Source of the DNA: Paratrimastix pyriformis
Lineage: Eukaryota; Preaxostyla; Paratrimastigidae
Length of the DNA stretch: 64,000 bases
Assembly: GCA_027972325.1 (NCBI GenBank)
Contig: JAPMOS010000001.1
Location: forward strand, 591,001-655,000
Reading direction: 5' to 3'
Shown: positions 1 to 64,000 of the stretch, one piece after another
Layout of the letters: each line of letters begins with the position of its first letter
How positions within the stretch are numbered: position 1 is the stretch's first letter
Made by a program: the position numbers and the translations under genes
Notes under the pieces: generated by a model
Databases searched by the model: none
What the model was told of the DNA's origin: nothing
Seen by the model: only the letters and a program-made list of their open reading frames with translations

Positions 1-1140
1 GTGGCGGAGGTGGCGGAGGCGGAGGTGGCGGAGGAGGCGGAGGTGGGAGTGAAGGGGGTGGAGGCGGGGGAGGCGGGGGAGGCAGAGGAGGTGGTGGAGG
101 CAGTGGAGGAGAGGGAGAGAGAGGAGAGCGGGTGGGAGGAGAGCGGGCAGGAGGAGGAGGAGGAGTTGGGGGAGAGGGAGAGCGGGGACGGGAACGGGAG
201 GCAACAGGAGGAGTAACAGTTAGAGGAGGCGGCGGGGGAGAAGGCAGTGATGACGGCGGTCGTGCTCGTGCTCGCCGCCGCTTTCGTCTATTTGTGGTAG
301 GCACCGGTGGAGCATCACTGGATGAACTTCCCGATGAAAACCAGCAGCTTCTGCTGGTGCTGCCCTGGCTTCTAGGGCTGCTGCTGCGGCTGGGAGTGCT
401 GGAGCTGCGGCTAGGGCTGGGGCTGGCTGATGTCGCGCTTGTGGCGCTGAGCGATTCGCTGCGACAGGAGTCCGAGCCTTCGCCGTCGACATCCGAATGG
501 TTCCGTTCTCCTTTGCTCTGTCGAGATCGTGGCGAGTGGGCCCGCCGCCCTTCGTGTCGAGGGAGGAAGATCACGCCCGGGTAGCGCCGTATGGGGGACC
601 CCAAGAAGGAGTCCACCGGACGCCAGTCGACCCCCCGGGACCGGAGGGCGATGGTGCCCTTCCGCAGGGCCAACCACACGCGCCGCCCCAAGCGGGTCGT
701 CGTCCCAATTCGGGCATTACACTGACGGCAGAACACCTGCACATGATAAAGCGTGCGGTCCAGCAAAGGAACCAGCGCACAGCCAGGCGATCCACAGACC
801 TTCTTTCCAATGCGCTTGTCGGTGGGGTTCGGGCACGCGGTGAGTGTGAGGTTCTGGAGGAGGTCCGGGGAAAGGGACAAAAAGCCCACCCCCAGGGGCG
901 GGAGTGACGAGACGGCCAGCCGGGTGGTGGGACAAAGCCAGGCCATGCACGCGGCGCAGTGCACACTGGGGGGCGAATTCAGGTTCTTTTGGGACTGGTC
1001 GTTGCTGTTCAATGGAGCGGTGGGTTGGGTTGGGTGTGATCCGGCGCGGGATTGCTGCCCGCTCCGTCGGAGGACGCCACGCCTCTGGATAGCAGCGTGC
1101 GGTGCAGGTGCCGTGGTCGTCGGTGGAAGAAGAGGAGCCT
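1..1140 (-). CDS. Zinc-binding domain followed by Pro/Ser-rich tail (3' partial; probably the end of the SUMO-ligase gene)
   Basis: This minus-strand frame stays open to the left edge, so the C-terminus is outside the window. The conserved-looking part has eight cysteines and a nearby histidine: a HCAAC pair (947-961), C at 932-934, C at 833-835, C at 794-796, C at 779-781 and a CRQC pair (719-730), followed by an NARIG motif. The spacing and the FCRQC-NARIG ending recall the Yippee/Mis18/cereblon zinc fold, but I cannot confirm that family. After the domain come basic, Ser-rich, then Pro/Ser-rich segments, typical of disordered nuclear proteins. The frame upstream passes into 11-bp repeats. 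An acceptor-like CAG lies just before the HCAAC exon (about 963), so the domain may be spliced to the Pro-rich exon at 1.2-2.2 kb. No stop or start separates it convincingly from the SUMO-ligase gene. Confidence 0.4.
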
Positions 1141-1215
1141 GAGTCGTGGGCTGGCGCCGGATCGGAATCAGGGTCGGGAGTTGGGCTGAGGGAGGGGGCA
1201 GGGGCAGGAACTGGG

Positions 1216-4200
1216 TCAAGGGAGGGGGCAGGAGCCGGGTTGGGAGGAGCTGGGTTGGGAGGAGCTGGGTTGGGGGAGGGGGCTGGAGTTGGATCGGGGG
1301 AAGTAGGAGCTGGGTCGGGGCTGGGTCGGGGGCTGGGTCGGGGCTGGGTCGGGGCTGGGTCGGGGCTGGGTCGGGGCTGGGTCGGGGCTGGGTCGGGGCT
1401 GGGTCGGGGCTGGGTCGGGGCTGGGTCGGGGGCTGGGTCGGGGTCGGGGCTGGACAAAGAGATTGGTGGGTGGGGGCGCGAGGTGTGACGGTCGAGACGG
1501 AGAAGAATGGGCTCGAGTGGCCGGGATTGGTGGCGCTGGCCAAGCCAGAGATCGAGTCAGGACATCCTGGGCCACGGCGGAACGCATTCTGGCGAGAGAG
1601 GCGTCGAGGAGGGGTGGCACAGGGGCCCCCTGGGCAAGGTCTGCACAAGACGGTTGTGAGGCTCCAAACCGTCTCCAGGTCCCGATCCCGGCTGGTGGGG
1701 CGGGAGACCGTGGAGGAGGCAAGAAGGCGAGCGAGGGCTCGGTCGATGGTAAGGGAGTCACGGGCGCAGCGAGCGACAGTTCGACCGGCTCCGGGGATGG
1801 GGGCGAAAGGAGTCCTGCCAGCTCAACCGTCAAGGAACCTCGAAGAAGGGGTGGCGAAGATGGGGGATGGCGGCGGTCCTTCGTCCAGGTGGACAGTGAA
1901 ACGACTCCTGCCGTCCCACTTGGCGTGGCGCTGGACGGGCTGGAAGGAGTGGCGGGGGGCGGGCGAGGTTGCGGCAGTGTGGGAGCTGGCCCAGACACGG
2001 CGAAGGAGTTCAAACGAGAGGGAATGAGGAGCGACGCAGAGGATGTGGGGCGCTCCGGCGTGACGCGTGTGGGTGGGCCGGAGAGAGGGGGAGTGGACAG
2101 AGAAAGAGATGGCAGCAGGGGGGCGGTTGACCCACTGGGTTCAGTCTGGATTGGGCCATTCACGCCAGGAAGTGACTCGGGCGGAAAAGCGGAGAGCGGG
2201 GCAGAAGAGTCTGGTTGCTCCGGATGGAGAGCGGCTGCAAACGGCCCGTCTATCGTAGCACAAAGAGACAGAAGGCCTGGAGCAAGAGTTGATGAGGGAA
2301 CGGCTGGTGTTGGTGGTGCTGGTGCTTGTGCTGGTGTTGGTGCTGCTGCTGGTGCTGCTGGTGCTGCTGGTGCTGCTGGTGCTGCTGGTGCTGCTGGTGC
2401 TGCTGGTGCTGCTGGTGCTGCTGGTGCTGGTGCTGGTGCTGGTGCTGCTGGTGCTTGTGCTTGTGCTTGTGCTGGCGCAGGTGCTGGCGCAGGTGCTGGC
2501 GCAGGTGCTGGCGCAGGTGCTGGCGCAGGTGCTGGCGCAGGTGCTGGCGCAGGTGCTGGCGCAGGTGCTGGCGCAGGTGCTGGCGCAGGTGCTGGCGCAG
2601 GTGCTGGCGCAGGTGCTGGCGCAGGTGCTGGCGCAGGTGCTGGCGTGCTGGCGCAGGTGCTGGCGCAGGTGCTGGCGCAGGTGCTGGCGCAGGTGCTGGC
2701 GCAGGTGCTGGCGCAGGTGCTGGCGCAGGTGCTGGCGCAGGAGCGGGAGCCGGCGCAGGAGCTGGCGTTGACAGCAATGGTGCTGGAGGAGGGACCGCGG
2801 ACGAAAGCAAGCCTTTCGGGGCTTCGAGCCTCGAGGCTGGACCCACGGATGAGTCGGCACGTGCGGATTGAGGCGGCGGAGGGGGGGTGAAGGTGCCAAA
2901 CCCAGGCAGAAAGGGGGACAGCACCCGCTGGCTTGCCGGAGCTGAGGGCAGAGGGAGAGAGAGGCCGTTGTCTACTGTCTGTGGCTTGCGCCCAGGGCTG
3001 AGTACGAGCTGCGGTAAATGGCTCGATTCAACGAGTCTCAGAAGAGGAGGGGGCGGAAAAGCGAGGAGGCTGGGCGAGACGGGGGTTAAGCGACGAGGGG
3101 AGAGGGACTGAGCCCGGGGAGGAGACGAAGAAACGGAAGCAAGCAAGGGCCAAGCGAGCGGCAAGGGTAATGGCATCGGAGGTGGCTGTATGGATGCGAG
3201 CGTCTGGGCTTGCGCAGATACTGGTGCAACTACCGCAAGCTGGGCTGACGCAGGGATGGAGGCAGGGACTGGGGCGTGGGCTGGAGCGGTGACTGGAGCG
3301 GTGACTGGAGCGGTGACTGGAGCGGTGACTGGAGCGGTGACTGGAGCGGTGACTGGAGCGGTGACTGGAGCGGTGACTGGAGCGGTGACTGGAGCGGGGA
3401 CTGGAGCGGGGGCTGGAGCGGGGGCTGGAGCGGGGGCTGGAGCGGGGCTGGAGCGGGGGCTGGAGCGGGGGCTGGAGCGGGGCTGGAGCGGGGGCTGGAG
3501 CGGGGGCTGGAGCGGGGCTGGAGCGGTGACTGGAGCGGGGGCTGGAGCGGGGGCTGGAGCGGGGGCTGGAGCGGGGGCTGGAGCGGGGGCTGGAGCGGGG
3601 GCTGGAGCGGGGGCTGGAGCGGGGGCTGGAGCGGGGGCTGGAGCGGGGGCTGGAGCGGGGGCTGGAGCGGGGGCTGGAGCGGGGGCTGGAGCGGTGACTG
3701 GAGCGGGGGCTGGAGCGGGTGCTGGTGCTGGAGCGGGTGCTGGTGCTGGAGCGGGTGCTGGTGCTGGAGCGGGTGCTGGTGCTGGAGCGGGTGCTGGAGC
3801 GGGTGCTGAAGCGGGTGCTGAAGCGGGTGCTGAAGCGGGTGCTGGAGCGGGTGCTGGAGCGGGTGCTGGAGCGGGTGCTGGAGCGGGTGCTGGAGCGGGG
3901 ATAAACGTCGGGCGGGATGGTGCAGGAACCAGCGCTGGCTGGGGGAACGACGGCCCATGATCCGTGGGCTTGCTTTGCCCCACAAAACGGATTGCGTCGA
4001 GGATGTATGAGATTGTCATGGCTATTCTGACGTCGCTGGAGGTCCATTTCAGGAAACCGTCCGTTGAGATGCAGACAGGGCGCGGGGGCCGTGTCTCGAG
4101 TCGCTCTGTACGAAGTCGTGCAGGGTCGGGCGCATCGACCACTTTCTCTGTGCTTGGCGGCCATGGCTCGCGCGAGGCTCTGGGGCCAGGGCTGGGTGGA

Positions 4201-6979
4201 CGCAACCAGCGAGCCTGGACGGGTACTTGAGGAAGAGCCACCAACAAAGGGTCCTCACTCCAGTCCATCAGGTCAGGGAAGAGTGTAGGATCGATGGGCT
4301 TCGTGAGTGGTTCTTTGGGAGTCAACACGGGTGGACAGTCGGGACCTGCCGGGAAACGGGGGCCCAGGAAATCCGTCTGATAGAAGCGGAGCCACTGCAC
4401 CACCATCTGCTGGAGTGGGGTCACGGCCGCCCGAATCGGAGGCAACAACGCCTGCCCGATGGAGAGCGATGAAGTCAGAAAGAAAAATTCACGGGAGACG
4501 GACAAGCGCCACCAAGGCCAGGCACGGGGGCTTCAGTTCCTCACTGTTGTCATCCAGGACGAGTGGGGCCATTGGGTCGGCTGGCTTGACCAGGACCGTT
4601 CGGGGCGACAGCGAGGCGCTCCGGCTGGGCCGCACGGAATCTTGGGGCTCCTCCAGGGACGAGGCACGAGCAGGGGCATCTCGAGTGACTGCCGGGTCTT
4701 GAGTGACTGCCGAGGCGTCTTGAGTGGATGTTGAGGCGTCATGACTGGAGACCGGGACGTCCGGAAAGGGGACCGGTTCACCCCGGTGCGAAGCCACCCA
4801 ATTAATGACACTCCCAAGAAACGAACGTGAGCAGAACAAAGAAACGAAACAGACACTTTTTGGATCAGGCCCGGGTCTCGTCTGGCCTGGATCTCAGCTC
4901 GAGTTGACGCCCAAGTCTCCTGTGACAATTGCAACAAGGTCTTCGTTAACTCGCCCAATCGATGAGCCTGAGCGCTGCCCATGTCCCGCAGGGCGGGGTG
5001 TCCAAGGAGCTCAGCGACGTTCGGTGTGCTGGGGGGTGAGCTCACTGGAGAACTGGGGCAGGTGGACGTGGGTCCGAGAGTGTCCGGCGAGACCGAAGGG
5101 TGGGACGGCGGGACCGACTGCTGACTCTCGGCTGCGCACCCCACCAACCATCAGAACAGATTGCACGCGGGAAGGAAACAGACGGATCGGGCTCGGCGGG
5201 GATGGAGGGAGGGGCTGGCCCGGCTCGTGTTTGATGGGATGTGCTGGGATGGGCCGAACAGCAAGCGCAGCCTGCTGTGCCTCCAGAGTGGCATCGTCCA
5301 CTTCTTCGTCGAGATCCACAACTGGGGGCAAAAAAAAGTGCTTTGGTTTTTCTCTGCTTTACGCTGTGAACAGACCCACTGACGGAGAAGGAGTCACTGT
5401 CCCCGGATGAGCAGCGGGCCCTGAGGCTAAGGATGAAGTCTCTTCGACCAGCCCTTTTTCACGGTCGATGGTCACACATAGAGACTGAGGTGGTGGCGGT
5501 GGGGGCGGCAGAGGGCCAAGGAAGTCCGGGGCCGGTGGTGGAGGCCCATGGAAACAATTGAGCAGGATGGACATCAGATATCCATCCAATAAGAGCCGGT
5601 CCACCGGGACAGGCTCTCTGCAGATGGGGCACCGGCCTTCCACGCCCTGACCAACAAGCGTGAGAGGGCATGGAGGGCGGCGCGCCAGACAGGATGGAGC
5701 CGCAGAACGTCGAGAAATGTCACCAAGTCGAAGGGAGTTGTGTGGCGGCAGGCGCGGCCTCGGACAGGGATTTCGATCAACTCTGAAAAACAGAAAGCAA
5801 CATCATGACGCATGACCAGCGAAGACAGACTGCGAGTGATCGGACATCGGAAGGAAATGGTCCTGGCATCCTCTTGAATGGTTGGCAGATCTGAAGAAAG
5901 GGGCAAACAAAATGATGGATGAGAGGGCGAGAGGATGAGCATCCCCATGGCTTCTTGAAGTATTCACCACCTCCCCTCCCCCTCCCTCCCCCTCCCCTCC
6001 CCCCTCCCTCCCCTCCCTCCATCCCCCTCCCTCCCCCTCCTCCCTCCCCCCCTCTCCCACCTCCTCCCCCACCTCCTCCCCTCCCTCCCCACCCCATCCC
6101 TCCGACAGACGAAATCTGAGGAGTGAGTGGATGGGCTCCACCCAGGTGAGCGCGGGAAGCACTTCCGCGACACTGACATGACGGTGGAGCGAGAGATGTG
6201 TATAGTCGATAAAAGGTTGCCATAAGCGGACTGGTGAAGCGCTCGGCGAAAAGTCCCGAGCCCCTACAAATCAGGTGAGTTGCCAGCCGGACGGCTTGTG
6301 GGCAGACCGACAGCCATTTGTGTCCGGTTGTGCTTCAAGACAGTTCCGACGGGGTGGGAAGAATGATGAACAACACTGCGAAAACATTAGCCCCAATGAA
6401 AAAGGAGAAAGACAGACAGAGACACGCCGGGGGGTGCACCGGAGGGGGGCAGAAGGAGCTCCAGTGTCGCATCGCCGGGATCATCCTCAGGGTCCGGGAA
6501 GAACCACGAAGGGCGGATGTAGTCCAATTGAAATGGCCGGATGGTCGCCAGAGTAAGTGTATCGACAATAAACTGCGGGAGAAAGCGAGGGTGAACCATG
6601 CGGAATAATGATGACAGACATTTGGTGGTGGGTTGGGGTCGGCGAGACAAACCCCGATATTTTTCATTAAACGGCATAACAACAAGAAAGGGGGCGATTC
6701 GGGGGTCCGGCGGGATGATCGGACGAGGATTTCAACAAGTTGCGCGAGTCGCTCCACTTTTCTTTGAGCGGGTTTCTCACCAATTGTTTTCAGGACAATA
6801 CCGAGCTGTCCTGACTTGCATTTGGCAAGCGCAGTCTTAAAACGGGCCTCGAGCAGCGTGCAGCGAGAGAAAGGACGCCGGCACGGGCCTCCTCGGCCCA
6901 CGTGTTGAAGGCTCTGTTTTGATTTGGCGATCATTTCGATGGCCTCCCAACCGAAGGACGGCCATATATCTTTCGCCAT
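1216..6979 (-). CDS. PIAS/Siz-type SUMO E3 ligase with very long Pro/Ala-rich C-terminal extension (multi-exon)
   Basis: SP-RING ligases move SUMO from the E2 enzyme to nuclear targets. The domains follow PIAS order. A SAP helix pair starts near 6,850 ([17 protein letters not shown]). PINIT-like exons lie at about 6,440-6,570 and 6,290-6,380. The SP-RING is split by introns: RCPIT ends at 5,831, a 48-bp intron follows (5,783-5,830), then [13 protein letters not shown], then [19 protein letters not shown] near 5,640. A SUMO-interacting motif, [11 protein letters not shown], follows near 5,325. Exons to about 4,490, then a 751-codon frame (4,505-2,250), rejoin in phase through GTCTG/GTCCG introns. 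The extension holds Ala-Pro arrays and Pro/Ser-rich sequence down to about 1.2 kb. An irregular 8-bp unit near 2,645 shifts the frame inside an array; the Ala-Pro frame then continues to 1,216. The start ATG at 6,979 (MAKDIW) is the best available. The core family call is secure; the 3' end is not. Confidence 0.8.
1310..1455. repeat. 11-bp minisatellite (ctgggtcgggg)
   Basis: About a dozen tandem copies of an 11-bp unit are seen, with some units lengthened by a base. On the minus strand it reads as Pro-rich in all three frames, because 11 bp times three equals eleven codons, so slippage would never meet a stop. Confidence 0.9.
2320..2750. repeat. Ala-Pro-coding minisatellites (6-bp and 12-bp units)
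   Basis: A ggtgct-type array (about 2,320-2,465) passes into about 23 copies of the 12-bp unit gcgcaggtgctg (about 2,470-2,745). On the gene strand both give Ala-Pro when read in one frame. One unit near 2,645 is 8 bp, so the frame changes inside the array. Confidence 0.9.
3285..3900. repeat. 12-bp Ala-Pro-coding minisatellites
   Basis: There are three adjoining 12-bp families: ggagcggtgact (to about 3,395), ggagcgggggct (to about 3,710, with a few short units) and ggagcgggtgct (to 3,900). The 751-codon minus-strand frame reads through all of them as Ala-Pro or Ala-Pro-Val-Thr repeats. The few short units around 3,440-3,520 change the repeat peptide for a short distance but the frame stays open. 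Confidence 0.9.
5950..6112 (-). repeat. Polypurine intron segment of the SUMO-ligase gene
   Basis: The plus strand is almost purely C and T here (ccctcccc-type), so the transcript is almost pure purine. It lies between the PINIT-like and SP-RING exons and shows no coding sense in the gene's frame. Confidence 0.6.
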
Positions 6980-7203
6980 TCATATGGATGACACACCACA
7001 GGTCAGTCATCATGCGGCCCGCGATTCGCAACCCTCTCGAAACTGGCTAGGTTCCCTTCTCCGTCAGCCCGCGGACCCGACTCGAAAGGGTTTTTACAAC
7101 TTATGCCGCACGCATTCAAATAGAACGCAAAACTCTTCGGTCTGCGCCTCTGACGACATCTCAGTCACTCCATCTGCAGATTCTATCTGAATGCGGACCG
7201 CCT

Positions 7204-7459
7204 CAATGATGATGCGACAGTGGAAGAGAGTGAGATAACTGATGGCTCGGTTCTTTTATGTGTGACCCAGCAGATTGGTGGCGGGAGGCAATAGACCGAC
7301 CATGCCCATCTGAAAACGTGGAAAAAAGTTGGCCCCGGGGGACAATGGAGTCACTGCCGAACAGACAACGGTGGCGGGAGGAAGGGGAGGAAGGAAAATG
7401 ACGAAGACTGGGGTTAGAAAGGAGAGACCATTGGGGTCCGCCCGCTCGATTGGCGTCAT
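7204..7459. other. Lower-GC spacer downstream of the F-box/GTPase gene
   Basis: A minus-strand frame is open here but shows no recognisable motif. It probably holds the 3' end or 3' UTR of the F-box/GTPase gene. The spacer to the SUMO-ligase start (6,979) shows nothing clear either. Confidence 0.4.
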
Positions 7460-9799
7460 TCAAATTTCCCTTTTGCTCTTTGTGATGGCCGCGAGTGCGC
7501 TGACACCGCAGATCCTGGCCCATCGTTCTACTCCGGCAGTTGCCCCTTCGTCCCCGGGCCAACACGTTTTTTCCCCTTCAAATGACATTAGAGTGCCGTC
7601 CAGGTGTCCCACCAGCCCAGTCGACCCATACGCGGGGGGGTATTGGGGTCCAAAAGCGAGAAGCAAACGCCGGTCATTCTCGAATGGGCACAATATTTTT
7701 GCGGCTTTTCCCATCCATGACGACAGAAAAAAAGCTCGGTTGCCAGATTTGCGGTGCGGGGGGACGGCAAACTTCTGGGTCGAGAAGACAAAGAGATCAT
7801 CAGCCAGCTTGCGCGGCAATGGGGTTTTTCAAGCCCACTCCTCCAGGTGATACGGTCTTTGGGCGAAAGGTGGTAACCTCAGATGTGTCCGATAGAGCAA
7901 GCACGCAACCTAAAGATGGGGGTCAGACGTTCGGAAAGGGATCCACCGGACACACTCGGCAGAAAAGCGGCCCCACAGACCAACGTCGTGTCTATCAGAG
8001 AATGGACTGGGGCCGGCCGGGGAGTGGGGCCATCTCTTATGCCCAGGGCCGACTGGTGGCCAAAAAGCACTGCCGGAAGGCGAGGGTGCCTGGCCGGGCC
8101 GCCCAAGGTCCGGGGCCCTTCCTCCTCGTCTAAGGACATGTGCCGGGCGCGGCAGACTTTCGGGACGATGCCAGGACGAGAGCCCGTCATGAGGTCGTCG
8201 AAACTGTCGTCCCGGGTGAAACTTGGGCTCTCCGAGCGGTCCTGATCGGTCGTCTCATCGTCCATCCGGTGCACCCAGTCGTGGTCCTGCGACTCACCAA
8301 GGGCCGAGCATTCCAGGTAGAGGCATGGAAAGGACCGGTCCACGGCTGCCTCGCGCTCGGAGCGGGCCGCAGACGCGCCAACCTTCATGTCGTTAGCTGC
8401 AAAGCGTGGCTGCCGATGGGTACGAGCGAAGGCAAGCGCTGCCAAGGTGGAGATCTGCGGGGATGCCCGCGCACCGGGGGATCGTGTGAGGGCGGGAGCA
8501 GCCGAGGATGAGACCTTGCGGTGGGGGTGGTCGGCCCGGGTGCCCACGAAGACCGCGTACGAGTTGGAGGTGGCGGGCCCGTTGCGGAGGAACGCTTGGT
8601 ACCACCGTTCTAGAAACCCTCCATGCTGCTACTGTGGTCCCTGAGGGTGGTCGTCAGACCTGCTTCCTCAAGCCCCCGGGACCGGGCCAGGTCGATGACA
8701 ATGATCACCATATGGGGATTCTGCAGCAGAGGCAGCCGCTCGGGGTTGGCATGCGACTCGCCCAGGTTCAGGCTCACCAGGCGCCCCATCAGCAGCACCG
8801 TGGCCGAGCCGCCCCAGGAACTTGGGGCGCTCGGGGGTCGCCGTCTGTGGGGGTGCGCCGCGCTGGCCTGGGGGCTCCTGGGTTCGGGCTCGGGCGGGGG
8901 CGTGGTAACCCCACCTGGGCCCGCGTCTCCCACTGGAGTGGGCGGGTCCGTGGCGGTGGTGGTGTCGGTGCCGGTGTCGATGGTGGTATCGGTGTAGCCG
9001 CCGTCGTGGGAGGTGTCGGTGTCGGTGTCATCGCCGCCATCGACGGACACGTCGAGTTCGGTGCGTGGAGGAGGCTGCCTCGGTTCACGGTCGGGGCCTA
9101 TGGAGGAGCATCGAGAGGGGTGGGCAGGCGGATGTGAGGAAAGAGAGGAAGTGTCTGAAGATCTTTGAAATGAGAGGGTACCAGAGAGTGTCAGGGGCTG
9201 GCACGGGCGGACGATTGGGACCCAGCTGCTCCAGGATGCACTTGAGGAGCTCCGTCTTGCCCGACCGTGGCGGGCCGAAGACGACGGCCTTGAGCTGCAA
9301 AGTCCGGCGGGTGTCCTGCCGGGTGAGGTGGAACGAGTCCAGCAGGGGGGTGTCGTCCATCACCTCACGAGAGAACCAGTGGAACCGATCTCTCCAAAAG
9401 CAGAATGGCATGACATATTGTGAAAAGAAAAAAGAGCGCCAAGAGGGGTGCGGGGGAGGCGGCGGGGGTGGGACAGCTCCAGGAGCAGTCGACTAAATTG
9501 GCTATTGCTCGAAATAAAGAAGTGCTAGAAATCCAGACCAAAAAAAAATGGGCACGACAAGAAGCTTCAAACCAGAGTGCCTCAGAACAAAGGGCCGAGG
9601 CGAAGAAACGATTCACTCCAGCCCAAGTTGTCCAGTCACAGGGGTTCGAGTGATCAAGGAAAATTTTCAGGAAGATTGTTCCAGGGAGCCGTGAAAAAAA
9701 ATCGGGATTTTGGGCGCTTTCCGAGAATTTTTGGAAATCAAAGACGGGCGGCGTGCAAACGGAGAAGTAGAGTTGAAGGCGCCGGAGGAATGCCGGCAT
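7460..9799 (-). CDS. F-box protein with P-loop GTPase-like domain (multi-exon; 3' end uncertain)
   Basis: The first exon has an F-box-like helix set (LPGTIFLKIFLDHSNPCDW, near 9,690). A later exon gives LKAVVFGPPRSGKTELLK, a Walker A/G1 motif, near 9,270-9,290. After an acidic Thr/Asp-rich insert come a hydrophobic strand pair (MVIIVIDLARS, near 8,700), a G4-like VFVGTRADHP (near 8,540) and a G5-like ECSALGES (near 8,310). The order and spacing suggest a Rab- or ROC-like small GTPase; the G3 position reads LGES, so DxxG is not kept. F-box proteins normally bring substrates to an SCF ubiquitin ligase; a nucleotide switch on one would be unusual. The ATG at 9,799 (MPAFLRR) was chosen because an in-frame one at 9,907 would leave only 23 bp to the divergent EFHB start. 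The end near 7,460 is a guess, since several frames remain open in this lower-GC stretch. Confidence 0.55.
7521..7577 (+). repeat. 57-bp dispersed repeat, copy 1
   Basis: It matches 56,051-56,107 at 53 of 57 positions by eye, and the match stops sharply at both ends. The core is tccccgggccaacacgtttt. This copy is in or next to the last exon of the F-box/GTPase gene. Confidence 0.85.
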
Positions 9800-9930
9800 A
9801 TACACACTTGATTTTTTGATTGGCTTGCTTGGCCTTGGCCCCATCAGGAAAAAAAGGCCAGCGGCTGCTGGGATAGATTTAGATAAACACTTGGTAATAT
9901 TGGTCAACGTCCCATTTCAAACCAATAGAA

Positions 9931-12216
9931 ATGAACACGGATCCACTCCCCGACGTTCCCACGGTTTGAAATTTCTGTTCCTCCCTTTCTCACCGTCTGG
10001 TATTTTTCGCCCCCCAACATTAGGCGGGCTTAGTCCCACCACCTTCCGAAGATAATGCCGGGACGTGCATACATCAGGTGGTGCAACGCCCACCGACTCC
10101 CCCCGAACTTCGGCGTTTCCGCCGCTCTGATGAACCTGGAGCCACTTGGAGGCATTGGGGCACTGCCAACGATCCTCTTCCCCCTGCCTATCACACCTAT
10201 GGTGCTCGGTCGGCCTCAGATCGTGAAAACGTCCGTCTCTGGGACTTTTGTGGACACTCGCCCACTTGGAGGCAACCGTTTACTTTCTTTAGGCGGCGAA
10301 ACTGGTGAATCCCTCGGCCACGTCTCACTTTCAAAACCTGGTCGAGAGCCAGATGGAGGCTCACTACGAGTCGCACCTCCGGGAGCCCCTGGGCAAGAGC
10401 TACGTCAGGGGCATCAAGCACCCTGCCCTCTCGCAGCCTGAGTTTACCTTTGGAAAGGCCTCGGGAACATGTCTGCCCCCCCCCCCCCCCCCCCCCCCCC
10501 GCCCCGCCCGCCCCCCGCCCCCGCCCTCGCCCTCGTCCGCCCTTGGCCAGAAGGCGCTCACCCCCGGGGGTGTCTCTGCTCAACAGCGGAGCAGTCGAAG
10601 GAACTTTTGTTCGCACCGACTCCCCAAGAGACGGCGGAGGACCACGCCAGGTACGCTAGGACCCACAACGACTTCCGGCCCGGTCCGCCACGGCCTCTCC
10701 ACCCCCATCGCCATCCCCCCCATCCTCGGAACCCTCCTCGCCCACCTCTCCGCTGTTCCTACATCCGCTTGCTCCCGCGGCATCCTCTTCGGCAGGTGAG
10801 CAGCTCTCGCGCCACTACGACTGGGATTCGACGGGCATCAGGGACCCCGCCAGCCACGTGTCCGTCGGGCGCTCTCCGCTTCCTCTTCCCTCACTCACGC
10901 CTCCCGCCTGCATCATGGGGCCGCCTTCTTTGGTGTGTCCAGCTTTGGCGCCCGGCTGGGAGGCGCTGCTCTGCGCCACGGGGCCGAGGCCAAGCTGGCC
11001 GTCAACCCCCCCACCGCCGAGGCGTCCGTCCCCCGCCACCTCTGTCTCTGAGTGTCCTCCGTGCCTGTGCTCGTGCGCGTCTCTGTCGATCTGTTTGTGT
11101 CTGGCCATGGGAGAGGGCGGTAGAGGGGTGAAGGACCAGAAGCATCATCGCCCTTGCCCTCCTCCCCCCGTCGGCAGCCCCGGCAACACGGACCACATCG
11201 TCCCCAAGCGGGTCGACGAGGTGACCCAATTCCAGTCGTGCGAGCTCGCCAAGCCGCGCGCCCTCAAGTCCGCCCGCCCCCGCCTGTCCACCTGCTTCCG
11301 TCCTCAACACGCCCCGATTTTCCTGATGGCCTCTTCTTCGTTGGCGTGGCGGCGCCCCCAGGGCACGGGCGCTCGACCTGCCGCCCGACCACACGTTCGG
11401 CTCGAAGGCGCGTGCCGAGGCCGACTCGGCATCCACCCTGATCGACCACCGGTACGCGCCCCCCGAGTCCCGCGAGCCCGACAAGGACCTGGGCAAGAGC
11501 AGCCGCATCGGCAAGCGCACCTACACCCCCGCCCGTCTGTGTCCCCTTTGGGTTCCGCCCCTGTGGCCCACCCACTCATCATTCTTTCTGTTCGTGGATC
11601 TTTCTTCTTTCCGCCAGCCGACGCGACCCGTGTGTTTGGGGTGCCCTCGGTGCGCCGGGATATCGCCATGCCCAAGACCCGTTCCATCGCAGACACTCAG
11701 GCCTACGGGGACGAGCCAGGCGCCTCTCGGGCCGTGCAGCCCTTCAACTTCGCCCACCTGGGCCTCGAGGACTCCGACTTTCTGCAGCCCTACACCCAGG
11801 CCGAGGTCCGTGTCTCCCCCGCCCGTCCACCCCGCCTGGTTGGGCTCTCCGGCTTCTCATCATGCCCTCGGATGACTCCCCAGCTGCACTCGTTGGTGAT
11901 CGAGAGCGGGGCCGTGGAGATGAGCGACGAGGAGTTCAACGCCCTCTTCACTGCTGCTTGCGTTGAGGCGCTCTCAGACACGGCCCCAAGCCCCGCCCCG
12001 GTGGCGGCAGACTCTGCGGAAGGTCTCGCCTCCGCCACCCTCTTCCAAGGCTCTCCTCACACCTGTGTTCTCCGTCACTGTTCCGTAGGGTCCCGTGCCA
12101 CACTGGAGGGTTTCCTGAAGCAGCTTGAACGATGGCAAAAAGATCAAATTTTCGCAGGGACGGCAGGTAGGGGAACTCTCTCAAGATCCTCGGCATCGGC
12201 ATCGGCCAGTCGGTAA
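9931..12216 (+). CDS. EFHB: EFHB/CFAP21-like doublet-microtubule protein without the EF-hand pair (multi-exon)
   Basis: EFHB (CFAP21) is a microtubule inner protein of ciliary doublets. The family's segments appear in order: PPELRRFRRSDEPG and WGTANDP (from 10,087), YESHLREPLGKSYVRG (about 10,365-10,410), HYDWDSTGIRDP (about 10,815), IVPKRVDEVTQF (about 11,200), DHTFGSKARAEAD (from about 11,390), then FGVPSVRRDI and KTRSIADTQAYGD (11,634-11,710), and a final helix with MSDEEFN (about 11,920). Exon 1 (9,931-9,963) joins exon 2 (10,024) across a GTTTG donor. Introns at about 10,229, 11,540 and 11,808 rejoin the frame with GTCCG or GTCTG donors. Between RIGKRTYTP and the FGVPSV exon there is no room for the EF-hand pair that animal EFHB has there. 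The exon near 10,640-10,800 could not be joined cleanly. The stop is TAA at 12,214. Confidence 0.85.
10476..10500 (+). repeat. Poly-C run (25) in EFHB intron
   Basis: The run begins directly after a GTCTG donor, so it is the 5' part of an intron and is C on the transcript. Confidence 0.9.
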
Positions 12217-12418
12217 AAATTTGTTCCCTTGCCTCCTTTGGGTGTATGATAACGGAAAACAGCGGCCGATTTTCTCGAGACTCGTGCTTTTGACAGTTTG
12301 AAGACGCTTTTTGCCTGATTGAGTGCAGCCTTCAGTCCCTGAAATATATACACAACCGCTCGCAGCTTTTTTTTCGCCCATTTACTCTCCACCCAATCTC
12401 CATCATCGTTTAAATTCG
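12217..12418 (+). promoter_or_regulatory. Short spacer holding the promoter of the giant surface-protein gene
   Basis: This 202-bp low-GC spacer lies between the EFHB stop and the giant gene's start. It has an AT-rich stretch (atatatac near 12,345) and a T run near 12,370. I see no defined promoter element. Confidence 0.35.
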
Positions 12419-14655
12419 ATGTCCTTTCAAATTCTCGATGGAATTTGTGGGCGGAGGCTTTATACAGGTTTTCTCTGTTTTGCGGTGATTCTCTGTTCGC
12501 TTCCAACTGCGGTGACCGCCTGCGCTGCGGGCCAGTATTCAGATGCAAATGGAGTATGTCAAACATGCCCCACTGGCTATTAGTTCGTTCACTTCCAATT
12601 CATTTCGCGCATTCACTTTTTTTTGTAGTTGTTTGGGAAACGATCCTGCTCTCACTTGTCCTCCGGGGACCTATCGAAATGCTATTGGAGCCACCCAATT
12701 AGCTGATTGCCTTGTCCGCCCAGTTTCCCACCTTTTTCCAGTTACGTATCTCTTTTCTTCCCATTTTGGTTTTGGTTGGAATAGTCTTGTCCAGCCGGAT
12801 ATTATAACGACCAGTATGGTGCTGCCACGTGTACCTATTGCCCAAGGGGTTACTCCTGTGCTACATCCAGTTCCCCTCCGCAGGCTTGCTCCCCCGGCAC
12901 GTCTGTCTCATCCGTCTCTTTTTTCATAATCCGCTTTGCTTGGGTCACAGATACTCATCCGGTGGCTCCTCGTCTTGTTCCACATGCCCTGGTCTGTCCC
13001 CGCTTCCTCATCCCGAGACGACCCAGGCTAACTAACCCCGGTTCACCCACCACCAGCCGGGAGCGCTTGCCGGACGGGGACCTCGGATCCCGTCCCCTGC
13101 GCGTCGGGCTACTACGCCACCTCGGGCTCCACCGAGTGCATCTCCTGCCCGGCTGGCGTGGCCTGCACACCCCAGGGCGTCTTGACCCTGTGCGCGACGG
13201 GCACCTTCGCCCTCGAGGGCTACGGCACGTGCGTCAGCTGCCCCGCCGGCTCGTACTGCCCCACGTCTGTCGCCACAATCGTTGGGTGGGCTCGTGGGAC
13301 ATGCGGCGGTTATTCAAGACCCTCTGCCCCTGCCATCCGGCCCCAAAGCGGCCCACCCACAGCGCACACGCACAGAATCATGCCCACAGAATTCGCGCAC
13401 CAATGACGCACACCACCACGCACAATCACACATGCACCAATAACGCGCGCACACACTCCCCCGTAGGACCTCGGACGTTCCGATCGCCTGTGCGGTCGGG
13501 ACCCACTCGGCAGGCGGCGCGACCGCGTGTGAGGACTGCCCGGCCGGGTATGCCTGCCCGTCGATCTCCACCAACCAGGTGAACCCCTGCTCGGCCGGCT
13601 CGTACTCGGTGGGCAAGCAGATGGCATGCACAAGCTGCCCCGCCGGCAAGTACTGCCCATCCAGTCCGTTTGGGGGGTCGGACGCCCGGGGTGCCGTGGC
13701 TGGGCATGGGGTGAGGCTATGCGACTCTGTTTCTGTTTCTGTTTCTGTTTCTGTTTCTGTTTCTGTTTTCGGCGGCTGATCTGCGGGGCTATTGTTGACG
13801 GGCGCGGGCTTCACTCCATTCCCGGCTGTTGCTCGTTTTCCGGCAGCCACTGAGGCCACCGTGCTGAACTGCCCCACGGGGAGCTACTCGACGGGCGGCC
13901 AGTCGGCCTGCATCACCTGCTCCCCGGGCATGGCCTGCCCCAACCTCAACGGGGCCGGCAACACCGCCTGCGCCCTGGGGACCTACTCCTTCGTGGGGAG
14001 CACCTCGTGCACGCCCTGCCCGACCGGCTGGAGCTGCCCCACCACCACCGGGCTCAGCATCACCCAGTGCCCCGCCGGCACGGCCTCCACGGGGGGCACC
14101 AGCAGCTGCGTGGCCTGCACGACGGGCTACTACGCCACGGCCGGCTCGTCCTCGTGCTCGCCCTGCCCGGCCGGCTCGGCATGCTCCACCACGGGGACCA
14201 TCACCGCCTGCCTCGACGGCACCTACGCCGATGGTGGCGACACCGTGTGCACGGACTGCCCCGCCGCCTACGCCTGCTCCTCGTCCGTGTGATCACGATC
14301 CACCCCTCCCACACAGCACGCACAGACACAGGCACACAGAGGCACACACATGCCATGCCAGCGCTGCTTCCCTATATTGATAATTGTCTCCTGCTCTCCG
14401 CCCCCTGTCCCTCCTTCCTCCAGGACGGGCAAGACGCTGGGCAAGCAGACCTCCTGCCTGACCTGCCCCCCCGGGTACGCCTGCCCCAACATGAATTCGC
14501 TGAACCCCTGCGCTGCCGGCACGTACTCGATCGGCAGCAAGACATCCTGCACCGCCTGCGCCGTGGGCAAGTACTGCCCATCAAGTCCGTCCCCCACCTC
14601 CCTCCTCCGTCCCACGCCCCCCCTCCGCTCCGCTCCGATCGGCACGCTGATCATC

Positions 14656-14687
<32 letters not shown>

Positions 14688-17600
14688 ACCCCCGACGCAC
14701 GCAGCCACGGACGCGACTGCCACCACCTGCCCTACGGGGACCTACTCGCTGGGGAGCCAGTCCTCGTGCACCACCTGCCCTGCGGGCACGGCCTGCCCCA
14801 ACGTCAACGGGGCCTCGAACACCCTGTGCCCCCTGGGCTCCTACGCGCTGGCCGGCGCGACTGCCTGCACCACCTGCCCGGCCGGGTCGAAGTGCCCCAC
14901 CACGGGCATCGACGCGATCCAGTGCCCGGCGGGCACCTCCTCGGCGGCCGGCTCCACCACCTGCGCCGACTGCCCCGCGGGCAAGTACGCCGTGGCCGGC
15001 TCGTCGGCCTGCACCACCTGCCCGGCCGGGTCGGCCTGCACCGTCACGGGCACCATCGCCACTTGCGCCGCGGGCACCTACTCGCTGGGAGGCGCAACGG
15101 CCTGCACCGACTGTCCCGCCGGCGCCTACTGCCCGACGTCCGTCCTCGTCCCCCCGCACTGGAGCACTCTGCCCCCTCCCTTCCCAACCCCTCACATTTG
15201 TCTTCGCCCCGCCCTCTCATCCTCCTCCCGGCAGGACGACGGCCACGCCCATCGCGTGCGGCGCGGGGACATACTCGCTCGTGCGGGCCACCGTGTGCAC
15301 CTCCTGCCCGGCGGGCTACGCGTGCTCCTCGACCAGCACCAACACGATGACCCCCTGCCCGGCCGGCACCTACTCGACGGGCGGCCAGATGGCCTGCACC
15401 AACTGCCCCGCCGGCAAGTACTGCCCCTCCAGTCCGTCCCGGCCCCCCGTGCCACCCCTCCTGCTTGTCCCGCATGCTTGCCTCCTATATGATGATGGCC
15501 GCTCGCTCACTCACTCTTCTCCCCGATGGATTCCTATCCTGCAGCGACCTCGGCCACCATCACGGACTGCCCCGCGGGCACCTACTCGCTGGGCAACCAG
15601 GACAGCTGCACCACCTGCCCGGCCGGCTCGGCCTGCCCCGACCTGACGGGGGCCAGCAAGACCTTCTGCGTCTCGGGCACCTACTCGCTGGCGGGCCGCA
15701 CCGCGTGCACCAACTGCCCCGCGGGCTGGCAGTGCCCCCAGACCAACGGGGGCAACAACACCCAGTGCATCTCGGGCACCTACTCGTTGGGCGGCCAGGT
15801 GGCCTGCACCCCCTGCCCGGCCGGCCAGCAGTGCGCCTCCACCAGCGCCGCCGGGGTGGCCTGCCCGGCGGGCAGCTACTCGGCGGGCGGCCTGGCCTCG
15901 TGCACCTCCTGCCCGGCCGGCTCGGCCTGCCCGGTGGGCTCGACCTCGCCCACGGCCTGCCCCGCCGGCACCTACGCCCTGGCCGGCTCGGGCGTCTGCA
16001 CGCCCTGCCCGGCCGGCTCGGCCTGCCCGACGACCCTGCAGGCGCTCTCCTGCCCGCCCGGCTACTACTCGCTGGCCTCGGCCGTCAACTGCACCATCTG
16101 CCCGGCCGGCTCGTCCTGCGCCTCGACCAGCCTGGCCCCCGTCCAGTGCGGGGCCGGCACGTACTCCTACACGGGGGCCATCTCGTGCTCCCCCTGCACG
16201 GCGGGCTTCCTCTGCCCGGCCGGCTCGACCAGCCCCACCTCGGCCACCTCCACCTGCTCCCTGGGCAGCTACTGCCCGGCCGGGGCCACGGCCCCCGTGC
16301 CCTGCCCGGCGGGCACCTTCGCCAACTCGTCCACGGCCTCCAGCCTGGCGTCTTGCTACACCTGCCCGCCCGGGTACTTCTGCCTGCAGGGAACCGGCGA
16401 CCCCTACAAGAACCTCTGCCCCACCGGCTTCTACTGGTCCGCCCTGCCCCCGACATTTACCCTCTCTCGCCCTCCCTCGCCCTCTCTCCACCCCGTTGTC
16501 CACCATCACTCACGCTGTTTCGCCGCCCTTTTTGGTGTGTTTTGCTGTGCTCTTGCCCCGTGTTGGCTGCAGCCCCGCTGGGACGGTGATGGCCACCCAG
16601 TACCCGTGCGGCTCCTCCTACGGGGCGTACAACGAGAAGCTGGGCCAGACGGCCATGTCGGACTGCATCCTGTGCCCCAAGGGGGTCTACTGCCCCCCCG
16701 GGACCACCTCCCCGGTGCTGCCCTGCCCGTCGGGGTTCTTCTGCCCCGAGGGCACCAGCGACTGGTCCTCGCACCCCTGCCCGGCGGGCACCTACTCCTC
16801 GGCCACCAAGCTCACCGACGCCGCCCAGTGCATCGACTGCCCCGTCGGGGCCTACTGCGGGTCGGGCTCCTCGTACCCCTCGCTGTGCCCCGTGGGCTCG
16901 TACAACCCACTGTCTCGGGGCGTCTCGGCGGCGGCCTGCCTGCCCTGCGTGCCCGGCCAGGTGTGCTCCTCGGTGGGCCTCTCGGGCCCCAACCTGCCCT
17001 GCCGCGAGGGCTACTACTGCCCCTCGTCGACCTCCTACCAGACCCAGTACCCCTGCCCGGCCGGCTCGTACTCGGGCTGGACCAACCTGACCGCCTCCAC
17101 CCAGTGCCAGGACTGCCCCGAGCGGTACGCCTGCGCGGCCGGGTGCGGGGTGACCCTGAACCCCCGCAAGGACTGCCAGGCGGGCTACTACTGCCCCAAG
17201 GGCACCTCCAGCCCCACCGACAACCCCTGCCCGGCCGGCACGTACGCCCCCCAGACCAACCTGGCGGCCGTCACCGAGTGCACCACCTGCACGGCCGGCT
17301 TCTACTGCTCGTCGGGCTCGTCGGCCGTCTCGGGCACCTGCTGGGCGGGCTACTACTGCCCCGCCGGGACCTCCTTCCCCAACGCCAACCCCTGCCCGGC
17401 CGGCACGTACGGGCCCACGAACAACCTGTGGCTACTCTCGCAGTGCCAGCCCTGCCCCAAGGGCCACTACTGCCCGCTGGCCTCGGCGGCCCCGCTGGGC
17501 TGCCCCGCGGGCAGCTATGCCAACGACACCAACTTCCAGAGCGGCATCGTGGGCGCCGCCAAGCCCAACTGCATCCGCTGCCCGCCCGGGTACATGTGCG

Positions 17601-20600
17601 CGGCCGCCTCCATCACGCCCACCGTCTGCGGGGTGGGCCAGTACTCCGACTGGGGGGCCACCGAGTGCTCCCTGTGCGAGGCCGGCTACTATTGCAACAG
17701 CAACAGCACCTCGAAGGAGATGATGTACGCCCGGCCCTGCGAGGCGGGCACCTACTGCCCCAAGGGGACCACCCACCAGCCCGACTTCCTCAACAACCCC
17801 TGCCCGGCCGGGTACTACTGCCCCCAGGCCACCCCGCTGCCGCTGGGCTGCCCGGTGGGCATGTACAACCCCAGCGTGGGCATCGCCACGGCCGCCGAGT
17901 GCCTGACCTGCCCCGAGGGGTCCTACTGCATCTTCGCGGCCCCCAACGTGACCGGGCCCTGCGACCCGGGTCACTACTGCCCGGCGGGCACCTCGGGGCC
18001 CCGGCAGTTCCCCTGCCCCTCGGCCACCTATAACCCGCTCTACGGGGCGGCCTCGCTGGAGGCCTGCCGGGTGTGCACCTCGGGCCACTACTGCCTGACG
18101 GGCACCGCCACCCCGGCCCCCTGCACCCAGGGCTACTACTGCATCGTGGGGGTGGCCGACCCCGAGCCCTGCCCGCTGGGCACCTACGGCAACTCGACCG
18201 GCCTCCGCACCGACGAGGACTGCGTCGCCTGCCCGGCCGGCCACTACTGCGACGGCCTGGGGCTGACCGTCCCCACGGGCGAGTGCGACCCCGGCTTCTA
18301 CTGCATCGGGCGGGCCTACACCTCGGCGCCCCCCGAGGGCGTCACGGGCGGCCTGTGCCCCCGGGGTGGCTACTGCCCCGTGGGGTCGTCCTACCCGACG
18401 GCCTGCGAGGCGGGCACCTACAACAACTACACGGGCGGCCGCGGCCAGGTGGACTGCTGGCCCTGCGACCCCGGCTTCTACTGCGCCGGCAGCAACAACC
18501 CCTACCCGACGGCCCCCTGCGACCCCGGCTACTACTGCAGCGGCGGCTCGGGCACGCCCACCCAGATCGTGGCCCCCCAGGGCACCTACACCCTGGCGGG
18601 CGCCTCCAAGCCCTCCCCCTGCGGCATCGGCACGTACAACCCGCTCACGGGCCAGAGCGTGTGCTTCCTCTGCGACGCGGGCTACTTCTGCCCCAACCAG
18701 AGCACCATCTGGCTGCAGGACTGCCCCATCGGGGCCTACTGCCCCAACGGCACCTACAGCGCGCCCTTCTGCCCGCCCGGCTCGTACGGCTCCCGGACCC
18801 GGCTCCGCTCGGCCGAAGAGTGCACCACCTGCCCGCTGGGCCACTACTGCTTCGGCCAAGGCCTGTCCACCTGGACGGGCGAGTGCTCCGAGGGCTACTA
18901 CTGCCTGACCGGCTCCAACGAGCCCATGCCCAACACGGGCGCCACCTACGGCGGGCCCTGCCCGGCCGGCCACTGGTGCGCCAACGGGACCTGGAGCCCG
19001 ACCCCCTGCCCGGCCGGGTACTACCTGCCCACCCTGCGCAACACCAAGGCCAGCCAGTGCCTGCTGTGCCCCCCCGGGTACGCCTGCAACAGCTCGGGCC
19101 TCAGCACGCCCAGCAGCAAGTGCGCCGCGGGGTACTACTGCACGGGCGGCACGGTCCCCGACCGGCCCCTGGGCGACGTGGGCGGGAATGTGTGCCCCGT
19201 GGGGACCTACTGCCCCGAGGGCTCCCCGACCCCGCTGGGTTGCCCCCCGGGCACCTTCAACAACGTCACCGGCCAGTCGGCCTGCCTGGCCTGCCCGGCC
19301 GCCTACTACTGCCTGGGCAACGACTCGATGCCCATCGAGTGCCCCGAGGGCCACTTCTGCCCCGCGGGGACCACCTCCAACGTGCCCCCCTGCCCCGCGG
19401 GCACCTACAGCAACCGCAGGGGCCTCCTGGCCAGCTCCCAGTGCACCCTGTGCGAGGCCAGCCACTACTGCGCCGTGGCCGGGGCCACGGCCCCCACGGG
19501 CGACTGTCTGCGGGGCTACTACTGCCTGCTGGCCTGTGAGAACCAGCTGGGCGGAGGCGGGGCGTCCCACCAGGGCGGGCCCTGCCCCACCGGGTACTAC
19601 TGCCCCGCGGCCACCACCGACAAGATGCCCTGCCCGGCGGGCACCTACAACGGCCAGCCCAACTCCTACCACCTGGACAACTGCACCACCTGCACCCCGG
19701 GTATGTTCTGCCCGTCCCCGGGCCTCTCGGCCCCCACGGGCAGCTGCTCGGACGGGTTCTACTGCACGGGCGGCTCCATGTCGGCCACCCCCTACGGGGA
19801 TGGCGGCAACGAGTGCCCCGCCGGGTCGGCCTGCCCGGCCGGGTCGTCCTCGCCCATCCCCTGCCCGGCCGGGACCTACTCGTCCATGCCCCGGCAGGCC
19901 GTCTGCTCGACCTGCGTCAGCGGGTACTACTGCCCGGCCAACACCACCAACTACGCCCTGAACCCGTGCCCCGAGGGGTACTACTGCCCGGCCGGCACCA
20001 AGTACAGCGCCCAGTACCCCTGCCTGGCCGGCTCCTGGCAGGAGCGCACCATGGCCACCGCGCCCACCGACTGTCACGTGTGCCCTCCGGGCAAGTACTG
20101 CCAGGGCCAGGCCCAGACGGTCGTCACGGGCGACTGCGGGGCCGGCCACTACTGCACCCAGAGCGCCGTCATCAAGACGCCCGGGGATGCCTCCCAGGGC
20201 GGCGGCATCTGCCAGCTGGGCTCGTACTGCCCCGTGGGCAGCTCGGCCCCGGTCAACTGCACGGCCGGCTCGTACTGCGACGCCACGGGGCTCTCCACCC
20301 CCGCGGGCCTCTGCGCGGCCGGCTACTACTGCGTCGAGAACTCCATCACGGGCACCCCCGCCCAGGGCGCCTGTGAGCCCGGCTACTACTGCCCGGTCGG
20401 GTCGGCCGACCACATCCCCTGCCCGGCGGGCACCCTCTCGTACACCTCCCGCAACAGCGCCAACACCTCGTGCGAGCCCTGCCCGGCCGGGTCCTACTGC
20501 AGCCTGCAGGGCCAGAGCGCCCCCGCGGGCGCCTGCCAGGCCGGGTACTACTGCCCGGCCGGGTCGATCTCCCCCCAGGCGGTCATCTGCCCCATCGGGG

Positions 20601-23600
20601 CCTACTGCCCGGCCTCGCGGGCCACCCCGATCACCTGCCTGGCGGGCACCTTCAACAACGTCACCGGCCAGTCGGCCTGCGCCACCTGCCCCCAGGGCTT
20701 CTACTGCACCCCCGACCTGCCGACCACCCCCCAGCTCTGCCCCCGCGGCTACTTCTGTCTGTCCCGCTCCCATCATTGCCACCACTGCCAGCGCCTTCGC
20801 CTCCTCCTCCGCCTCCGCACCTTCGTCCTTTGGTTCTCACTCACATCCCCCACACGTACGCACACGGCACTAGGCACGCCCGGGACGCCCAGCATCCACG
20901 AGCACCCCTGCCCGGCCGGCACCTATGGCAGCGCGGAGGGCCTCACCTCGACGGGCGCCTGCCAATTCTGCCCGGCCGGCAAGTTCTGCGGCACGGGTGG
21001 CCTGACGGCCCCCACGGGCGACTGCCAGGCGGGCTACTACTGCACTGGGTCCTCCGCCACGGCCACCCAGAACGACTGCGGCAAGGGCAAGTACTGCGTG
21101 ACGGGCTCGTCGGGCCCGGCGCTGTGCCCCAAGGGGACCTTCTCGACCGACCTCCACCTGACCGGCTCCGCCACCTGCACCCAGTGCTCGGCCGGCTCGT
21201 ACTGCGCCTCCGAGGGGCTCACGGCCCCCACGGGCCTCTGCACGGCGGGCTTCTTCTGCCGGGACGGCTCGGACACGGCCACCCCGGTGGACATCCCCGA
21301 GGGCGACCTCTGCCCGCCCGGGCACTACTGCCTTAAGGGGTCCGCCACCCCGACCCTCTGCCCCGCGGGCAGCTACCAGAACAACAACGGCAGCTCGTAC
21401 TGCATGGGCTGCCCGGCCGGCTTCGAGTGCAACGCCAACAGCACGGAGCCCATCGACTGTGCCGTCGGCTTCTACTGCCCCGGTCCGCCCGCTCGTCCCG
21501 CCCCAGCCCACCCATCCCTTCCCCATCCCTTCCCACCCCTCCTTTCGCTTCCTCTCACGCTCGCCGTTCGTGTGGTTTTTGACCCTCTCCTTCCCACCCC
21601 CACCCCCACCCCACCCACCCCAGTGAACAGCTCGTACTCGTCCGACCACCCCTGCCCGCCCGGCACCTACGGCAACACCACCAACTGCCTGTCCCAGGCC
21701 CAGTGCGTCACCTGCCCGGCCGGCAAGTACTGCGCCACCTACGGGCTGACGACCCCCTCGGGCGCCTGCAGCCCGTCGGCCTACTGCCCGCCCGGCTCGC
21801 TGCTCGAGTCGGGCCAGCCCTGCCCCAAGGGGTACTACTGCCCCGGGGGTATCGCCAACCCGTGCGACCTGGGCACCTTCTCCAACACCACCAACCTCAA
21901 CAGCGCCGCCCAGTGCCTCAAGTGCACCCCCGGCATGTACTGCGGCTCCACCGCCCTGACGGCCCCCACCGGCAACTGCGCCGCCGGGTACTACTGCACC
22001 CTGGCCGCCACCACGAACCAGCCCGCGGACCCGCTGGGCACCGGGGCCAAGTGCCCGGCCGGGACCTACTGCCCCGCGGGCTCGTCGGAGCCCATCGAGT
22101 GCCCCCTGGGCATGTACAACCCCGACCCGGGCCAGTCCGTCTGCCGGAGCTGCTTGGCCGGGTACTACTGCAACCGGAACGACACGACCGTGATGGTCCC
22201 CTGCACGGCCGGCTTCTTCTGCCCCGGGGCCAACGCCTACGCCGAGGAGAACCCCTGCCCCATCGGCACCTTCAGCACCCTGCTGCAGCTGACGGCCCAG
22301 TCGCAGTGCCTCAGCTGCACGGCCGGCCAGTACTGCGCCAGCGCCGGCCTGACCGCCCCCACGGGCGACTGCGCCGCCGGGTACTACTGCCCAACGGGCT
22401 CCTCCGTGGCCAATGCAGTCCGCTGCCCGGCGGGCAAGTACTGCCCCGCGGGAAGCGCCCTGGCCACCCCCTGCCCGGCCGGGACCTTCACCGCCACTGA
22501 TGGCCTCTCCGACGTCTCCCAGTGCACCGCCTGCACGCCCGGCAAGTACTGCGTCACCACCGGGCTCACCATCGAGTCGGGCAACTGCGCGGCCGGGTTC
22601 TACTGCATCAATGGGTCCAGCACGGCCACCCCGACCAACAACATCACGGGCGGCCCCTGCCCGGCCGGCCACTACTGCCCCCTCGGGACGGCCATGCCCC
22701 AGCTGTGCGCCCTGGGCACGTACAACTCCAAGATGCAGCAGTCGACCTGCGTCAACTGCCCCGCCGGGTTCTTCTGCAACCACAACGACTCGGCCACCCC
22801 GCTGCCCTGCACGCCCGGCTCCTACTGCCCCGGCAGCAACGCCTACGCCGAGGAGAACCCCTGCCCCACGGGCCGGTTTGGCAACCTGACCCAGCTGAAG
22901 GCCTTCGCCGAGTGCCCGCTCTGCCTGCCCGGGTCCTACTGTGCCGCCCCCGGGCTGACGGCCCCCACGGGCCTCTGCGCCGCCGGGTACTACTGCCCCC
23001 TGGGCGCCACCACGGCCACCAACTGGACCTGCCCGGCCGGCTCGTACTGCCCCCAGGGCAGCGCCTGGCCCACGCCCTGCCCCAAGGGCACCTACTCGAT
23101 TGCCCTCGGCCTGCAGGCCGCGGCCGCGTGCACCCTCTGCACGGCCAGCAAGTACTGCGTGAACACGGGCCTGACGGCCCCCTCGGGCTCCTGCTCGGCC
23201 GGGTTCTACTGCACCCTGGGCGCCAACGTGTCGACCCCCACCGACACCGTCACGGGGAACATCTGCCCCAAGGGCACCTACTGCTACTCGGGCACGGTGG
23301 CCCCGGTGCTCTGCCCCCCGGGCAAGTACAACCCCGACCCGGGCCAGTCCAGCTGCCAGACCTGCCCCGCCGGGGCCTACTGCAACCGGAACGACACCAG
23401 CACCACCTTCCCCTGCACGGCCGGCTTCTTCTGCCCGGGCGGCAACGGCTACGCCGAGGAGAACCCCTGCCCGGCGGGCCGGTTCAGCAACCGGACGAGC
23501 CTGGTCGCGGCCACGGACTGCTTCCAGTGCACCCCGGGCATGTACTGCGGCACGGCGGGCCTCACGACCCCCACCGGCGAGTGCAACCCCGGCTTCTACT

Positions 23601-26600
23601 GCCCGCTGGGGGCCGTGGTCGCCTCCAACTGGACCTGCACGGCCGGCTCGTACTGCCCCCAGGGCAGCGCCTGGCCCACGCCCTGCCCCAAGGGCACCTT
23701 CTCGACCTCCCTGCAGCTCACCGACCCCGACGAGTGCACCGCCTGCACGCCCGGCATGTACTGCGCCACCACGGGCCTGACCGCCCCCACGGGCAACTGC
23801 GCGGCCGGGTTCTACTGCATCAACGGGTCCAGCACGGCCACCCCCACCAACAACATCACGGGCGGCCCCTGCCCAGCCGGCCACTACTGCCCCCTCGGGA
23901 CGGCCATGCCCCAGCTGTGCGCCCTGGGCACGTACAACCCCAAGATGCAGCAGTCGACCTGTGTCAACTGCCCCGCCGGGTTCTTCTGCAACCACAACGA
24001 CACCACGACCCGGTTCCCCTGCACGCCCGGCTTCTTCTGCCCCGGCAGCAACGCCTACGCCGAGGAGAACCCCTGCGCCGAGGGCACCTTCAGCACGGCC
24101 TCCCAGCGGACGGCCCAGTCCCAGTGCACCGCCTGCACGGGCGGCATGTACTGCGAGACCAAGGGCCTGACCGCCCCCACGGGCCAGTGCGAGGCGGGCT
24201 ACTACTGCTCGGGCAGCGCCGCGACGCCCCGCCAGTATGTCTGCCCCATGGGCAAGTACTGCCCCACCGGCAGCGCGGCGGGCCTGGGGTGCCCCCTGGG
24301 CAGCTTCTCCAACTCGACCGGCCTGCAGGACGACCTCGACTGCCTCGCCTGCACGCCCGGCATGTACTGCGGGAGCACGGGTCTGACCGCCCCCACGGGC
24401 AACTGCGCCGCTGGGTACTACTGCATCAACGGCTCTAGCACGGCCACCCCCACCGACGACATCACGGGCGCCCCCTGCCCGGCCGGCTTCTACTGCGTGG
24501 CGGGCACGGTGAACCCGGTGCTCTGCCCCCCGGGCAAGTACAACCCCAACGCGGGCCAGTCCGTCTGCGCGACCTGCCCCGCCCGCGCCTACTGCAACTA
24601 CAACGACACCACCAAGGCCTTCCCCTGCACGGCCGGCTTCTTCTGCCCGGGCGGCAACGGGTACGCCGAGGAGAACCCCTGCCCCGAGGGGACCTTCAGC
24701 TCCCGGACGCAGCTCAATCTGCAGTCCCAGTGCACCGCCTGCACGGGCGGCATGTACTGCGAGACCAAGGGCCTGACCGCCCCCACGGGCCAGTGCGAGG
24801 CGGGCTACTACTGCTCGGGCAGCGCCTCGACGCCCCGCCAGTTCAGCTGCCCGGCGGGCAAGTACTGCCCCACCGGCAGCGCTGCCGGCATCGGGTGCCC
24901 CGCGGGCACCTTCTCGACCTCGCTGCAGCTCACCGACCCCGACGAGTGCACCGCCTGCACGCCCGGCAAGTACTGCGCCACCACCGGGCTCACCCTCGAG
25001 TCGGGCAACTGCGCGGCCGGGTTCTACTGCATCAATGGGTCCAGCACGGCCACCCCGACCAACAACATCACGGGCGGTCCCTGCCCGGCCGGCCACTACT
25101 GCCCCCTCGGGACGGCCATGCCCCAGCTGTGCGCCCTGGGCACGTACAACCCCAAGATGCAGCAGTCGACCTGCGTCAACTGCCCCGCCGGGTTCTTCTG
25201 CAACCACAACGACACCACGACCCGGTTCCCCTGCACGCCCGGCTTCTTCTGCCCCGGCAGCAACGCCTACGCCGAGGAGAACCCCTGCGCCGAGGGCACC
25301 TTCAGCACGGCCTCCCAGCGGACGGCCCAGTCCCAGTGCACCGCCTGCACGGGCGGCATGTACTGCGAGACCAAGGGCCTGACCGCCCCCACGGGCCAGT
25401 GCGAGGCGGGCTACTACTGCTCGGGCAGCGCCGCGACGCCCCGCCAGAACGTCTGCCCCATGGGCAAGTACTGCCCCACCGGCAGCGCCGCGGGCCTTGG
25501 GTGCCCCAAGGGGACCTTCTCCACCAGCACCGGGCTGACGGACCCCTCCCAGTGCGCCTCCTGCCCGGCCGGCATGTACTGCGCCACCACCGGGCTCACG
25601 GCCGCCACGGGCCTCTGCCTGGGCGGGTACGTGTGCACCCTGGGGGCCCTCACCTCGACCCCCAACGACACCCTCACCGGGTACGTCTGCCCCCGGGGCT
25701 ACTACTGCCTCAACGGGACCACCTCGGGCGAGATCATCTGCCCCCTGGGCTCGTACAGCCCCACCCCGGGCGCCTGGGCGTGCACCATCTGCCCGGCCGG
25801 GTCCTACTGCAACTACAACGACACCGCCAGGGCCTTCCCCTGCACGGCCGGCTTCTACTGCCCGGCCGGGACGGCCTTTGCGGAGCAGTTCCCCTGCCCG
25901 GCGGGCACCTTCAGCACCACCACGGGCCTGTCGGCCGCCTCGCAGTGCACCGCCTGCACGGCCGGCATGTACTGCCCCACCACGGGCCTGCACAGCCCCA
26001 CGGGCGACTGCCTGGCCGGGTACACGTGCACGGGCGGCTCGGCCACCCCGACCCAGCGCGACTGCCCGGCCGGCTCGTACTGCCCGGCCGGCTCGGTGAG
26101 CCCGACCCCCTGCCCCGCCGGGACCTTCTCCGCCCAGACCTGCCGCACCCAGCTGGCCGACTGCCAGCCCTGCTCGGCCGGCAAGGCCTGCACCACCTCC
26201 GGGCTGACGGCCCCCAACGCCGACTGCGCCCCGGGGTACTTCTGCAACAACGGCTCGGCCGTGGTCAACCCCTCGGACATGGTCACGGGCGGGCCCTGCC
26301 CCGCGGGCCGCTACTGCCCGGGCGGCACCTACCAGCCCATCATCTGCCCAGGCGGCAGCTACCAGGCCAACACGGGCGCGGCCAGCTGTGACAGCTGCCC
26401 CGCGGGCCGCTACTGCACCGAGAGCAACTCGACCTCCCCCCAGGAGTGCCCCGTCGGGTACTACTGTCCCTCGGGGACCTCCCTGTCGACCATGCAGCCC
26501 TGCCCGGCCGGGACGATCACCTCCTCGGCGGGCCTCTCGAGCGCCTCGGGCTGCATCCGCTGCCCGACCGCCTTCTACTGCAGCCAGCCCGGGGCGGGCG

Positions 26601-29600
26601 TGCCCAAGGGCCCCTGCTCGGCCGGCTTCACCTGCGTCTCGGGGGCCACCCGGCCCGACCCGCCCTTCGAGGACACCGCCGGCGTGGCGCTGGGCAACCA
26701 GCCCTGCCCCGTGGGCCACTACTGCCCCGAGGGCACCGTGCCCGTGCCCTGCCCGGCGGGCACCTTCCGCGGGATCAGCGGCGGCACCTCGCTGGCCGAC
26801 TGCTACCCCTGCACGGGCGGCTCGTACTGCGACGCCACGGGGCTCTCCGCCCCGGTGGGCCTCTGCACGGCCGGCTACTACTGCAACCTGGGCTCGGCCT
26901 CGAAGACCCCCACCAACACCAGCCAGGTGGCCACCGTCGGCGGCCCGTGCACCCTGGGCCACTACTGCCCGGCCGGCTCGGTGGTGCCCACCCCCTGCGT
27001 GGCGGGCACCTTCAACAACCGGTGGGCCCAGTCGGGCTGCACCACCTGCCCCATGGGGTACATGTGCCCCACCGACGGCATGTCGGTCCCGCTGCCCTGC
27101 ACGGCCGGCTACTACTGCCCCGCGGGCACCTTCACCCAGCCCAGCCCCTGCCCCACGGGGACCTTCAGCAACCTGACCAACCTGGTGGACACCTCGCAGT
27201 GCTCCAAGTGCCCCGGCGGCCAGTACTGCGGCAGCACGGGTCTCTCGGCCCCCTCGGGTCCCTGCGCGCCCGGCTACTACTGCACGGGCGGGGCCTCGCG
27301 GCCCGACCCGCTCGACGCGACCCGTGAGAACCTGCCCTGCGTGGCCGGGTACTACTGCGTCGAGGGCACGGTGGTGCCCCAGCCCTGCCCCCCGGGCACC
27401 ATGATGCCGCTGACCCGGGCCCAGAAGCTGGCCGACTGCCGCCCCTGCACGGCGGGCCACTACTGCCTCGACCAGGGCATGACGGGCCCCTCGGGCCCCT
27501 GCGCCGACGGGTACTACTGCGACGCCACCATGGCCAGCGCCACGGCCTTCCCGCCCACGGGCCTGTGCCCGGTGGGCCACTACTGCGTGGCCGGGGCCCA
27601 GACCCCGGTGGCCTGCCCCAACGGGCAGTACCAGAACGAGCAGGGCAAGAGCTCCTGCAAGCCCTGCCCGGCCGGGTACTACTGCCGCTCCAACCAGGTC
27701 GAGCCCCGGCCCTGCCCGCCCGGCTTCTACTGCGCGGCCGGCTCGGCCATGCCCACGGCCTGCCCCAACGGCACCTACGGCGACAACTACAACCTGACCG
27801 GCCCCGACCAGTGCACCACCTGCACGGCCGGCCACTACTGCACCAACGGCACCATCTCGGGCAACTGCAGCGCCCGGTACATCTGCTACGCGGGCAACTG
27901 GAGCCCCACCCCCACCGGCAACGACACCACCCAGGGCGGCCTGTGCCCCGTCGGGTACTACTGCCCCGAGGGGATCACCGTGCCCACCCGGTGCCCCACC
28001 CTCCGGTACAGCTTCTCCCAGGGGGCCGCCCAGGTGGACGAGTGCGTCCCCTGCCAGGCCGGCTGGCTGTGCAACGGCACCGAGCCCATGCTCTGCCCGC
28101 CCGGCCACTACTGCCCCTCCAACTCGCCCGCCATCCCGTGCCCCACCCAGACGTACAACCCCTACTCGGGCGGCATGGACTCGTCCGTCTGCCTGTCCTG
28201 CCCGCCGGGGTACTTCTGCGACGAGGAGGGCATGACCCAGTACGACGCCAGCCCCTGCCCGGCCGGCCGGTTCTGCGAGAACGCAGCCCTGGTGCCCCTC
28301 CGCTGCCCGGGCGGCTCCTACCGGCCCGTCCAGCTGGGCCGGTCGATCGACGACTGCATCCTCTGCGCCCCCGGCTTCTACTGCCCCAACGGCACCGAGC
28401 TGCCCTACCTGTGCCCGGCCGGCTACTACTGCCCGGGCGGCCAGGAGGTGCCCAACCTGTGCCCCCTGGGCTACTACGCCGACAATAGCACCTTCAACCG
28501 GAGCTCCCTGGCCACGGCCTGCCACCCCTGCCCGGCCGGCAGCTACTGCGCCGACCCCAGGCGGCTCACCTTCACCGAGTGCGCGGCCGGGTACTACTGC
28601 ACGGGGGCCGCGGTCTCGCCCACCCCGGGCAACCTGACCACCGAGGGCGGCGCGCCCTGCCCCGAGGGCCACTACTGCCCGGCCGGCTCGAGCCTGCCCA
28701 CGACCTGCCCCTTCGGCACCTACGGGCCCCTGACCAAGCTGCAGGCCCTGTCCGACTGCCTGCTCTGCAGCTCGGGCTCGTACAACAACGTGGTCGGCCA
28801 GAAGGCCTGCTTCCCCTGCGGGCGCAGCTCGTACTCGCTGGCCGGGGCCACCATCTGCATCTGCAACGGCTCCCACCGGGCCTTCCAGCCCTCCGACGGC
28901 AGCTGCATGTGCGAGCCGGGCTACCAGTACTTCGACGAGAACCTGCAGGAGTCCGACACCGACTCGACCATCGACTGCCAGCCCCGCGTCTACCCGCGCT
29001 GCGACGCCGGCTCGAGCCGCAACTCGGAGGGCGGCTGCACGGCCCTCAACGACAGCACCTGCGCCTCGCTGTGCCCCTCGGGTGCGGGCAGCTTCGTCCC
29101 CTCGACGGGCCTCTGCCAGTGCGACGGCGTCCACGAGGCCTCGTACTACTGCAACAGCACCTGCATGCTGGCCGCGGCCCAGGTGACCATCTCGCCCAAC
29201 GACCGGACCACCCTGCAGATCACCAAGCCCGGCCTGGGCACCCAGACCTTCAGCATCGAGAGCCTGCCCAACTTCCTGGGCAAGCTGGACTGCGCCCACC
29301 GGGACCAGTCCGACTGCCAGCTGCAGGTCATCGCCGCCCACGAGCGGGGCTTCACCGGCCTGGTCGATATGAGCCCGGCCTATCTGGGGGCCCTCCTCAC
29401 GGGCCAGAGCAGCACCAGCACCAGCAGCAGCGCCGCGGCCGCGATGGCCTCCACCCGGTACGGGGCCAACGCCCTGCACATGCCCGCCTCGAACGCCGAC
29501 GCCTACGAGGGGGTCGAGTCGCCCATGGTGTGCCTGCTGCTGGGCGAGGGCGTCCTGTTCGACGTCTCCTCGGCCACGGGCCACTACCCGGTGTACATCA

Positions 29601-32600
29601 AGGACGACCTGCTCAACAGCAACGCCAACTTCGACTACGGCGAGTTCCGCAAGCTGCAGGAGGCGATGAACTTCGGCTCGGGCATCCGGGTCTTCGGGTA
29701 CACCTTCCAGGAGGCCGGCACGTACGTCTTCGCCGACAACGCCGCCCGCACCCGGAAGATGATCATCACCGTCATGCAGGCCAACGAGCAGTGCCCCACC
29801 TCGGACAAGCTGATGCCCATGACCACCAGCGCGGCCACCTCGCACGGGGTCTCCCGCAGCACCCAGATCATCCTGGCCCCCGACTGGGCCCTGATCATCG
29901 GGCTGCTGGTGTCGCTGCTGGCCCTGGTGGCCGCCCTGATCGGGGGCATGTACTACTTCCGCTCCAAGGGCTGGAGCCGCACCGACCAGAGCTCCATCAT
30001 CTACCGGGGCCTGGGCCGCTCCTTCGACTTCGCCGGGCTCTCGTCCAAGGGGTCCACCAGCTCCCGCTCGCGCAAGTTCCGCGGGGCGGCCGGCCAGCAG
30101 AAGGACGGCGGTGCCGGCGGGGCGGCCGGCGCGGGTGGCCCCATGGCCACGACCCTCTCGGGGGCGGGCGGGGCCGAGGCGGCCGAGGACCCCTACTTCA
30201 ACTACGCCACCCAGATCGACCTGGAGAACTTCAACGTGCACACCTTCTACGACAAGCTCGACGAGCAGAAGCGCCACCTGATGGGGCTCCTCGAGCAGAA
30301 CAAGGAGGACCTGCACGAGCTCTACGGCAAGATCACCCTGGAGATCAAGGGCCTGGTCGAGGGCCAGGTCGACCGGCTCTCGGGCCCCGGCGGCCGCTCG
30401 GCCCGCGACATGGCCGCGGCCAGCAGCACCTTCAGCGCCGAGAAGGCCCAGCGGCAGGGCTTCGCCTCGCGCCAGGACGGCACCCTCGACCGGCTGGCCG
30501 CCACCGAGGCCGCCACCCTGGCCGCCCTGCGGGAGTGTGTGGCCGAGCCGAGCCCCCAGGCCATGAGCGCCCTGACCGACATGCTGGCCGGCCTGCGGGC
30601 CCAGATCGGGACCCTGGCCAACACCCACCAGCAGGAGGACACCCGCCGCGAGGGCCTGCCCACGGCCATCGGGGCCCTGGTGGGCCAGGACGTGGTCGAC
30701 CGGCTGACGGGCGGCGACAAGACCCAGATGGCCTCCGAGAACGCCCTCGTCAGCGGCCACATGGGCTACGCCGACACCCTGGAGAACTTCCAGCGGCGCC
30801 TGCTGGAGGCCATGAACAAGTACCAGGACCGGCTGACCGAGCTGCAGGGCCAGACCACGGCCGGCATGGAGGCCTCCGAGGATGCCGTCGGGGCCCTGCA
30901 GGCCCAGTTCGAGGCCCAGCTGCGGGCCGTGCAGGGCGACCTGGACCAGGAGGCCGGCTCGCTGCAGTCCCGGCTGGGCGACCGCAAGCGGGACCTGACC
31001 CTGGCCCAGTCGGCCGAGACCGAGAACATCGCCCAGGCCCAGCGCATCCTCGAGGAGCGCGCCGCCCGGGCCCCGCCCGCGGGGGCCGTCAACGAGGACC
31101 TCCTGGTGGCCCTGCAGTCGCTCATCCCCCACCTGGCGGGCGGCCTCCAGGGCGCCGGCTTTGGGGGCGCCCTCGGGCTGGGCGCCGCCGCTGCGGGCCT
31201 GGGCCTGGGCCTGGGCGGGGCCACGACGACCATGGTCACCCAGCAGGCCAACGTGGAGGAGCTGGCCAAGGCCGAGGTGGCCGGCCCGCCCGTGGTGGTG
31301 GGGGGCGAGGTGGCCCTCAGCGCCCAGGAGGAGGACGCCCTCAACGAGGAATCCCGCCAGGCCGCCGACCAGGCCGACCAGCAGGCCCGCGCCCAGCTGG
31401 CCGCCCTGCGGGCCACCCTGGCCGAGAAGCTGGCCGACCCGACCCTGACCGAGGGCGAGCGCAAGGCCCTGCTGACCCAGTTCCAGGCCGACGCGGCCGC
31501 CCTGCAGGAGGCCCTCGACGCCCAGCGGGCCGCCGCCCAGGCCGAGCTCGACCGGAAGCGCGCCGAGAAGCGCCGCGCCCGGGCGGCCCGCATCAAGGCC
31601 GGCCTCGAGCCGGCGGCGGCGGCGGGCGGCAAGGGGGAGGAGACGGTCGTGGCCGGTGGGGCGGCCGCGGGTCCGGCAGCGGCGGCGGCGGTGACGGTGG
31701 CCGAGGAGGATCGGCTCAACCGCGAGGCCAGCCGGCTCGAGCAGGGCCTCTCGGAGACCCGGCGCGACGTGCTCCAGAAGCTCACCCGCAAGCTGCAGGC
31801 CGACCTGAACGCCCCCGGGGTGACCCCCGAGGAGGCCCGGGCCCTGCTGGAGAAGTACCAGGCCGACCTGGGCGCCCTCGACCAGGCCCTGGGCGACGAG
31901 AAGCAGCGCGCCCTGGACGAGCTCGAGGCCAAGCGGCGCGCCCGCCGTGAGCGCCGCGCGGCGGCCCTGGCCGCTGCCGGGGCCAAGGGCGGCCTGCTGA
32001 GCGATACCGACCTGGCCGAGATGCCGCCCGAGGAGGCCCTGCAGCAGGCCCTGGCCCCCGTCACCCAGACGGCCGACGGGCTGGCCGTGCAGCTGACCGC
32101 CACGGCCCTGCCCTCGTCCGAGGAGGACGCCCTGAACACCGAGAAGGCCGCCATGCTGGCCGAGGCCGAGGCGGCCCACCAGGCGGCCCTGGCGGCGGCC
32201 CGGCAGACGATGGCCGACAAGCTGGAGTGCTCCGAGCTGACCCCGGCCGAGGTGCGGACCCTGCTGGACAAGTACAAGGACGACGTGGCCGCGGCCGAGG
32301 GGGCCTTCACGGCCGAGCGGGCCCGGATGCTGGCCCTGCTCGAGAAGAAGCGCGCCGAGCGGCGGGCCCGCTACCAGAAGGAACGCCAGGCTATGCCCCC
32401 CTCGGCGGCGGCCGACCCGGCGGCCCCGCTGACCGTCCTCGAGGAGGACGCCTTCAACAGGGAGCGCGAGAACACCGTCACCGAGTGCGAGCAGGCCAAG
32501 GGCGAGGCCGTGGCCAAGCTGCGCCGCGAGCTGGACCTCAAGCTGGCCGACCCGACCCTGAGCCACGACGAGGTGCGCGGCCTGCTGGACCAGTTCCAGG

Positions 32601-35600
32601 CCGACGTGGAGCGGGCCCAGGGCGCCTACGAGGCCGAGAAGGAGCGCCAGCTGCAGGCCCTCGAGGAGAAGCGCCGCGCCCGGCGCACCCTGCGCAGCGG
32701 GGCCCCGGCCCTGCCCCCGCCCCCGCCGCCCGCCGCCCCGACCATGGTGGCCCCGGTGGCCCTGCCGCCCGAGGTGGAGGACCAGTTCAACGCCGAGAAG
32801 GCCGACCAGCTGCGGGCGGCCGAGACCAAGGCCCGCGAGGGCCGGGCCCGGGCCCAGGCCGAGCTGGCCCAGAGCATGGAGGGCCAGGAGCTCGACCCGG
32901 AGGAGGTGCGGGCCCTGATGGACCAGTACCAGGCCGACCTGGCCCGCACCCAGGCCGCCTTCGAGTCCGAGCGGCAGCGGGTCGAGGAGGACATTGAGCG
33001 GCGCCGGGCGGCCCGGCGGGCCCGGCAGGCGCGGGCCCCGGGGACCCTACTGCCCATGGCCGAGCAGGCCACCCTGCCCGCGGCCGAGGAGGACCAGATC
33101 AACCGCGAGAAGAACGACGCCCTCGTGGCCGCCCAGGTGCAGCGGGACGAGCAGCTGGGCCAGATGAAGAGCCAGCTCGACATGCGCCTGGCCGACCCCA
33201 CCCTCAGCCGCGACGAGGCCCGGGCCCTGGTCGAGCAGTTCTCCAAGGACGCGGCCGTCGTCCAGGTCCGTGGGCGGGCACCACCACCGCCACCACCGGT
33301 GCACCACCACCACCACCACCGGTGCACCACCCCACGACGGGCCCCATCTGACACGCCCCCTTCTTCCTTCCCTTCGGCCCCCTGCAGGAGTCCTTCGACG
33401 CGGAGAAGCAGCGCCAGCTGGATGAGCTCGAGGCCAAGCGCAAGGAGCGCCGGGCTCGCATCGCCCGCTCCCGGGCCGTCGTGGCCGCGCCCGCCCCGCT
33501 GCTGGGCGTGCCCCAGGTGTCCCAGGTGGGCGGTGGTGGGGTCACTCCCCAGCCGGCCACGCCCCGGGGCGGCCCCGCGGTGGCCATCCCGACCGACCTG
33601 CCCGCCCAGGAGGCCCGCAAGCTCGAGGAGGAGCGGTCCCAGCTGGACCGGGAGTCCGAGCAGGCCCGGGCCAAGGCCCTGGAGGCCCTCAAGCAGGAGT
33701 TCGACCGGTCGGTGGCCACGGCCCAGGCCGCCCCCGAGGAGGCCGCCGGGCCCGACATGGAGGCCCTCAAGAAGGACTACGAGGCCCAGGTGGCGGCCAC
33801 CGAGCAGGCCTTCGAGGAGACCAAGGCCAAGCAGATGCAGGCCTTCCAGAAGAAGATCGACGCCCGCCGGGCCCGCCTCCGGGCCGCCCGGGACGCCCTG
33901 GCCGGCAAGGACCCCGAGACGGTCGCCCGCCGGCTGCGGGAGGAGCACGAGCGGCGCCAGGCCGAGATCAAGCGGCGCGCCGAGGAGGAGAAGCAGGCCC
34001 GCATCCGCGAGCTGGAGGAGCAGCTGCGCCAGGAGCAGGAGCGCCTCGAGGCCGAGCTCTCCCACGGGGCCGAGGACGAGGTCAAGGCCCTGCGGGCCAA
34101 GGCCGAGGCCAACATGGAGGCCCGCCGGCAGCAGGTCCTCGAGGATTCCCACCGCAAGGAGGAGGAGAACCTGCGCAAGGCCCAGGAGCAGGCCCGCGAG
34201 GCCGAGAGCAACCCCATGGCCGCGGCGGCCATGCTCAACCAGGGCAACGTGGTGGCCAACGTGGTGGCGGACATCCTGCCCGCCGTGGCCACGGCCGCCA
34301 TGCCCACGGTCGACGAGGTGGTCAAGGAGGCCGAGTACCGGCGTCGGCTGGCCCAGGTCGAGGCGGACGTCGACCACGAGGTGCAGGCGACCATGACCCA
34401 GTTCGAGCAGGAGACCCAGCAGGCCGTCTCGCGCAAGATCGAGGACGCCGAGAAGGAGCTCCGCAAGGGCCAGCAGAACATCCAGTCGCTGGGCCAGATC
34501 CTGGAGACCCGCCAGGACCTCAGCGAGGAGGAGAAGCAGAACATGATGGCCGCCGCGGCCCAGTCGCTGGCCGACATGCAGCGCCAGATGGACGCCGAGC
34601 GGGCCAAGGCCGAGCAGGAGTACCGGGCCAAGAAGGAGGCCCAGAAGAAGCGCCTCGAGCTGCTCCGCCAGCGGAAGGCCGACGAGGAGCGCCAGAAGAT
34701 CCTCCGCGAGAAGGACCGCGACCTGGAGGCGCTGAAGCAGCAGAAGCAGCGCGACGCCGAGACGGAGGCCCTGCGGGAGGTCGTCCGCAAGGGGGAGCTC
34801 TCCGAGGACCAGACGGGCGAGGTCATCGAGCTGCTGCTCTCCAAGCGCCACCTGGAGGAGGACCAGGCCCTGCGGGCCCGCCACAAGCGCGAGGCCACCG
34901 AGGAGGCCAGCCGGGTCGAGGTGGCCCGGCGGCCCGAGGTGGAGCTGCTGCTGGCCACCCTGAAGGCCGACCAGGAGGCCGCCATGGCCGACGTGCCCAC
35001 CGAGGAGGTCGCCGCCCGGCAGAACAAGAACCTGCGCGACTACAACAAGCGCAAGGCCGACCTGGAGGCCGAGACGTCCCGCATGGCCGAGGACGCCCGG
35101 GCGGCCCTGGTGGTGGCCCACCAGCAGGAGCTGCTGGCCCTCCGCGAGCGCCACCTGCAGGAGGTGGCCGCCGTCTGCAAGGAGCTCAGCCCCGGCCAGG
35201 TGGACCTGCTGCGGCGGGCCGAGGAGAAGGTCCGCCAGGCCCGCGAGCTGCAGGACATGCGCCAGCAGAGCGAGCTCGAGCGGCAGCAGTTCATCAAGGA
35301 GAAGCGCGAGATGCGCGAGCGCCAGGAGCGCATGATCCGCGAGGAGGAGGAGCGCCTCCGGGCCGAGGAGCAGGCCGCCCGGGAGGCCCTGCGGGCCCGC
35401 CAGGAGCAGTTCGCCCGCGAGCGGGATGCCCAGCTGGCCGCCGAGGCCGAGGCCCAGCGGCAGCGGGAGGCCGAGCAGCCGCTGACCGAGGAGCAGCAGA
35501 AGGAGATGCTCCAGCAGGCCGAGAAGGACCTGGCCGAGCAGCAGCGGGCCTTCGAGCAGGCCATGAAGGACCAGACCAGCCAGGTGCAGTCCCTGGCCCA

Positions 35601-37356
35601 GCGCCGCCGGGAGAAGCTCCGCGAGCGGCAGCGGCAGCTGGAGGGCGAGCGGCTCAAGAAGGAGGCCGAGATGCGCTCCCGCGAGGAGGAGCGCCTCCGC
35701 AAGGAGGCCGAGGTCCTCAAGGCGGCCGCCCCGGCCCCCGAGCCGACCCCCGTCCAGGTGCCCGAGCCCAGCCCACCGCCCATGCCCAGCGCCCCGGCCG
35801 GGGCGGTCGTTGTTCCCCAGGCGGCCCTGCCCGTGGCGGCCCTGGTCAACCCGGCCACCCTGATCGCGCCCGGGATGGTGGGGGCGGCCCCCGGGGCGGC
35901 CATCATGGCCAACGTGGACCTGAGCGACATCGTGGCCCGGCTGGAGTTCATCAAGGGCATGCTGGCCGAGAAGCGCGGCATCCCGCTGGGCGAGACCTTC
36001 CCGCTCTCCGAGGAGGACGCCCAGTGGCGCGCCGAGGGCGCTGCTCCCACCCCGGTGGACATGACCTCGCGCCAGCTGGTGCCCTACCTGGTCTACCAGT
36101 TCGGCCTGGCCCTGGTCAACCGGGTCATGGTCTACTCGGGCCACTCGGTGGTCAACCTGCGCGTCACGGCCACCCTGCCCGAGACCGGCTACCACCACAA
36201 CTACTTCCGCCGCTCGTACCTCTGGGTGGCCCAGTCGAGCACCCTGTGGCTCCGCCAGGAGCGCCTCACCAGCCCGGGCGACCTGGTGGTGGTGCTGGCC
36301 CACGCCCTGGCCCACGTCATGTGCGGCCAGCTGGAGGACGACACCGACGCCAAGTTCCTGCACGCCTTCTACTTCGCCCTGCGCATCATCGGCGAGGACC
36401 TCTTCTACAGCAAGACCACCGCCACCGCCCGGGTGCTGGCCCCCACGCCCACCGGGGGCGCCGCCAAGACGCCCGCCGAGGAGCTGGCCGCGGTGCGGGC
36501 CCCGGGCACCCTGGACCCGGAGGAGGTCCGCCGGACCCTGCGCACGGTGCCGTACAACCTGGTCTCGGGCATGGTCGACGCCCAGCTGGCCCCCGAGACC
36601 GACCCGGTGTACTTCTCGCCCGAGGCCCTCAAGCAGCGCCTCGAGTCGTACCAGGCCTTCACCCAGTCGACCACCATGCGCCTGCTGCTGACCTCGCTCG
36701 AGTCCTCCATGCAGGCCGCCAGCCCGAGCAACATGCAGGTCTTCGACCACATCGACGAGCGGCTGACCCAGCTCGACCAGATGAAGGACACCCTCGGCAA
36801 GGGCTCCACCGTGCTCGTCCACGAGCTCCTCTCGGCGCCCCTCCGCCAGCGGCTGGGCGAGGATGCCCGGGCCAGCGGCAGCGACGAGGCCGCCATCACC
36901 GAGGCCCGCCACCGGGACACGGTCGAGCTGATCAAGGGCCTGACCACCCTGCAGCGCACCTACGCCGACCGGCTCGACCTGGCCCGGGAGCAGCTGGCCA
37001 AGACCCTCGGCCAGGCGGGCGCCTTCGAGGCCCAGCTGGGCCCGGCCGAGGCCGAGTTGGCCCAGATGCGCCAGGCCCTGGAGGCCCCCGGCCAGGAGGC
37101 CGCGGCCCGGGAGCTGCTCGGCCGGAAGGTGGCCAAGCAGGTCGAGAAGATCTCCCAGAAGCGCAAGAAGTCCGTCGACCAGCGCGAGTACGCGGCCGTC
37201 CTGGCCCAGCAGATCAAGTCCCTGCAGGAGCAGCTGACCCGCACCGACGCCGAGATGAAGAAGCTCGTCGAGAACCGGGCCGGCTATGAGGCCGCCCTGG
37301 CTCGCCTCCGGCCCGCGGGCACCCAGGCCCCCACCCCGGCGCCCACTGCCTCCTAA
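12419..37356 (+). CDS. Giant single-pass Cys-rich-repeat protein with coiled-coil cytoplasmic tail
   Basis: The product is roughly 7,800 residues. The ATG at 12,419 opens a signal peptide (GFLCFAVILCSLPTAVTA), followed at once by Cys-rich repeats of the GCC2/GCC3 or ephrin-receptor-like type (CPAGxYC, CPxGTYS), about a hundred in all. Around ten short introns interrupt the first 4 kb; two more lie at 20,758 and 21,482, then one exon runs 21,624-33,265. Donors are GTCTG, GTCCG or GTTCG. A transmembrane helix (WALIIGLLVSLLALVAALIG) lies at 29,887-29,950. The tail, about 2,400 residues, begins Ser/Gly-rich and becomes charged coiled coil with six related blocks opening on EEDxxN (31.3-33.1 kb). 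After the last intron (33,266-33,387) more coiled coil leads to a globular region near 36.0-36.6 kb and the TAA at 37,354. Such proteins are often adhesins or surface-to-cytoskeleton linkers, but the function here is unknown. Confidence 0.85.
13720..13770 (+). repeat. Hexanucleotide (tttctg) repeat in intron
   Basis: Eight or so tandem tttctg units lie in an intron of the giant gene, upstream of the exon that starts near 13,850. Confidence 0.85.
14658..14687 (+). repeat. Poly-C run (30) in giant-gene intron
   Basis: It lies in the intron between KYCPS (about 14,581) and the exon starting TDATATTC (about 14,705). Confidence 0.9.
22232..25870 (+). repeat. 606-bp (202-residue) higher-order repeat within the giant ectodomain
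   Basis: The motif N-x-YAEENPC starts at 22,232, 22,838, 23,444, 24,050, 24,656 and 25,262, which is exactly 606 bp each time. Each unit holds several Cys-rich modules. Alternate units are most alike: blocks near 22.6, 23.8 and 25.0 kb (INGSSTATPTNNITGG) are 1,212 bp apart. A divergent relative (TAFAEQFPC) follows at 25,871 after a 3-bp offset. Another (NSSYSSDHPC) precedes at 21,626. Confidence 0.95.
31300..33265 (+). repeat. Six coiled-coil blocks in the cytoplasmic tail
   Basis: Related blocks begin at about 31,320 (EEDALNEE), 31,700 (EEDRLNRE), 32,118 (EEDALNTE), 32,440 (EEDAFNRE), 32,770 (VEDQFNAE) and 33,085 (EEDQINRE). Each is followed by a long charged helix, an LLxQFQxD-type hinge and a basic ending such as LExKRRARR. 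Spacing varies from about 315 to 420 bp, unlike the rigid ectodomain repeat. Confidence 0.85.
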
Positions 37357-37620
37357 AGGGGTGTATCTTCTTTCTTTCTTTCTTTTTTGACGTCGTTTTT
37401 TGCGGTGTGCGTCCTGCCTCCCTATTCTCATCAGGATGGCAGAATTTCGATATGATGTGTGCATTTTTTTATGTTCATTTCGACGACACTTCTCTCGCAT
37501 TTTTACTTTTACTTACTGTTTTTCTTTCACTGTGATTTTCGACCGAGAAGAGAAGCGTCGATTTTGCACCCTGGCTGAAGTCTCATATACCCGTCGGGTT
37601 CGCTTCGCAACCTTTCACAG

Positions 37621-39606
37621 ATGACCAATCGGCCGCTTTTTTCGGGCTGGGACCGGATTGTCCAAGCACTGTCTGCCCCTTTGACCACCCTCCAATCGCT
37701 GCAAGATGCGATTGTGACAATCCGTGGCATCGTCCATGTCCGTGTTTTCCTCATCCAATTGTTTGATTCCATGATGCCCACAGCCGCAAAATCCTCGCGT
37801 GAACGATCTTTCCCTCCGAAGCTATCTTTCTACTCCCGCGTATGCGCAGTGGTGCCTTGAAGTTCTTCCATTTGTACAGCAGTCCTTCCTCCGCCTCCCC
37901 ACGCTCTTTCCGGAAGGGACCATCCCGATTTTATCGCAAGGCACCGATCGGACTCTCGAGTTCACCAAGATTCAATGTTGCGCATTGCTGTCCATGATGT
38001 TTTTCGAAGCCGTCCCATTTTGGGGGGGCGACTCTGATCGGATGCCCCCTTTCGATGATTTTTCTCATCTTCACGCGGGCTGCTGTCCTGCCTTCCTCGA
38101 ATCGATTTTCCTGTATTTCCAACGGATGTCCAAGCCCGCCGAACAAGCGCGCCTTCAGAACGAGAAAGGTCTGCCAGCCGTGTTCATGGACATGCGGTCT
38201 CACCACCCGTGGCGACGTGCTTCCATGTCCTGGGCGATGTTGGCCCAGTGACCATCCACAGGCGGGTGCTTCCAACGGCCGAGACCCCGACGTGGGGAGA
38301 ACTGACCACTCCCCTGGCCCCGGCCCACTTCTCTCCCAGCCTCAGTCCGCCCCCCCCCCCCCCCCCCCTCCCCTCCTCCTCCTCCTCCTACTCCTCCTCC
38401 TCCATCATCCATCATCCATCCTCCATCCTCATCCCGCCGCCAGTCCCTTGCTCATCATTCTTCGCACCCCGGGTGGATGCAGGGATTCAACCCGATGGGG
38501 CGGTCGAGGCAGACTTCGCCAACCGCTACATCGGAGGCGGCGTCCTGCAGGGGGGTTGCGTCCAGGAGGAGATCATGTTCGGTCCGACCCTGCCCCCACG
38601 CCACGCCACGCCTGCCCCGATCCACCGCCGCCACCGTCAGCGCCACCACACACACACGCACAGCCCCGCCGCACTGGCCAACCCGGCCAGCGAGGCTCGT
38701 GTCGGGTTGAATTCCATCTTCATTCTTCGCATTGCCGCCTCGCCTCCTGGTTTGCCCGTCAGGGATGAGCCCCGAGTGCCTGGTCTCGCTGCTGGTGTGC
38801 GAGTACATGCTGCCCAACGAGGTGATCACCCTGCGCGGACCCGAGCTGGTCGGCCTCTGCGAGGGCTATGGGCGCAAGGTTCGCTGCACGGGCGAGGCCC
38901 CGGTGGCCCCCGGGACGGACTGGTCGCGGCGGCTCATCGTGGCCATGGACGCCCTCGAGTGCTATCAGTACCCGGCCCAGCACCAGTACACACCCTCCCT
39001 GATGGACCGCGAACTGACCAAGGTCTCTACATGTATGAAGGAGTGGACACCCGCGGCGCAGGGGGGGGGCTGACCAGCGAGAAGAGCATCGGGCATCTCG
39101 TGGGCAGTCCGAGTGTGATGAGACCGACATTCACATTCCCGGTCTGATTCCTTCTCTGTTGGGGTGGCGGCGCAGGCCTATCTGGCGTTCGCACACGACC
39201 CGACATGCGCCGCTATCGACCCGCCCGACCGCCCTCTGACGACGGGCCATTGGTCCGCTTGCCCACCCACCCATCTGGCGCATGTACTCATTGATTCTTC
39301 CCGTCACAGGGGCTGCGGCGCCTTCGGGGGGCACAAGCCGCTCAAGGCCCTTCTGCAGGTGATGGCAGCCAGCCAGGCGCGCCGGGCGTTGCAGTACAGC
39401 ACCTTTGGCGAGGAACCCTTCGCCCAGGCACTGCAGGCCGTCGTGGATGCCCTCATCGAGCAACACTGGACGGTGGGCCGCCTGTACGCGGCCATCGTCA
39501 AGTATGGTCGGTCGTGCGACGACGAGGTGCCCTTCCTGCCCTGGATCTGCAAGGAGGCCGCAGTCACGGTGGTCCTGAGGCCCAACCGAGCCGTCGAGCC
39601 GCAACA

Positions 39607-39652
<46 letters not shown>

Positions 39653-39700
39653 CAACAACAACGCCATGAAGAGGCAGATATTCCTGTTGAAGGAGGGTGA
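37621..39700 (+). CDS. PARG: Poly(ADP-ribose) glycohydrolase with C-terminal polyglutamine
   Basis: PARG cleaves the ribose-ribose bonds of poly(ADP-ribose). The helical front domain is clear (TIPILSQGTDRTLEF, ALLSMMFFEAVPF, IFLYFQRMSK). The catalytic signature GGGVLQGGCVQEEI follows VEADFANRYI at about 38,532-38,573; the paired glutamates are present. Next come PECLVSLLVCEYMLPNE, then TGHW joined to GCGAFGGHKPLKALLQ. Six introns were placed; donors are GTCCA, GTCTG, GTCCG (three times) and GTCTC. One intron carries a poly-C run. The protein ends in about 20 glutamines (39,600-39,660) and a short acidic tail, with the stop TGA at 39,698. The ATG at 37,621 gives an in-frame first exon that joins at GI/PQN across the first intron. 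The 5' exons are low GC and the later ones very high. Confidence 0.93.
38350..38368 (+). repeat. Poly-C run (19) in PARG intron
   Basis: It follows the GTCCG donor directly and is followed by TCC and ATCC microsatellites (to about 38,440). Confidence 0.9.
39600..39662 (+). repeat. CAG/CAA repeat coding polyglutamine
   Basis: CAG and CAA codons mix at both ends, which makes the tract less prone to slip than pure CAG. Confidence 0.95.
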
Positions 39701-39883
39701 TCCTTTTTTTCATCTGCACTTTTTGTGTATCATGGTTTGTTTGGGCGCTTCCTCTTGAAGTTCTTTTGGTCTATGTATCAATTTCGCCTCTTCCTCCTCC
39801 CTTTCTTTCTTCCTCGACAACACGAGCTCAACGTTCCATTCCTCATTCCGGCCTGTTCCAGCCATACCACGTGCTCTAGCGGC

Positions 39884-40954
39884 TATGTCAGTTTCCCAAG
39901 AACAAGCAGCGGTTCTTGACCAAGCCCTTCAGGTCGCCCTTCAATTAGCCGAGCAGTGCTCTTCTCTTCTTCAACGGGCAATCAAGGTCGGCATCAAGAA
40001 GCATTGACGGTGCGTGATTTCGTCCTCCTCTATCCAGGAAGAACAAGTCATTGAGACCAAGTCGACTTTTGCCGACCTTGTGACCGCTTATGACAAAAAG
40101 GTCGAAGAGATCATTATTTCGACTGTCAGAAGGGCGTTCCCCGATCACGGGATTGTGAGTGAGGAATCGTTCCCCGTCTCGCCCGCCGAATGGAAGGAAT
40201 GGTCATGGGTCGTGGACCCAATCGATGGAACCACAAATTGGGCCAACCAAAACCCCGTGTTTGCCATTTCTATTGGACTCGCCCATCGCGCGGTTCCTAT
40301 CATGGGGGTGATCGCCCTCCCGTCCCTTCGGGAGGTTGTTTATGCGATCCGTGGTCGAGGGTCTTTCTACTACAAGCCGGAGACTAAACAATTCACTGTT
40401 CGCGAGCCGTCCAACGTTCCCCAGTCTGTGCCTTCTTTCGCCGATCCCCCGCATGGCTGTCATTCCCCCAGGGACTGCCTCCTCACCACGGGCATCGGGT
40501 ACGAGCGGGGGCCGCTCCTCCAGGCCACAATGGGGTATTTCATGGAGCAATTGCCCCTCTGCCGCGCAATTCGCCTCTCTGGTCTGCTGTGCCACCTTCC
40601 CCCCGGCCCTGACCGCCGCTCCCCCGACCCAAGGTTCGGCCTGCTGGGACAATGTCATGGTCGCGACGGGGCGCATTTCGGGCTACTGGGAGCGCCGCCT
40701 CAAGGTGTGGGACTACTGCGCCGGCTCGGTCATCGCCCAGGAGGTCCGCATCCGCACCCGGTTTCGTGATTCTTCACACACCACCATGCCGATGACAGTC
40801 GGGCTGCCGGGCGACCCGCTTCGACGGGCGGCCGGTGCGGCTGGACGACGGGGCCGAGGACTACATCGTGGCCGCGCCCCGGGTGCACGATTACATGGTG
40901 CGCACCCTGGCCACACACCAGTTCTACCTCGCCGGGCAGCCGACCCCTCATTAG
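39884..40954 (+). CDS. Inositol monophosphatase family protein
   Basis: IMPase-family enzymes are magnesium-dependent, lithium-sensitive phosphatases that free myo-inositol from inositol phosphates. The metal-binding motif VVDPIDGTTNW lies at about 40,208-40,240, preceded by GIVSEES, which supplies the first glutamate. The second signature is VWDYCAGSVIAQE (about 40,707-40,745), after GSACWDNVMVATGRISGYW. The ATG at 39,884 starts MSVSQEQAAVLDQALQ; the first intron (39,987-40,037, GTCGG donor) rejoins at AIK/EEQVIETKS. Later introns have GTCTG (twice) and GTCCG donors. The last exon ends FYLAGQPTPH, stop TAG at 40,952. Related activities in this superfamily (bisphosphate nucleotidase, fructose-1,6-bisphosphatase) fit less well by length and motif. 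Confidence 0.9.
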
Positions 40955-41076
40955 CGCTCGTGGGAACGGTCTTCGTTCGACCCGACCACCCCAATAAAAT
41001 TAACGCAGCCGCCATCACACCTCAGAGAGGAGGCCCCGAAAAGAAGGGCCCAAATAAGCGAGAGGAATGGAAGGGC

Positions 41077-41103
41077 GGGGGGGGGGGGGGGGGGGGGGGG
41101 GGG
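41077..41103 (-). repeat. Poly-C run (27, gene strand) beyond the AIR9-like stop
   Basis: It lies in the 168-bp spacer between the convergent IMPase and AIR9-like genes, 20 bp past the AIR9-like stop, so it probably falls in that 3' UTR or terminator region. Confidence 0.85.
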
Positions 41104-41122
41104 TGCAGCCGCGGCCAGGCTG

Positions 41123-44100
41123 TCATTGAGGGACCGGCATCCCGGTGGTTCCCGCGGGGGCCGGCGTCGCGGTCGGGGTTGGGGCTGCGGATCCCGAGCG
41201 AAGCGGGCCGTCACTCCACCGCTCGGGGGGGTCGAGCCAGGCCAGGGGCGTCTCGAGGTGCTGCCGAATGCACGCAGCCGGAACAACCATGAGTGAGACA
41301 GCTGCGTCGATCGCCGGGGAGACAGACCCCGCGCTTGGCCAGGAGACGCCAGCCGGCCACCAGGACGTGGGCGCGCTGCTCGGGGGATGCCGCCCGGAGG
41401 CGCATGGGGGCCGAGCGCCCGTCGAGGTGCACCAGGATGTCCGCCGGGGTGGCCGGGTCGCCCATCAGCTGGGCGCACCCCCAGACGGGCCAACCCCAGT
41501 CAAGTTAGGTCGATCCCATTGTCGCAACGACTGGGACGGCCCCACGCCCGGCACCTTCCCGCGGACCTGCATGGAGGGGCTCCAGGCGGCTTTGGCGAGG
41601 GTCTTCTTGCGGCCTGTCCGCACTTTGAGCTTGTTGGCGTCGAAGAGCAGCAGCCGGGCCTCGCCTGTCGCCGGATCCACAAGCTGCGCGGATACGCGGG
41701 GGCGGATGGGGCCGGGGGTGAGCCTGGACGGGGGGGGGGGGGGGGGGGGGGGGGGGGTTGAAGGTGGCGGACCTGGTCGAGGTAGGCTTCCTTCTTGGGG
41801 GCCAGGGCCACGTACTTGGCGGTTGCCTGCCAGACATCCTCCGCTGCAAAGGTTGGTGGCGGTGAGGGGCGGGTCGCCACGGGGGGGGCCGGCGGTCCAG
41901 ACCGGGAGCGACCGTGAAGGGCGACTGGACGTGGGCCGTGGGGCCTTCCATGCCATCCTCCTTCCGGATGGGCGTGACGGAGGCCCGGATGTAGTGGCCC
42001 ACGTCACAGACGTTGGGCCGATAGTCAATCTGATTGGTCCCCATCTCTGCGGGCGAGCGCCGACAGGGGGGGGGAGGGGGCGTGTGAGTGAGGCATGCGT
42101 GGATGGGCGATCTCTCCAAGGTGATGTGCGCAGCCCACGGACCAGGGATCTGCTCGGGGACGGGCTGGGACCCATCGGCGACCTCCTTCCTGAGGCGGTA
42201 CCAGACCACCCGCGGGCAGCCCTCGTTCCCGCCCAGGTAGCGGTACACGGGCCGCATCAGGGTGCCCGCCGGGATACTGCCCGTCGGGAACTGGGGCAGC
42301 AGGGCCGCCAGGGCCACGTTCGAAAGCACGGGGGGCGCTACAGGCCAGCGAGGAAAGAGGGGCGGTCACTCGGACGGGCCAAAAAGCCGAGACAGACCTG
42401 GGATGACGGGCGGGGTGATGTGGGCGGCCATGGGGGCGCCCCCGACCAGCCCCACGCACCGGAGTGCGGCCCCTACGTCGGCCTTGACGGGCGTGTACTG
42501 CGGCTCGGTCGCCCCGGGGATGGTCACGAACCCCGTGCCCCCCTGGGGCTGCCGATACCTAGCGGAGGCAGTGCCGGATCAACCAGCCATCGGGGCAGGT
42601 GGTGCGGACCATTGGAATGTGCACATCCCCTCGGGGGCTGCGGGGTCCCATTGGGCCTTCATGACCAAGGGTTTGGCCTCCTCGGGGGCGTCGGAGCTGG
42701 TCGGCGCCACCCCGGTGAGGATGGGTTGGGCAGGTGGAGCAACGGCCGGCTTCTCCGGGGAGGGCGGCGGCGGCGGCGGCGGGAGCACTAGGGAGGCAAG
42801 AGCCGAAGCCAGCCGTGGGAAATGAGATGAGCGTGGCTGGGGGAAGGGGGGATGCAGACGCTTGAGGAGGGGCTCGCACCACGGGCTGGCCGTCTCGTCG
42901 CCCCGGACCCCGTCCGAGCGCACAGGCGTCCACAGGCACCGGAAGCGGGCCCCCAGGTCCTCGTCTCGGGCCTCGTAAGTGCCGGTGACCCCTTCCAGGA
43001 TGACCGCCTAAAGGAGGATCAACCGTGAAACAGCCCCTCGTTAAATTTGGCCATTCGATGCTTCCCGTCTCCCACAGGCTGAGTCGGCCTCCTCCCTCCC
43101 CATCCACAACGCGTTCTTCATCCTTCCGCCACCACTAAATGATCCATCGCTCGTCCGTCCCCGATGCCGGATGCCGGAGGCGTCTGCTGCTCCCATTGTT
43201 ACCTTTGGCTGTCCTCGATGAACACCGTCTACTCATTTTTCATTGTGTCTGTTGACATTTTCCACTCTCTGGATGAGAACATTCGACTTTAGTTCGAAAG
43301 CAGGAGGGCTCATTTTCTCCTGGTACCGGGTCTGTTCGAATTCTCCCTTTAATGCTCACCGCCATTTTGCAGGAACAACCACAAAATCAAATCAAAAATC
43401 TGCTCATTGTCAATGCAAGCAATTTCCACGCATTGGATGCCTTTGCGACCCAACTGTGCCCCGTATTATGTGCAGATGGTCCGGCAAGCGGGATTGACGT
43501 TCTGGAGGCAGAAAATTACAAAATTCAATGCTACCGAGCACCCACGGGTGTCTTGTTTTTCGTGGTTGCCGAACTCTCGGCCACCCGGCTCGATGAGCTG
43601 CTCCTCCAGATCTATCGGCTGTACTCCGACTTCGTCCTCAAAAATCCGACCTACTCCCTGGATCAACCTCTTCGAGACCAGCCAGCCTTCAAGTACCACC
43701 TCGAGAACCTCCTTCGCCCCGCTCAATAACAGGGTTTTGTACCGTTTTGCAGTGTCGGCGCTGCCGCTGACCGGGGGGGGGGGGGGGGGGGGGGCGGACG
43801 TGGGGATGCAGACCTGTCGCTCCCCGCTGCCCCACCGCTCCCAACGCACGATCGGAGCCGCGGCCTCGCCGCCCATGTACGGGGGCGCCTCGCAGTGCAG
43901 CACGGGCATCCCGGGGCCGGGCTGGGTCACGTGCAGCGCGGGCGGCTTCATGAACCGGGGCGGGGCTGCGGGGCGCAGGGCGCAGGGCGGGGGGGTGGCG
44001 GAGACGGATGAAGTGGCGCCCCCGAGCCGAATGCAGAGCAAGGACAGGGGCGAGGAGTGTTGTGAAGGGGTGGAGAGGGGAGGGGGGGAGCGGACCTGGC

Positions 44101-47100
44101 CGCACGGGCCCCTCGGTGGTCCGGATGGCCTCGGGGCCCTGCAGCCCGTCGGCCCGGACGGGGGTGATGCTCACCCGCAGCCGGTAGCCGATGTCGCCCC
44201 GCTGGGGGACGTACTCCCTGCTCGCCGCAGCGGATTGGAACAAGTGAGGGCGCGTCTCCTCGGACCGGCAGACCCCATCGCATCACCTCTCCTGCCTCTC
44301 GACCCTCCCCTCCCCTCCCCTCCCCTCCCCCTTTACCCCGCCTCCCCGGTGTGGCAGACCTGCCCCGGCCCACCTCGACCTGGGCCGCCTCGCCCAAGAC
44401 GCGCCACCACACGACGGCCGGGGGGCCCTCCCGGCCGCCCCGGTAGTGCCAGCTGGCGACGAGGGGGCCGCCCTCGGTGGGCTCGCCATGTCCGGCGGCC
44501 GGGGCCAGGGAGGCCTGCAGGATCTCGGGAGCCCCCGGGGCCACCGGGCCGGCCGACAGGCACAGGGCAGGCACGCCCACCACCCCATCCGCCCGGACGG
44601 GGGTGTACTCGGCCGCCAGCCGGTAGCCGACGTCCTCCAGGCGGGGCGCGTACTGGGGGCCGGCCCCCTCCAGGGCCAGCGTCACGAAGGCCTCCTGCAG
44701 GGCACGCAGGCTCGGCGGGGCCGGGGCAGGGCTCGGGGTCCGGTCCGCGTCCTCGGGCTGGGCCCCCTCGGCATCGGCATCGGCACCGTGGGCCGAGTCT
44801 GCGCTGAGGGCCAGGCTGAGGGTCGATCCGGCCGACTGGGGGGCCGCGGGCGGGGCCGGCGAGGGGGACGGGGCCGAGGGGGGCGGGGCGGCCGGCCGGA
44901 GGGGCTGCAGCCGATACCAGCGGATGATGCTGGCCCCTTCCCGGCTGCGCGCGGGGGGCGAGAAAGAGCCGCGATGGTGAGCTGGGGGCAATGCGGGCCG
45001 GGGAGGAGGACGAATGGTGGCGGCTGCGGACCCGCCGATGTATGCCCATGTCAGGGTCACGGCGGCTCCCTGGGCGGGGGCGCCCTCCATGGCGAGCCGC
45101 ACCACCCGCGGCATGGCGGGGGCGATGGGCGGCGTGGGGACCGAGTTCAGGACGACATCCCGGCCCGAGGCCCGCACCGTCACTGGAGGGCAGTAGCCAG
45201 GGGCAGCATGGAGGACCGCACACCCCCCCGGGAGTCAGAAGTCAGATGGCAGGCAGGCCTCGTCGGACGGGGGTCCGCGCGGGGGTGTGGGTGCGGTGGC
45301 GAGTGGTGGCGAGTGGTGCGAGTGGTGGCGAGTGGGGTTGGTGGGGGCAGTGCGGACCGGCGCATGTGAGGGCCGCCCCGACCTCGCCCAGCCCGGGCAC
45401 CAGCAGGCACGGGTCGTCAGGCCGGCCTTCCAGCGGCCGGGCGCCCCCGTCGGGCGTCATCTGCGCCGCACCAAACACCACAGAAGCAGAAGCAAGAAGG
45501 ACGATGTTGAAAGGGTGTGTGTGGGGGGAGGGGGAGGGGGGAGGGAGGGGAGAGGGGAGGGAGGGAGGAGGGAGGGGGGAGGGGGGGGGGGGGGGCTGCC
45601 AGGGTGCGGGTGCGGACGGCCGTCCAGAGGACGCGGATCGGGTCGGGGCAGCCCTCGGCCAGCCGGGCCGTGACGGGGTTCCCCCTCGACGAAGTCGCCC
45701 CAGCACGGGCGGCAGCAGGGCCGGCCCACCTGCCCGCCAAGCCCCCCCAAAGCCACCCACGAAAAAAAAAGCAGATGATGATGATGATGACAAGTCAGGC
45801 GAGCTCGCTTCGTTACGCTCTCAATCTGGTGGCTATCTCCCCGGGGAAGGGTTGACCTGGAGTCGACCGCGACCATCCTGCGGTGATATGGCAGGGTGGT
45901 CCGAACGACTGGTGAGGTCGCCGTCCTTCCCCGACCCGTTTGAAATTTCGACCTTGGTGGCTATCCCCCCGGGGAAGGGTCGATCGGCGGGCTACCTTGA
46001 CCACGGTTCGCTAGATTTATGGGTCCCTCCAGCGAACGGTGAGGTCGCCGGCCTTTGCCAACCACTCCGAAATTTCGACCTTGGTGGCTATCCCCCCGGG
46101 GAAGGGGTGATCGGCGGGCTACCTCGACCACAGTTTGGTGGATTTATGGATCCCTCCAGCGAACGGTGAGGTCGCCGTGCTTCCCCGACCTGTTTGAAAT
46201 TTTGACCTTGGTGGCTATCCCCCCGGGGAAGGGTCGATCGGCGGCCGGTACCGACCACGGTTCGCTGGATTTATGGGTCCCTCCAGCGAACGGTGAGGTC
46301 GCCGGCCTTTGCCAACCACTTTGAAATTTCGACCTTGGTGGCTATCCCCCCGGGGAAGGGTTGCCCTGGAGTCGATCGCGACCGCCCTGCGATGATAGGG
46401 CAAGGTGGCCCGAACGACTGCTGAGGCGCCATCCTTCCCCGACCCGTCTGAGCCTGTTTGAAATTTTCGACCTTGGTGGCTATCCCCCCGGGGAAGGGTT
46501 GACCTGGGGGCCACCACGACCACGGTTTGGTGGATTTATGGGTCCCTCCAGCGAACGGTAAGGTCGCCGACCCTCTCCGGTCATTTGAATTTTTTGGACT
46601 TTAATTTTGGTCCCATAATTTTTTTCCTGTGCCTCCCATACTTTTTTGGGGGTGCCTCCCAAGTAGGGTATATCAGGGCCACCCCCCCTGGGGGACTTGT
46701 GAAGATGGGGTCGGAGGGGCCGAAGGGCCGAAAAGCCGAAATGCCGCAAGACACAGTAGGCTTAGTAGACCTGGTAGGCTCTCATGCGCCTGTGGCGCCC
46801 AGGCTGCGTCCGGCCCCACCTTCAGGTGCGATCGTTGTCCGGACAACACTGTTGCGAAAATGTTGCGAAATCGTTGCGAAATCGGTGCGACACATGGTAG
46901 CGCTCTCTGGCCCCTGCCCTTGATGCCTAGCTTAGCCCACCACCGCCCGAACCCGCTTGGAGACCCGAAGCACAATGGCCCGCCCGGTCAAGGTTGGCGA
47001 TCCCCCCCTGATGAATGCCCCTACCATCCCGGCCTTGCGACGGGTTCTCTCGGGTGCTGGTCCACGGTGACCGAGCCGCACGGACAGCTGGCCGGACCCC

Positions 47101-50100
47101 ACTCCAACAATACGGTGCGCTCTCCAGGATACCACTGTGGCCTGTGGACGTCCCCGCAGTGCTGCGGTAAGCCGGTCCCGAACACATAGGGTGTGATGAC
47201 GGCTGCACTCTCCCCCTGGCAAATGGCGTGTTGCCCCTAAGTTGGCAAAAGTCCGACGGCATGAGGACTAAAAATACCAACTGCCGTAGGGTCGGGTCGG
47301 TGCCGGGGGGAGAGCCCTGGGATTTTACAGATTTTTGGAAGGCCACCCTCAGTTCCTTCCCCCGAAAAGTCGTCCCTGTTTTTCGGTATTTATATATGTA
47401 GAATGATGATGATGATGATGCTGATGCTGCTGATGCTGATGCTGATGCTGATGCTGATGGCGGTCGATCGCACCACCACATTGAGAAGCCGGTGGGTGGG
47501 ATGGAAGGAGGGGAGCGGGTGGGGGGCGGGGGGCGGACAGGGGGCGATGGGACCCGGGGTGCGCGCCTCGACGGGGAGGCCCTCGGCCCCGTCGTCGCGG
47601 ACGGGCAGAAAGCGGAGGGCCACCACGTGCCCCACGTCCTCGGCCGTGGGCCGGTAGGTGGGCCCCAGGTGGACAAGCTCCCGCCCGCTGCCGTCCCCGC
47701 TGCCGTCCTGGGGGTGGCGGTGGGTGGTGGTGGGTGGTGATGGGTGGCCGGGGGGTATGAGCGGCGGCAGCTGGGCTGGGGGGATGCAGCCACCGGCGGG
47801 GTGATGATGGTGCAGACGGGGTCCAGGCGGAACCACTCGGAGCGGGCCAGGGCGGCCTTCATGCCCGCGGGCGGGATCAGCTCCCGGCTGGTGGGCGCCA
47901 GCCCGTCGGCAGTGGGCAGGGGCGGGGGCGGGCTCGTGGGCAGGCGGGGGGCGCCCTCGGCGGGGGGCGCGGGCCTGTCGGGGGCCCGGGTGCCGCCAAA
48001 GTAGACCAGCCGGCCCGTCAGCAGGCCCTTCTGCACGGGGGCGCCCTCGATCTCCAGCGACAGGCAGCACGGCGGGGCCGCTGGGGGATGCCCCATGCGC
48101 AGGGACACAAGGGCAAATGGGAGTGTGGGTGCGGTGGGTGGCGGGAGATGGGGGATGAGGGATGGAAGATGGGGCGGGGGCCAGCGGGCTGCGGACGTTC
48201 CACGACGCCCACCAGGTGGGCCACGGGGGGGCCGGCCGTCCCGTCGCTGCGTACGGGCTCCACCACAAACCTGCGGGTCGGCGAGGGGCGGATGGATGAC
48301 GGGGGGCGCCGAGGAGGCAGGGGCGGGCGAGGGCAAGGGCCAAGGGGCGGGGCGAGGGCAAGGGCCAGGGGCGGGGCGAGGGCCAGGGGGCGAGGGGGGC
48401 CGGGGGCGGGGCGGGGCGGGGCGGACCGCAGGAAAGAGCCGACGTCCTCCTCGGAGGGTGTGTACATGCGCCCGTAGGCCACGACGGCCGGCTCGCGCTC
48501 CTCGTCCAGGGCCCGGGTCCGCTCGGGGCTCTGGGGCTCCGTCGAGACGCGCCCGATGGCCGCCGCGGGGCCCTGGCGGGGCGGCCCCATGATCGACAGG
48601 GCGCTCTGGTCGGGCGGCGACTGCGGGTGCAGCCCGCTCACGAAGGGTGCGTGCCGGGCGGGGGGCGAGCGGGCCGGGCAGAGGCCGCCGGCCCCCATCA
48701 GCCCAGCGTCGGTCGCCCCGGGCCCGGGGGTCCCCGGGGGGACGCCCACCACCACCACTGCCGGCTGGTCGGCTTCATCAGGGTGCGCCGCCCCAAGGCC
48801 GCCCAGCCGGTCCGTGAGGTCGAGGGGGCGGGCGGGGCTGCCGGTCGCCTCCTGCTGCTGCTGCTGGCGGTCGTCGGGCAAGGGGATCGGCTCGCGCCAG
48901 GAGGCCCGCACCCGGGGCGCCCGCAGCCGGGATGGGGTGGCAGGGGTCCCTGGGGTGCTCGCCGCCGGGGCTGCGCAGGGAGCCCTGGTGGGGGTCCCGG
49001 GGGCGGGGGCGGGGACGGGGCCAGGGGCGGAGGCGGCGGAGGCGGGGGTCGAGAGGTAGAGGTGGATGGGGCGCCCGTGCTGGGCGGGCCCGGGCGAGAG
49101 GGCGGCCGCGTGGCGGTGGAGGTGCAGGTGGGGCGGCGGGGGGATCCTTGTCAGGAAGAGCCGCCCGGGGCTGCCCTCGCCGCTGCCCCCCGAGGTGGGC
49201 CCCGGTGAGGCGGCGGGTGGCGGGCAGCCGCTCGGGGTGGCGGGGCGTCGACCCATCATCACCGGCGAGGGGCGGTCGGGAGGCAAGGCCTCGAGGGCCT
49301 GCAGCAGCAACAGAAGAACGGCCGATCGCGGCACGACCAGGGGGTGAGGCGAGGCCGAATGGATGAATGGCATGGCCCGATGATGGATGGATGGATGGAT
49401 GGATGGTGGGTGGATGGATGGATGGGCGACCTTGCGCATGAGGGCCGGGTGGCGCAGCGGGACGCGCTGCCATGTGATGCGGGTGGGGCCCTCGGTGCCG
49501 CCCGTGTAGGCGTAGCGGGCCGTCAGGGGGACGCCCTGCATGACCGTCCGCGGCCCCGTGTTGAAGACCTGCACCCGATCTGCGCCCGCAGCAGCGAGAC
49601 GCGCACGGCGGTGTGGGCAAGGAGGTCGCGAGGGAGGCTGCGGTGTGGGCGAAGAGGGGGCCGCGGGCGGGCAGACAGGTCTTGACGCCCCGCTCGTCCA
49701 CGAGGGGCTCGCTGCTGGTGTAAGGCCTCAGCGGCGACGGCCCCACCCCAGCCGCCGCTCCGCCTGGGGTCATGCACGCACAGCCACACCCCACCCCACC
49801 ACAGCCGACAGCCGACAGCCAAAAGCCACAGCCGACAGTCTCCGAGATGAGTAAGGTCAAAGACGGGATGGGATGGGGAGGGGCGTGTGAGGGGGTGGCC
49901 TCCGTGGACCTGGCGCCTCGGGCGGGGGCCCAGCCAGGCAGTGCGAGCTGAAGTCGCAGTCGGCGGCCCGGGGCGCCCCGGGGACCACCGGGGTGTGGGT
50001 GACCAGGGCCCGCGGGCTGCCCTGGGCCTCGTCCGACCGGACCGGAGTGCAGTGCACCATCAGGTAATGCCCTGCCGCCGCACACGGCCGCCCCGCCCCG

Positions 50101-51660
50101 CCCGATGAGGGCCCCAAACAGCGGTGGTGAGTGAGGGGGTCGACAGGAGCGCCAAGCGAAAGACGCGCCGCCCTCATCGCGCCGTCCCCCTTCCCGCCGC
50201 GGCCCCTCCTGACCCCCCAGCGAGCGACCCCGAGGGATGGCGGCGCCTCCCCCAGGACGGACCCACGTCGGCGCTGGTGGGGCAGTAGCGGGGCCCCAGG
50301 GCCACCCGCCAGACCAGGGGCGGGTTGGCCACCAGCCCGGCCGGCAGCTCGGGCGGGCCCTCCGCCTGGCGGGCCGCCGGGGGGCATTCCGGCTCGACCG
50401 CCGGGGCGGGGGCCCAGGTGCGGGCCGTGCGCGGGCTGCCCAGGCGGCCCCCGCCCCCGCCCAGGGATGTGCGGGCGCTGAGGGGCGGGGGCGTGTCTCG
50501 GTCGCGGAGCCCCAGCAGCGCAAGCGGCAGCCCGCGGGGGGTGCGGCCTCCGATGCCCAGCGAGCTGCGGGGTGTGGCCATCCCCAGCCCCAGACCCGCC
50601 CTGCCCGCACCCACAGACGCGCCGCCCGGGCAGTGACAGCGAACCGTGACGGGTCTGTGAGAGCAATGCCTCAATGTGCCGGCGGTGGGCGGGCAGGGCT
50701 GGAGGAGGCCGCGGACCGTTCCCAGCCGCGCGGCGAGCGGATGCCCTCGGGGCCGCGGCCGTCGCAGGGCAGGGGCGCCAGCGGCGTGGGCTGGTCCTCC
50801 CCGGCGGCCCCGGGGGCCCCCGCGAAGCGGCCCTGGAGGGAGACCGTGGTGGCGCCCGCGGGCAGCCGGTACCAGGCCAGGGCGGTGGGGCCCTGGATGC
50901 CCCCCATGTAGCCGACCTGCCCCCCCAACGCCAACGCCGAGAAGCCGCCCATGGGGACGAGTCGCGTGCGGGACGGGGGGCGGGGGGCGGGGGCGACACA
51001 CAAGACGTGGTGGGTGGGTGGTATGCATGGGACTACGGTACGGACGCGGGCGCAGAGGGGCCGGCCTTCGACCGCATCCACCAGACAGCCATCCTCCTCC
51101 TCCTCCTCCTCCTCATCGCCCTCTTCGTCCTCCTCCTCGCCATCCTCCTCGGCCTCGCCTGACTGGGCCTGGCTGCGCTCGCCCCCCGTGAAGGGGGCCT
51201 TGGCGGCCCTCAGAGTCAGCCGGGTCACCGTGGGCGCGGCTGCCCCCACGACACGGACGGGTGGAAGACAGGCCGAAGGCGCGGGACCGCAATGAGGATG
51301 GCGATGGCGGTGGCGGTGGCGATGAGGACGGTGGGCAGGTGGCGGTGGAGGTGACGGTCGGATGGTGTGGGTGATGGCAACTGGATGATGCTGGTCTGCT
51401 GGCGGGTGGGATGCGGACCGGGGCACACGGGGAGGGAGGTGTCCGCGACTGGGGCCCCCTCGACCCCGTCCGCCCGGACGGGCCAACAGCAGACGCGCAG
51501 CCGGTGGTCCACGTCGGCCAGGGTCGGCACGTACTCAGCCTCCTGCGAGGGCAGAGGCAGATGATGAGGGATGAGAGCAGAGGGGAGGGCAGAGGGGAGG
51601 GCAGAGGGGAGGGCAGAGGGGAGACGAGAGATGGGTGAGTGGTGAGGGGTGGAAGGAGGG

Positions 51661-51694
<34 letters not shown>

Positions 51695-53747
51695 CGGGGA
51701 GGCCGGGAGACCCAGGAGACCCACGAGATACGTGTATGTGTGTGTGCCGTGTAAAGAAGGAACGAAGTAACGGGAAAATAAAACAAAAACCAGAGAGGTA
51801 GAAGAGACATGTGTGTGTGTGTGGGGGGGGGGGGGGGGGGGCGGACCTCGGCAAGGAGCACGTCGCCCTCGGGGCCGCCGTCCGCGTCCCTCGGGGCGCC
51901 CTCGCCATCCTGCTGGGGCTCGGGGTCCCCCTGGCGACCCGGAACCAGCATACCCGCATGGTGCCCTCGCAGCCCCCCCGGTAGCGCGTGGTGACGACCA
52001 AGGGGACCCCCTCCACGGGGACCGGCGGCCCGTCGGGGTCCCCGGCAGCCGCCAGCAGCGGGCGGTCGGCAGGCAGCCGCGGCTGCATCCGGACCCACTC
52101 GAAGGTGGGCGCCCTGCCGCCGCCCCGCCCCCCAGCACCAGTCGGGATCGGGAGGATGAATTCAGGGCCGTGGCCGCAGGCTGCGCGGGGGGGGGGGGGG
52201 GGGGGGGGTGGAGCGGACCTGGCGCGACGGGGGGCCGTGAGGGCGGCCATGACCAGGGGTGAGGCCGTGGCGAATGCCAGGGCAGCCTCGAACTTGAGCA
52301 GCGCGCCCACCTCCTCCAGGCCAGGCGTGTACATCTGCCCCAGCCAACAGGCGGGCCATGTTCATGTCCATGCTCCATGTCCATCCCCAATGCCCAATGC
52401 CCAATGCCCATGTTCATGCCCATGTCCATGTCCATGCCCAATGCCCAATGCCCACGTTCTCGGATGGCGGGAGAGGGGGTGGGCTGCGGACGTATTCGGT
52501 GGCGCCCGGGATGGGCTCCCAGTAGCCGGGCGCCTCGGCTGGGCAGCGGTACCACTGGAAGGTGCACTCGGACAGGGGCGCTGCAGGTGGCCGAAGAGGG
52601 AGCGCACCGTGGGGATGCGAATGAGGCACCTCGGCCAGGGGCGGGGGGCCGGGTGGAGGGGCGGGCTGCGGGCGGGCTGTCGTCGGGCGGCGGGGGGCAG
52701 ACCGTCCTCGGCGATGTCGACGTGGCCCGTGAGGGGCTCGCTCTCCTGGGGCAGCCCGTCGATGTCGCATCTGAGGCCCGGGCGGCACGGGGCACGGGGG
52801 GCCGGCCAGAGGAATGAGGCGACGAGAGGGAAAACCCCTCAGCCATGCAGCCATGCAGCCATGCAGCCATGCAGCCATGCAGCCATGCAGCCATGCAGCC
52901 ATGCAGCCATGCAGCCATGCAGCCATGTAGCCATGTAGCCATGTAGCCTGCAGCCATACAGCCATGCAGCTGGCTGCAGCCATCATGCAGCCATGCGCCC
53001 GGCTGGGCCAGGGCTGACCTGAGGGGCGAGGGCAGCTGCTGGGACGGGTGGAGGGCACGGTGGCGCCCCAGGGCCGAGGCCTCCATCGCGAGGTTGACCT
53101 CTGCAGGCCCACGGGCACGCGGCCACAGCACCCGCACCCGTCCCACAAGCGAGGGGATGAAAATCGTGCAGACGGCTGTGGACCAGGATGGCCGCCGGCG
53201 TTCCCATCCACCCCCATCCACCCCCCACCCCCCACGCCTCTCTGGCGCCCCGAGGCAGCGGACCGGCCGCAGGGGGCATCAGGCCGGTCTCCCGCAGGCA
53301 GGCCGTCACCTGGGGCTGACCCTCGCGTCGGGCCCGCTCCCGCTCGGCGGGCTGCACCTCTGGAGAAACACCCCACCCCGTCCGGGGCGGATTCAATCGG
53401 CCTGTTCGGACTGTGCGTCGGCGGCGGGGCCACGGACGTGGGTGGGCGTGGGTGGGCGTAGGCGGGTGGGGCGGTGGGCGAGGGGCCGACCAATCTCGTT
53501 GATGTGGGTCAGGGCGGGGCCCAGCAGCAGCAGGGCCTGGCGGAGGCGGAGCCCCGGACCCCACCGCGCCAGGGCCTGCTCGGGGCCCTCCGGCCGTGGC
53601 TGCCCGGCCAACCACCACCACCACCATCATTATCATCACCATCACCATCACCATCTACCACACTCCACAATCCCGCCCCCCCGCCCCCCGACCCGTGCGG
53701 CCACCAGAGGCGCGTCGACCGGCAGGCAGGATCATGTGGAGGGATGT

Positions 53748-53795
<48 letters not shown>

Positions 53796-54437
53796 TGGCG
53801 GAGGTGACCTCATCCGGGGTCGGGGCCTCGGGCGGGGCGGGTGAGGGGGTCGGGTCGTCCCCCAGGGAGACCACCTCCTCCAGGGCGTCCCCCTCGGGGG
53901 CCCCGGCCGGCAAGGGCACCGACAGCAGCCCAGCCGGATCGACGGCCCCCCCACCGGCGCTGAGAGCCTGCGAATCCACCACCCCAACCCGCGCGGCGAC
54001 ACTCGTCAAGGTTCCGCAGAGGGGAGGAGGGCAAGAGATGTCGGGCGGCCGGTGGGGCACGGACGGGGCCACCCATCCGCTGGGTGCGTGGGGACGGCTC
54101 GAGCCCCATGCAGCGGGCCCGCTCGGCCTCGGCCTGCTCGAGGGCCACCGCTTCGGCCTCGGCCTCGGCCTCGGCCGGCTGGCAGAGCTGGGCCTGGCAG
54201 ACCTGGGGGAGCCCCAGCCCCAGCGTGCCCAGGTGGAGGGGCGGCACGGGGGGGCGCAGCAGCCCCCCGGTCGAGCTATCGGCCTCTGGCGGGCCGCACT
54301 GCTGCCCGGGCGCGGGGGCGCCACCGTCGGACGGGCCGTCATCCACCGTCGGGTGGGCGCTGATGGGATTGTCCGACAAGACCAGGTGCTGTCGGCCGGG
54401 CGAGGGGGGGGAGGGGGGGGGGGGTACGGACAGTGAG

Positions 54438-54476
<39 letters not shown>

Positions 54477-55320
54477 TCACCCGACCCGTGGGGCAGACCG
54501 TCAGAGAGGGCAGTTGCGGGAAGCCACGGAGGGTGCTGATCCGGTTCCCCGAGAGCGACAGGTACTGCAGCCGCATCAACAACACAGCATGCGATGGGAG
54601 AAGCGTTACCTCCCCGAGGAGAAGTCGGCAGGGCCAGACCTCGAGGGTCCCCGAGTTCGGCATCCCCTCTAGGCTCGTGAGGCGATTTCCTCGAAGGGAG
54701 AGGATCTACCCAGCCAGAGGGGGCATGCCGACACTGATGACGGGGCAGATGGACGGACCTGAAGGTGCGTCAACACCGGAGGAAGGGTGGAAAGGGAGGA
54801 AATTTGATTGCCTATGAGGTGTAATACCTCCAAATGAGGTACTGCTTGAAGCCATTCAAGCGTGGTCACTTTGTTGTGCGAAAGGTCGAGGATCTGAGGG
54901 GCATATTCATTAAAAATGTAAAATGTGTGCGATCTGAGCGGACCTTCAGGTTCGCAAATTGAGGGAGATACAGGAGAGATTTTAGCCTGTTCCCCCGTAA
55001 ATACAGAAAGTGGACCGACGCCCCTTTGATGAAAAGCGAGGCCAGGGACGTGAGCTTCTTATCGGGAAGCTCGAGGCGCTTTCGGTGAAAATTCGAATGT
55101 TTGGAAGATATACGATGATGTCGCAGACCCCGTTGACAGGGATGACGGTGATTTGTTGAGCCAAGACTCCGATGATAGAAAAAGATAGCCTGAAGTGCAG
55201 CAGGGGATCGTCGGGAGGGTTCGATTTGAAAGGACAGACAGAGTGGTTTCCCGTTTTTTGACACAACCAGGACTCTTCATTTTCGGCGTTTTCGACTACG
55301 GAGATTGTTCCTGCTTTCAT
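41123..55320 (-). CDS. AIR9: AIR9-like microtubule-associated protein: LRRs plus about eleven A9 repeats
   Basis: AIR9 binds microtubules in plants (preprophase band) and trypanosomes. The ATG at 55,320 opens MKAGTISVVENAENEES. Four leucine-rich repeats follow: FLYLRGNRLKSL (about 54,990), VLHLIGNQISSL (about 54,825), YLSLSGNRISTL (about 54,560) and VLSDNPISAHP (about 54,380). Next come acidic linkers and at least eleven A9 repeats, recognised by a YxPxxxDVG strand and a TPVRxDGxxG strand, for example EDVGYRLAAEYTPVRADG (about 44,600). The end matches the plant C-terminus in order: FDANKLKVRTGRKK (about 41,630), VHLDGRSAPMRLRA, then HVLVAGWRLLA (about 41,340), and an exon from 41,260 to the TGA at 41,123. 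The exon ending GERQ (43,814) joins AVILEGVTGTYE (43,007) in phase across an intron holding TRAPPC4. A larger intron (about 45.72-47.54 kb) holds tandem repeats. Several middle exons are only roughly placed. Confidence 0.85.
43218..43729 (+). CDS. TRAPPC4: TRAPP complex subunit 4 (Trs23/synbindin), nested in an AIR9-like intron
   Basis: TRAPPC4 is a longin-fold core subunit of the complexes that activate Rab1/Ypt1 in ER-Golgi traffic. Exon 1 is 43,218-43,246, exon 2 is 43,293-43,329 and exon 3 is 43,373-43,729. Both introns have GTCTG donors and rejoin in phase. The start MNTVYSFFIVSKAGGLIF matches the family's opening strand and KAGGLI turn. The end, SGIDVLEAENYKIQCY, then YSDFVLKNPTYSLD, matches TRAPPC4 rather than TRAPPC1. 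The PDZ-like insert of animal TRAPPC4 is absent, leaving a bare longin domain of about 140 residues. The whole gene lies inside the intron 43,008-43,813 of the opposite-strand AIR9-like gene. Its composition is much less GC-rich than the exons around it. Confidence 0.92.
45820..46570. repeat. 127-bp tandem repeat, six copies, in an AIR9-like intron
   Basis: The phrase ggtggctat starts at 45,828, 45,956, 46,083, 46,210, 46,337 and 46,475, giving steps of 128, 127, 127, 127 and 138. Every copy has a core with tttgaaatt, gaccttggtggctat and a CCCCGGGG palindrome. The part between cores comes in two types: one with gtcgaccgcgacc and gaacgactg, one with ggatttatgggtccctcc and agcgaacggt. The step is not a multiple of three, so it is not coding. 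Confidence 0.95.
46571..47400. other. Non-coding stretch of the AIR9-like intron, possibly an old insertion
   Basis: It starts AT-rich with T runs, then has three spaced ttgcgaaa words (about 46,854-46,885), a GC-rich block with open frames but no recognised motif (46,930-47,220), and an AT-rich end (ggtatttatatat near 47,385). Base composition differs from the flanking exons. No terminal repeats or target duplications were found by eye. Confidence 0.35.
47403..47462. repeat. gatgat/gatgct microsatellite
   Basis: Tandem triplet and hexamer units of gatgat and gatgct type lie in the AIR9-like intron. Confidence 0.9.
49380..49425. repeat. ggat microsatellite
   Basis: Tandem gatg units in an AIR9-like intron, interrupted once. 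Confidence 0.9.
51662..51694 (-). repeat. Poly-C run (33, gene strand) in AIR9-like intron
   Basis: Other AIR9-like runs, all C on the gene strand, are at 41,730-41,757, 43,773-43,794, 51,823-51,841, 52,187-52,208, 53,762-53,794 and 54,439-54,474. Several follow a GTCCGC donor within a few bases. Confidence 0.9.
52365..52455. repeat. catgtc/caatgc short repeats
   Basis: Imperfect hexamer and heptamer repeats (ccatgtccatg, cccaatgcccaatg) in an AIR9-like intron. Confidence 0.85.
52838..52950. repeat. 8-bp minisatellite (atgcagcc)
   Basis: About a dozen copies of the 8-bp unit; the last few change to atgtagcc. It lies in an AIR9-like intron. Confidence 0.93.
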
Positions 55321-55333
55321 TGCGCACGTTTCT

Positions 55334-55936
55334 GTGCCAAAAGGTCGGCTGGTTCACTTTATTGACCGAGTCCCCGGGTTAAAACACACACTCCAGACGC
55401 CCACCACTCGGGCAGTCTCGTGGGAGACTAAATCGCTATCGTGCATCATTGGACAAATGGATCATTCTTATATTGTGCGCCGCCCCGACATCTCCTTCAC
55501 CTTCGTCTCCGGAGGGGTGCACTACCTCGACCTGGTAGTGGCCGAGCCCCTGGCCGTCTCCCACTCCGCCGCCGCCGCCCGAGGGGACGTGCCGAGCCAG
55601 GCCGAGGCACAGAAGGAGACCGAGTACAAGGAATGGTGCGCGAAGAACCCGGGCAACCTCTGGCCCTTCGGCATCACGGTGGTCGCTCAGCTTGGCCCCA
55701 AGGCCGAGAAGTTCTTCCACCTGGTGGGCGAGGCGCACCACAAGGCCGAGCGGACCTTCAACCGCTCCTTCTGGCTGGCTCGCATTGCCGCCACGCTGGC
55801 CCGCTGGGGTGCGGCGCTCGAGGAGACCTGGGCCCAGGCCGCCACCGCCCACCACAAGAGCACGGGCCTGGCATGCTTCAACGTGGCTCTCGACCAGTAC
55901 AAGATGGAGAGCGACCCCAACGCCAAGATGGGCTAA
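55334..55936 (+). mobile_element. LINE fragment A: restriction-like endonuclease end of a non-LTR retrotransposon
   Basis: One open frame ends with TAA at 55,934. The part from about 55,475 reads RRPDISF, then a short turn, LDLVVAEPL and, further on, a Lys-rich KETEYKEW. That is the PD-(D/E)xK nuclease layout found at the C-terminus of R2/CRE-like LINEs. It is followed by FGITVVAQLG and a helical end, also usual there. No reverse transcriptase is present, so the copy is 5'-truncated, as LINEs commonly are. The first 45 codons are lower GC and may be host flank. It starts only 13 bp beyond the AIR9-like ATG on the other strand, so it may have replaced or split that promoter. A host gene of unknown type cannot be wholly excluded. 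Confidence 0.6.
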
Positions 55937-56050
55937 AACGGTGAGTGGGGTAAAATCCTTTCTTTTTGTCCCTTTTCTTGAAATGAATCCTCTTCTTTTC
56001 CTTTTGTATCGTCTCCTCTTCCCTCTCTTTCTTTCTTCCCTCACCCCTTT

Positions 56051-56107
56051 CATCGTTCTTCTCCGGCAATTGCCCCATTGTCCCCGGGCCAACACGTTTT
56101 TTCCCCT
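56051..56107 (+). repeat. 57-bp dispersed repeat, copy 2
   Basis: Second copy of the segment at 7,521-7,577. Here it lies just past LINE fragment A, so it could belong to that element's 3' UTR. Confidence 0.85.
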
Positions 56108-56986
56108 ATTGTGGCCCAAACATTTTTCAGGCGCTTTTACTCGTGATGGGCTGCTTCGGCGGCGGTTGCCGCCTTCCCGAAGGGGCAGAACTTCTTGAAT
56201 GTCCAATTCGCAGCGTACATTTGGGCCATTCCGGTGACTAGGCATAAGAGAACATCCAGTGTATATTGCCATTTTCAGTGTGAAGCTGCAGCCAGAAGAC
56301 AGCATCACAGACCCAGCTTCTGCACCATCCCCTGAACTGCCCACCATACTGCGACTCCGCAGGGAATCCGTATGCTGCTGTAGATCAGTGCAAGGCAAGG
56401 GAACGTGGCCATGCCCAGCCACGCGCCGGGCATCATGGAACAGAGGAGTCCGCATCGTGGGAATGGACAAATCGTGCAGGTGGCAGCGGGGATATCTGCC
56501 GAGGCGGTGGTTGAACCGACTGAGAGAGAGAGAGAGATAGCGTGTTCAACCTCAACGGCACGCAGACTAAGTTGAAATTCAAACTCGAATTATTACATTC
56601 AAGTCTGTCACTCTCCTGAGTCCTCGCATGCCACACGCGTCCACTAAGCGTGCGAATCGCAGATCCGCATTGACTCCCTCGAATTCTGTGGGAGCGCTCG
56701 GTGGAGATAGTCAATGGTCACTGACTTCCTGGTTCTTCGTCGTGCTCTTTGCGGGTCTCGTTTGTTCTCGCCTCCGTCACTCCTGATCGACGGCAATAGG
56801 ACTTCGTTGCTCCGATCGCTTCGACCGGGCAAGATGGAGCTGGTGATGGTGTCGTCGGGGTGGTGCGTCGTGTGCGCGATCCGTCCGCCGCTCTCTAGGC
56901 GGCGCGACCTGGGGGGGCGCGGCTCCCCGCTCTCGCCGGTCTGCCGTCGGTCTTCCGCCTGCCGCCGCTCATGGTTGCCGCGCACC
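56108..56986. other. Spacer between two LINE fragments
   Basis: It presumably contains the 3' tails of both elements. A short GA run (56,519-56,537) is the only simple repeat. I see no convincing gene. Confidence 0.4.
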
Positions 56987-58357
56987 TCATGCCGAACAGG
57001 GCGAGCATGCTCTCCACCAGCTGCGTCCCGATGCGCCGGCAGAGGCTTTGCACATCCAGCTTGGCCTTGCCCCTCGACTCCAGGCGCTTTTCCTGGCCTC
57101 CGCATTCTCCGGCGGCCGTGGCTCTCTGCCCTTCCTCTGCGGCGCTCCCAGCGGGCTCAGTGACAGCTCGAGGAGCTCCTGGTACGTCAGGCGCGGCACA
57201 ATGCCTGTGCTCCCGAAGAGGAGGATGCGGTACCGGCACGCTCGCCCGCTCCTGGCGATGGCCTCACAGAGGGGCCCGTACTTCGCGCTTTTGGCCTGGA
57301 ACGCCTCCTCAAAGTTCGAGGTGACCTGGATCTCCAGGACCTCCATCCCGCCGTCCGGCCGTTCCAGGACGATGTCCGGGTGCTGGTCCCTGGCCTCCGG
57401 CACCGCGGCGAGGACCTCTTCCGGGAAGGCTGCCTGCTTGTTGGTTCTGGCCACCCCGTGGTATCCGAACTTGTGCGGGACCCTCTGGGCCAGGAATCTG
57501 AAGACCCGGTCCGTGATGGCGTCACTCCTCTTGACGTAGTAGTCTCCGAACTTCCTGCCGCATCCTCCCAGCAGGTGGCTCTGCGTCTCGGGGGCCCTGC
57601 ATCCAAAGGGGCACCAGCAGTCCCTCCGCCGCCGAACCGGGCCGACACGGCCTTCACGCCCGGGAAGGCGTGGAAAAACCAAGCAGATGTTCCGGAGCTG
57701 CTGGACCGGGCGCGTGATCTTGCCAGCCCAGCCCGACGAGAGCTTCCCCTCCAGGGGGTCCAGGGTGTGCCACCACCCCGTGGGCGCCTTCAGCCATTCC
57801 TCCGTGATGTCCTCCTCGTTCCACCATTCGGCGGTCCGCTTGGCCGCCGCCTCGCTCAGCAGCCTGTAGCAGAATGGCAGGTCCCCTGCGGGCGGCCCGC
57901 TCGCCCTCGGTCCCACCGGGGTCTCCGCCTCGACGGTGATCATCTGGAGCGCGACCTGCAGGCCCGTGGTGGGTGTCCGGTCCAAGAAGCCGAGCGGCAT
58001 GGGCGGCTTCCCCCTCGCCGCCTCCGCCGCTGCTCTGGCCTGTCGATCGACCCACTGGTTCGCCGGCAACCGGGGCGCCGGGAGCGCCACCTCGTCGAGG
58101 TGGGCCGGGCAGTAGCGCAGCACCAGCCGGGGATACTTCAGCAGCTCTCGCCTGATCTCGCCAACCACGTCCCGGTGAAGCTCCCCCAGCCGTGGTGGTG
58201 GTTGTGGTGGTCTTCTTGGCCGCCCCGCATGAGCATGCGCATTTGAAGGCACAACGGACAAGGCACGTGAGCAAGGCCGCCTGGGAAAAGAGTCGCAATG
58301 TGGAGGCTGAGACGAACTGTCCGGGAATCTCAGACCTCGATGAAGGGATGTACCCAC
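56987..58357 (-). mobile_element. LINE fragment B: C-terminal 456 codons of a restriction-like-endonuclease LINE
   Basis: An uninterrupted frame carries the post-polymerase part of an R2/CRE/NeSL-type non-LTR retrotransposon. A CCHC-like zinc motif (CPFGC, then HLLGGC) lies at about 57,557-57,610. It is followed by the nuclease: PDIVLERPDG (about 57,365), MEVLEIQV, and a Lys in QAKSAKY. Upstream residues (LRNICLVFPRLPG) resemble the thumb-to-zinc linker. The reverse transcriptase itself is missing, so the copy is 5'-truncated; the break is between 58,357 and the small ORF at 58,408-58,542. The frame has no internal stop, which suggests a young insertion. Its 3' end faces that of fragment A. 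The two nucleases differ in sequence, so they are different families. Confidence 0.7.
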
Positions 58358-58407
58358 AGGTACCGCCTAACAATGCGCGGTGTAATGGCTTGAGCGCTTG
58401 AGTTCAT

Positions 58408-58542
58408 TCAGACTTTGATAACGTCGTGATACGTGGGCGTCATGTGGAAAAAGAGCCTGTTCATCAGGATTCCTGTCCCCCAGTACACCGCGCTTCCGAG
58501 AGCCCATAGTCCCAGAAAAAAACCGAAGTGCTGCGGTTTCAT
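58408..58542 (-). CDS. Small single-pass membrane protein (44 residues), hypothetical
   Basis: The frame ATG 58,542 to TGA 58,408 encodes [20 protein letters not shown] and then a polar end ([11 protein letters not shown]). There is one hydrophobic helix with small-residue spacing (GxxxxxG) and a short tail. Its start is 72 bp from the divergent LSM3 start, which suggests a shared promoter. Its middle GC level matches LSM3 rather than the LINE fragment beside it. I do not recognise the family; small subunits of ER or mitochondrial complexes look like this. It could also be chance, given its length. Confidence 0.4.
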
Positions 58543-58614
58543 TCCTTGCACAAGGTTCGTTCAACCAAATTCCGGCAAGCGGCTTTGTTGCCGCGGCCGA
58601 GAAAACACAGCAGC
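58543..58614. promoter_or_regulatory. Possible bidirectional promoter between the small ORF and LSM3
   Basis: Only 72 bp separate the two ATG codons, so any promoter must be shared or lie inside a 5' end. No TATA-like word is present. Confidence 0.3.
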
Positions 58615-59041
58615 ATGCAGAAAGCGACCGCCCCACCCACCAGCGCCCCCGAAGTGGAAACTGTCCGCGAACCTCTGGATCTGATTCGCCTCAGCATTGG
58701 CGAAAAAATCTATGTGAAGCTTCGCAGTGACCGCGAGCTTCGGGGAACACTGCATGTCTGCCCTCCACCAAACCCTCCTTTCATCTCTGGCGCGAGGAGT
58801 AGGCGTACGACTCACACCTGAACTTGATGATGAGTGATGTCGAGGAAACGATCACATCTGTGGACGTTGACTCCGAAACCATGGAGGAAATTGTCAAGGT
58901 TCGTTTTTTACATTTCTTCACTTCATTTCTGGGGTAATGATATTACTGATACTCATCGTCTAGCAAACCAAACGGAGGTCTCCGATGCTTTTTATTCGTG
59001 GGGATGGTGTCGTTCTCATTTCTCCTCCTCTGCGCACGTAA
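58615..59041 (+). CDS. LSM3: U6 snRNA-associated Sm-like protein LSm3
   Basis: LSm3 is part of the LSm2-8 ring that binds the U6 snRNA 3' end and of the LSm1-7 ring in mRNA decay. The Sm1 motif is clear ([27 protein letters not shown]), then [17 protein letters not shown] and, in Sm2, [15 protein letters not shown]. Exon 1 is 58,615-58,755, exon 2 is 58,803-58,898 and exon 3 is 58,964-59,041. Donors are GTCTG and GTTCG, acceptors TAG. Because the protein is so conserved, these are among the most certain splice sites in the window. The length (about 104 residues) is usual. The whole gene is moderate GC. Confidence 0.96.
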
Positions 59042-59702
59042 CATGAGTTCTGTATCCTTAGTCACCCCTGCTCTCTGTGGGCGAGTGGGAGGAGTCAGCT
59101 TCTCGTTCCCGATTAGGCTAAAAAGTCCTTGTCGGATGAACAAACCAGCGGGGAGCGGAGCGGAGAGAAGCGGGGAGCAGAGAAGCGGGGAGCAGAGAAG
59201 CGGGGAGCAGAGAAGCGGGGAGCGGAGAAGCGGGGAGCGCGAGGAGAAACCTACAAATAAATACACCCCAGACGCACTGCGAGAATGTGCGGGCAACGAA
59301 AGGAAAGAGGAGGAGGACCCATCGCGGGCACACCACTCACAAACCCAGGAGCAGAAGACACACACGGACACAACAAGCAGACACAACCGATGGGAAGCGA
59401 GAGACGGAATGCAAATGAAAGAAGAACGGCTGGGCGAGGGGCCGACGATGTGAGACAGGAAGCGCGAAGCTCCCAACAAATCCATCGTGTCGTCCGTCCC
59501 TCGAGAGAAGCGGGCACAAGGGGGAGGAAGTGGCGGTGGGCAGGGGCGGGCGGGAGCAGGGCGGGCGGGGCAGGGGCGGCGGGGTGGGGACGGGAGGGAG
59601 AGCCATTCGGAGGGAAAGCAAGCAGGGCGAGGCGATTAAGAAAGCTCACGAAGAGCCGAATAGAACCGACGTCCCACGGCTGCAGGTGAGACGTGGCGCC
59701 GA
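59042..59702. other. Spacer between convergent LSM3 and SMG1-like genes
   Basis: It holds a 15-bp minisatellite (59,150-59,240) and then purine-rich plus-strand sequence. Open frames are present but none has a recognisable domain. It is probably the 3' UTR of both genes. Confidence 0.5.
59150..59240. repeat. 15-bp minisatellite (agcagagaagcgggg)
   Basis: About five tandem copies, the first and last imperfect. Confidence 0.9.
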
Positions 59703-62700
59703 TTAGAACCAGGCCAGCATGGTGGCATGCGACTGGGCCAGCCGACCCAGGGTGATGGAGTCGTCCGTCAGGCGCCTCACCTGGGGGTCACAAACAGGTC
59801 CCAAATCGATCATGAATAAGACTGAGGGAGCGGGGGAGGGTGGACGGGGGGACGGGACGCGAACACAGACCTCGGACTGGCTCCAGGCCTCCTGGTGCCG
59901 AGCCAGGCGGGCAAGCAGCGCCTCGGGCCCGCCCTTGTTGGGACTGGGACTGGGACTGTCCGCGGGCTTCTTCTGGGGGCCGGTATCCTCGGCGGCCTTC
60001 TCCTGGCCCATGGTGGCGGCCGCCCAGGTCAGAGCCGCATCCCCACAGGCCGCCGCGGGCAGGGCAGGTCCGCACACGGGGAGGGCGCGCCATCCGGCCA
60101 AGGGCCCGGCCAAGAACTGGTCCGCCTGGGCGGGATCGAACAGCGTGGGGGCGGATGCCCCGCCATCGGTGCGCGGCTGGACCGGGTGGTGGGACTGCGC
60201 GGCGCAGGCCAGGCGGCCCAAGAGGCGCAGGGCCAGCCGCCCGAGAGGAAGGGCGGGTACCGACGCAGAGGTTGGGGCGGTCGGGGCGAGGCGCCCCACG
60301 AGAGCGGCAATACAGTCCGTGTGGAGGCTTTCCACCTCCCCGGGAGTGGCGGGCGGAGACGCATGGGCCGGAGTCGCGCCCGGGACGGCGCCGAGGGCAG
60401 CCAGAGCTCCCCTGAGAAGGCGGGCAGAGGCGCACGCATGGGCGGCCAACAAGTCCCACTGGGCGGCCCACAAGGGGCCATCGGGTTTGGGGATGGACCC
60501 GCCAACCCACTGGGGCGCACCGTCGAGGGTGGCCGGGGCTGCGGGCACGGTCGCCACGAACACGTCGCCCAAGTCGGCGAAAAGGGCCTCCAGGTCGTGT
60601 CCCGGGGGCGGCCGGGACGATGCGGGGCGCGTGTCCTCATCGGGCGCCGTGGCGTTGGCCGGGGCGGCGGGGGCGGCAGGCGCAGATACGGGAAGGGCGC
60701 CAGCGGCCAGGGAGCCCAGTGAGGTGGCCGGGGCGGCACGGGCGGAAGGGGTGGCGGGGTGCCGCGTGGGGTCCTCCTCGGGGGCCCAGTCGGCGAAGCA
60801 ATGGCAGGTGGCCGCCAGGAGCCGGGCCCAGAGGGCCACCGTCCCTGATTGCAGGACGGAAAGGGCGGCCTGGAGGGCGGGAGAGAAAGGGAAGGAAGGA
60901 GAAGAGGAGGAGGAGGAGGAGGAGGAGGAGGGAACACGACGTCGGTTTGGTGTGGGAAGAGGGGTCCACGGGATGACGGGTTTGATGGGAGATCGGGCAG
61001 ACCGCAGCAAGCAGGGGGTCATCGAGGGCGGCCGTCGTCTCCGCAGGGCGGGCGAGATGGGGTGTCAAGAAGGCGGCCGCGGCCTCCACCAGACGGCACC
61101 ACCAGAGGGCCCGCTGCAAGGGAGGCGAGGCGAGCAGCGGCATGATGTGATGACAGACAGGCCCCCAAGACCACCCGGGGCAGCCACGCAGAGGCAAGGG
61201 GAAAGAGGGCACACCAGTGGGGAGCGGACCTTCACCTGCTCGACGGCCACATCATCCCGCGCGCCCTCGTCCTCGCGCCACTCGTCCGGCGCCTCGCCGG
61301 CGGCAGGAGCGGGGGACCGTGCGAAGAGGTGTCCCTTGGCGTCCAGGGTGCTGATCAGCCCGCGGAGCGCCTCCCCGTGTCGGCGGGCGGCCTCGGTGGC
61401 GGCCGTCAGGGCGGCCGTGACCTCGGCGCTGCCCAGCTGGGCGCCGCCTGCCACAAGGGCCAGCGCCGCATGGGCGGCCCGCAGCAGCTGGGTCCGCCGC
61501 TGGGTGGGCGAGGCGGCCGTCGGCCCGGAGGCAGCGGGGGCGGGCGCGGCGGGCGCGGCGGGCGCGGGCAGGATCAGGCCTCGGGCCAGGGCGGCCAGGG
61601 CCAGGGGCGTGTCGAAGCGGTTCTGGCTGGGGTGTGCCACGGGGCTGGCGGACGGGTCCAGGAAGGGGTCCGAGAGGAGGCCCTCGGCCCAGTGGCACAG
61701 CGAGTCCCGGGCGCCGCGGAGCCCGTTGAGGACCATCTGGACGCCGTGCTCGAAGGGCCCCGTCCGCCCGAGAAGCCCGAGCGACCGGTGGAGGGACTAC
61801 CGCAAAAAGATGGAGAAGCAGGATGAGACCACACAGTCGAGAGGAAGGGGCGGGGGCGTGGGCTGGGCGTGGGCAGACCGGGGTCAGCCGGAAGGGCACG
61901 GGGTCCACCTCGCACGAGCCCTCGGCGCCCTGGGGGGCGCCCAGCGCGTGCCACGAGGAGAAGAGTACGTGCCCCACGGGGAGCGTGTCGGGCCTGGTGG
62001 AGATCCAGAGCATCTCGGCGCAGCGGGCCGGGAGGCCCATGAAATGGCCCACGGCGGTGGAGGCCGCGAGGGAGCGGGCGTGGGAGCTCTGGATGGCCAT
62101 CCACGAGGAGGCCCCCGAGGAGACGCCCATGAGCACGTCCCGCAGGGCCGAGGGCGGGGCCGGCGAGTGGGCCACCAGCTGCGCGTACGCGTCCCGGAGC
62201 AGCCCCACCGAGCAGGTCCCAGTGGCCCCGGGCAGGTAACCCTCCAGGCTGGGCGCGGAGAGCAGGGTCCGCAGCAGGGCCCGCCGGTGCTGTTCACGCG
62301 GGTCGGCCTCTGCAGCAGAAGATCCGGTGGGGCGGCAGTGAGATGCGCCTGTGTGACGGCGGTGGCGCCAGGCGGGCAGGCCGAGGGCTTGGGGGCGGGA
62401 GGCGGGGGCTGGGGCCACCAGACCGGCGTCGGGGTCGGCGACCGAGTTGCGGAAGGCCCCGGCCAGGGAGAGGTAATGGCTGGCGAAATCGACCATGGCC
62501 GTGGACCGATCCAGGGGGATGCTCGCCGCCGTCTGCCAGCGGACGAACGACCCGCCGTGCTGGGAGGGGAGTGGGGCGAGGCACACGATGCGGCATGGTG
62601 GAGAGGGGGTTTTGTGAAGGCAGTCTCGGTACCAACCAGACCGCCCCTTCGCCGACCCGGCCACCGCCGCCACCCATCGACGAAAAAGCCCGAGGCTTCA

Positions 62701-64000
62701 CCACCGCCACCGCCCCACCGCCCCACCGCCCCACCGCCCCACCGCCCGCCGCCTCCGGAGGCCCACGGACCCGTTTGGCAGAGAGGCCGATGATCTGCTC
62801 CAGCAGGAAGCCCAGCTGGGTGATGGCATGCTCCCAGTGCGCCGGGTGGGCGGCGGCGGGGGCGGCCCCGTCGGGGGCGGGCTCGGTGTTGGACAGGACG
62901 AAGTGGCGCACGAGGCCGTCGCTGCCCAGCACGTTGACCAGCTTGACGCAGGGGGCCCGGGGGGAGGTCAGGCCCGCCTGGGCGCCCCACATGAGCTCGA
63001 TGTGGGGCAGCAGGCAGACGACCGTCACGGGGGGCGCCGCGAAGATGGCCAGAGGGGGCGGGGGCACCTGGGGCAGGGTCGGGCCGGCCGAGAGGACCGG
63101 GTCGCTGGGCAGCCGGAGCCCGTCGGCCTCCTCGTTCGTCTGGGCGGCCGCCGAGGTGCCCGCCGGGATGGGGAGGGAGGCCGTGGTCGCGGGGGCCGCG
63201 GTGGGGGTGAGCCACAGCCGCAGCCGGAGCGGGGGCTGGCGCTGCGAGGTGGCTGACGAGTCGGAGGCGCTGTGACGCGACCCGGTGGGGCTGGCGGGCG
63301 GGAGGGCGCTCGCGCCGGCGGTCGGGGTGGGAGTGCACTCGGTCGCCGTCCCCGAGGCGGGCGTCCAGACGGAGGGCGTGCCCGGGGTGGACGGGGTCTC
63401 GGTGTTGTCCTCGCTGACCGGGGTGCTCGCCCCGTGGGCCAAGGCCGAGACCCGGGCCGCCACGGGCCCCGCAGCGCCCGTCGGGGAAACCGAGGGCGGC
63501 GTGCCCGCGGCCCCGCCTGGGCTCGAGCCGGGGTGGCTTCGGAGCAGGGGCGGCGGGGGCAGGAAGGTGGCGTGGCGCACGGTGAAGGCGAGGGGCACCA
63601 TGTCGGGGGCCATCCCGGGCATGGGCACCAGCCGGCCCAGCGGGCACACCGCGTCCAGGGGCAGCTGGGCGTCGGGGGTGGGCGGGTGGCGGAACCGGCC
63701 CCGGCCGCCGCGCCGGCCCCGGGAGGTGGCCGTCCGGGGCGTCTGCAGCTCGGCCTCGCTCTCGCTCGACGACAGCGAGTCCCCGAACGACCACGGCCAG
63801 GCCAGCGCCTGTCCGCGGCTCTTGGCCGACTGGCGGTGGGGGCGGTGCAGCTTGGCGGACGACCCGGACCGGGCGGGGAAGAGCGGCAGGAGGCCCTCGG
63901 GGCGCGAGTGGGGCGTGCCGAAGTACGGGCTGCTGGGGGACTCGCGCAGCTGGGGCGAGTGGGGCGACAGGGAGGTGCTGCTGAGGGCCGACGAGCTCTG
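59703..64000 (-). CDS. SMG1: SMG1-like PI3K-related kinase, C-terminal part, apparently a pseudokinase (5' partial)
   Basis: SMG1 phosphorylates UPF1 in nonsense-mediated decay. The gene enters from the right edge in an open frame with a Ser/Pro-rich linker. The kinase-like part follows: VKLVNVLGSDGLVRHFVL (about 62,900), SSWMAIQSSHARS (about 62,090), then VGHFMGLPARCAEM (about 62,010-62,045), DPVPFRLTP (about 61,890) and, after an intron, a helix ending SDPFLDP (about 61,665). The order and the SSWMAIQSSHARS block match SMG1 better than TRRAP. A long helical, Ala/Pro-rich insert (about 59.9-61.6 kb) separates the kinase from a FATC-like end (VRRLTDDSITLGRLAQSHAT, then MLAWF) at 59,706-59,780, as SMG1's large insert does. 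The catalytic DRH reads ARC, the nearby Asn is absent, the DFG/DYN-like Asp is replaced (LFSSW), and the usual ATP-site Lys is not seen. Confidence 0.75.
62705..62750. repeat. caccgcccc microsatellite in SMG1-like intron
   Basis: Four or five copies of ccaccgcccc-type units. Confidence 0.85.

What the first reader, a model, noticed from the sequence alone, without database searches (positions are those of the whole stretch)
9964..59700. Donor sites are GTCTG/GTCCG, not GTRAG, across the whole window
About 28 introns could be placed because flanking exons rejoin a protein in phase, several inside highly conserved proteins (LSM3 58,756 and 58,899; TRAPPC4 43,247 and 43,330; IMPase 39,987; PARG; SP-RING intron at 5,830; EFHB; giant gene 13,266, 20,758, 21,482, 33,266; AIR9 43,813, 41,327). 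In every one donor position +3 is C or T; +5 is almost always G. Standard GTAAG, GTATG and GTGAG were not seen at placed sites. One unplaced EFHB site (GTACG near 10,651) may differ. A normal U1 5' end (ACUUACCUG) pairs poorly with GUCYG. The inference is that this organism's U1 has a changed 5' end (roughly CRGAC in place of CUUAC), or that U6 does more of the work.
Basis: partly seen in the sequence, partly recalled or inferred. Interest (0 to 1): 0.8.

Follow-up and report, generated by a model that had tools for sequence, protein, structure and literature searches.

The report
Rewritten intron-start signal with matching U1
In this unnamed eukaryote introns mostly begin GTCTG instead of the usual GTAAG-type signal, and all eight U1 RNA genes found carry the two matching base changes, so a recognition code thought nearly universal appears to have been rewritten on both sides.

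Summary
I placed introns by spliced protein alignment that required only GT...AG and had no preference at +3 to +6. Of 167 introns, 92 in 39 genes passed a flank filter. At +3 these have C 64, T 24, A 3, G 1; at +4 T 60, C 23; at +5 G 85. None is GTAAG or GTGAG. The consensus is GTCTGT, i.e. GTYYG, so the title's GTCTG/GTCCG is slightly too narrow. The search found eight U1 genes and all eight begin AUACAGACCUUG where AUACUUACCUG is normal: U5U6 became A5G6, giving CAGAC. No canonical U1 was found. U6 (4 of 4), U2 (9 of 9) and U5 (2 of 2) boxes are normal. Mean predicted donor-U1 pairing is -8.5 kcal/mol with the real U1, -4.2 with a canonical one. UCUGU (+2 to +6) is also the exact complement of the unchanged U6 ACAGA box, which may be why this alternative was reachable. 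Parker et al. 2023 named the position-5 change as a possibility and found U1 invariant in the yeasts they read. Organism unidentified; no RNA reads.

The parts
58756..58802 (+). LSM3 intron 1, donor GTCTGC, acceptor TAG
   Evidence: spliced alignment to human LSM3, 47 nt, passes strict filter
58899..58963 (+). LSM3 intron 2, donor GTTCGT, acceptor TAG
   Evidence: spliced alignment to human LSM3, 65 nt, passes strict filter
43247..43292 (+). TRAPPC4 intron 1, donor GTCTGT, acceptor TAG
   Evidence: join FFIV/SKAGGLIF; continuous in homologue P0122, 69% identical
43330..43372 (+). TRAPPC4 intron 2, donor GTCTGT, acceptor CAG
   Evidence: join SWYR/EQPQ; continuous in P0122
39987..40037 (+). IMPase-like gene intron, donor GTCGGC
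   Evidence: spliced alignment to human IMPA1; weak flanks, not in strict set
40424..40471 (+). IMPase-like gene intron, donor GTCTGT
   Evidence: weak flanks, not in strict set
40582..40633 (+). IMPase-like gene intron, donor GTCTGC
   Evidence: weak flanks, not in strict set
   Evidence: motif present; splice not re-derived
   Evidence: motif present, one base off; splice not re-derived
20757..20762 (+). donor GTCTGT named as 20758 (giant gene)
   Evidence: motif present, one base off; splice not re-derived
21483..21488 (+). donor GTCCGC named as 21482 (giant gene)
   Evidence: motif present, one base off; splice not re-derived
33266..33271 (+). donor GTCCGT (giant gene)
   Evidence: motif present; splice not re-derived
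41322..41327 (-). donor GTCTGT (AIR9 gene)
   Evidence: motif present; AIR9 domain nearby on this strand; splice not re-derived
43808..43813 (-). donor GTCTGC (AIR9 gene)
   Evidence: motif present; AIR9 domain nearby on this strand; splice not re-derived
10651..10656 (+). possible exceptional donor GTACGC (EFHB, unplaced)
   Evidence: motif present; GTACG occurs in 2 of 92 strict introns elsewhere

Best explanation
The major (U2-type) spliceosome of this organism uses a rewritten donor code. Bases 5 and 6 of U1 snRNA, normally two uridines, are A and G in all eight U1 genes found. The U1 5' end AUACAGACC therefore pairs G6 with C or U at +3, A5 with U at +4, C4 with G at +5 and A3 with U at +6, and selects GTCTGT-type donors (shown as sequence complementarity; use in splicing is inferred). 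After U1 leaves, the same donor passes to an ordinary U6 whose ACAGA box is the exact complement of UCUGU, so the U6-donor helix can be fully Watson-Crick from +2 to +6 (complementarity shown; use inferred). My proposed history is that U6 is too constrained to change, so U1 and the donors could move together only towards the U6 complement, GUCUGU (inferred, not tested).
For: Donors: 88 of 92 strict introns have C/T at +3 and none is GTAAG/GTGAG. The highly conserved Prp8 gene alone gives 13 introns: GTCCG 9, GTCTG 2, GTCGG 1, GTTCG 1; a rerun with no splice-dinucleotide requirement recovers 11 of the 13 with the same length. U1: 8 of 8 copies hold ATACAGACCTTG and 0 of 8 ATACTTACCTG; bases 1-58 are identical in all eight. 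RNA start: in 8 of 8 U1 genes the distance from the promoter element is 59-60, and 8 of 9 full-length U2 genes fit the same distance (U2 start inferred). Match: of 16 possible dinucleotides at U1 5-6, AG pairs best with the donors by a simple pair score and canonical UU ranks 13th (80 Ras-family introns). Mean duplex energy over 92 donors is -8.54 with the real U1 and -4.18 with a canonical U1; 300 background GT sites give -4.17 and -3.03. U6, U2 and U5 pairing boxes are canonical.
Against: All eight U1 hits score below Rfam's gathering cut-off (best 60.2 against 69.5 bits). Folded alone, one U1 copy does not give the cloverleaf with a free 5' end as its best structure: bases 4-8 are paired, and forcing bases 1-11 free costs 3.4 kcal/mol and yields another non-cloverleaf fold. 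The zf-U1 family search did not find U1C; its only hit looks like WBP4 (naming by recall). The real U1 is not the best of all 256 sequences at bases 3-6: it is 5th. The canonical comparison also differs at base 11. No RNA reads, so neither U1 5' ends nor junctions are proven by experiment. 75 of 167 aligned introns failed my flank filter, and the logo rests mostly on one gene superfamily.
Confidence: 0.9

Rival explanations
1. A canonical U1 exists but is missing from the assembly or was not scored; the eight found are variant U1s, and donors are mainly chosen by U6 and proteins.
For: The assembly is in 495 contigs, and only 41 of 992 first-look candidates were scored. The diplonemid S. specki carries an altered U1 beside a normal one (PMC12621601, passages). 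The solo fold of the found U1 is not the cloverleaf.
Against: The Rfam model's consensus is canonical U1, so a canonical copy should outscore those found. A promoter-based census found 38 sites (3 for the reversed control); 28 of the 29 sites not already assigned were fetched as 27 loci and Rfam (E <= 0.1) gave no U1 among them. A canonical U1 would pair poorly with most donors.
Confidence: 0.05
2. The donors are misplaced: real splice sites lie nearby and are ordinary GTRAG.
For: No RNA evidence, and some flanks align weakly.
Against: Only 1 of 80 Ras-family strict introns has an in-register GT-AG alternative within 12 bases, and it is GTGTG. The Prp8 rerun without dinucleotide rules gives 11 of 13 introns with the same length. 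A homologue is continuous across the TRAPPC4 joins. Misplacement would not produce an independent match to U1.
Confidence: 0.01
3. The donors drifted first for U6 reasons (for example loss of U6 m6A43, which favours +4U) and U1 followed. This concerns the order of events and is compatible with the main statement.
For: +4 is U in 60 of 92, and GUCUGU contains the full complement of ACAGA. Parker and colleagues tie +4U to loss of METTL16 and SNRNP27K in yeasts (PMC10581693 and PMC11732430, passages).
Against: A METTL16 homologue is present (one match, L087; best PDB match is the U6 A43 methyltransferase, E 2e-11). SNRNP27K was not looked for. Nothing in METTL16 loss explains +3. Order of events cannot be read from one genome.
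Confidence: 0.2

Closest known systems
Standard U2-type spliceosome (ACUUACC U1, GTRAGT donor)
   Same: GT-AG introns; U6 ACAGAGA, U2 GUAGUA and U5 loop unchanged; a U1 recognisable by Rfam over its full length with a GAUCAC loop
   Different: U1 bases 5-6 are AG, not UU; donor +3/+4 are mostly C/U and U/C, not R and A
Saccharomycotina +4U donor switch (Parker et al. 2023, PMC10581693; passages)
   Same: a donor shift that includes +4 A to U
   Different: there U1 ACUUACC was invariant in the 227 of 230 Saccharomycotina and 9 of 10 outgroups where a U1 was found, and the U6 ACAGA box was invariant; here U1 carries the change those authors named as a possibility (position 5 to A), plus position 6 to G
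Diplonemid S. specki alternative U1 (PMC12621601; passages)
   Same: a U1 gene with an altered 5' end
   Different: there it sits beside a conserved U1 and both fit the donor logo comparably; here all eight found are changed and the donors match them
Fritillaria borealis non-GT/AG introns (PMC13326754; introduction and first part of the discussion read)
   Same: genome-wide change of splice signals
   Different: there the U1 5' end is strictly preserved and most introns are not GT-AG
Amoebophrya non-canonical introns (PMC7789003; passages)
   Same: genome-wide departure from the usual donor
   Different: many dinucleotides at intron ends; U1 not detected

Membership tests
Major (U2-type) spliceosomal introns | GT-AG ends | tested here: inconclusive
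   Required by construction in all runs but one; the Prp8 run without the requirement gives 11 of 13 introns of the same length, boundaries within 0-8 bases of GT/AG
Major (U2-type) spliceosomal introns | GTRAG-type donor | tested here: not met
   0 of 92 GTAAG/GTGAG; 88 of 92 have C/T at +3
Major (U2-type) spliceosomal introns | U1 5' end ACUUACC | tested here: not met
   0 of 8 U1 loci; 8 of 8 read ATACAGACC
Major (U2-type) spliceosomal introns | U6 ACAGAGA, U2 GUAGUA, U5 loop GCCUUUUAC | tested here: met
   4 of 4, 9 of 9 full-length, and 2 of 2 loci
U1 snRNA (Rfam RF00003) | covariance-model match over gathering score | tested here: not met
   50.8-60.2 bits against 69.5, though E 3.7e-13 to 2e-10 over the full model
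U1 snRNA (Rfam RF00003) | full-length match with GAUCAC loop and Sm-type site | tested here: met
   model positions 1-166 matched in all 8; loop and Sm-like site read in the sequences; motif identities recalled
U1 snRNA (Rfam RF00003) | cloverleaf fold with free 5' end | tested here: inconclusive
   aligns to the cloverleaf model, but the minimum-energy fold of the single sequence is not a cloverleaf
Minor (U12-type) introns | RTATCCTT donor | tested here: not met
   no GTATC among the 154 Ras-family introns nor in the Prp8 and window rows; AT-AC introns were excluded by construction and not tested

The most novel reading that the evidence does not exclude
The donor code of eukaryotes has an escape route set by U6. 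Because GUCUGU holds the exact complement of the invariant ACAGA box, U1 and the donors could switch together to it. In the same organism the minor spliceosome may have been rewritten too: its single U6atac gene found reads AGCCGAG where the family consensus reads AAAGGAG, predicting minor donors with ..UCGGC.. instead of ..UCCUU.. (prediction by inference).
Probability: 0.3. Interest if true: 0.93.

Novelty: new variant of a known kind. Interest (0 to 1): 0.86.

Why it matters
The U1 5' end is among the most conserved RNA sequences; the unusual lineages in the papers looked at here whose U1 is described (Giardia, two nucleomorphs, Stentor, Fritillaria) keep the usual sequence. A natural genome in which U1 and the donors changed together is an evolutionary compensatory-mutation experiment: it shows that the code can be rewritten, helps separate what U1 requires from what U6 requires, and warns against gene predictors trained on GTRAG.

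Tried and rejected
Organism identity failed. The SSU rRNA family search gave no usable answer twice, an exact 18S pattern had no match, and three protein searches gave no close named relative: IMPase one hit at 37%; Prp8 about 80% identical mostly to land plants in the 120 of 3009 hits listed, with one nematode and some unnamed rows, which I do not read as kinship; TRAPPC4 one unnamed metagenome hit at 69%. Raw GT-hexamer counts in the window are not informative: high-GC hexamers lead and GTCTGC is only 23rd of the 40 listed. U1 against phage records: no match. The U1 pattern in viral contigs hit one contig with no Rfam match at gathering threshold, in a stretch that looks like a phage coding sequence (recall), i.e. 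chance; in bacterial genomes two hits, no U1. U11 was not found. Pattern looks for changed or canonical minor donors in the window and held loci gave nothing convincing. U1C was not found by Pfam zf-U1. Literature searches for GTCTG-type donors or an altered U1: (listings); beyond the diplonemid alternative U1 I saw no such report, but the library lacks most subscription papers.

Full report
Setting. The window lies in G000, a 56.06-Mb assembly in 495 contigs that carries no name. It is GC-rich (58-75% per 4 kb of the window) with short introns (median 55 nt in the strict set).

Checking the donors. I wrote a spliced protein-to-DNA aligner that requires GT at the start and AG at the end of an intron and knows nothing about +3 to +6. 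I ran it on Ras/Rab/Ran/Rac-type loci from one family search (99 matches; 30 loci cut, 20 more fetched; 5 of the 50 dropped beforehand as the same gene as another locus). That gave 154 introns in 45 loci, one of them without introns. Two near-duplicate loci with 5 introns were dropped before counting. I added the Prp8 gene (13 introns) and five window introns (LSM3 2, IMPase 3), in all 167. Requiring a BLOSUM sum of at least 15 over eight residues on each side leaves 92 introns in 39 genes: 80 Ras-type, 10 Prp8, 2 LSM3. Their donors are GTCTG 40, GTTTG 13, GTCCG 11, GTTCG 9, GTCAG 4, GTCTT 3, GTCTC 2, GTACG 2, GTCGG 2 and one each of GTTGG, GTATG, GTGTG, GTCGA, GTTAG, GTCCC. No GTAAG or GTGAG occurs. 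GT dinucleotides in the Ras-family gene spans have C/T at +3 in 60% and the pattern Y3 plus G5 in 20%, against 96% and 88% at the donors. In the Prp8 rerun with no dinucleotide rule, 11 of 13 introns keep their length, with boundaries sliding by 0-8 bases; the first two, in the poorly aligned N-terminal part, do not.

An independent check came from a database. Joining TRAPPC4 at 43247-43292 and 43330-43372 gives a protein whose only match at E <= 1e-8 (15 candidates), P0122 from metagenome sources, is 69% identical and runs unbroken across both joins.

Checking U1. The Rfam U1 model gives eight loci at E from 3.7e-13 to 2e-10, all below the gathering cut-off, all covering positions 1-166. All eight begin ATACAGACCTTG; none contains ATACTTACCTG. 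Bases 1-58 are identical in all copies while the flanks differ, so they look like genes under constraint, though recent copying could also keep them alike. Upstream lies GTCCCATAA (ATCCCATAA in one), with CCCATAA 59-60 bases before the RNA start in all eight. The same element stands 58-60 bases before the inferred start of U2 in 8 of 9 full-length U2 loci, and upstream of U6 in 4 of 4 and of U6atac. A census of this promoter found 38 sites against 3 for the reversed pattern: 5 known U1, 4 known U2, one near a U2 gene that I did not fetch, and 28 sites fetched as 27 loci, among which Rfam found two U5 and two U3 genes and no U1. Against a tidy picture, the single-sequence fold of U1 is not the cloverleaf.

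The match. With U1 base 6 = G and base 5 = A, +3 can pair with G6 in 95% of donors (G-U included) and +4 with A5 in 71%; canonical U would pair in 5% and 10% (80 Ras-type introns). Mean predicted duplex energy over the 92 donors is -8.54 kcal/mol with the real U1 and -4.18 with a canonical one (the two also differ at base 11). Over all 256 sequences at U1 bases 3-6 the real one ranks 5th and the canonical one 164th; the four better ones hold more G or C. U2, U5 and U6 boxes are unchanged.

Mechanism. U1 and U6 read the same donor in turn. The real U1 5' end AUACAGA is identical to the U6 segment AUACAGA, so GUCUGU is complementary to both. In the usual spliceosome U6 pairs well with +5 and +6, less so with +3 and +4 (recalled structural knowledge; for +4 see PMC11732430, passages, and PMC13326754, discussion). 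The donor that fits the unchanging U6 best differs from GUAAGU at +3 and +4, exactly where U1 has changed. I infer that U6 set the direction. A METTL16 homologue persists, so the +4U preference here need not reflect loss of that enzyme, unlike the yeast cases; SNRNP27K was not looked for.

Literature. Parker et al. [quoted passage not shown] Giardia, Guillardia and Bigelowiella nucleomorph, and Stentor U1 keep the usual sequence (passages), as does Fritillaria. S. specki has a C-rich extra U1 beside a normal one. My nine answered searches show no report of a wholesale switch; the library is partial.

Limits. No RNA data, no named organism, no relatives for dating, U1C not found, U1-70K not looked for. 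The donor logo rests on conserved genes, mostly one superfamily.

Noticed in passing
L088:1501-1633 (G000:C445:22122-22254): Single U6atac gene found (46.6 bits, cut-off 33) whose donor-pairing stretch reads AGCCGAG where the consensus reads AAAGGAG; it has the shared snRNA promoter element. Would predict rewritten minor-intron donors. U11 not found.
   Followed up: partly
L090, L094, L099: Three genes with the snRNA promoter element share a 5' part ATCTCTCAATTTGAAGG...GGCCTTTTTTAGACC (with small differences); two also share an Sm-like CACAATTTTTC and a 3' stem. No Rfam match for the RNA at E 0.1 (L094 has a weak, cut-off SSU match on its edge).
   Followed up: partly
L001-L008, L017-L028, L088: U1, U2, U6 and U6atac genes share a promoter element (G/A)TCCCATAA or close, often with a T-run before it, resembling the plant snRNA upstream element (recall).
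   Followed up: partly
L061:1501-1608: The only zf-U1 protein match looks like WBP4 (a WW-like stretch follows; naming recalled), so U1C was not located; it may be split by an intron or divergent.
   Followed up: partly
L001-L008: The U1 stem-loop 2 region lacks a recognisable U1A loop (AUUGCACUCC, recalled), and the U1-70K loop reads AUCACACA rather than AUCACGAA (recalled).
   Followed up: no
window 15647-34396 +: A stop-to-stop frame of 6249 codons; the part scanned (15647-30000) has weak ephrin-receptor-like repeats (PF07699, below cut-off).
   Followed up: no
L087: METTL16 (U6 A43 methyltransferase) homologue present although donors favour +4U.
   Followed up: partly
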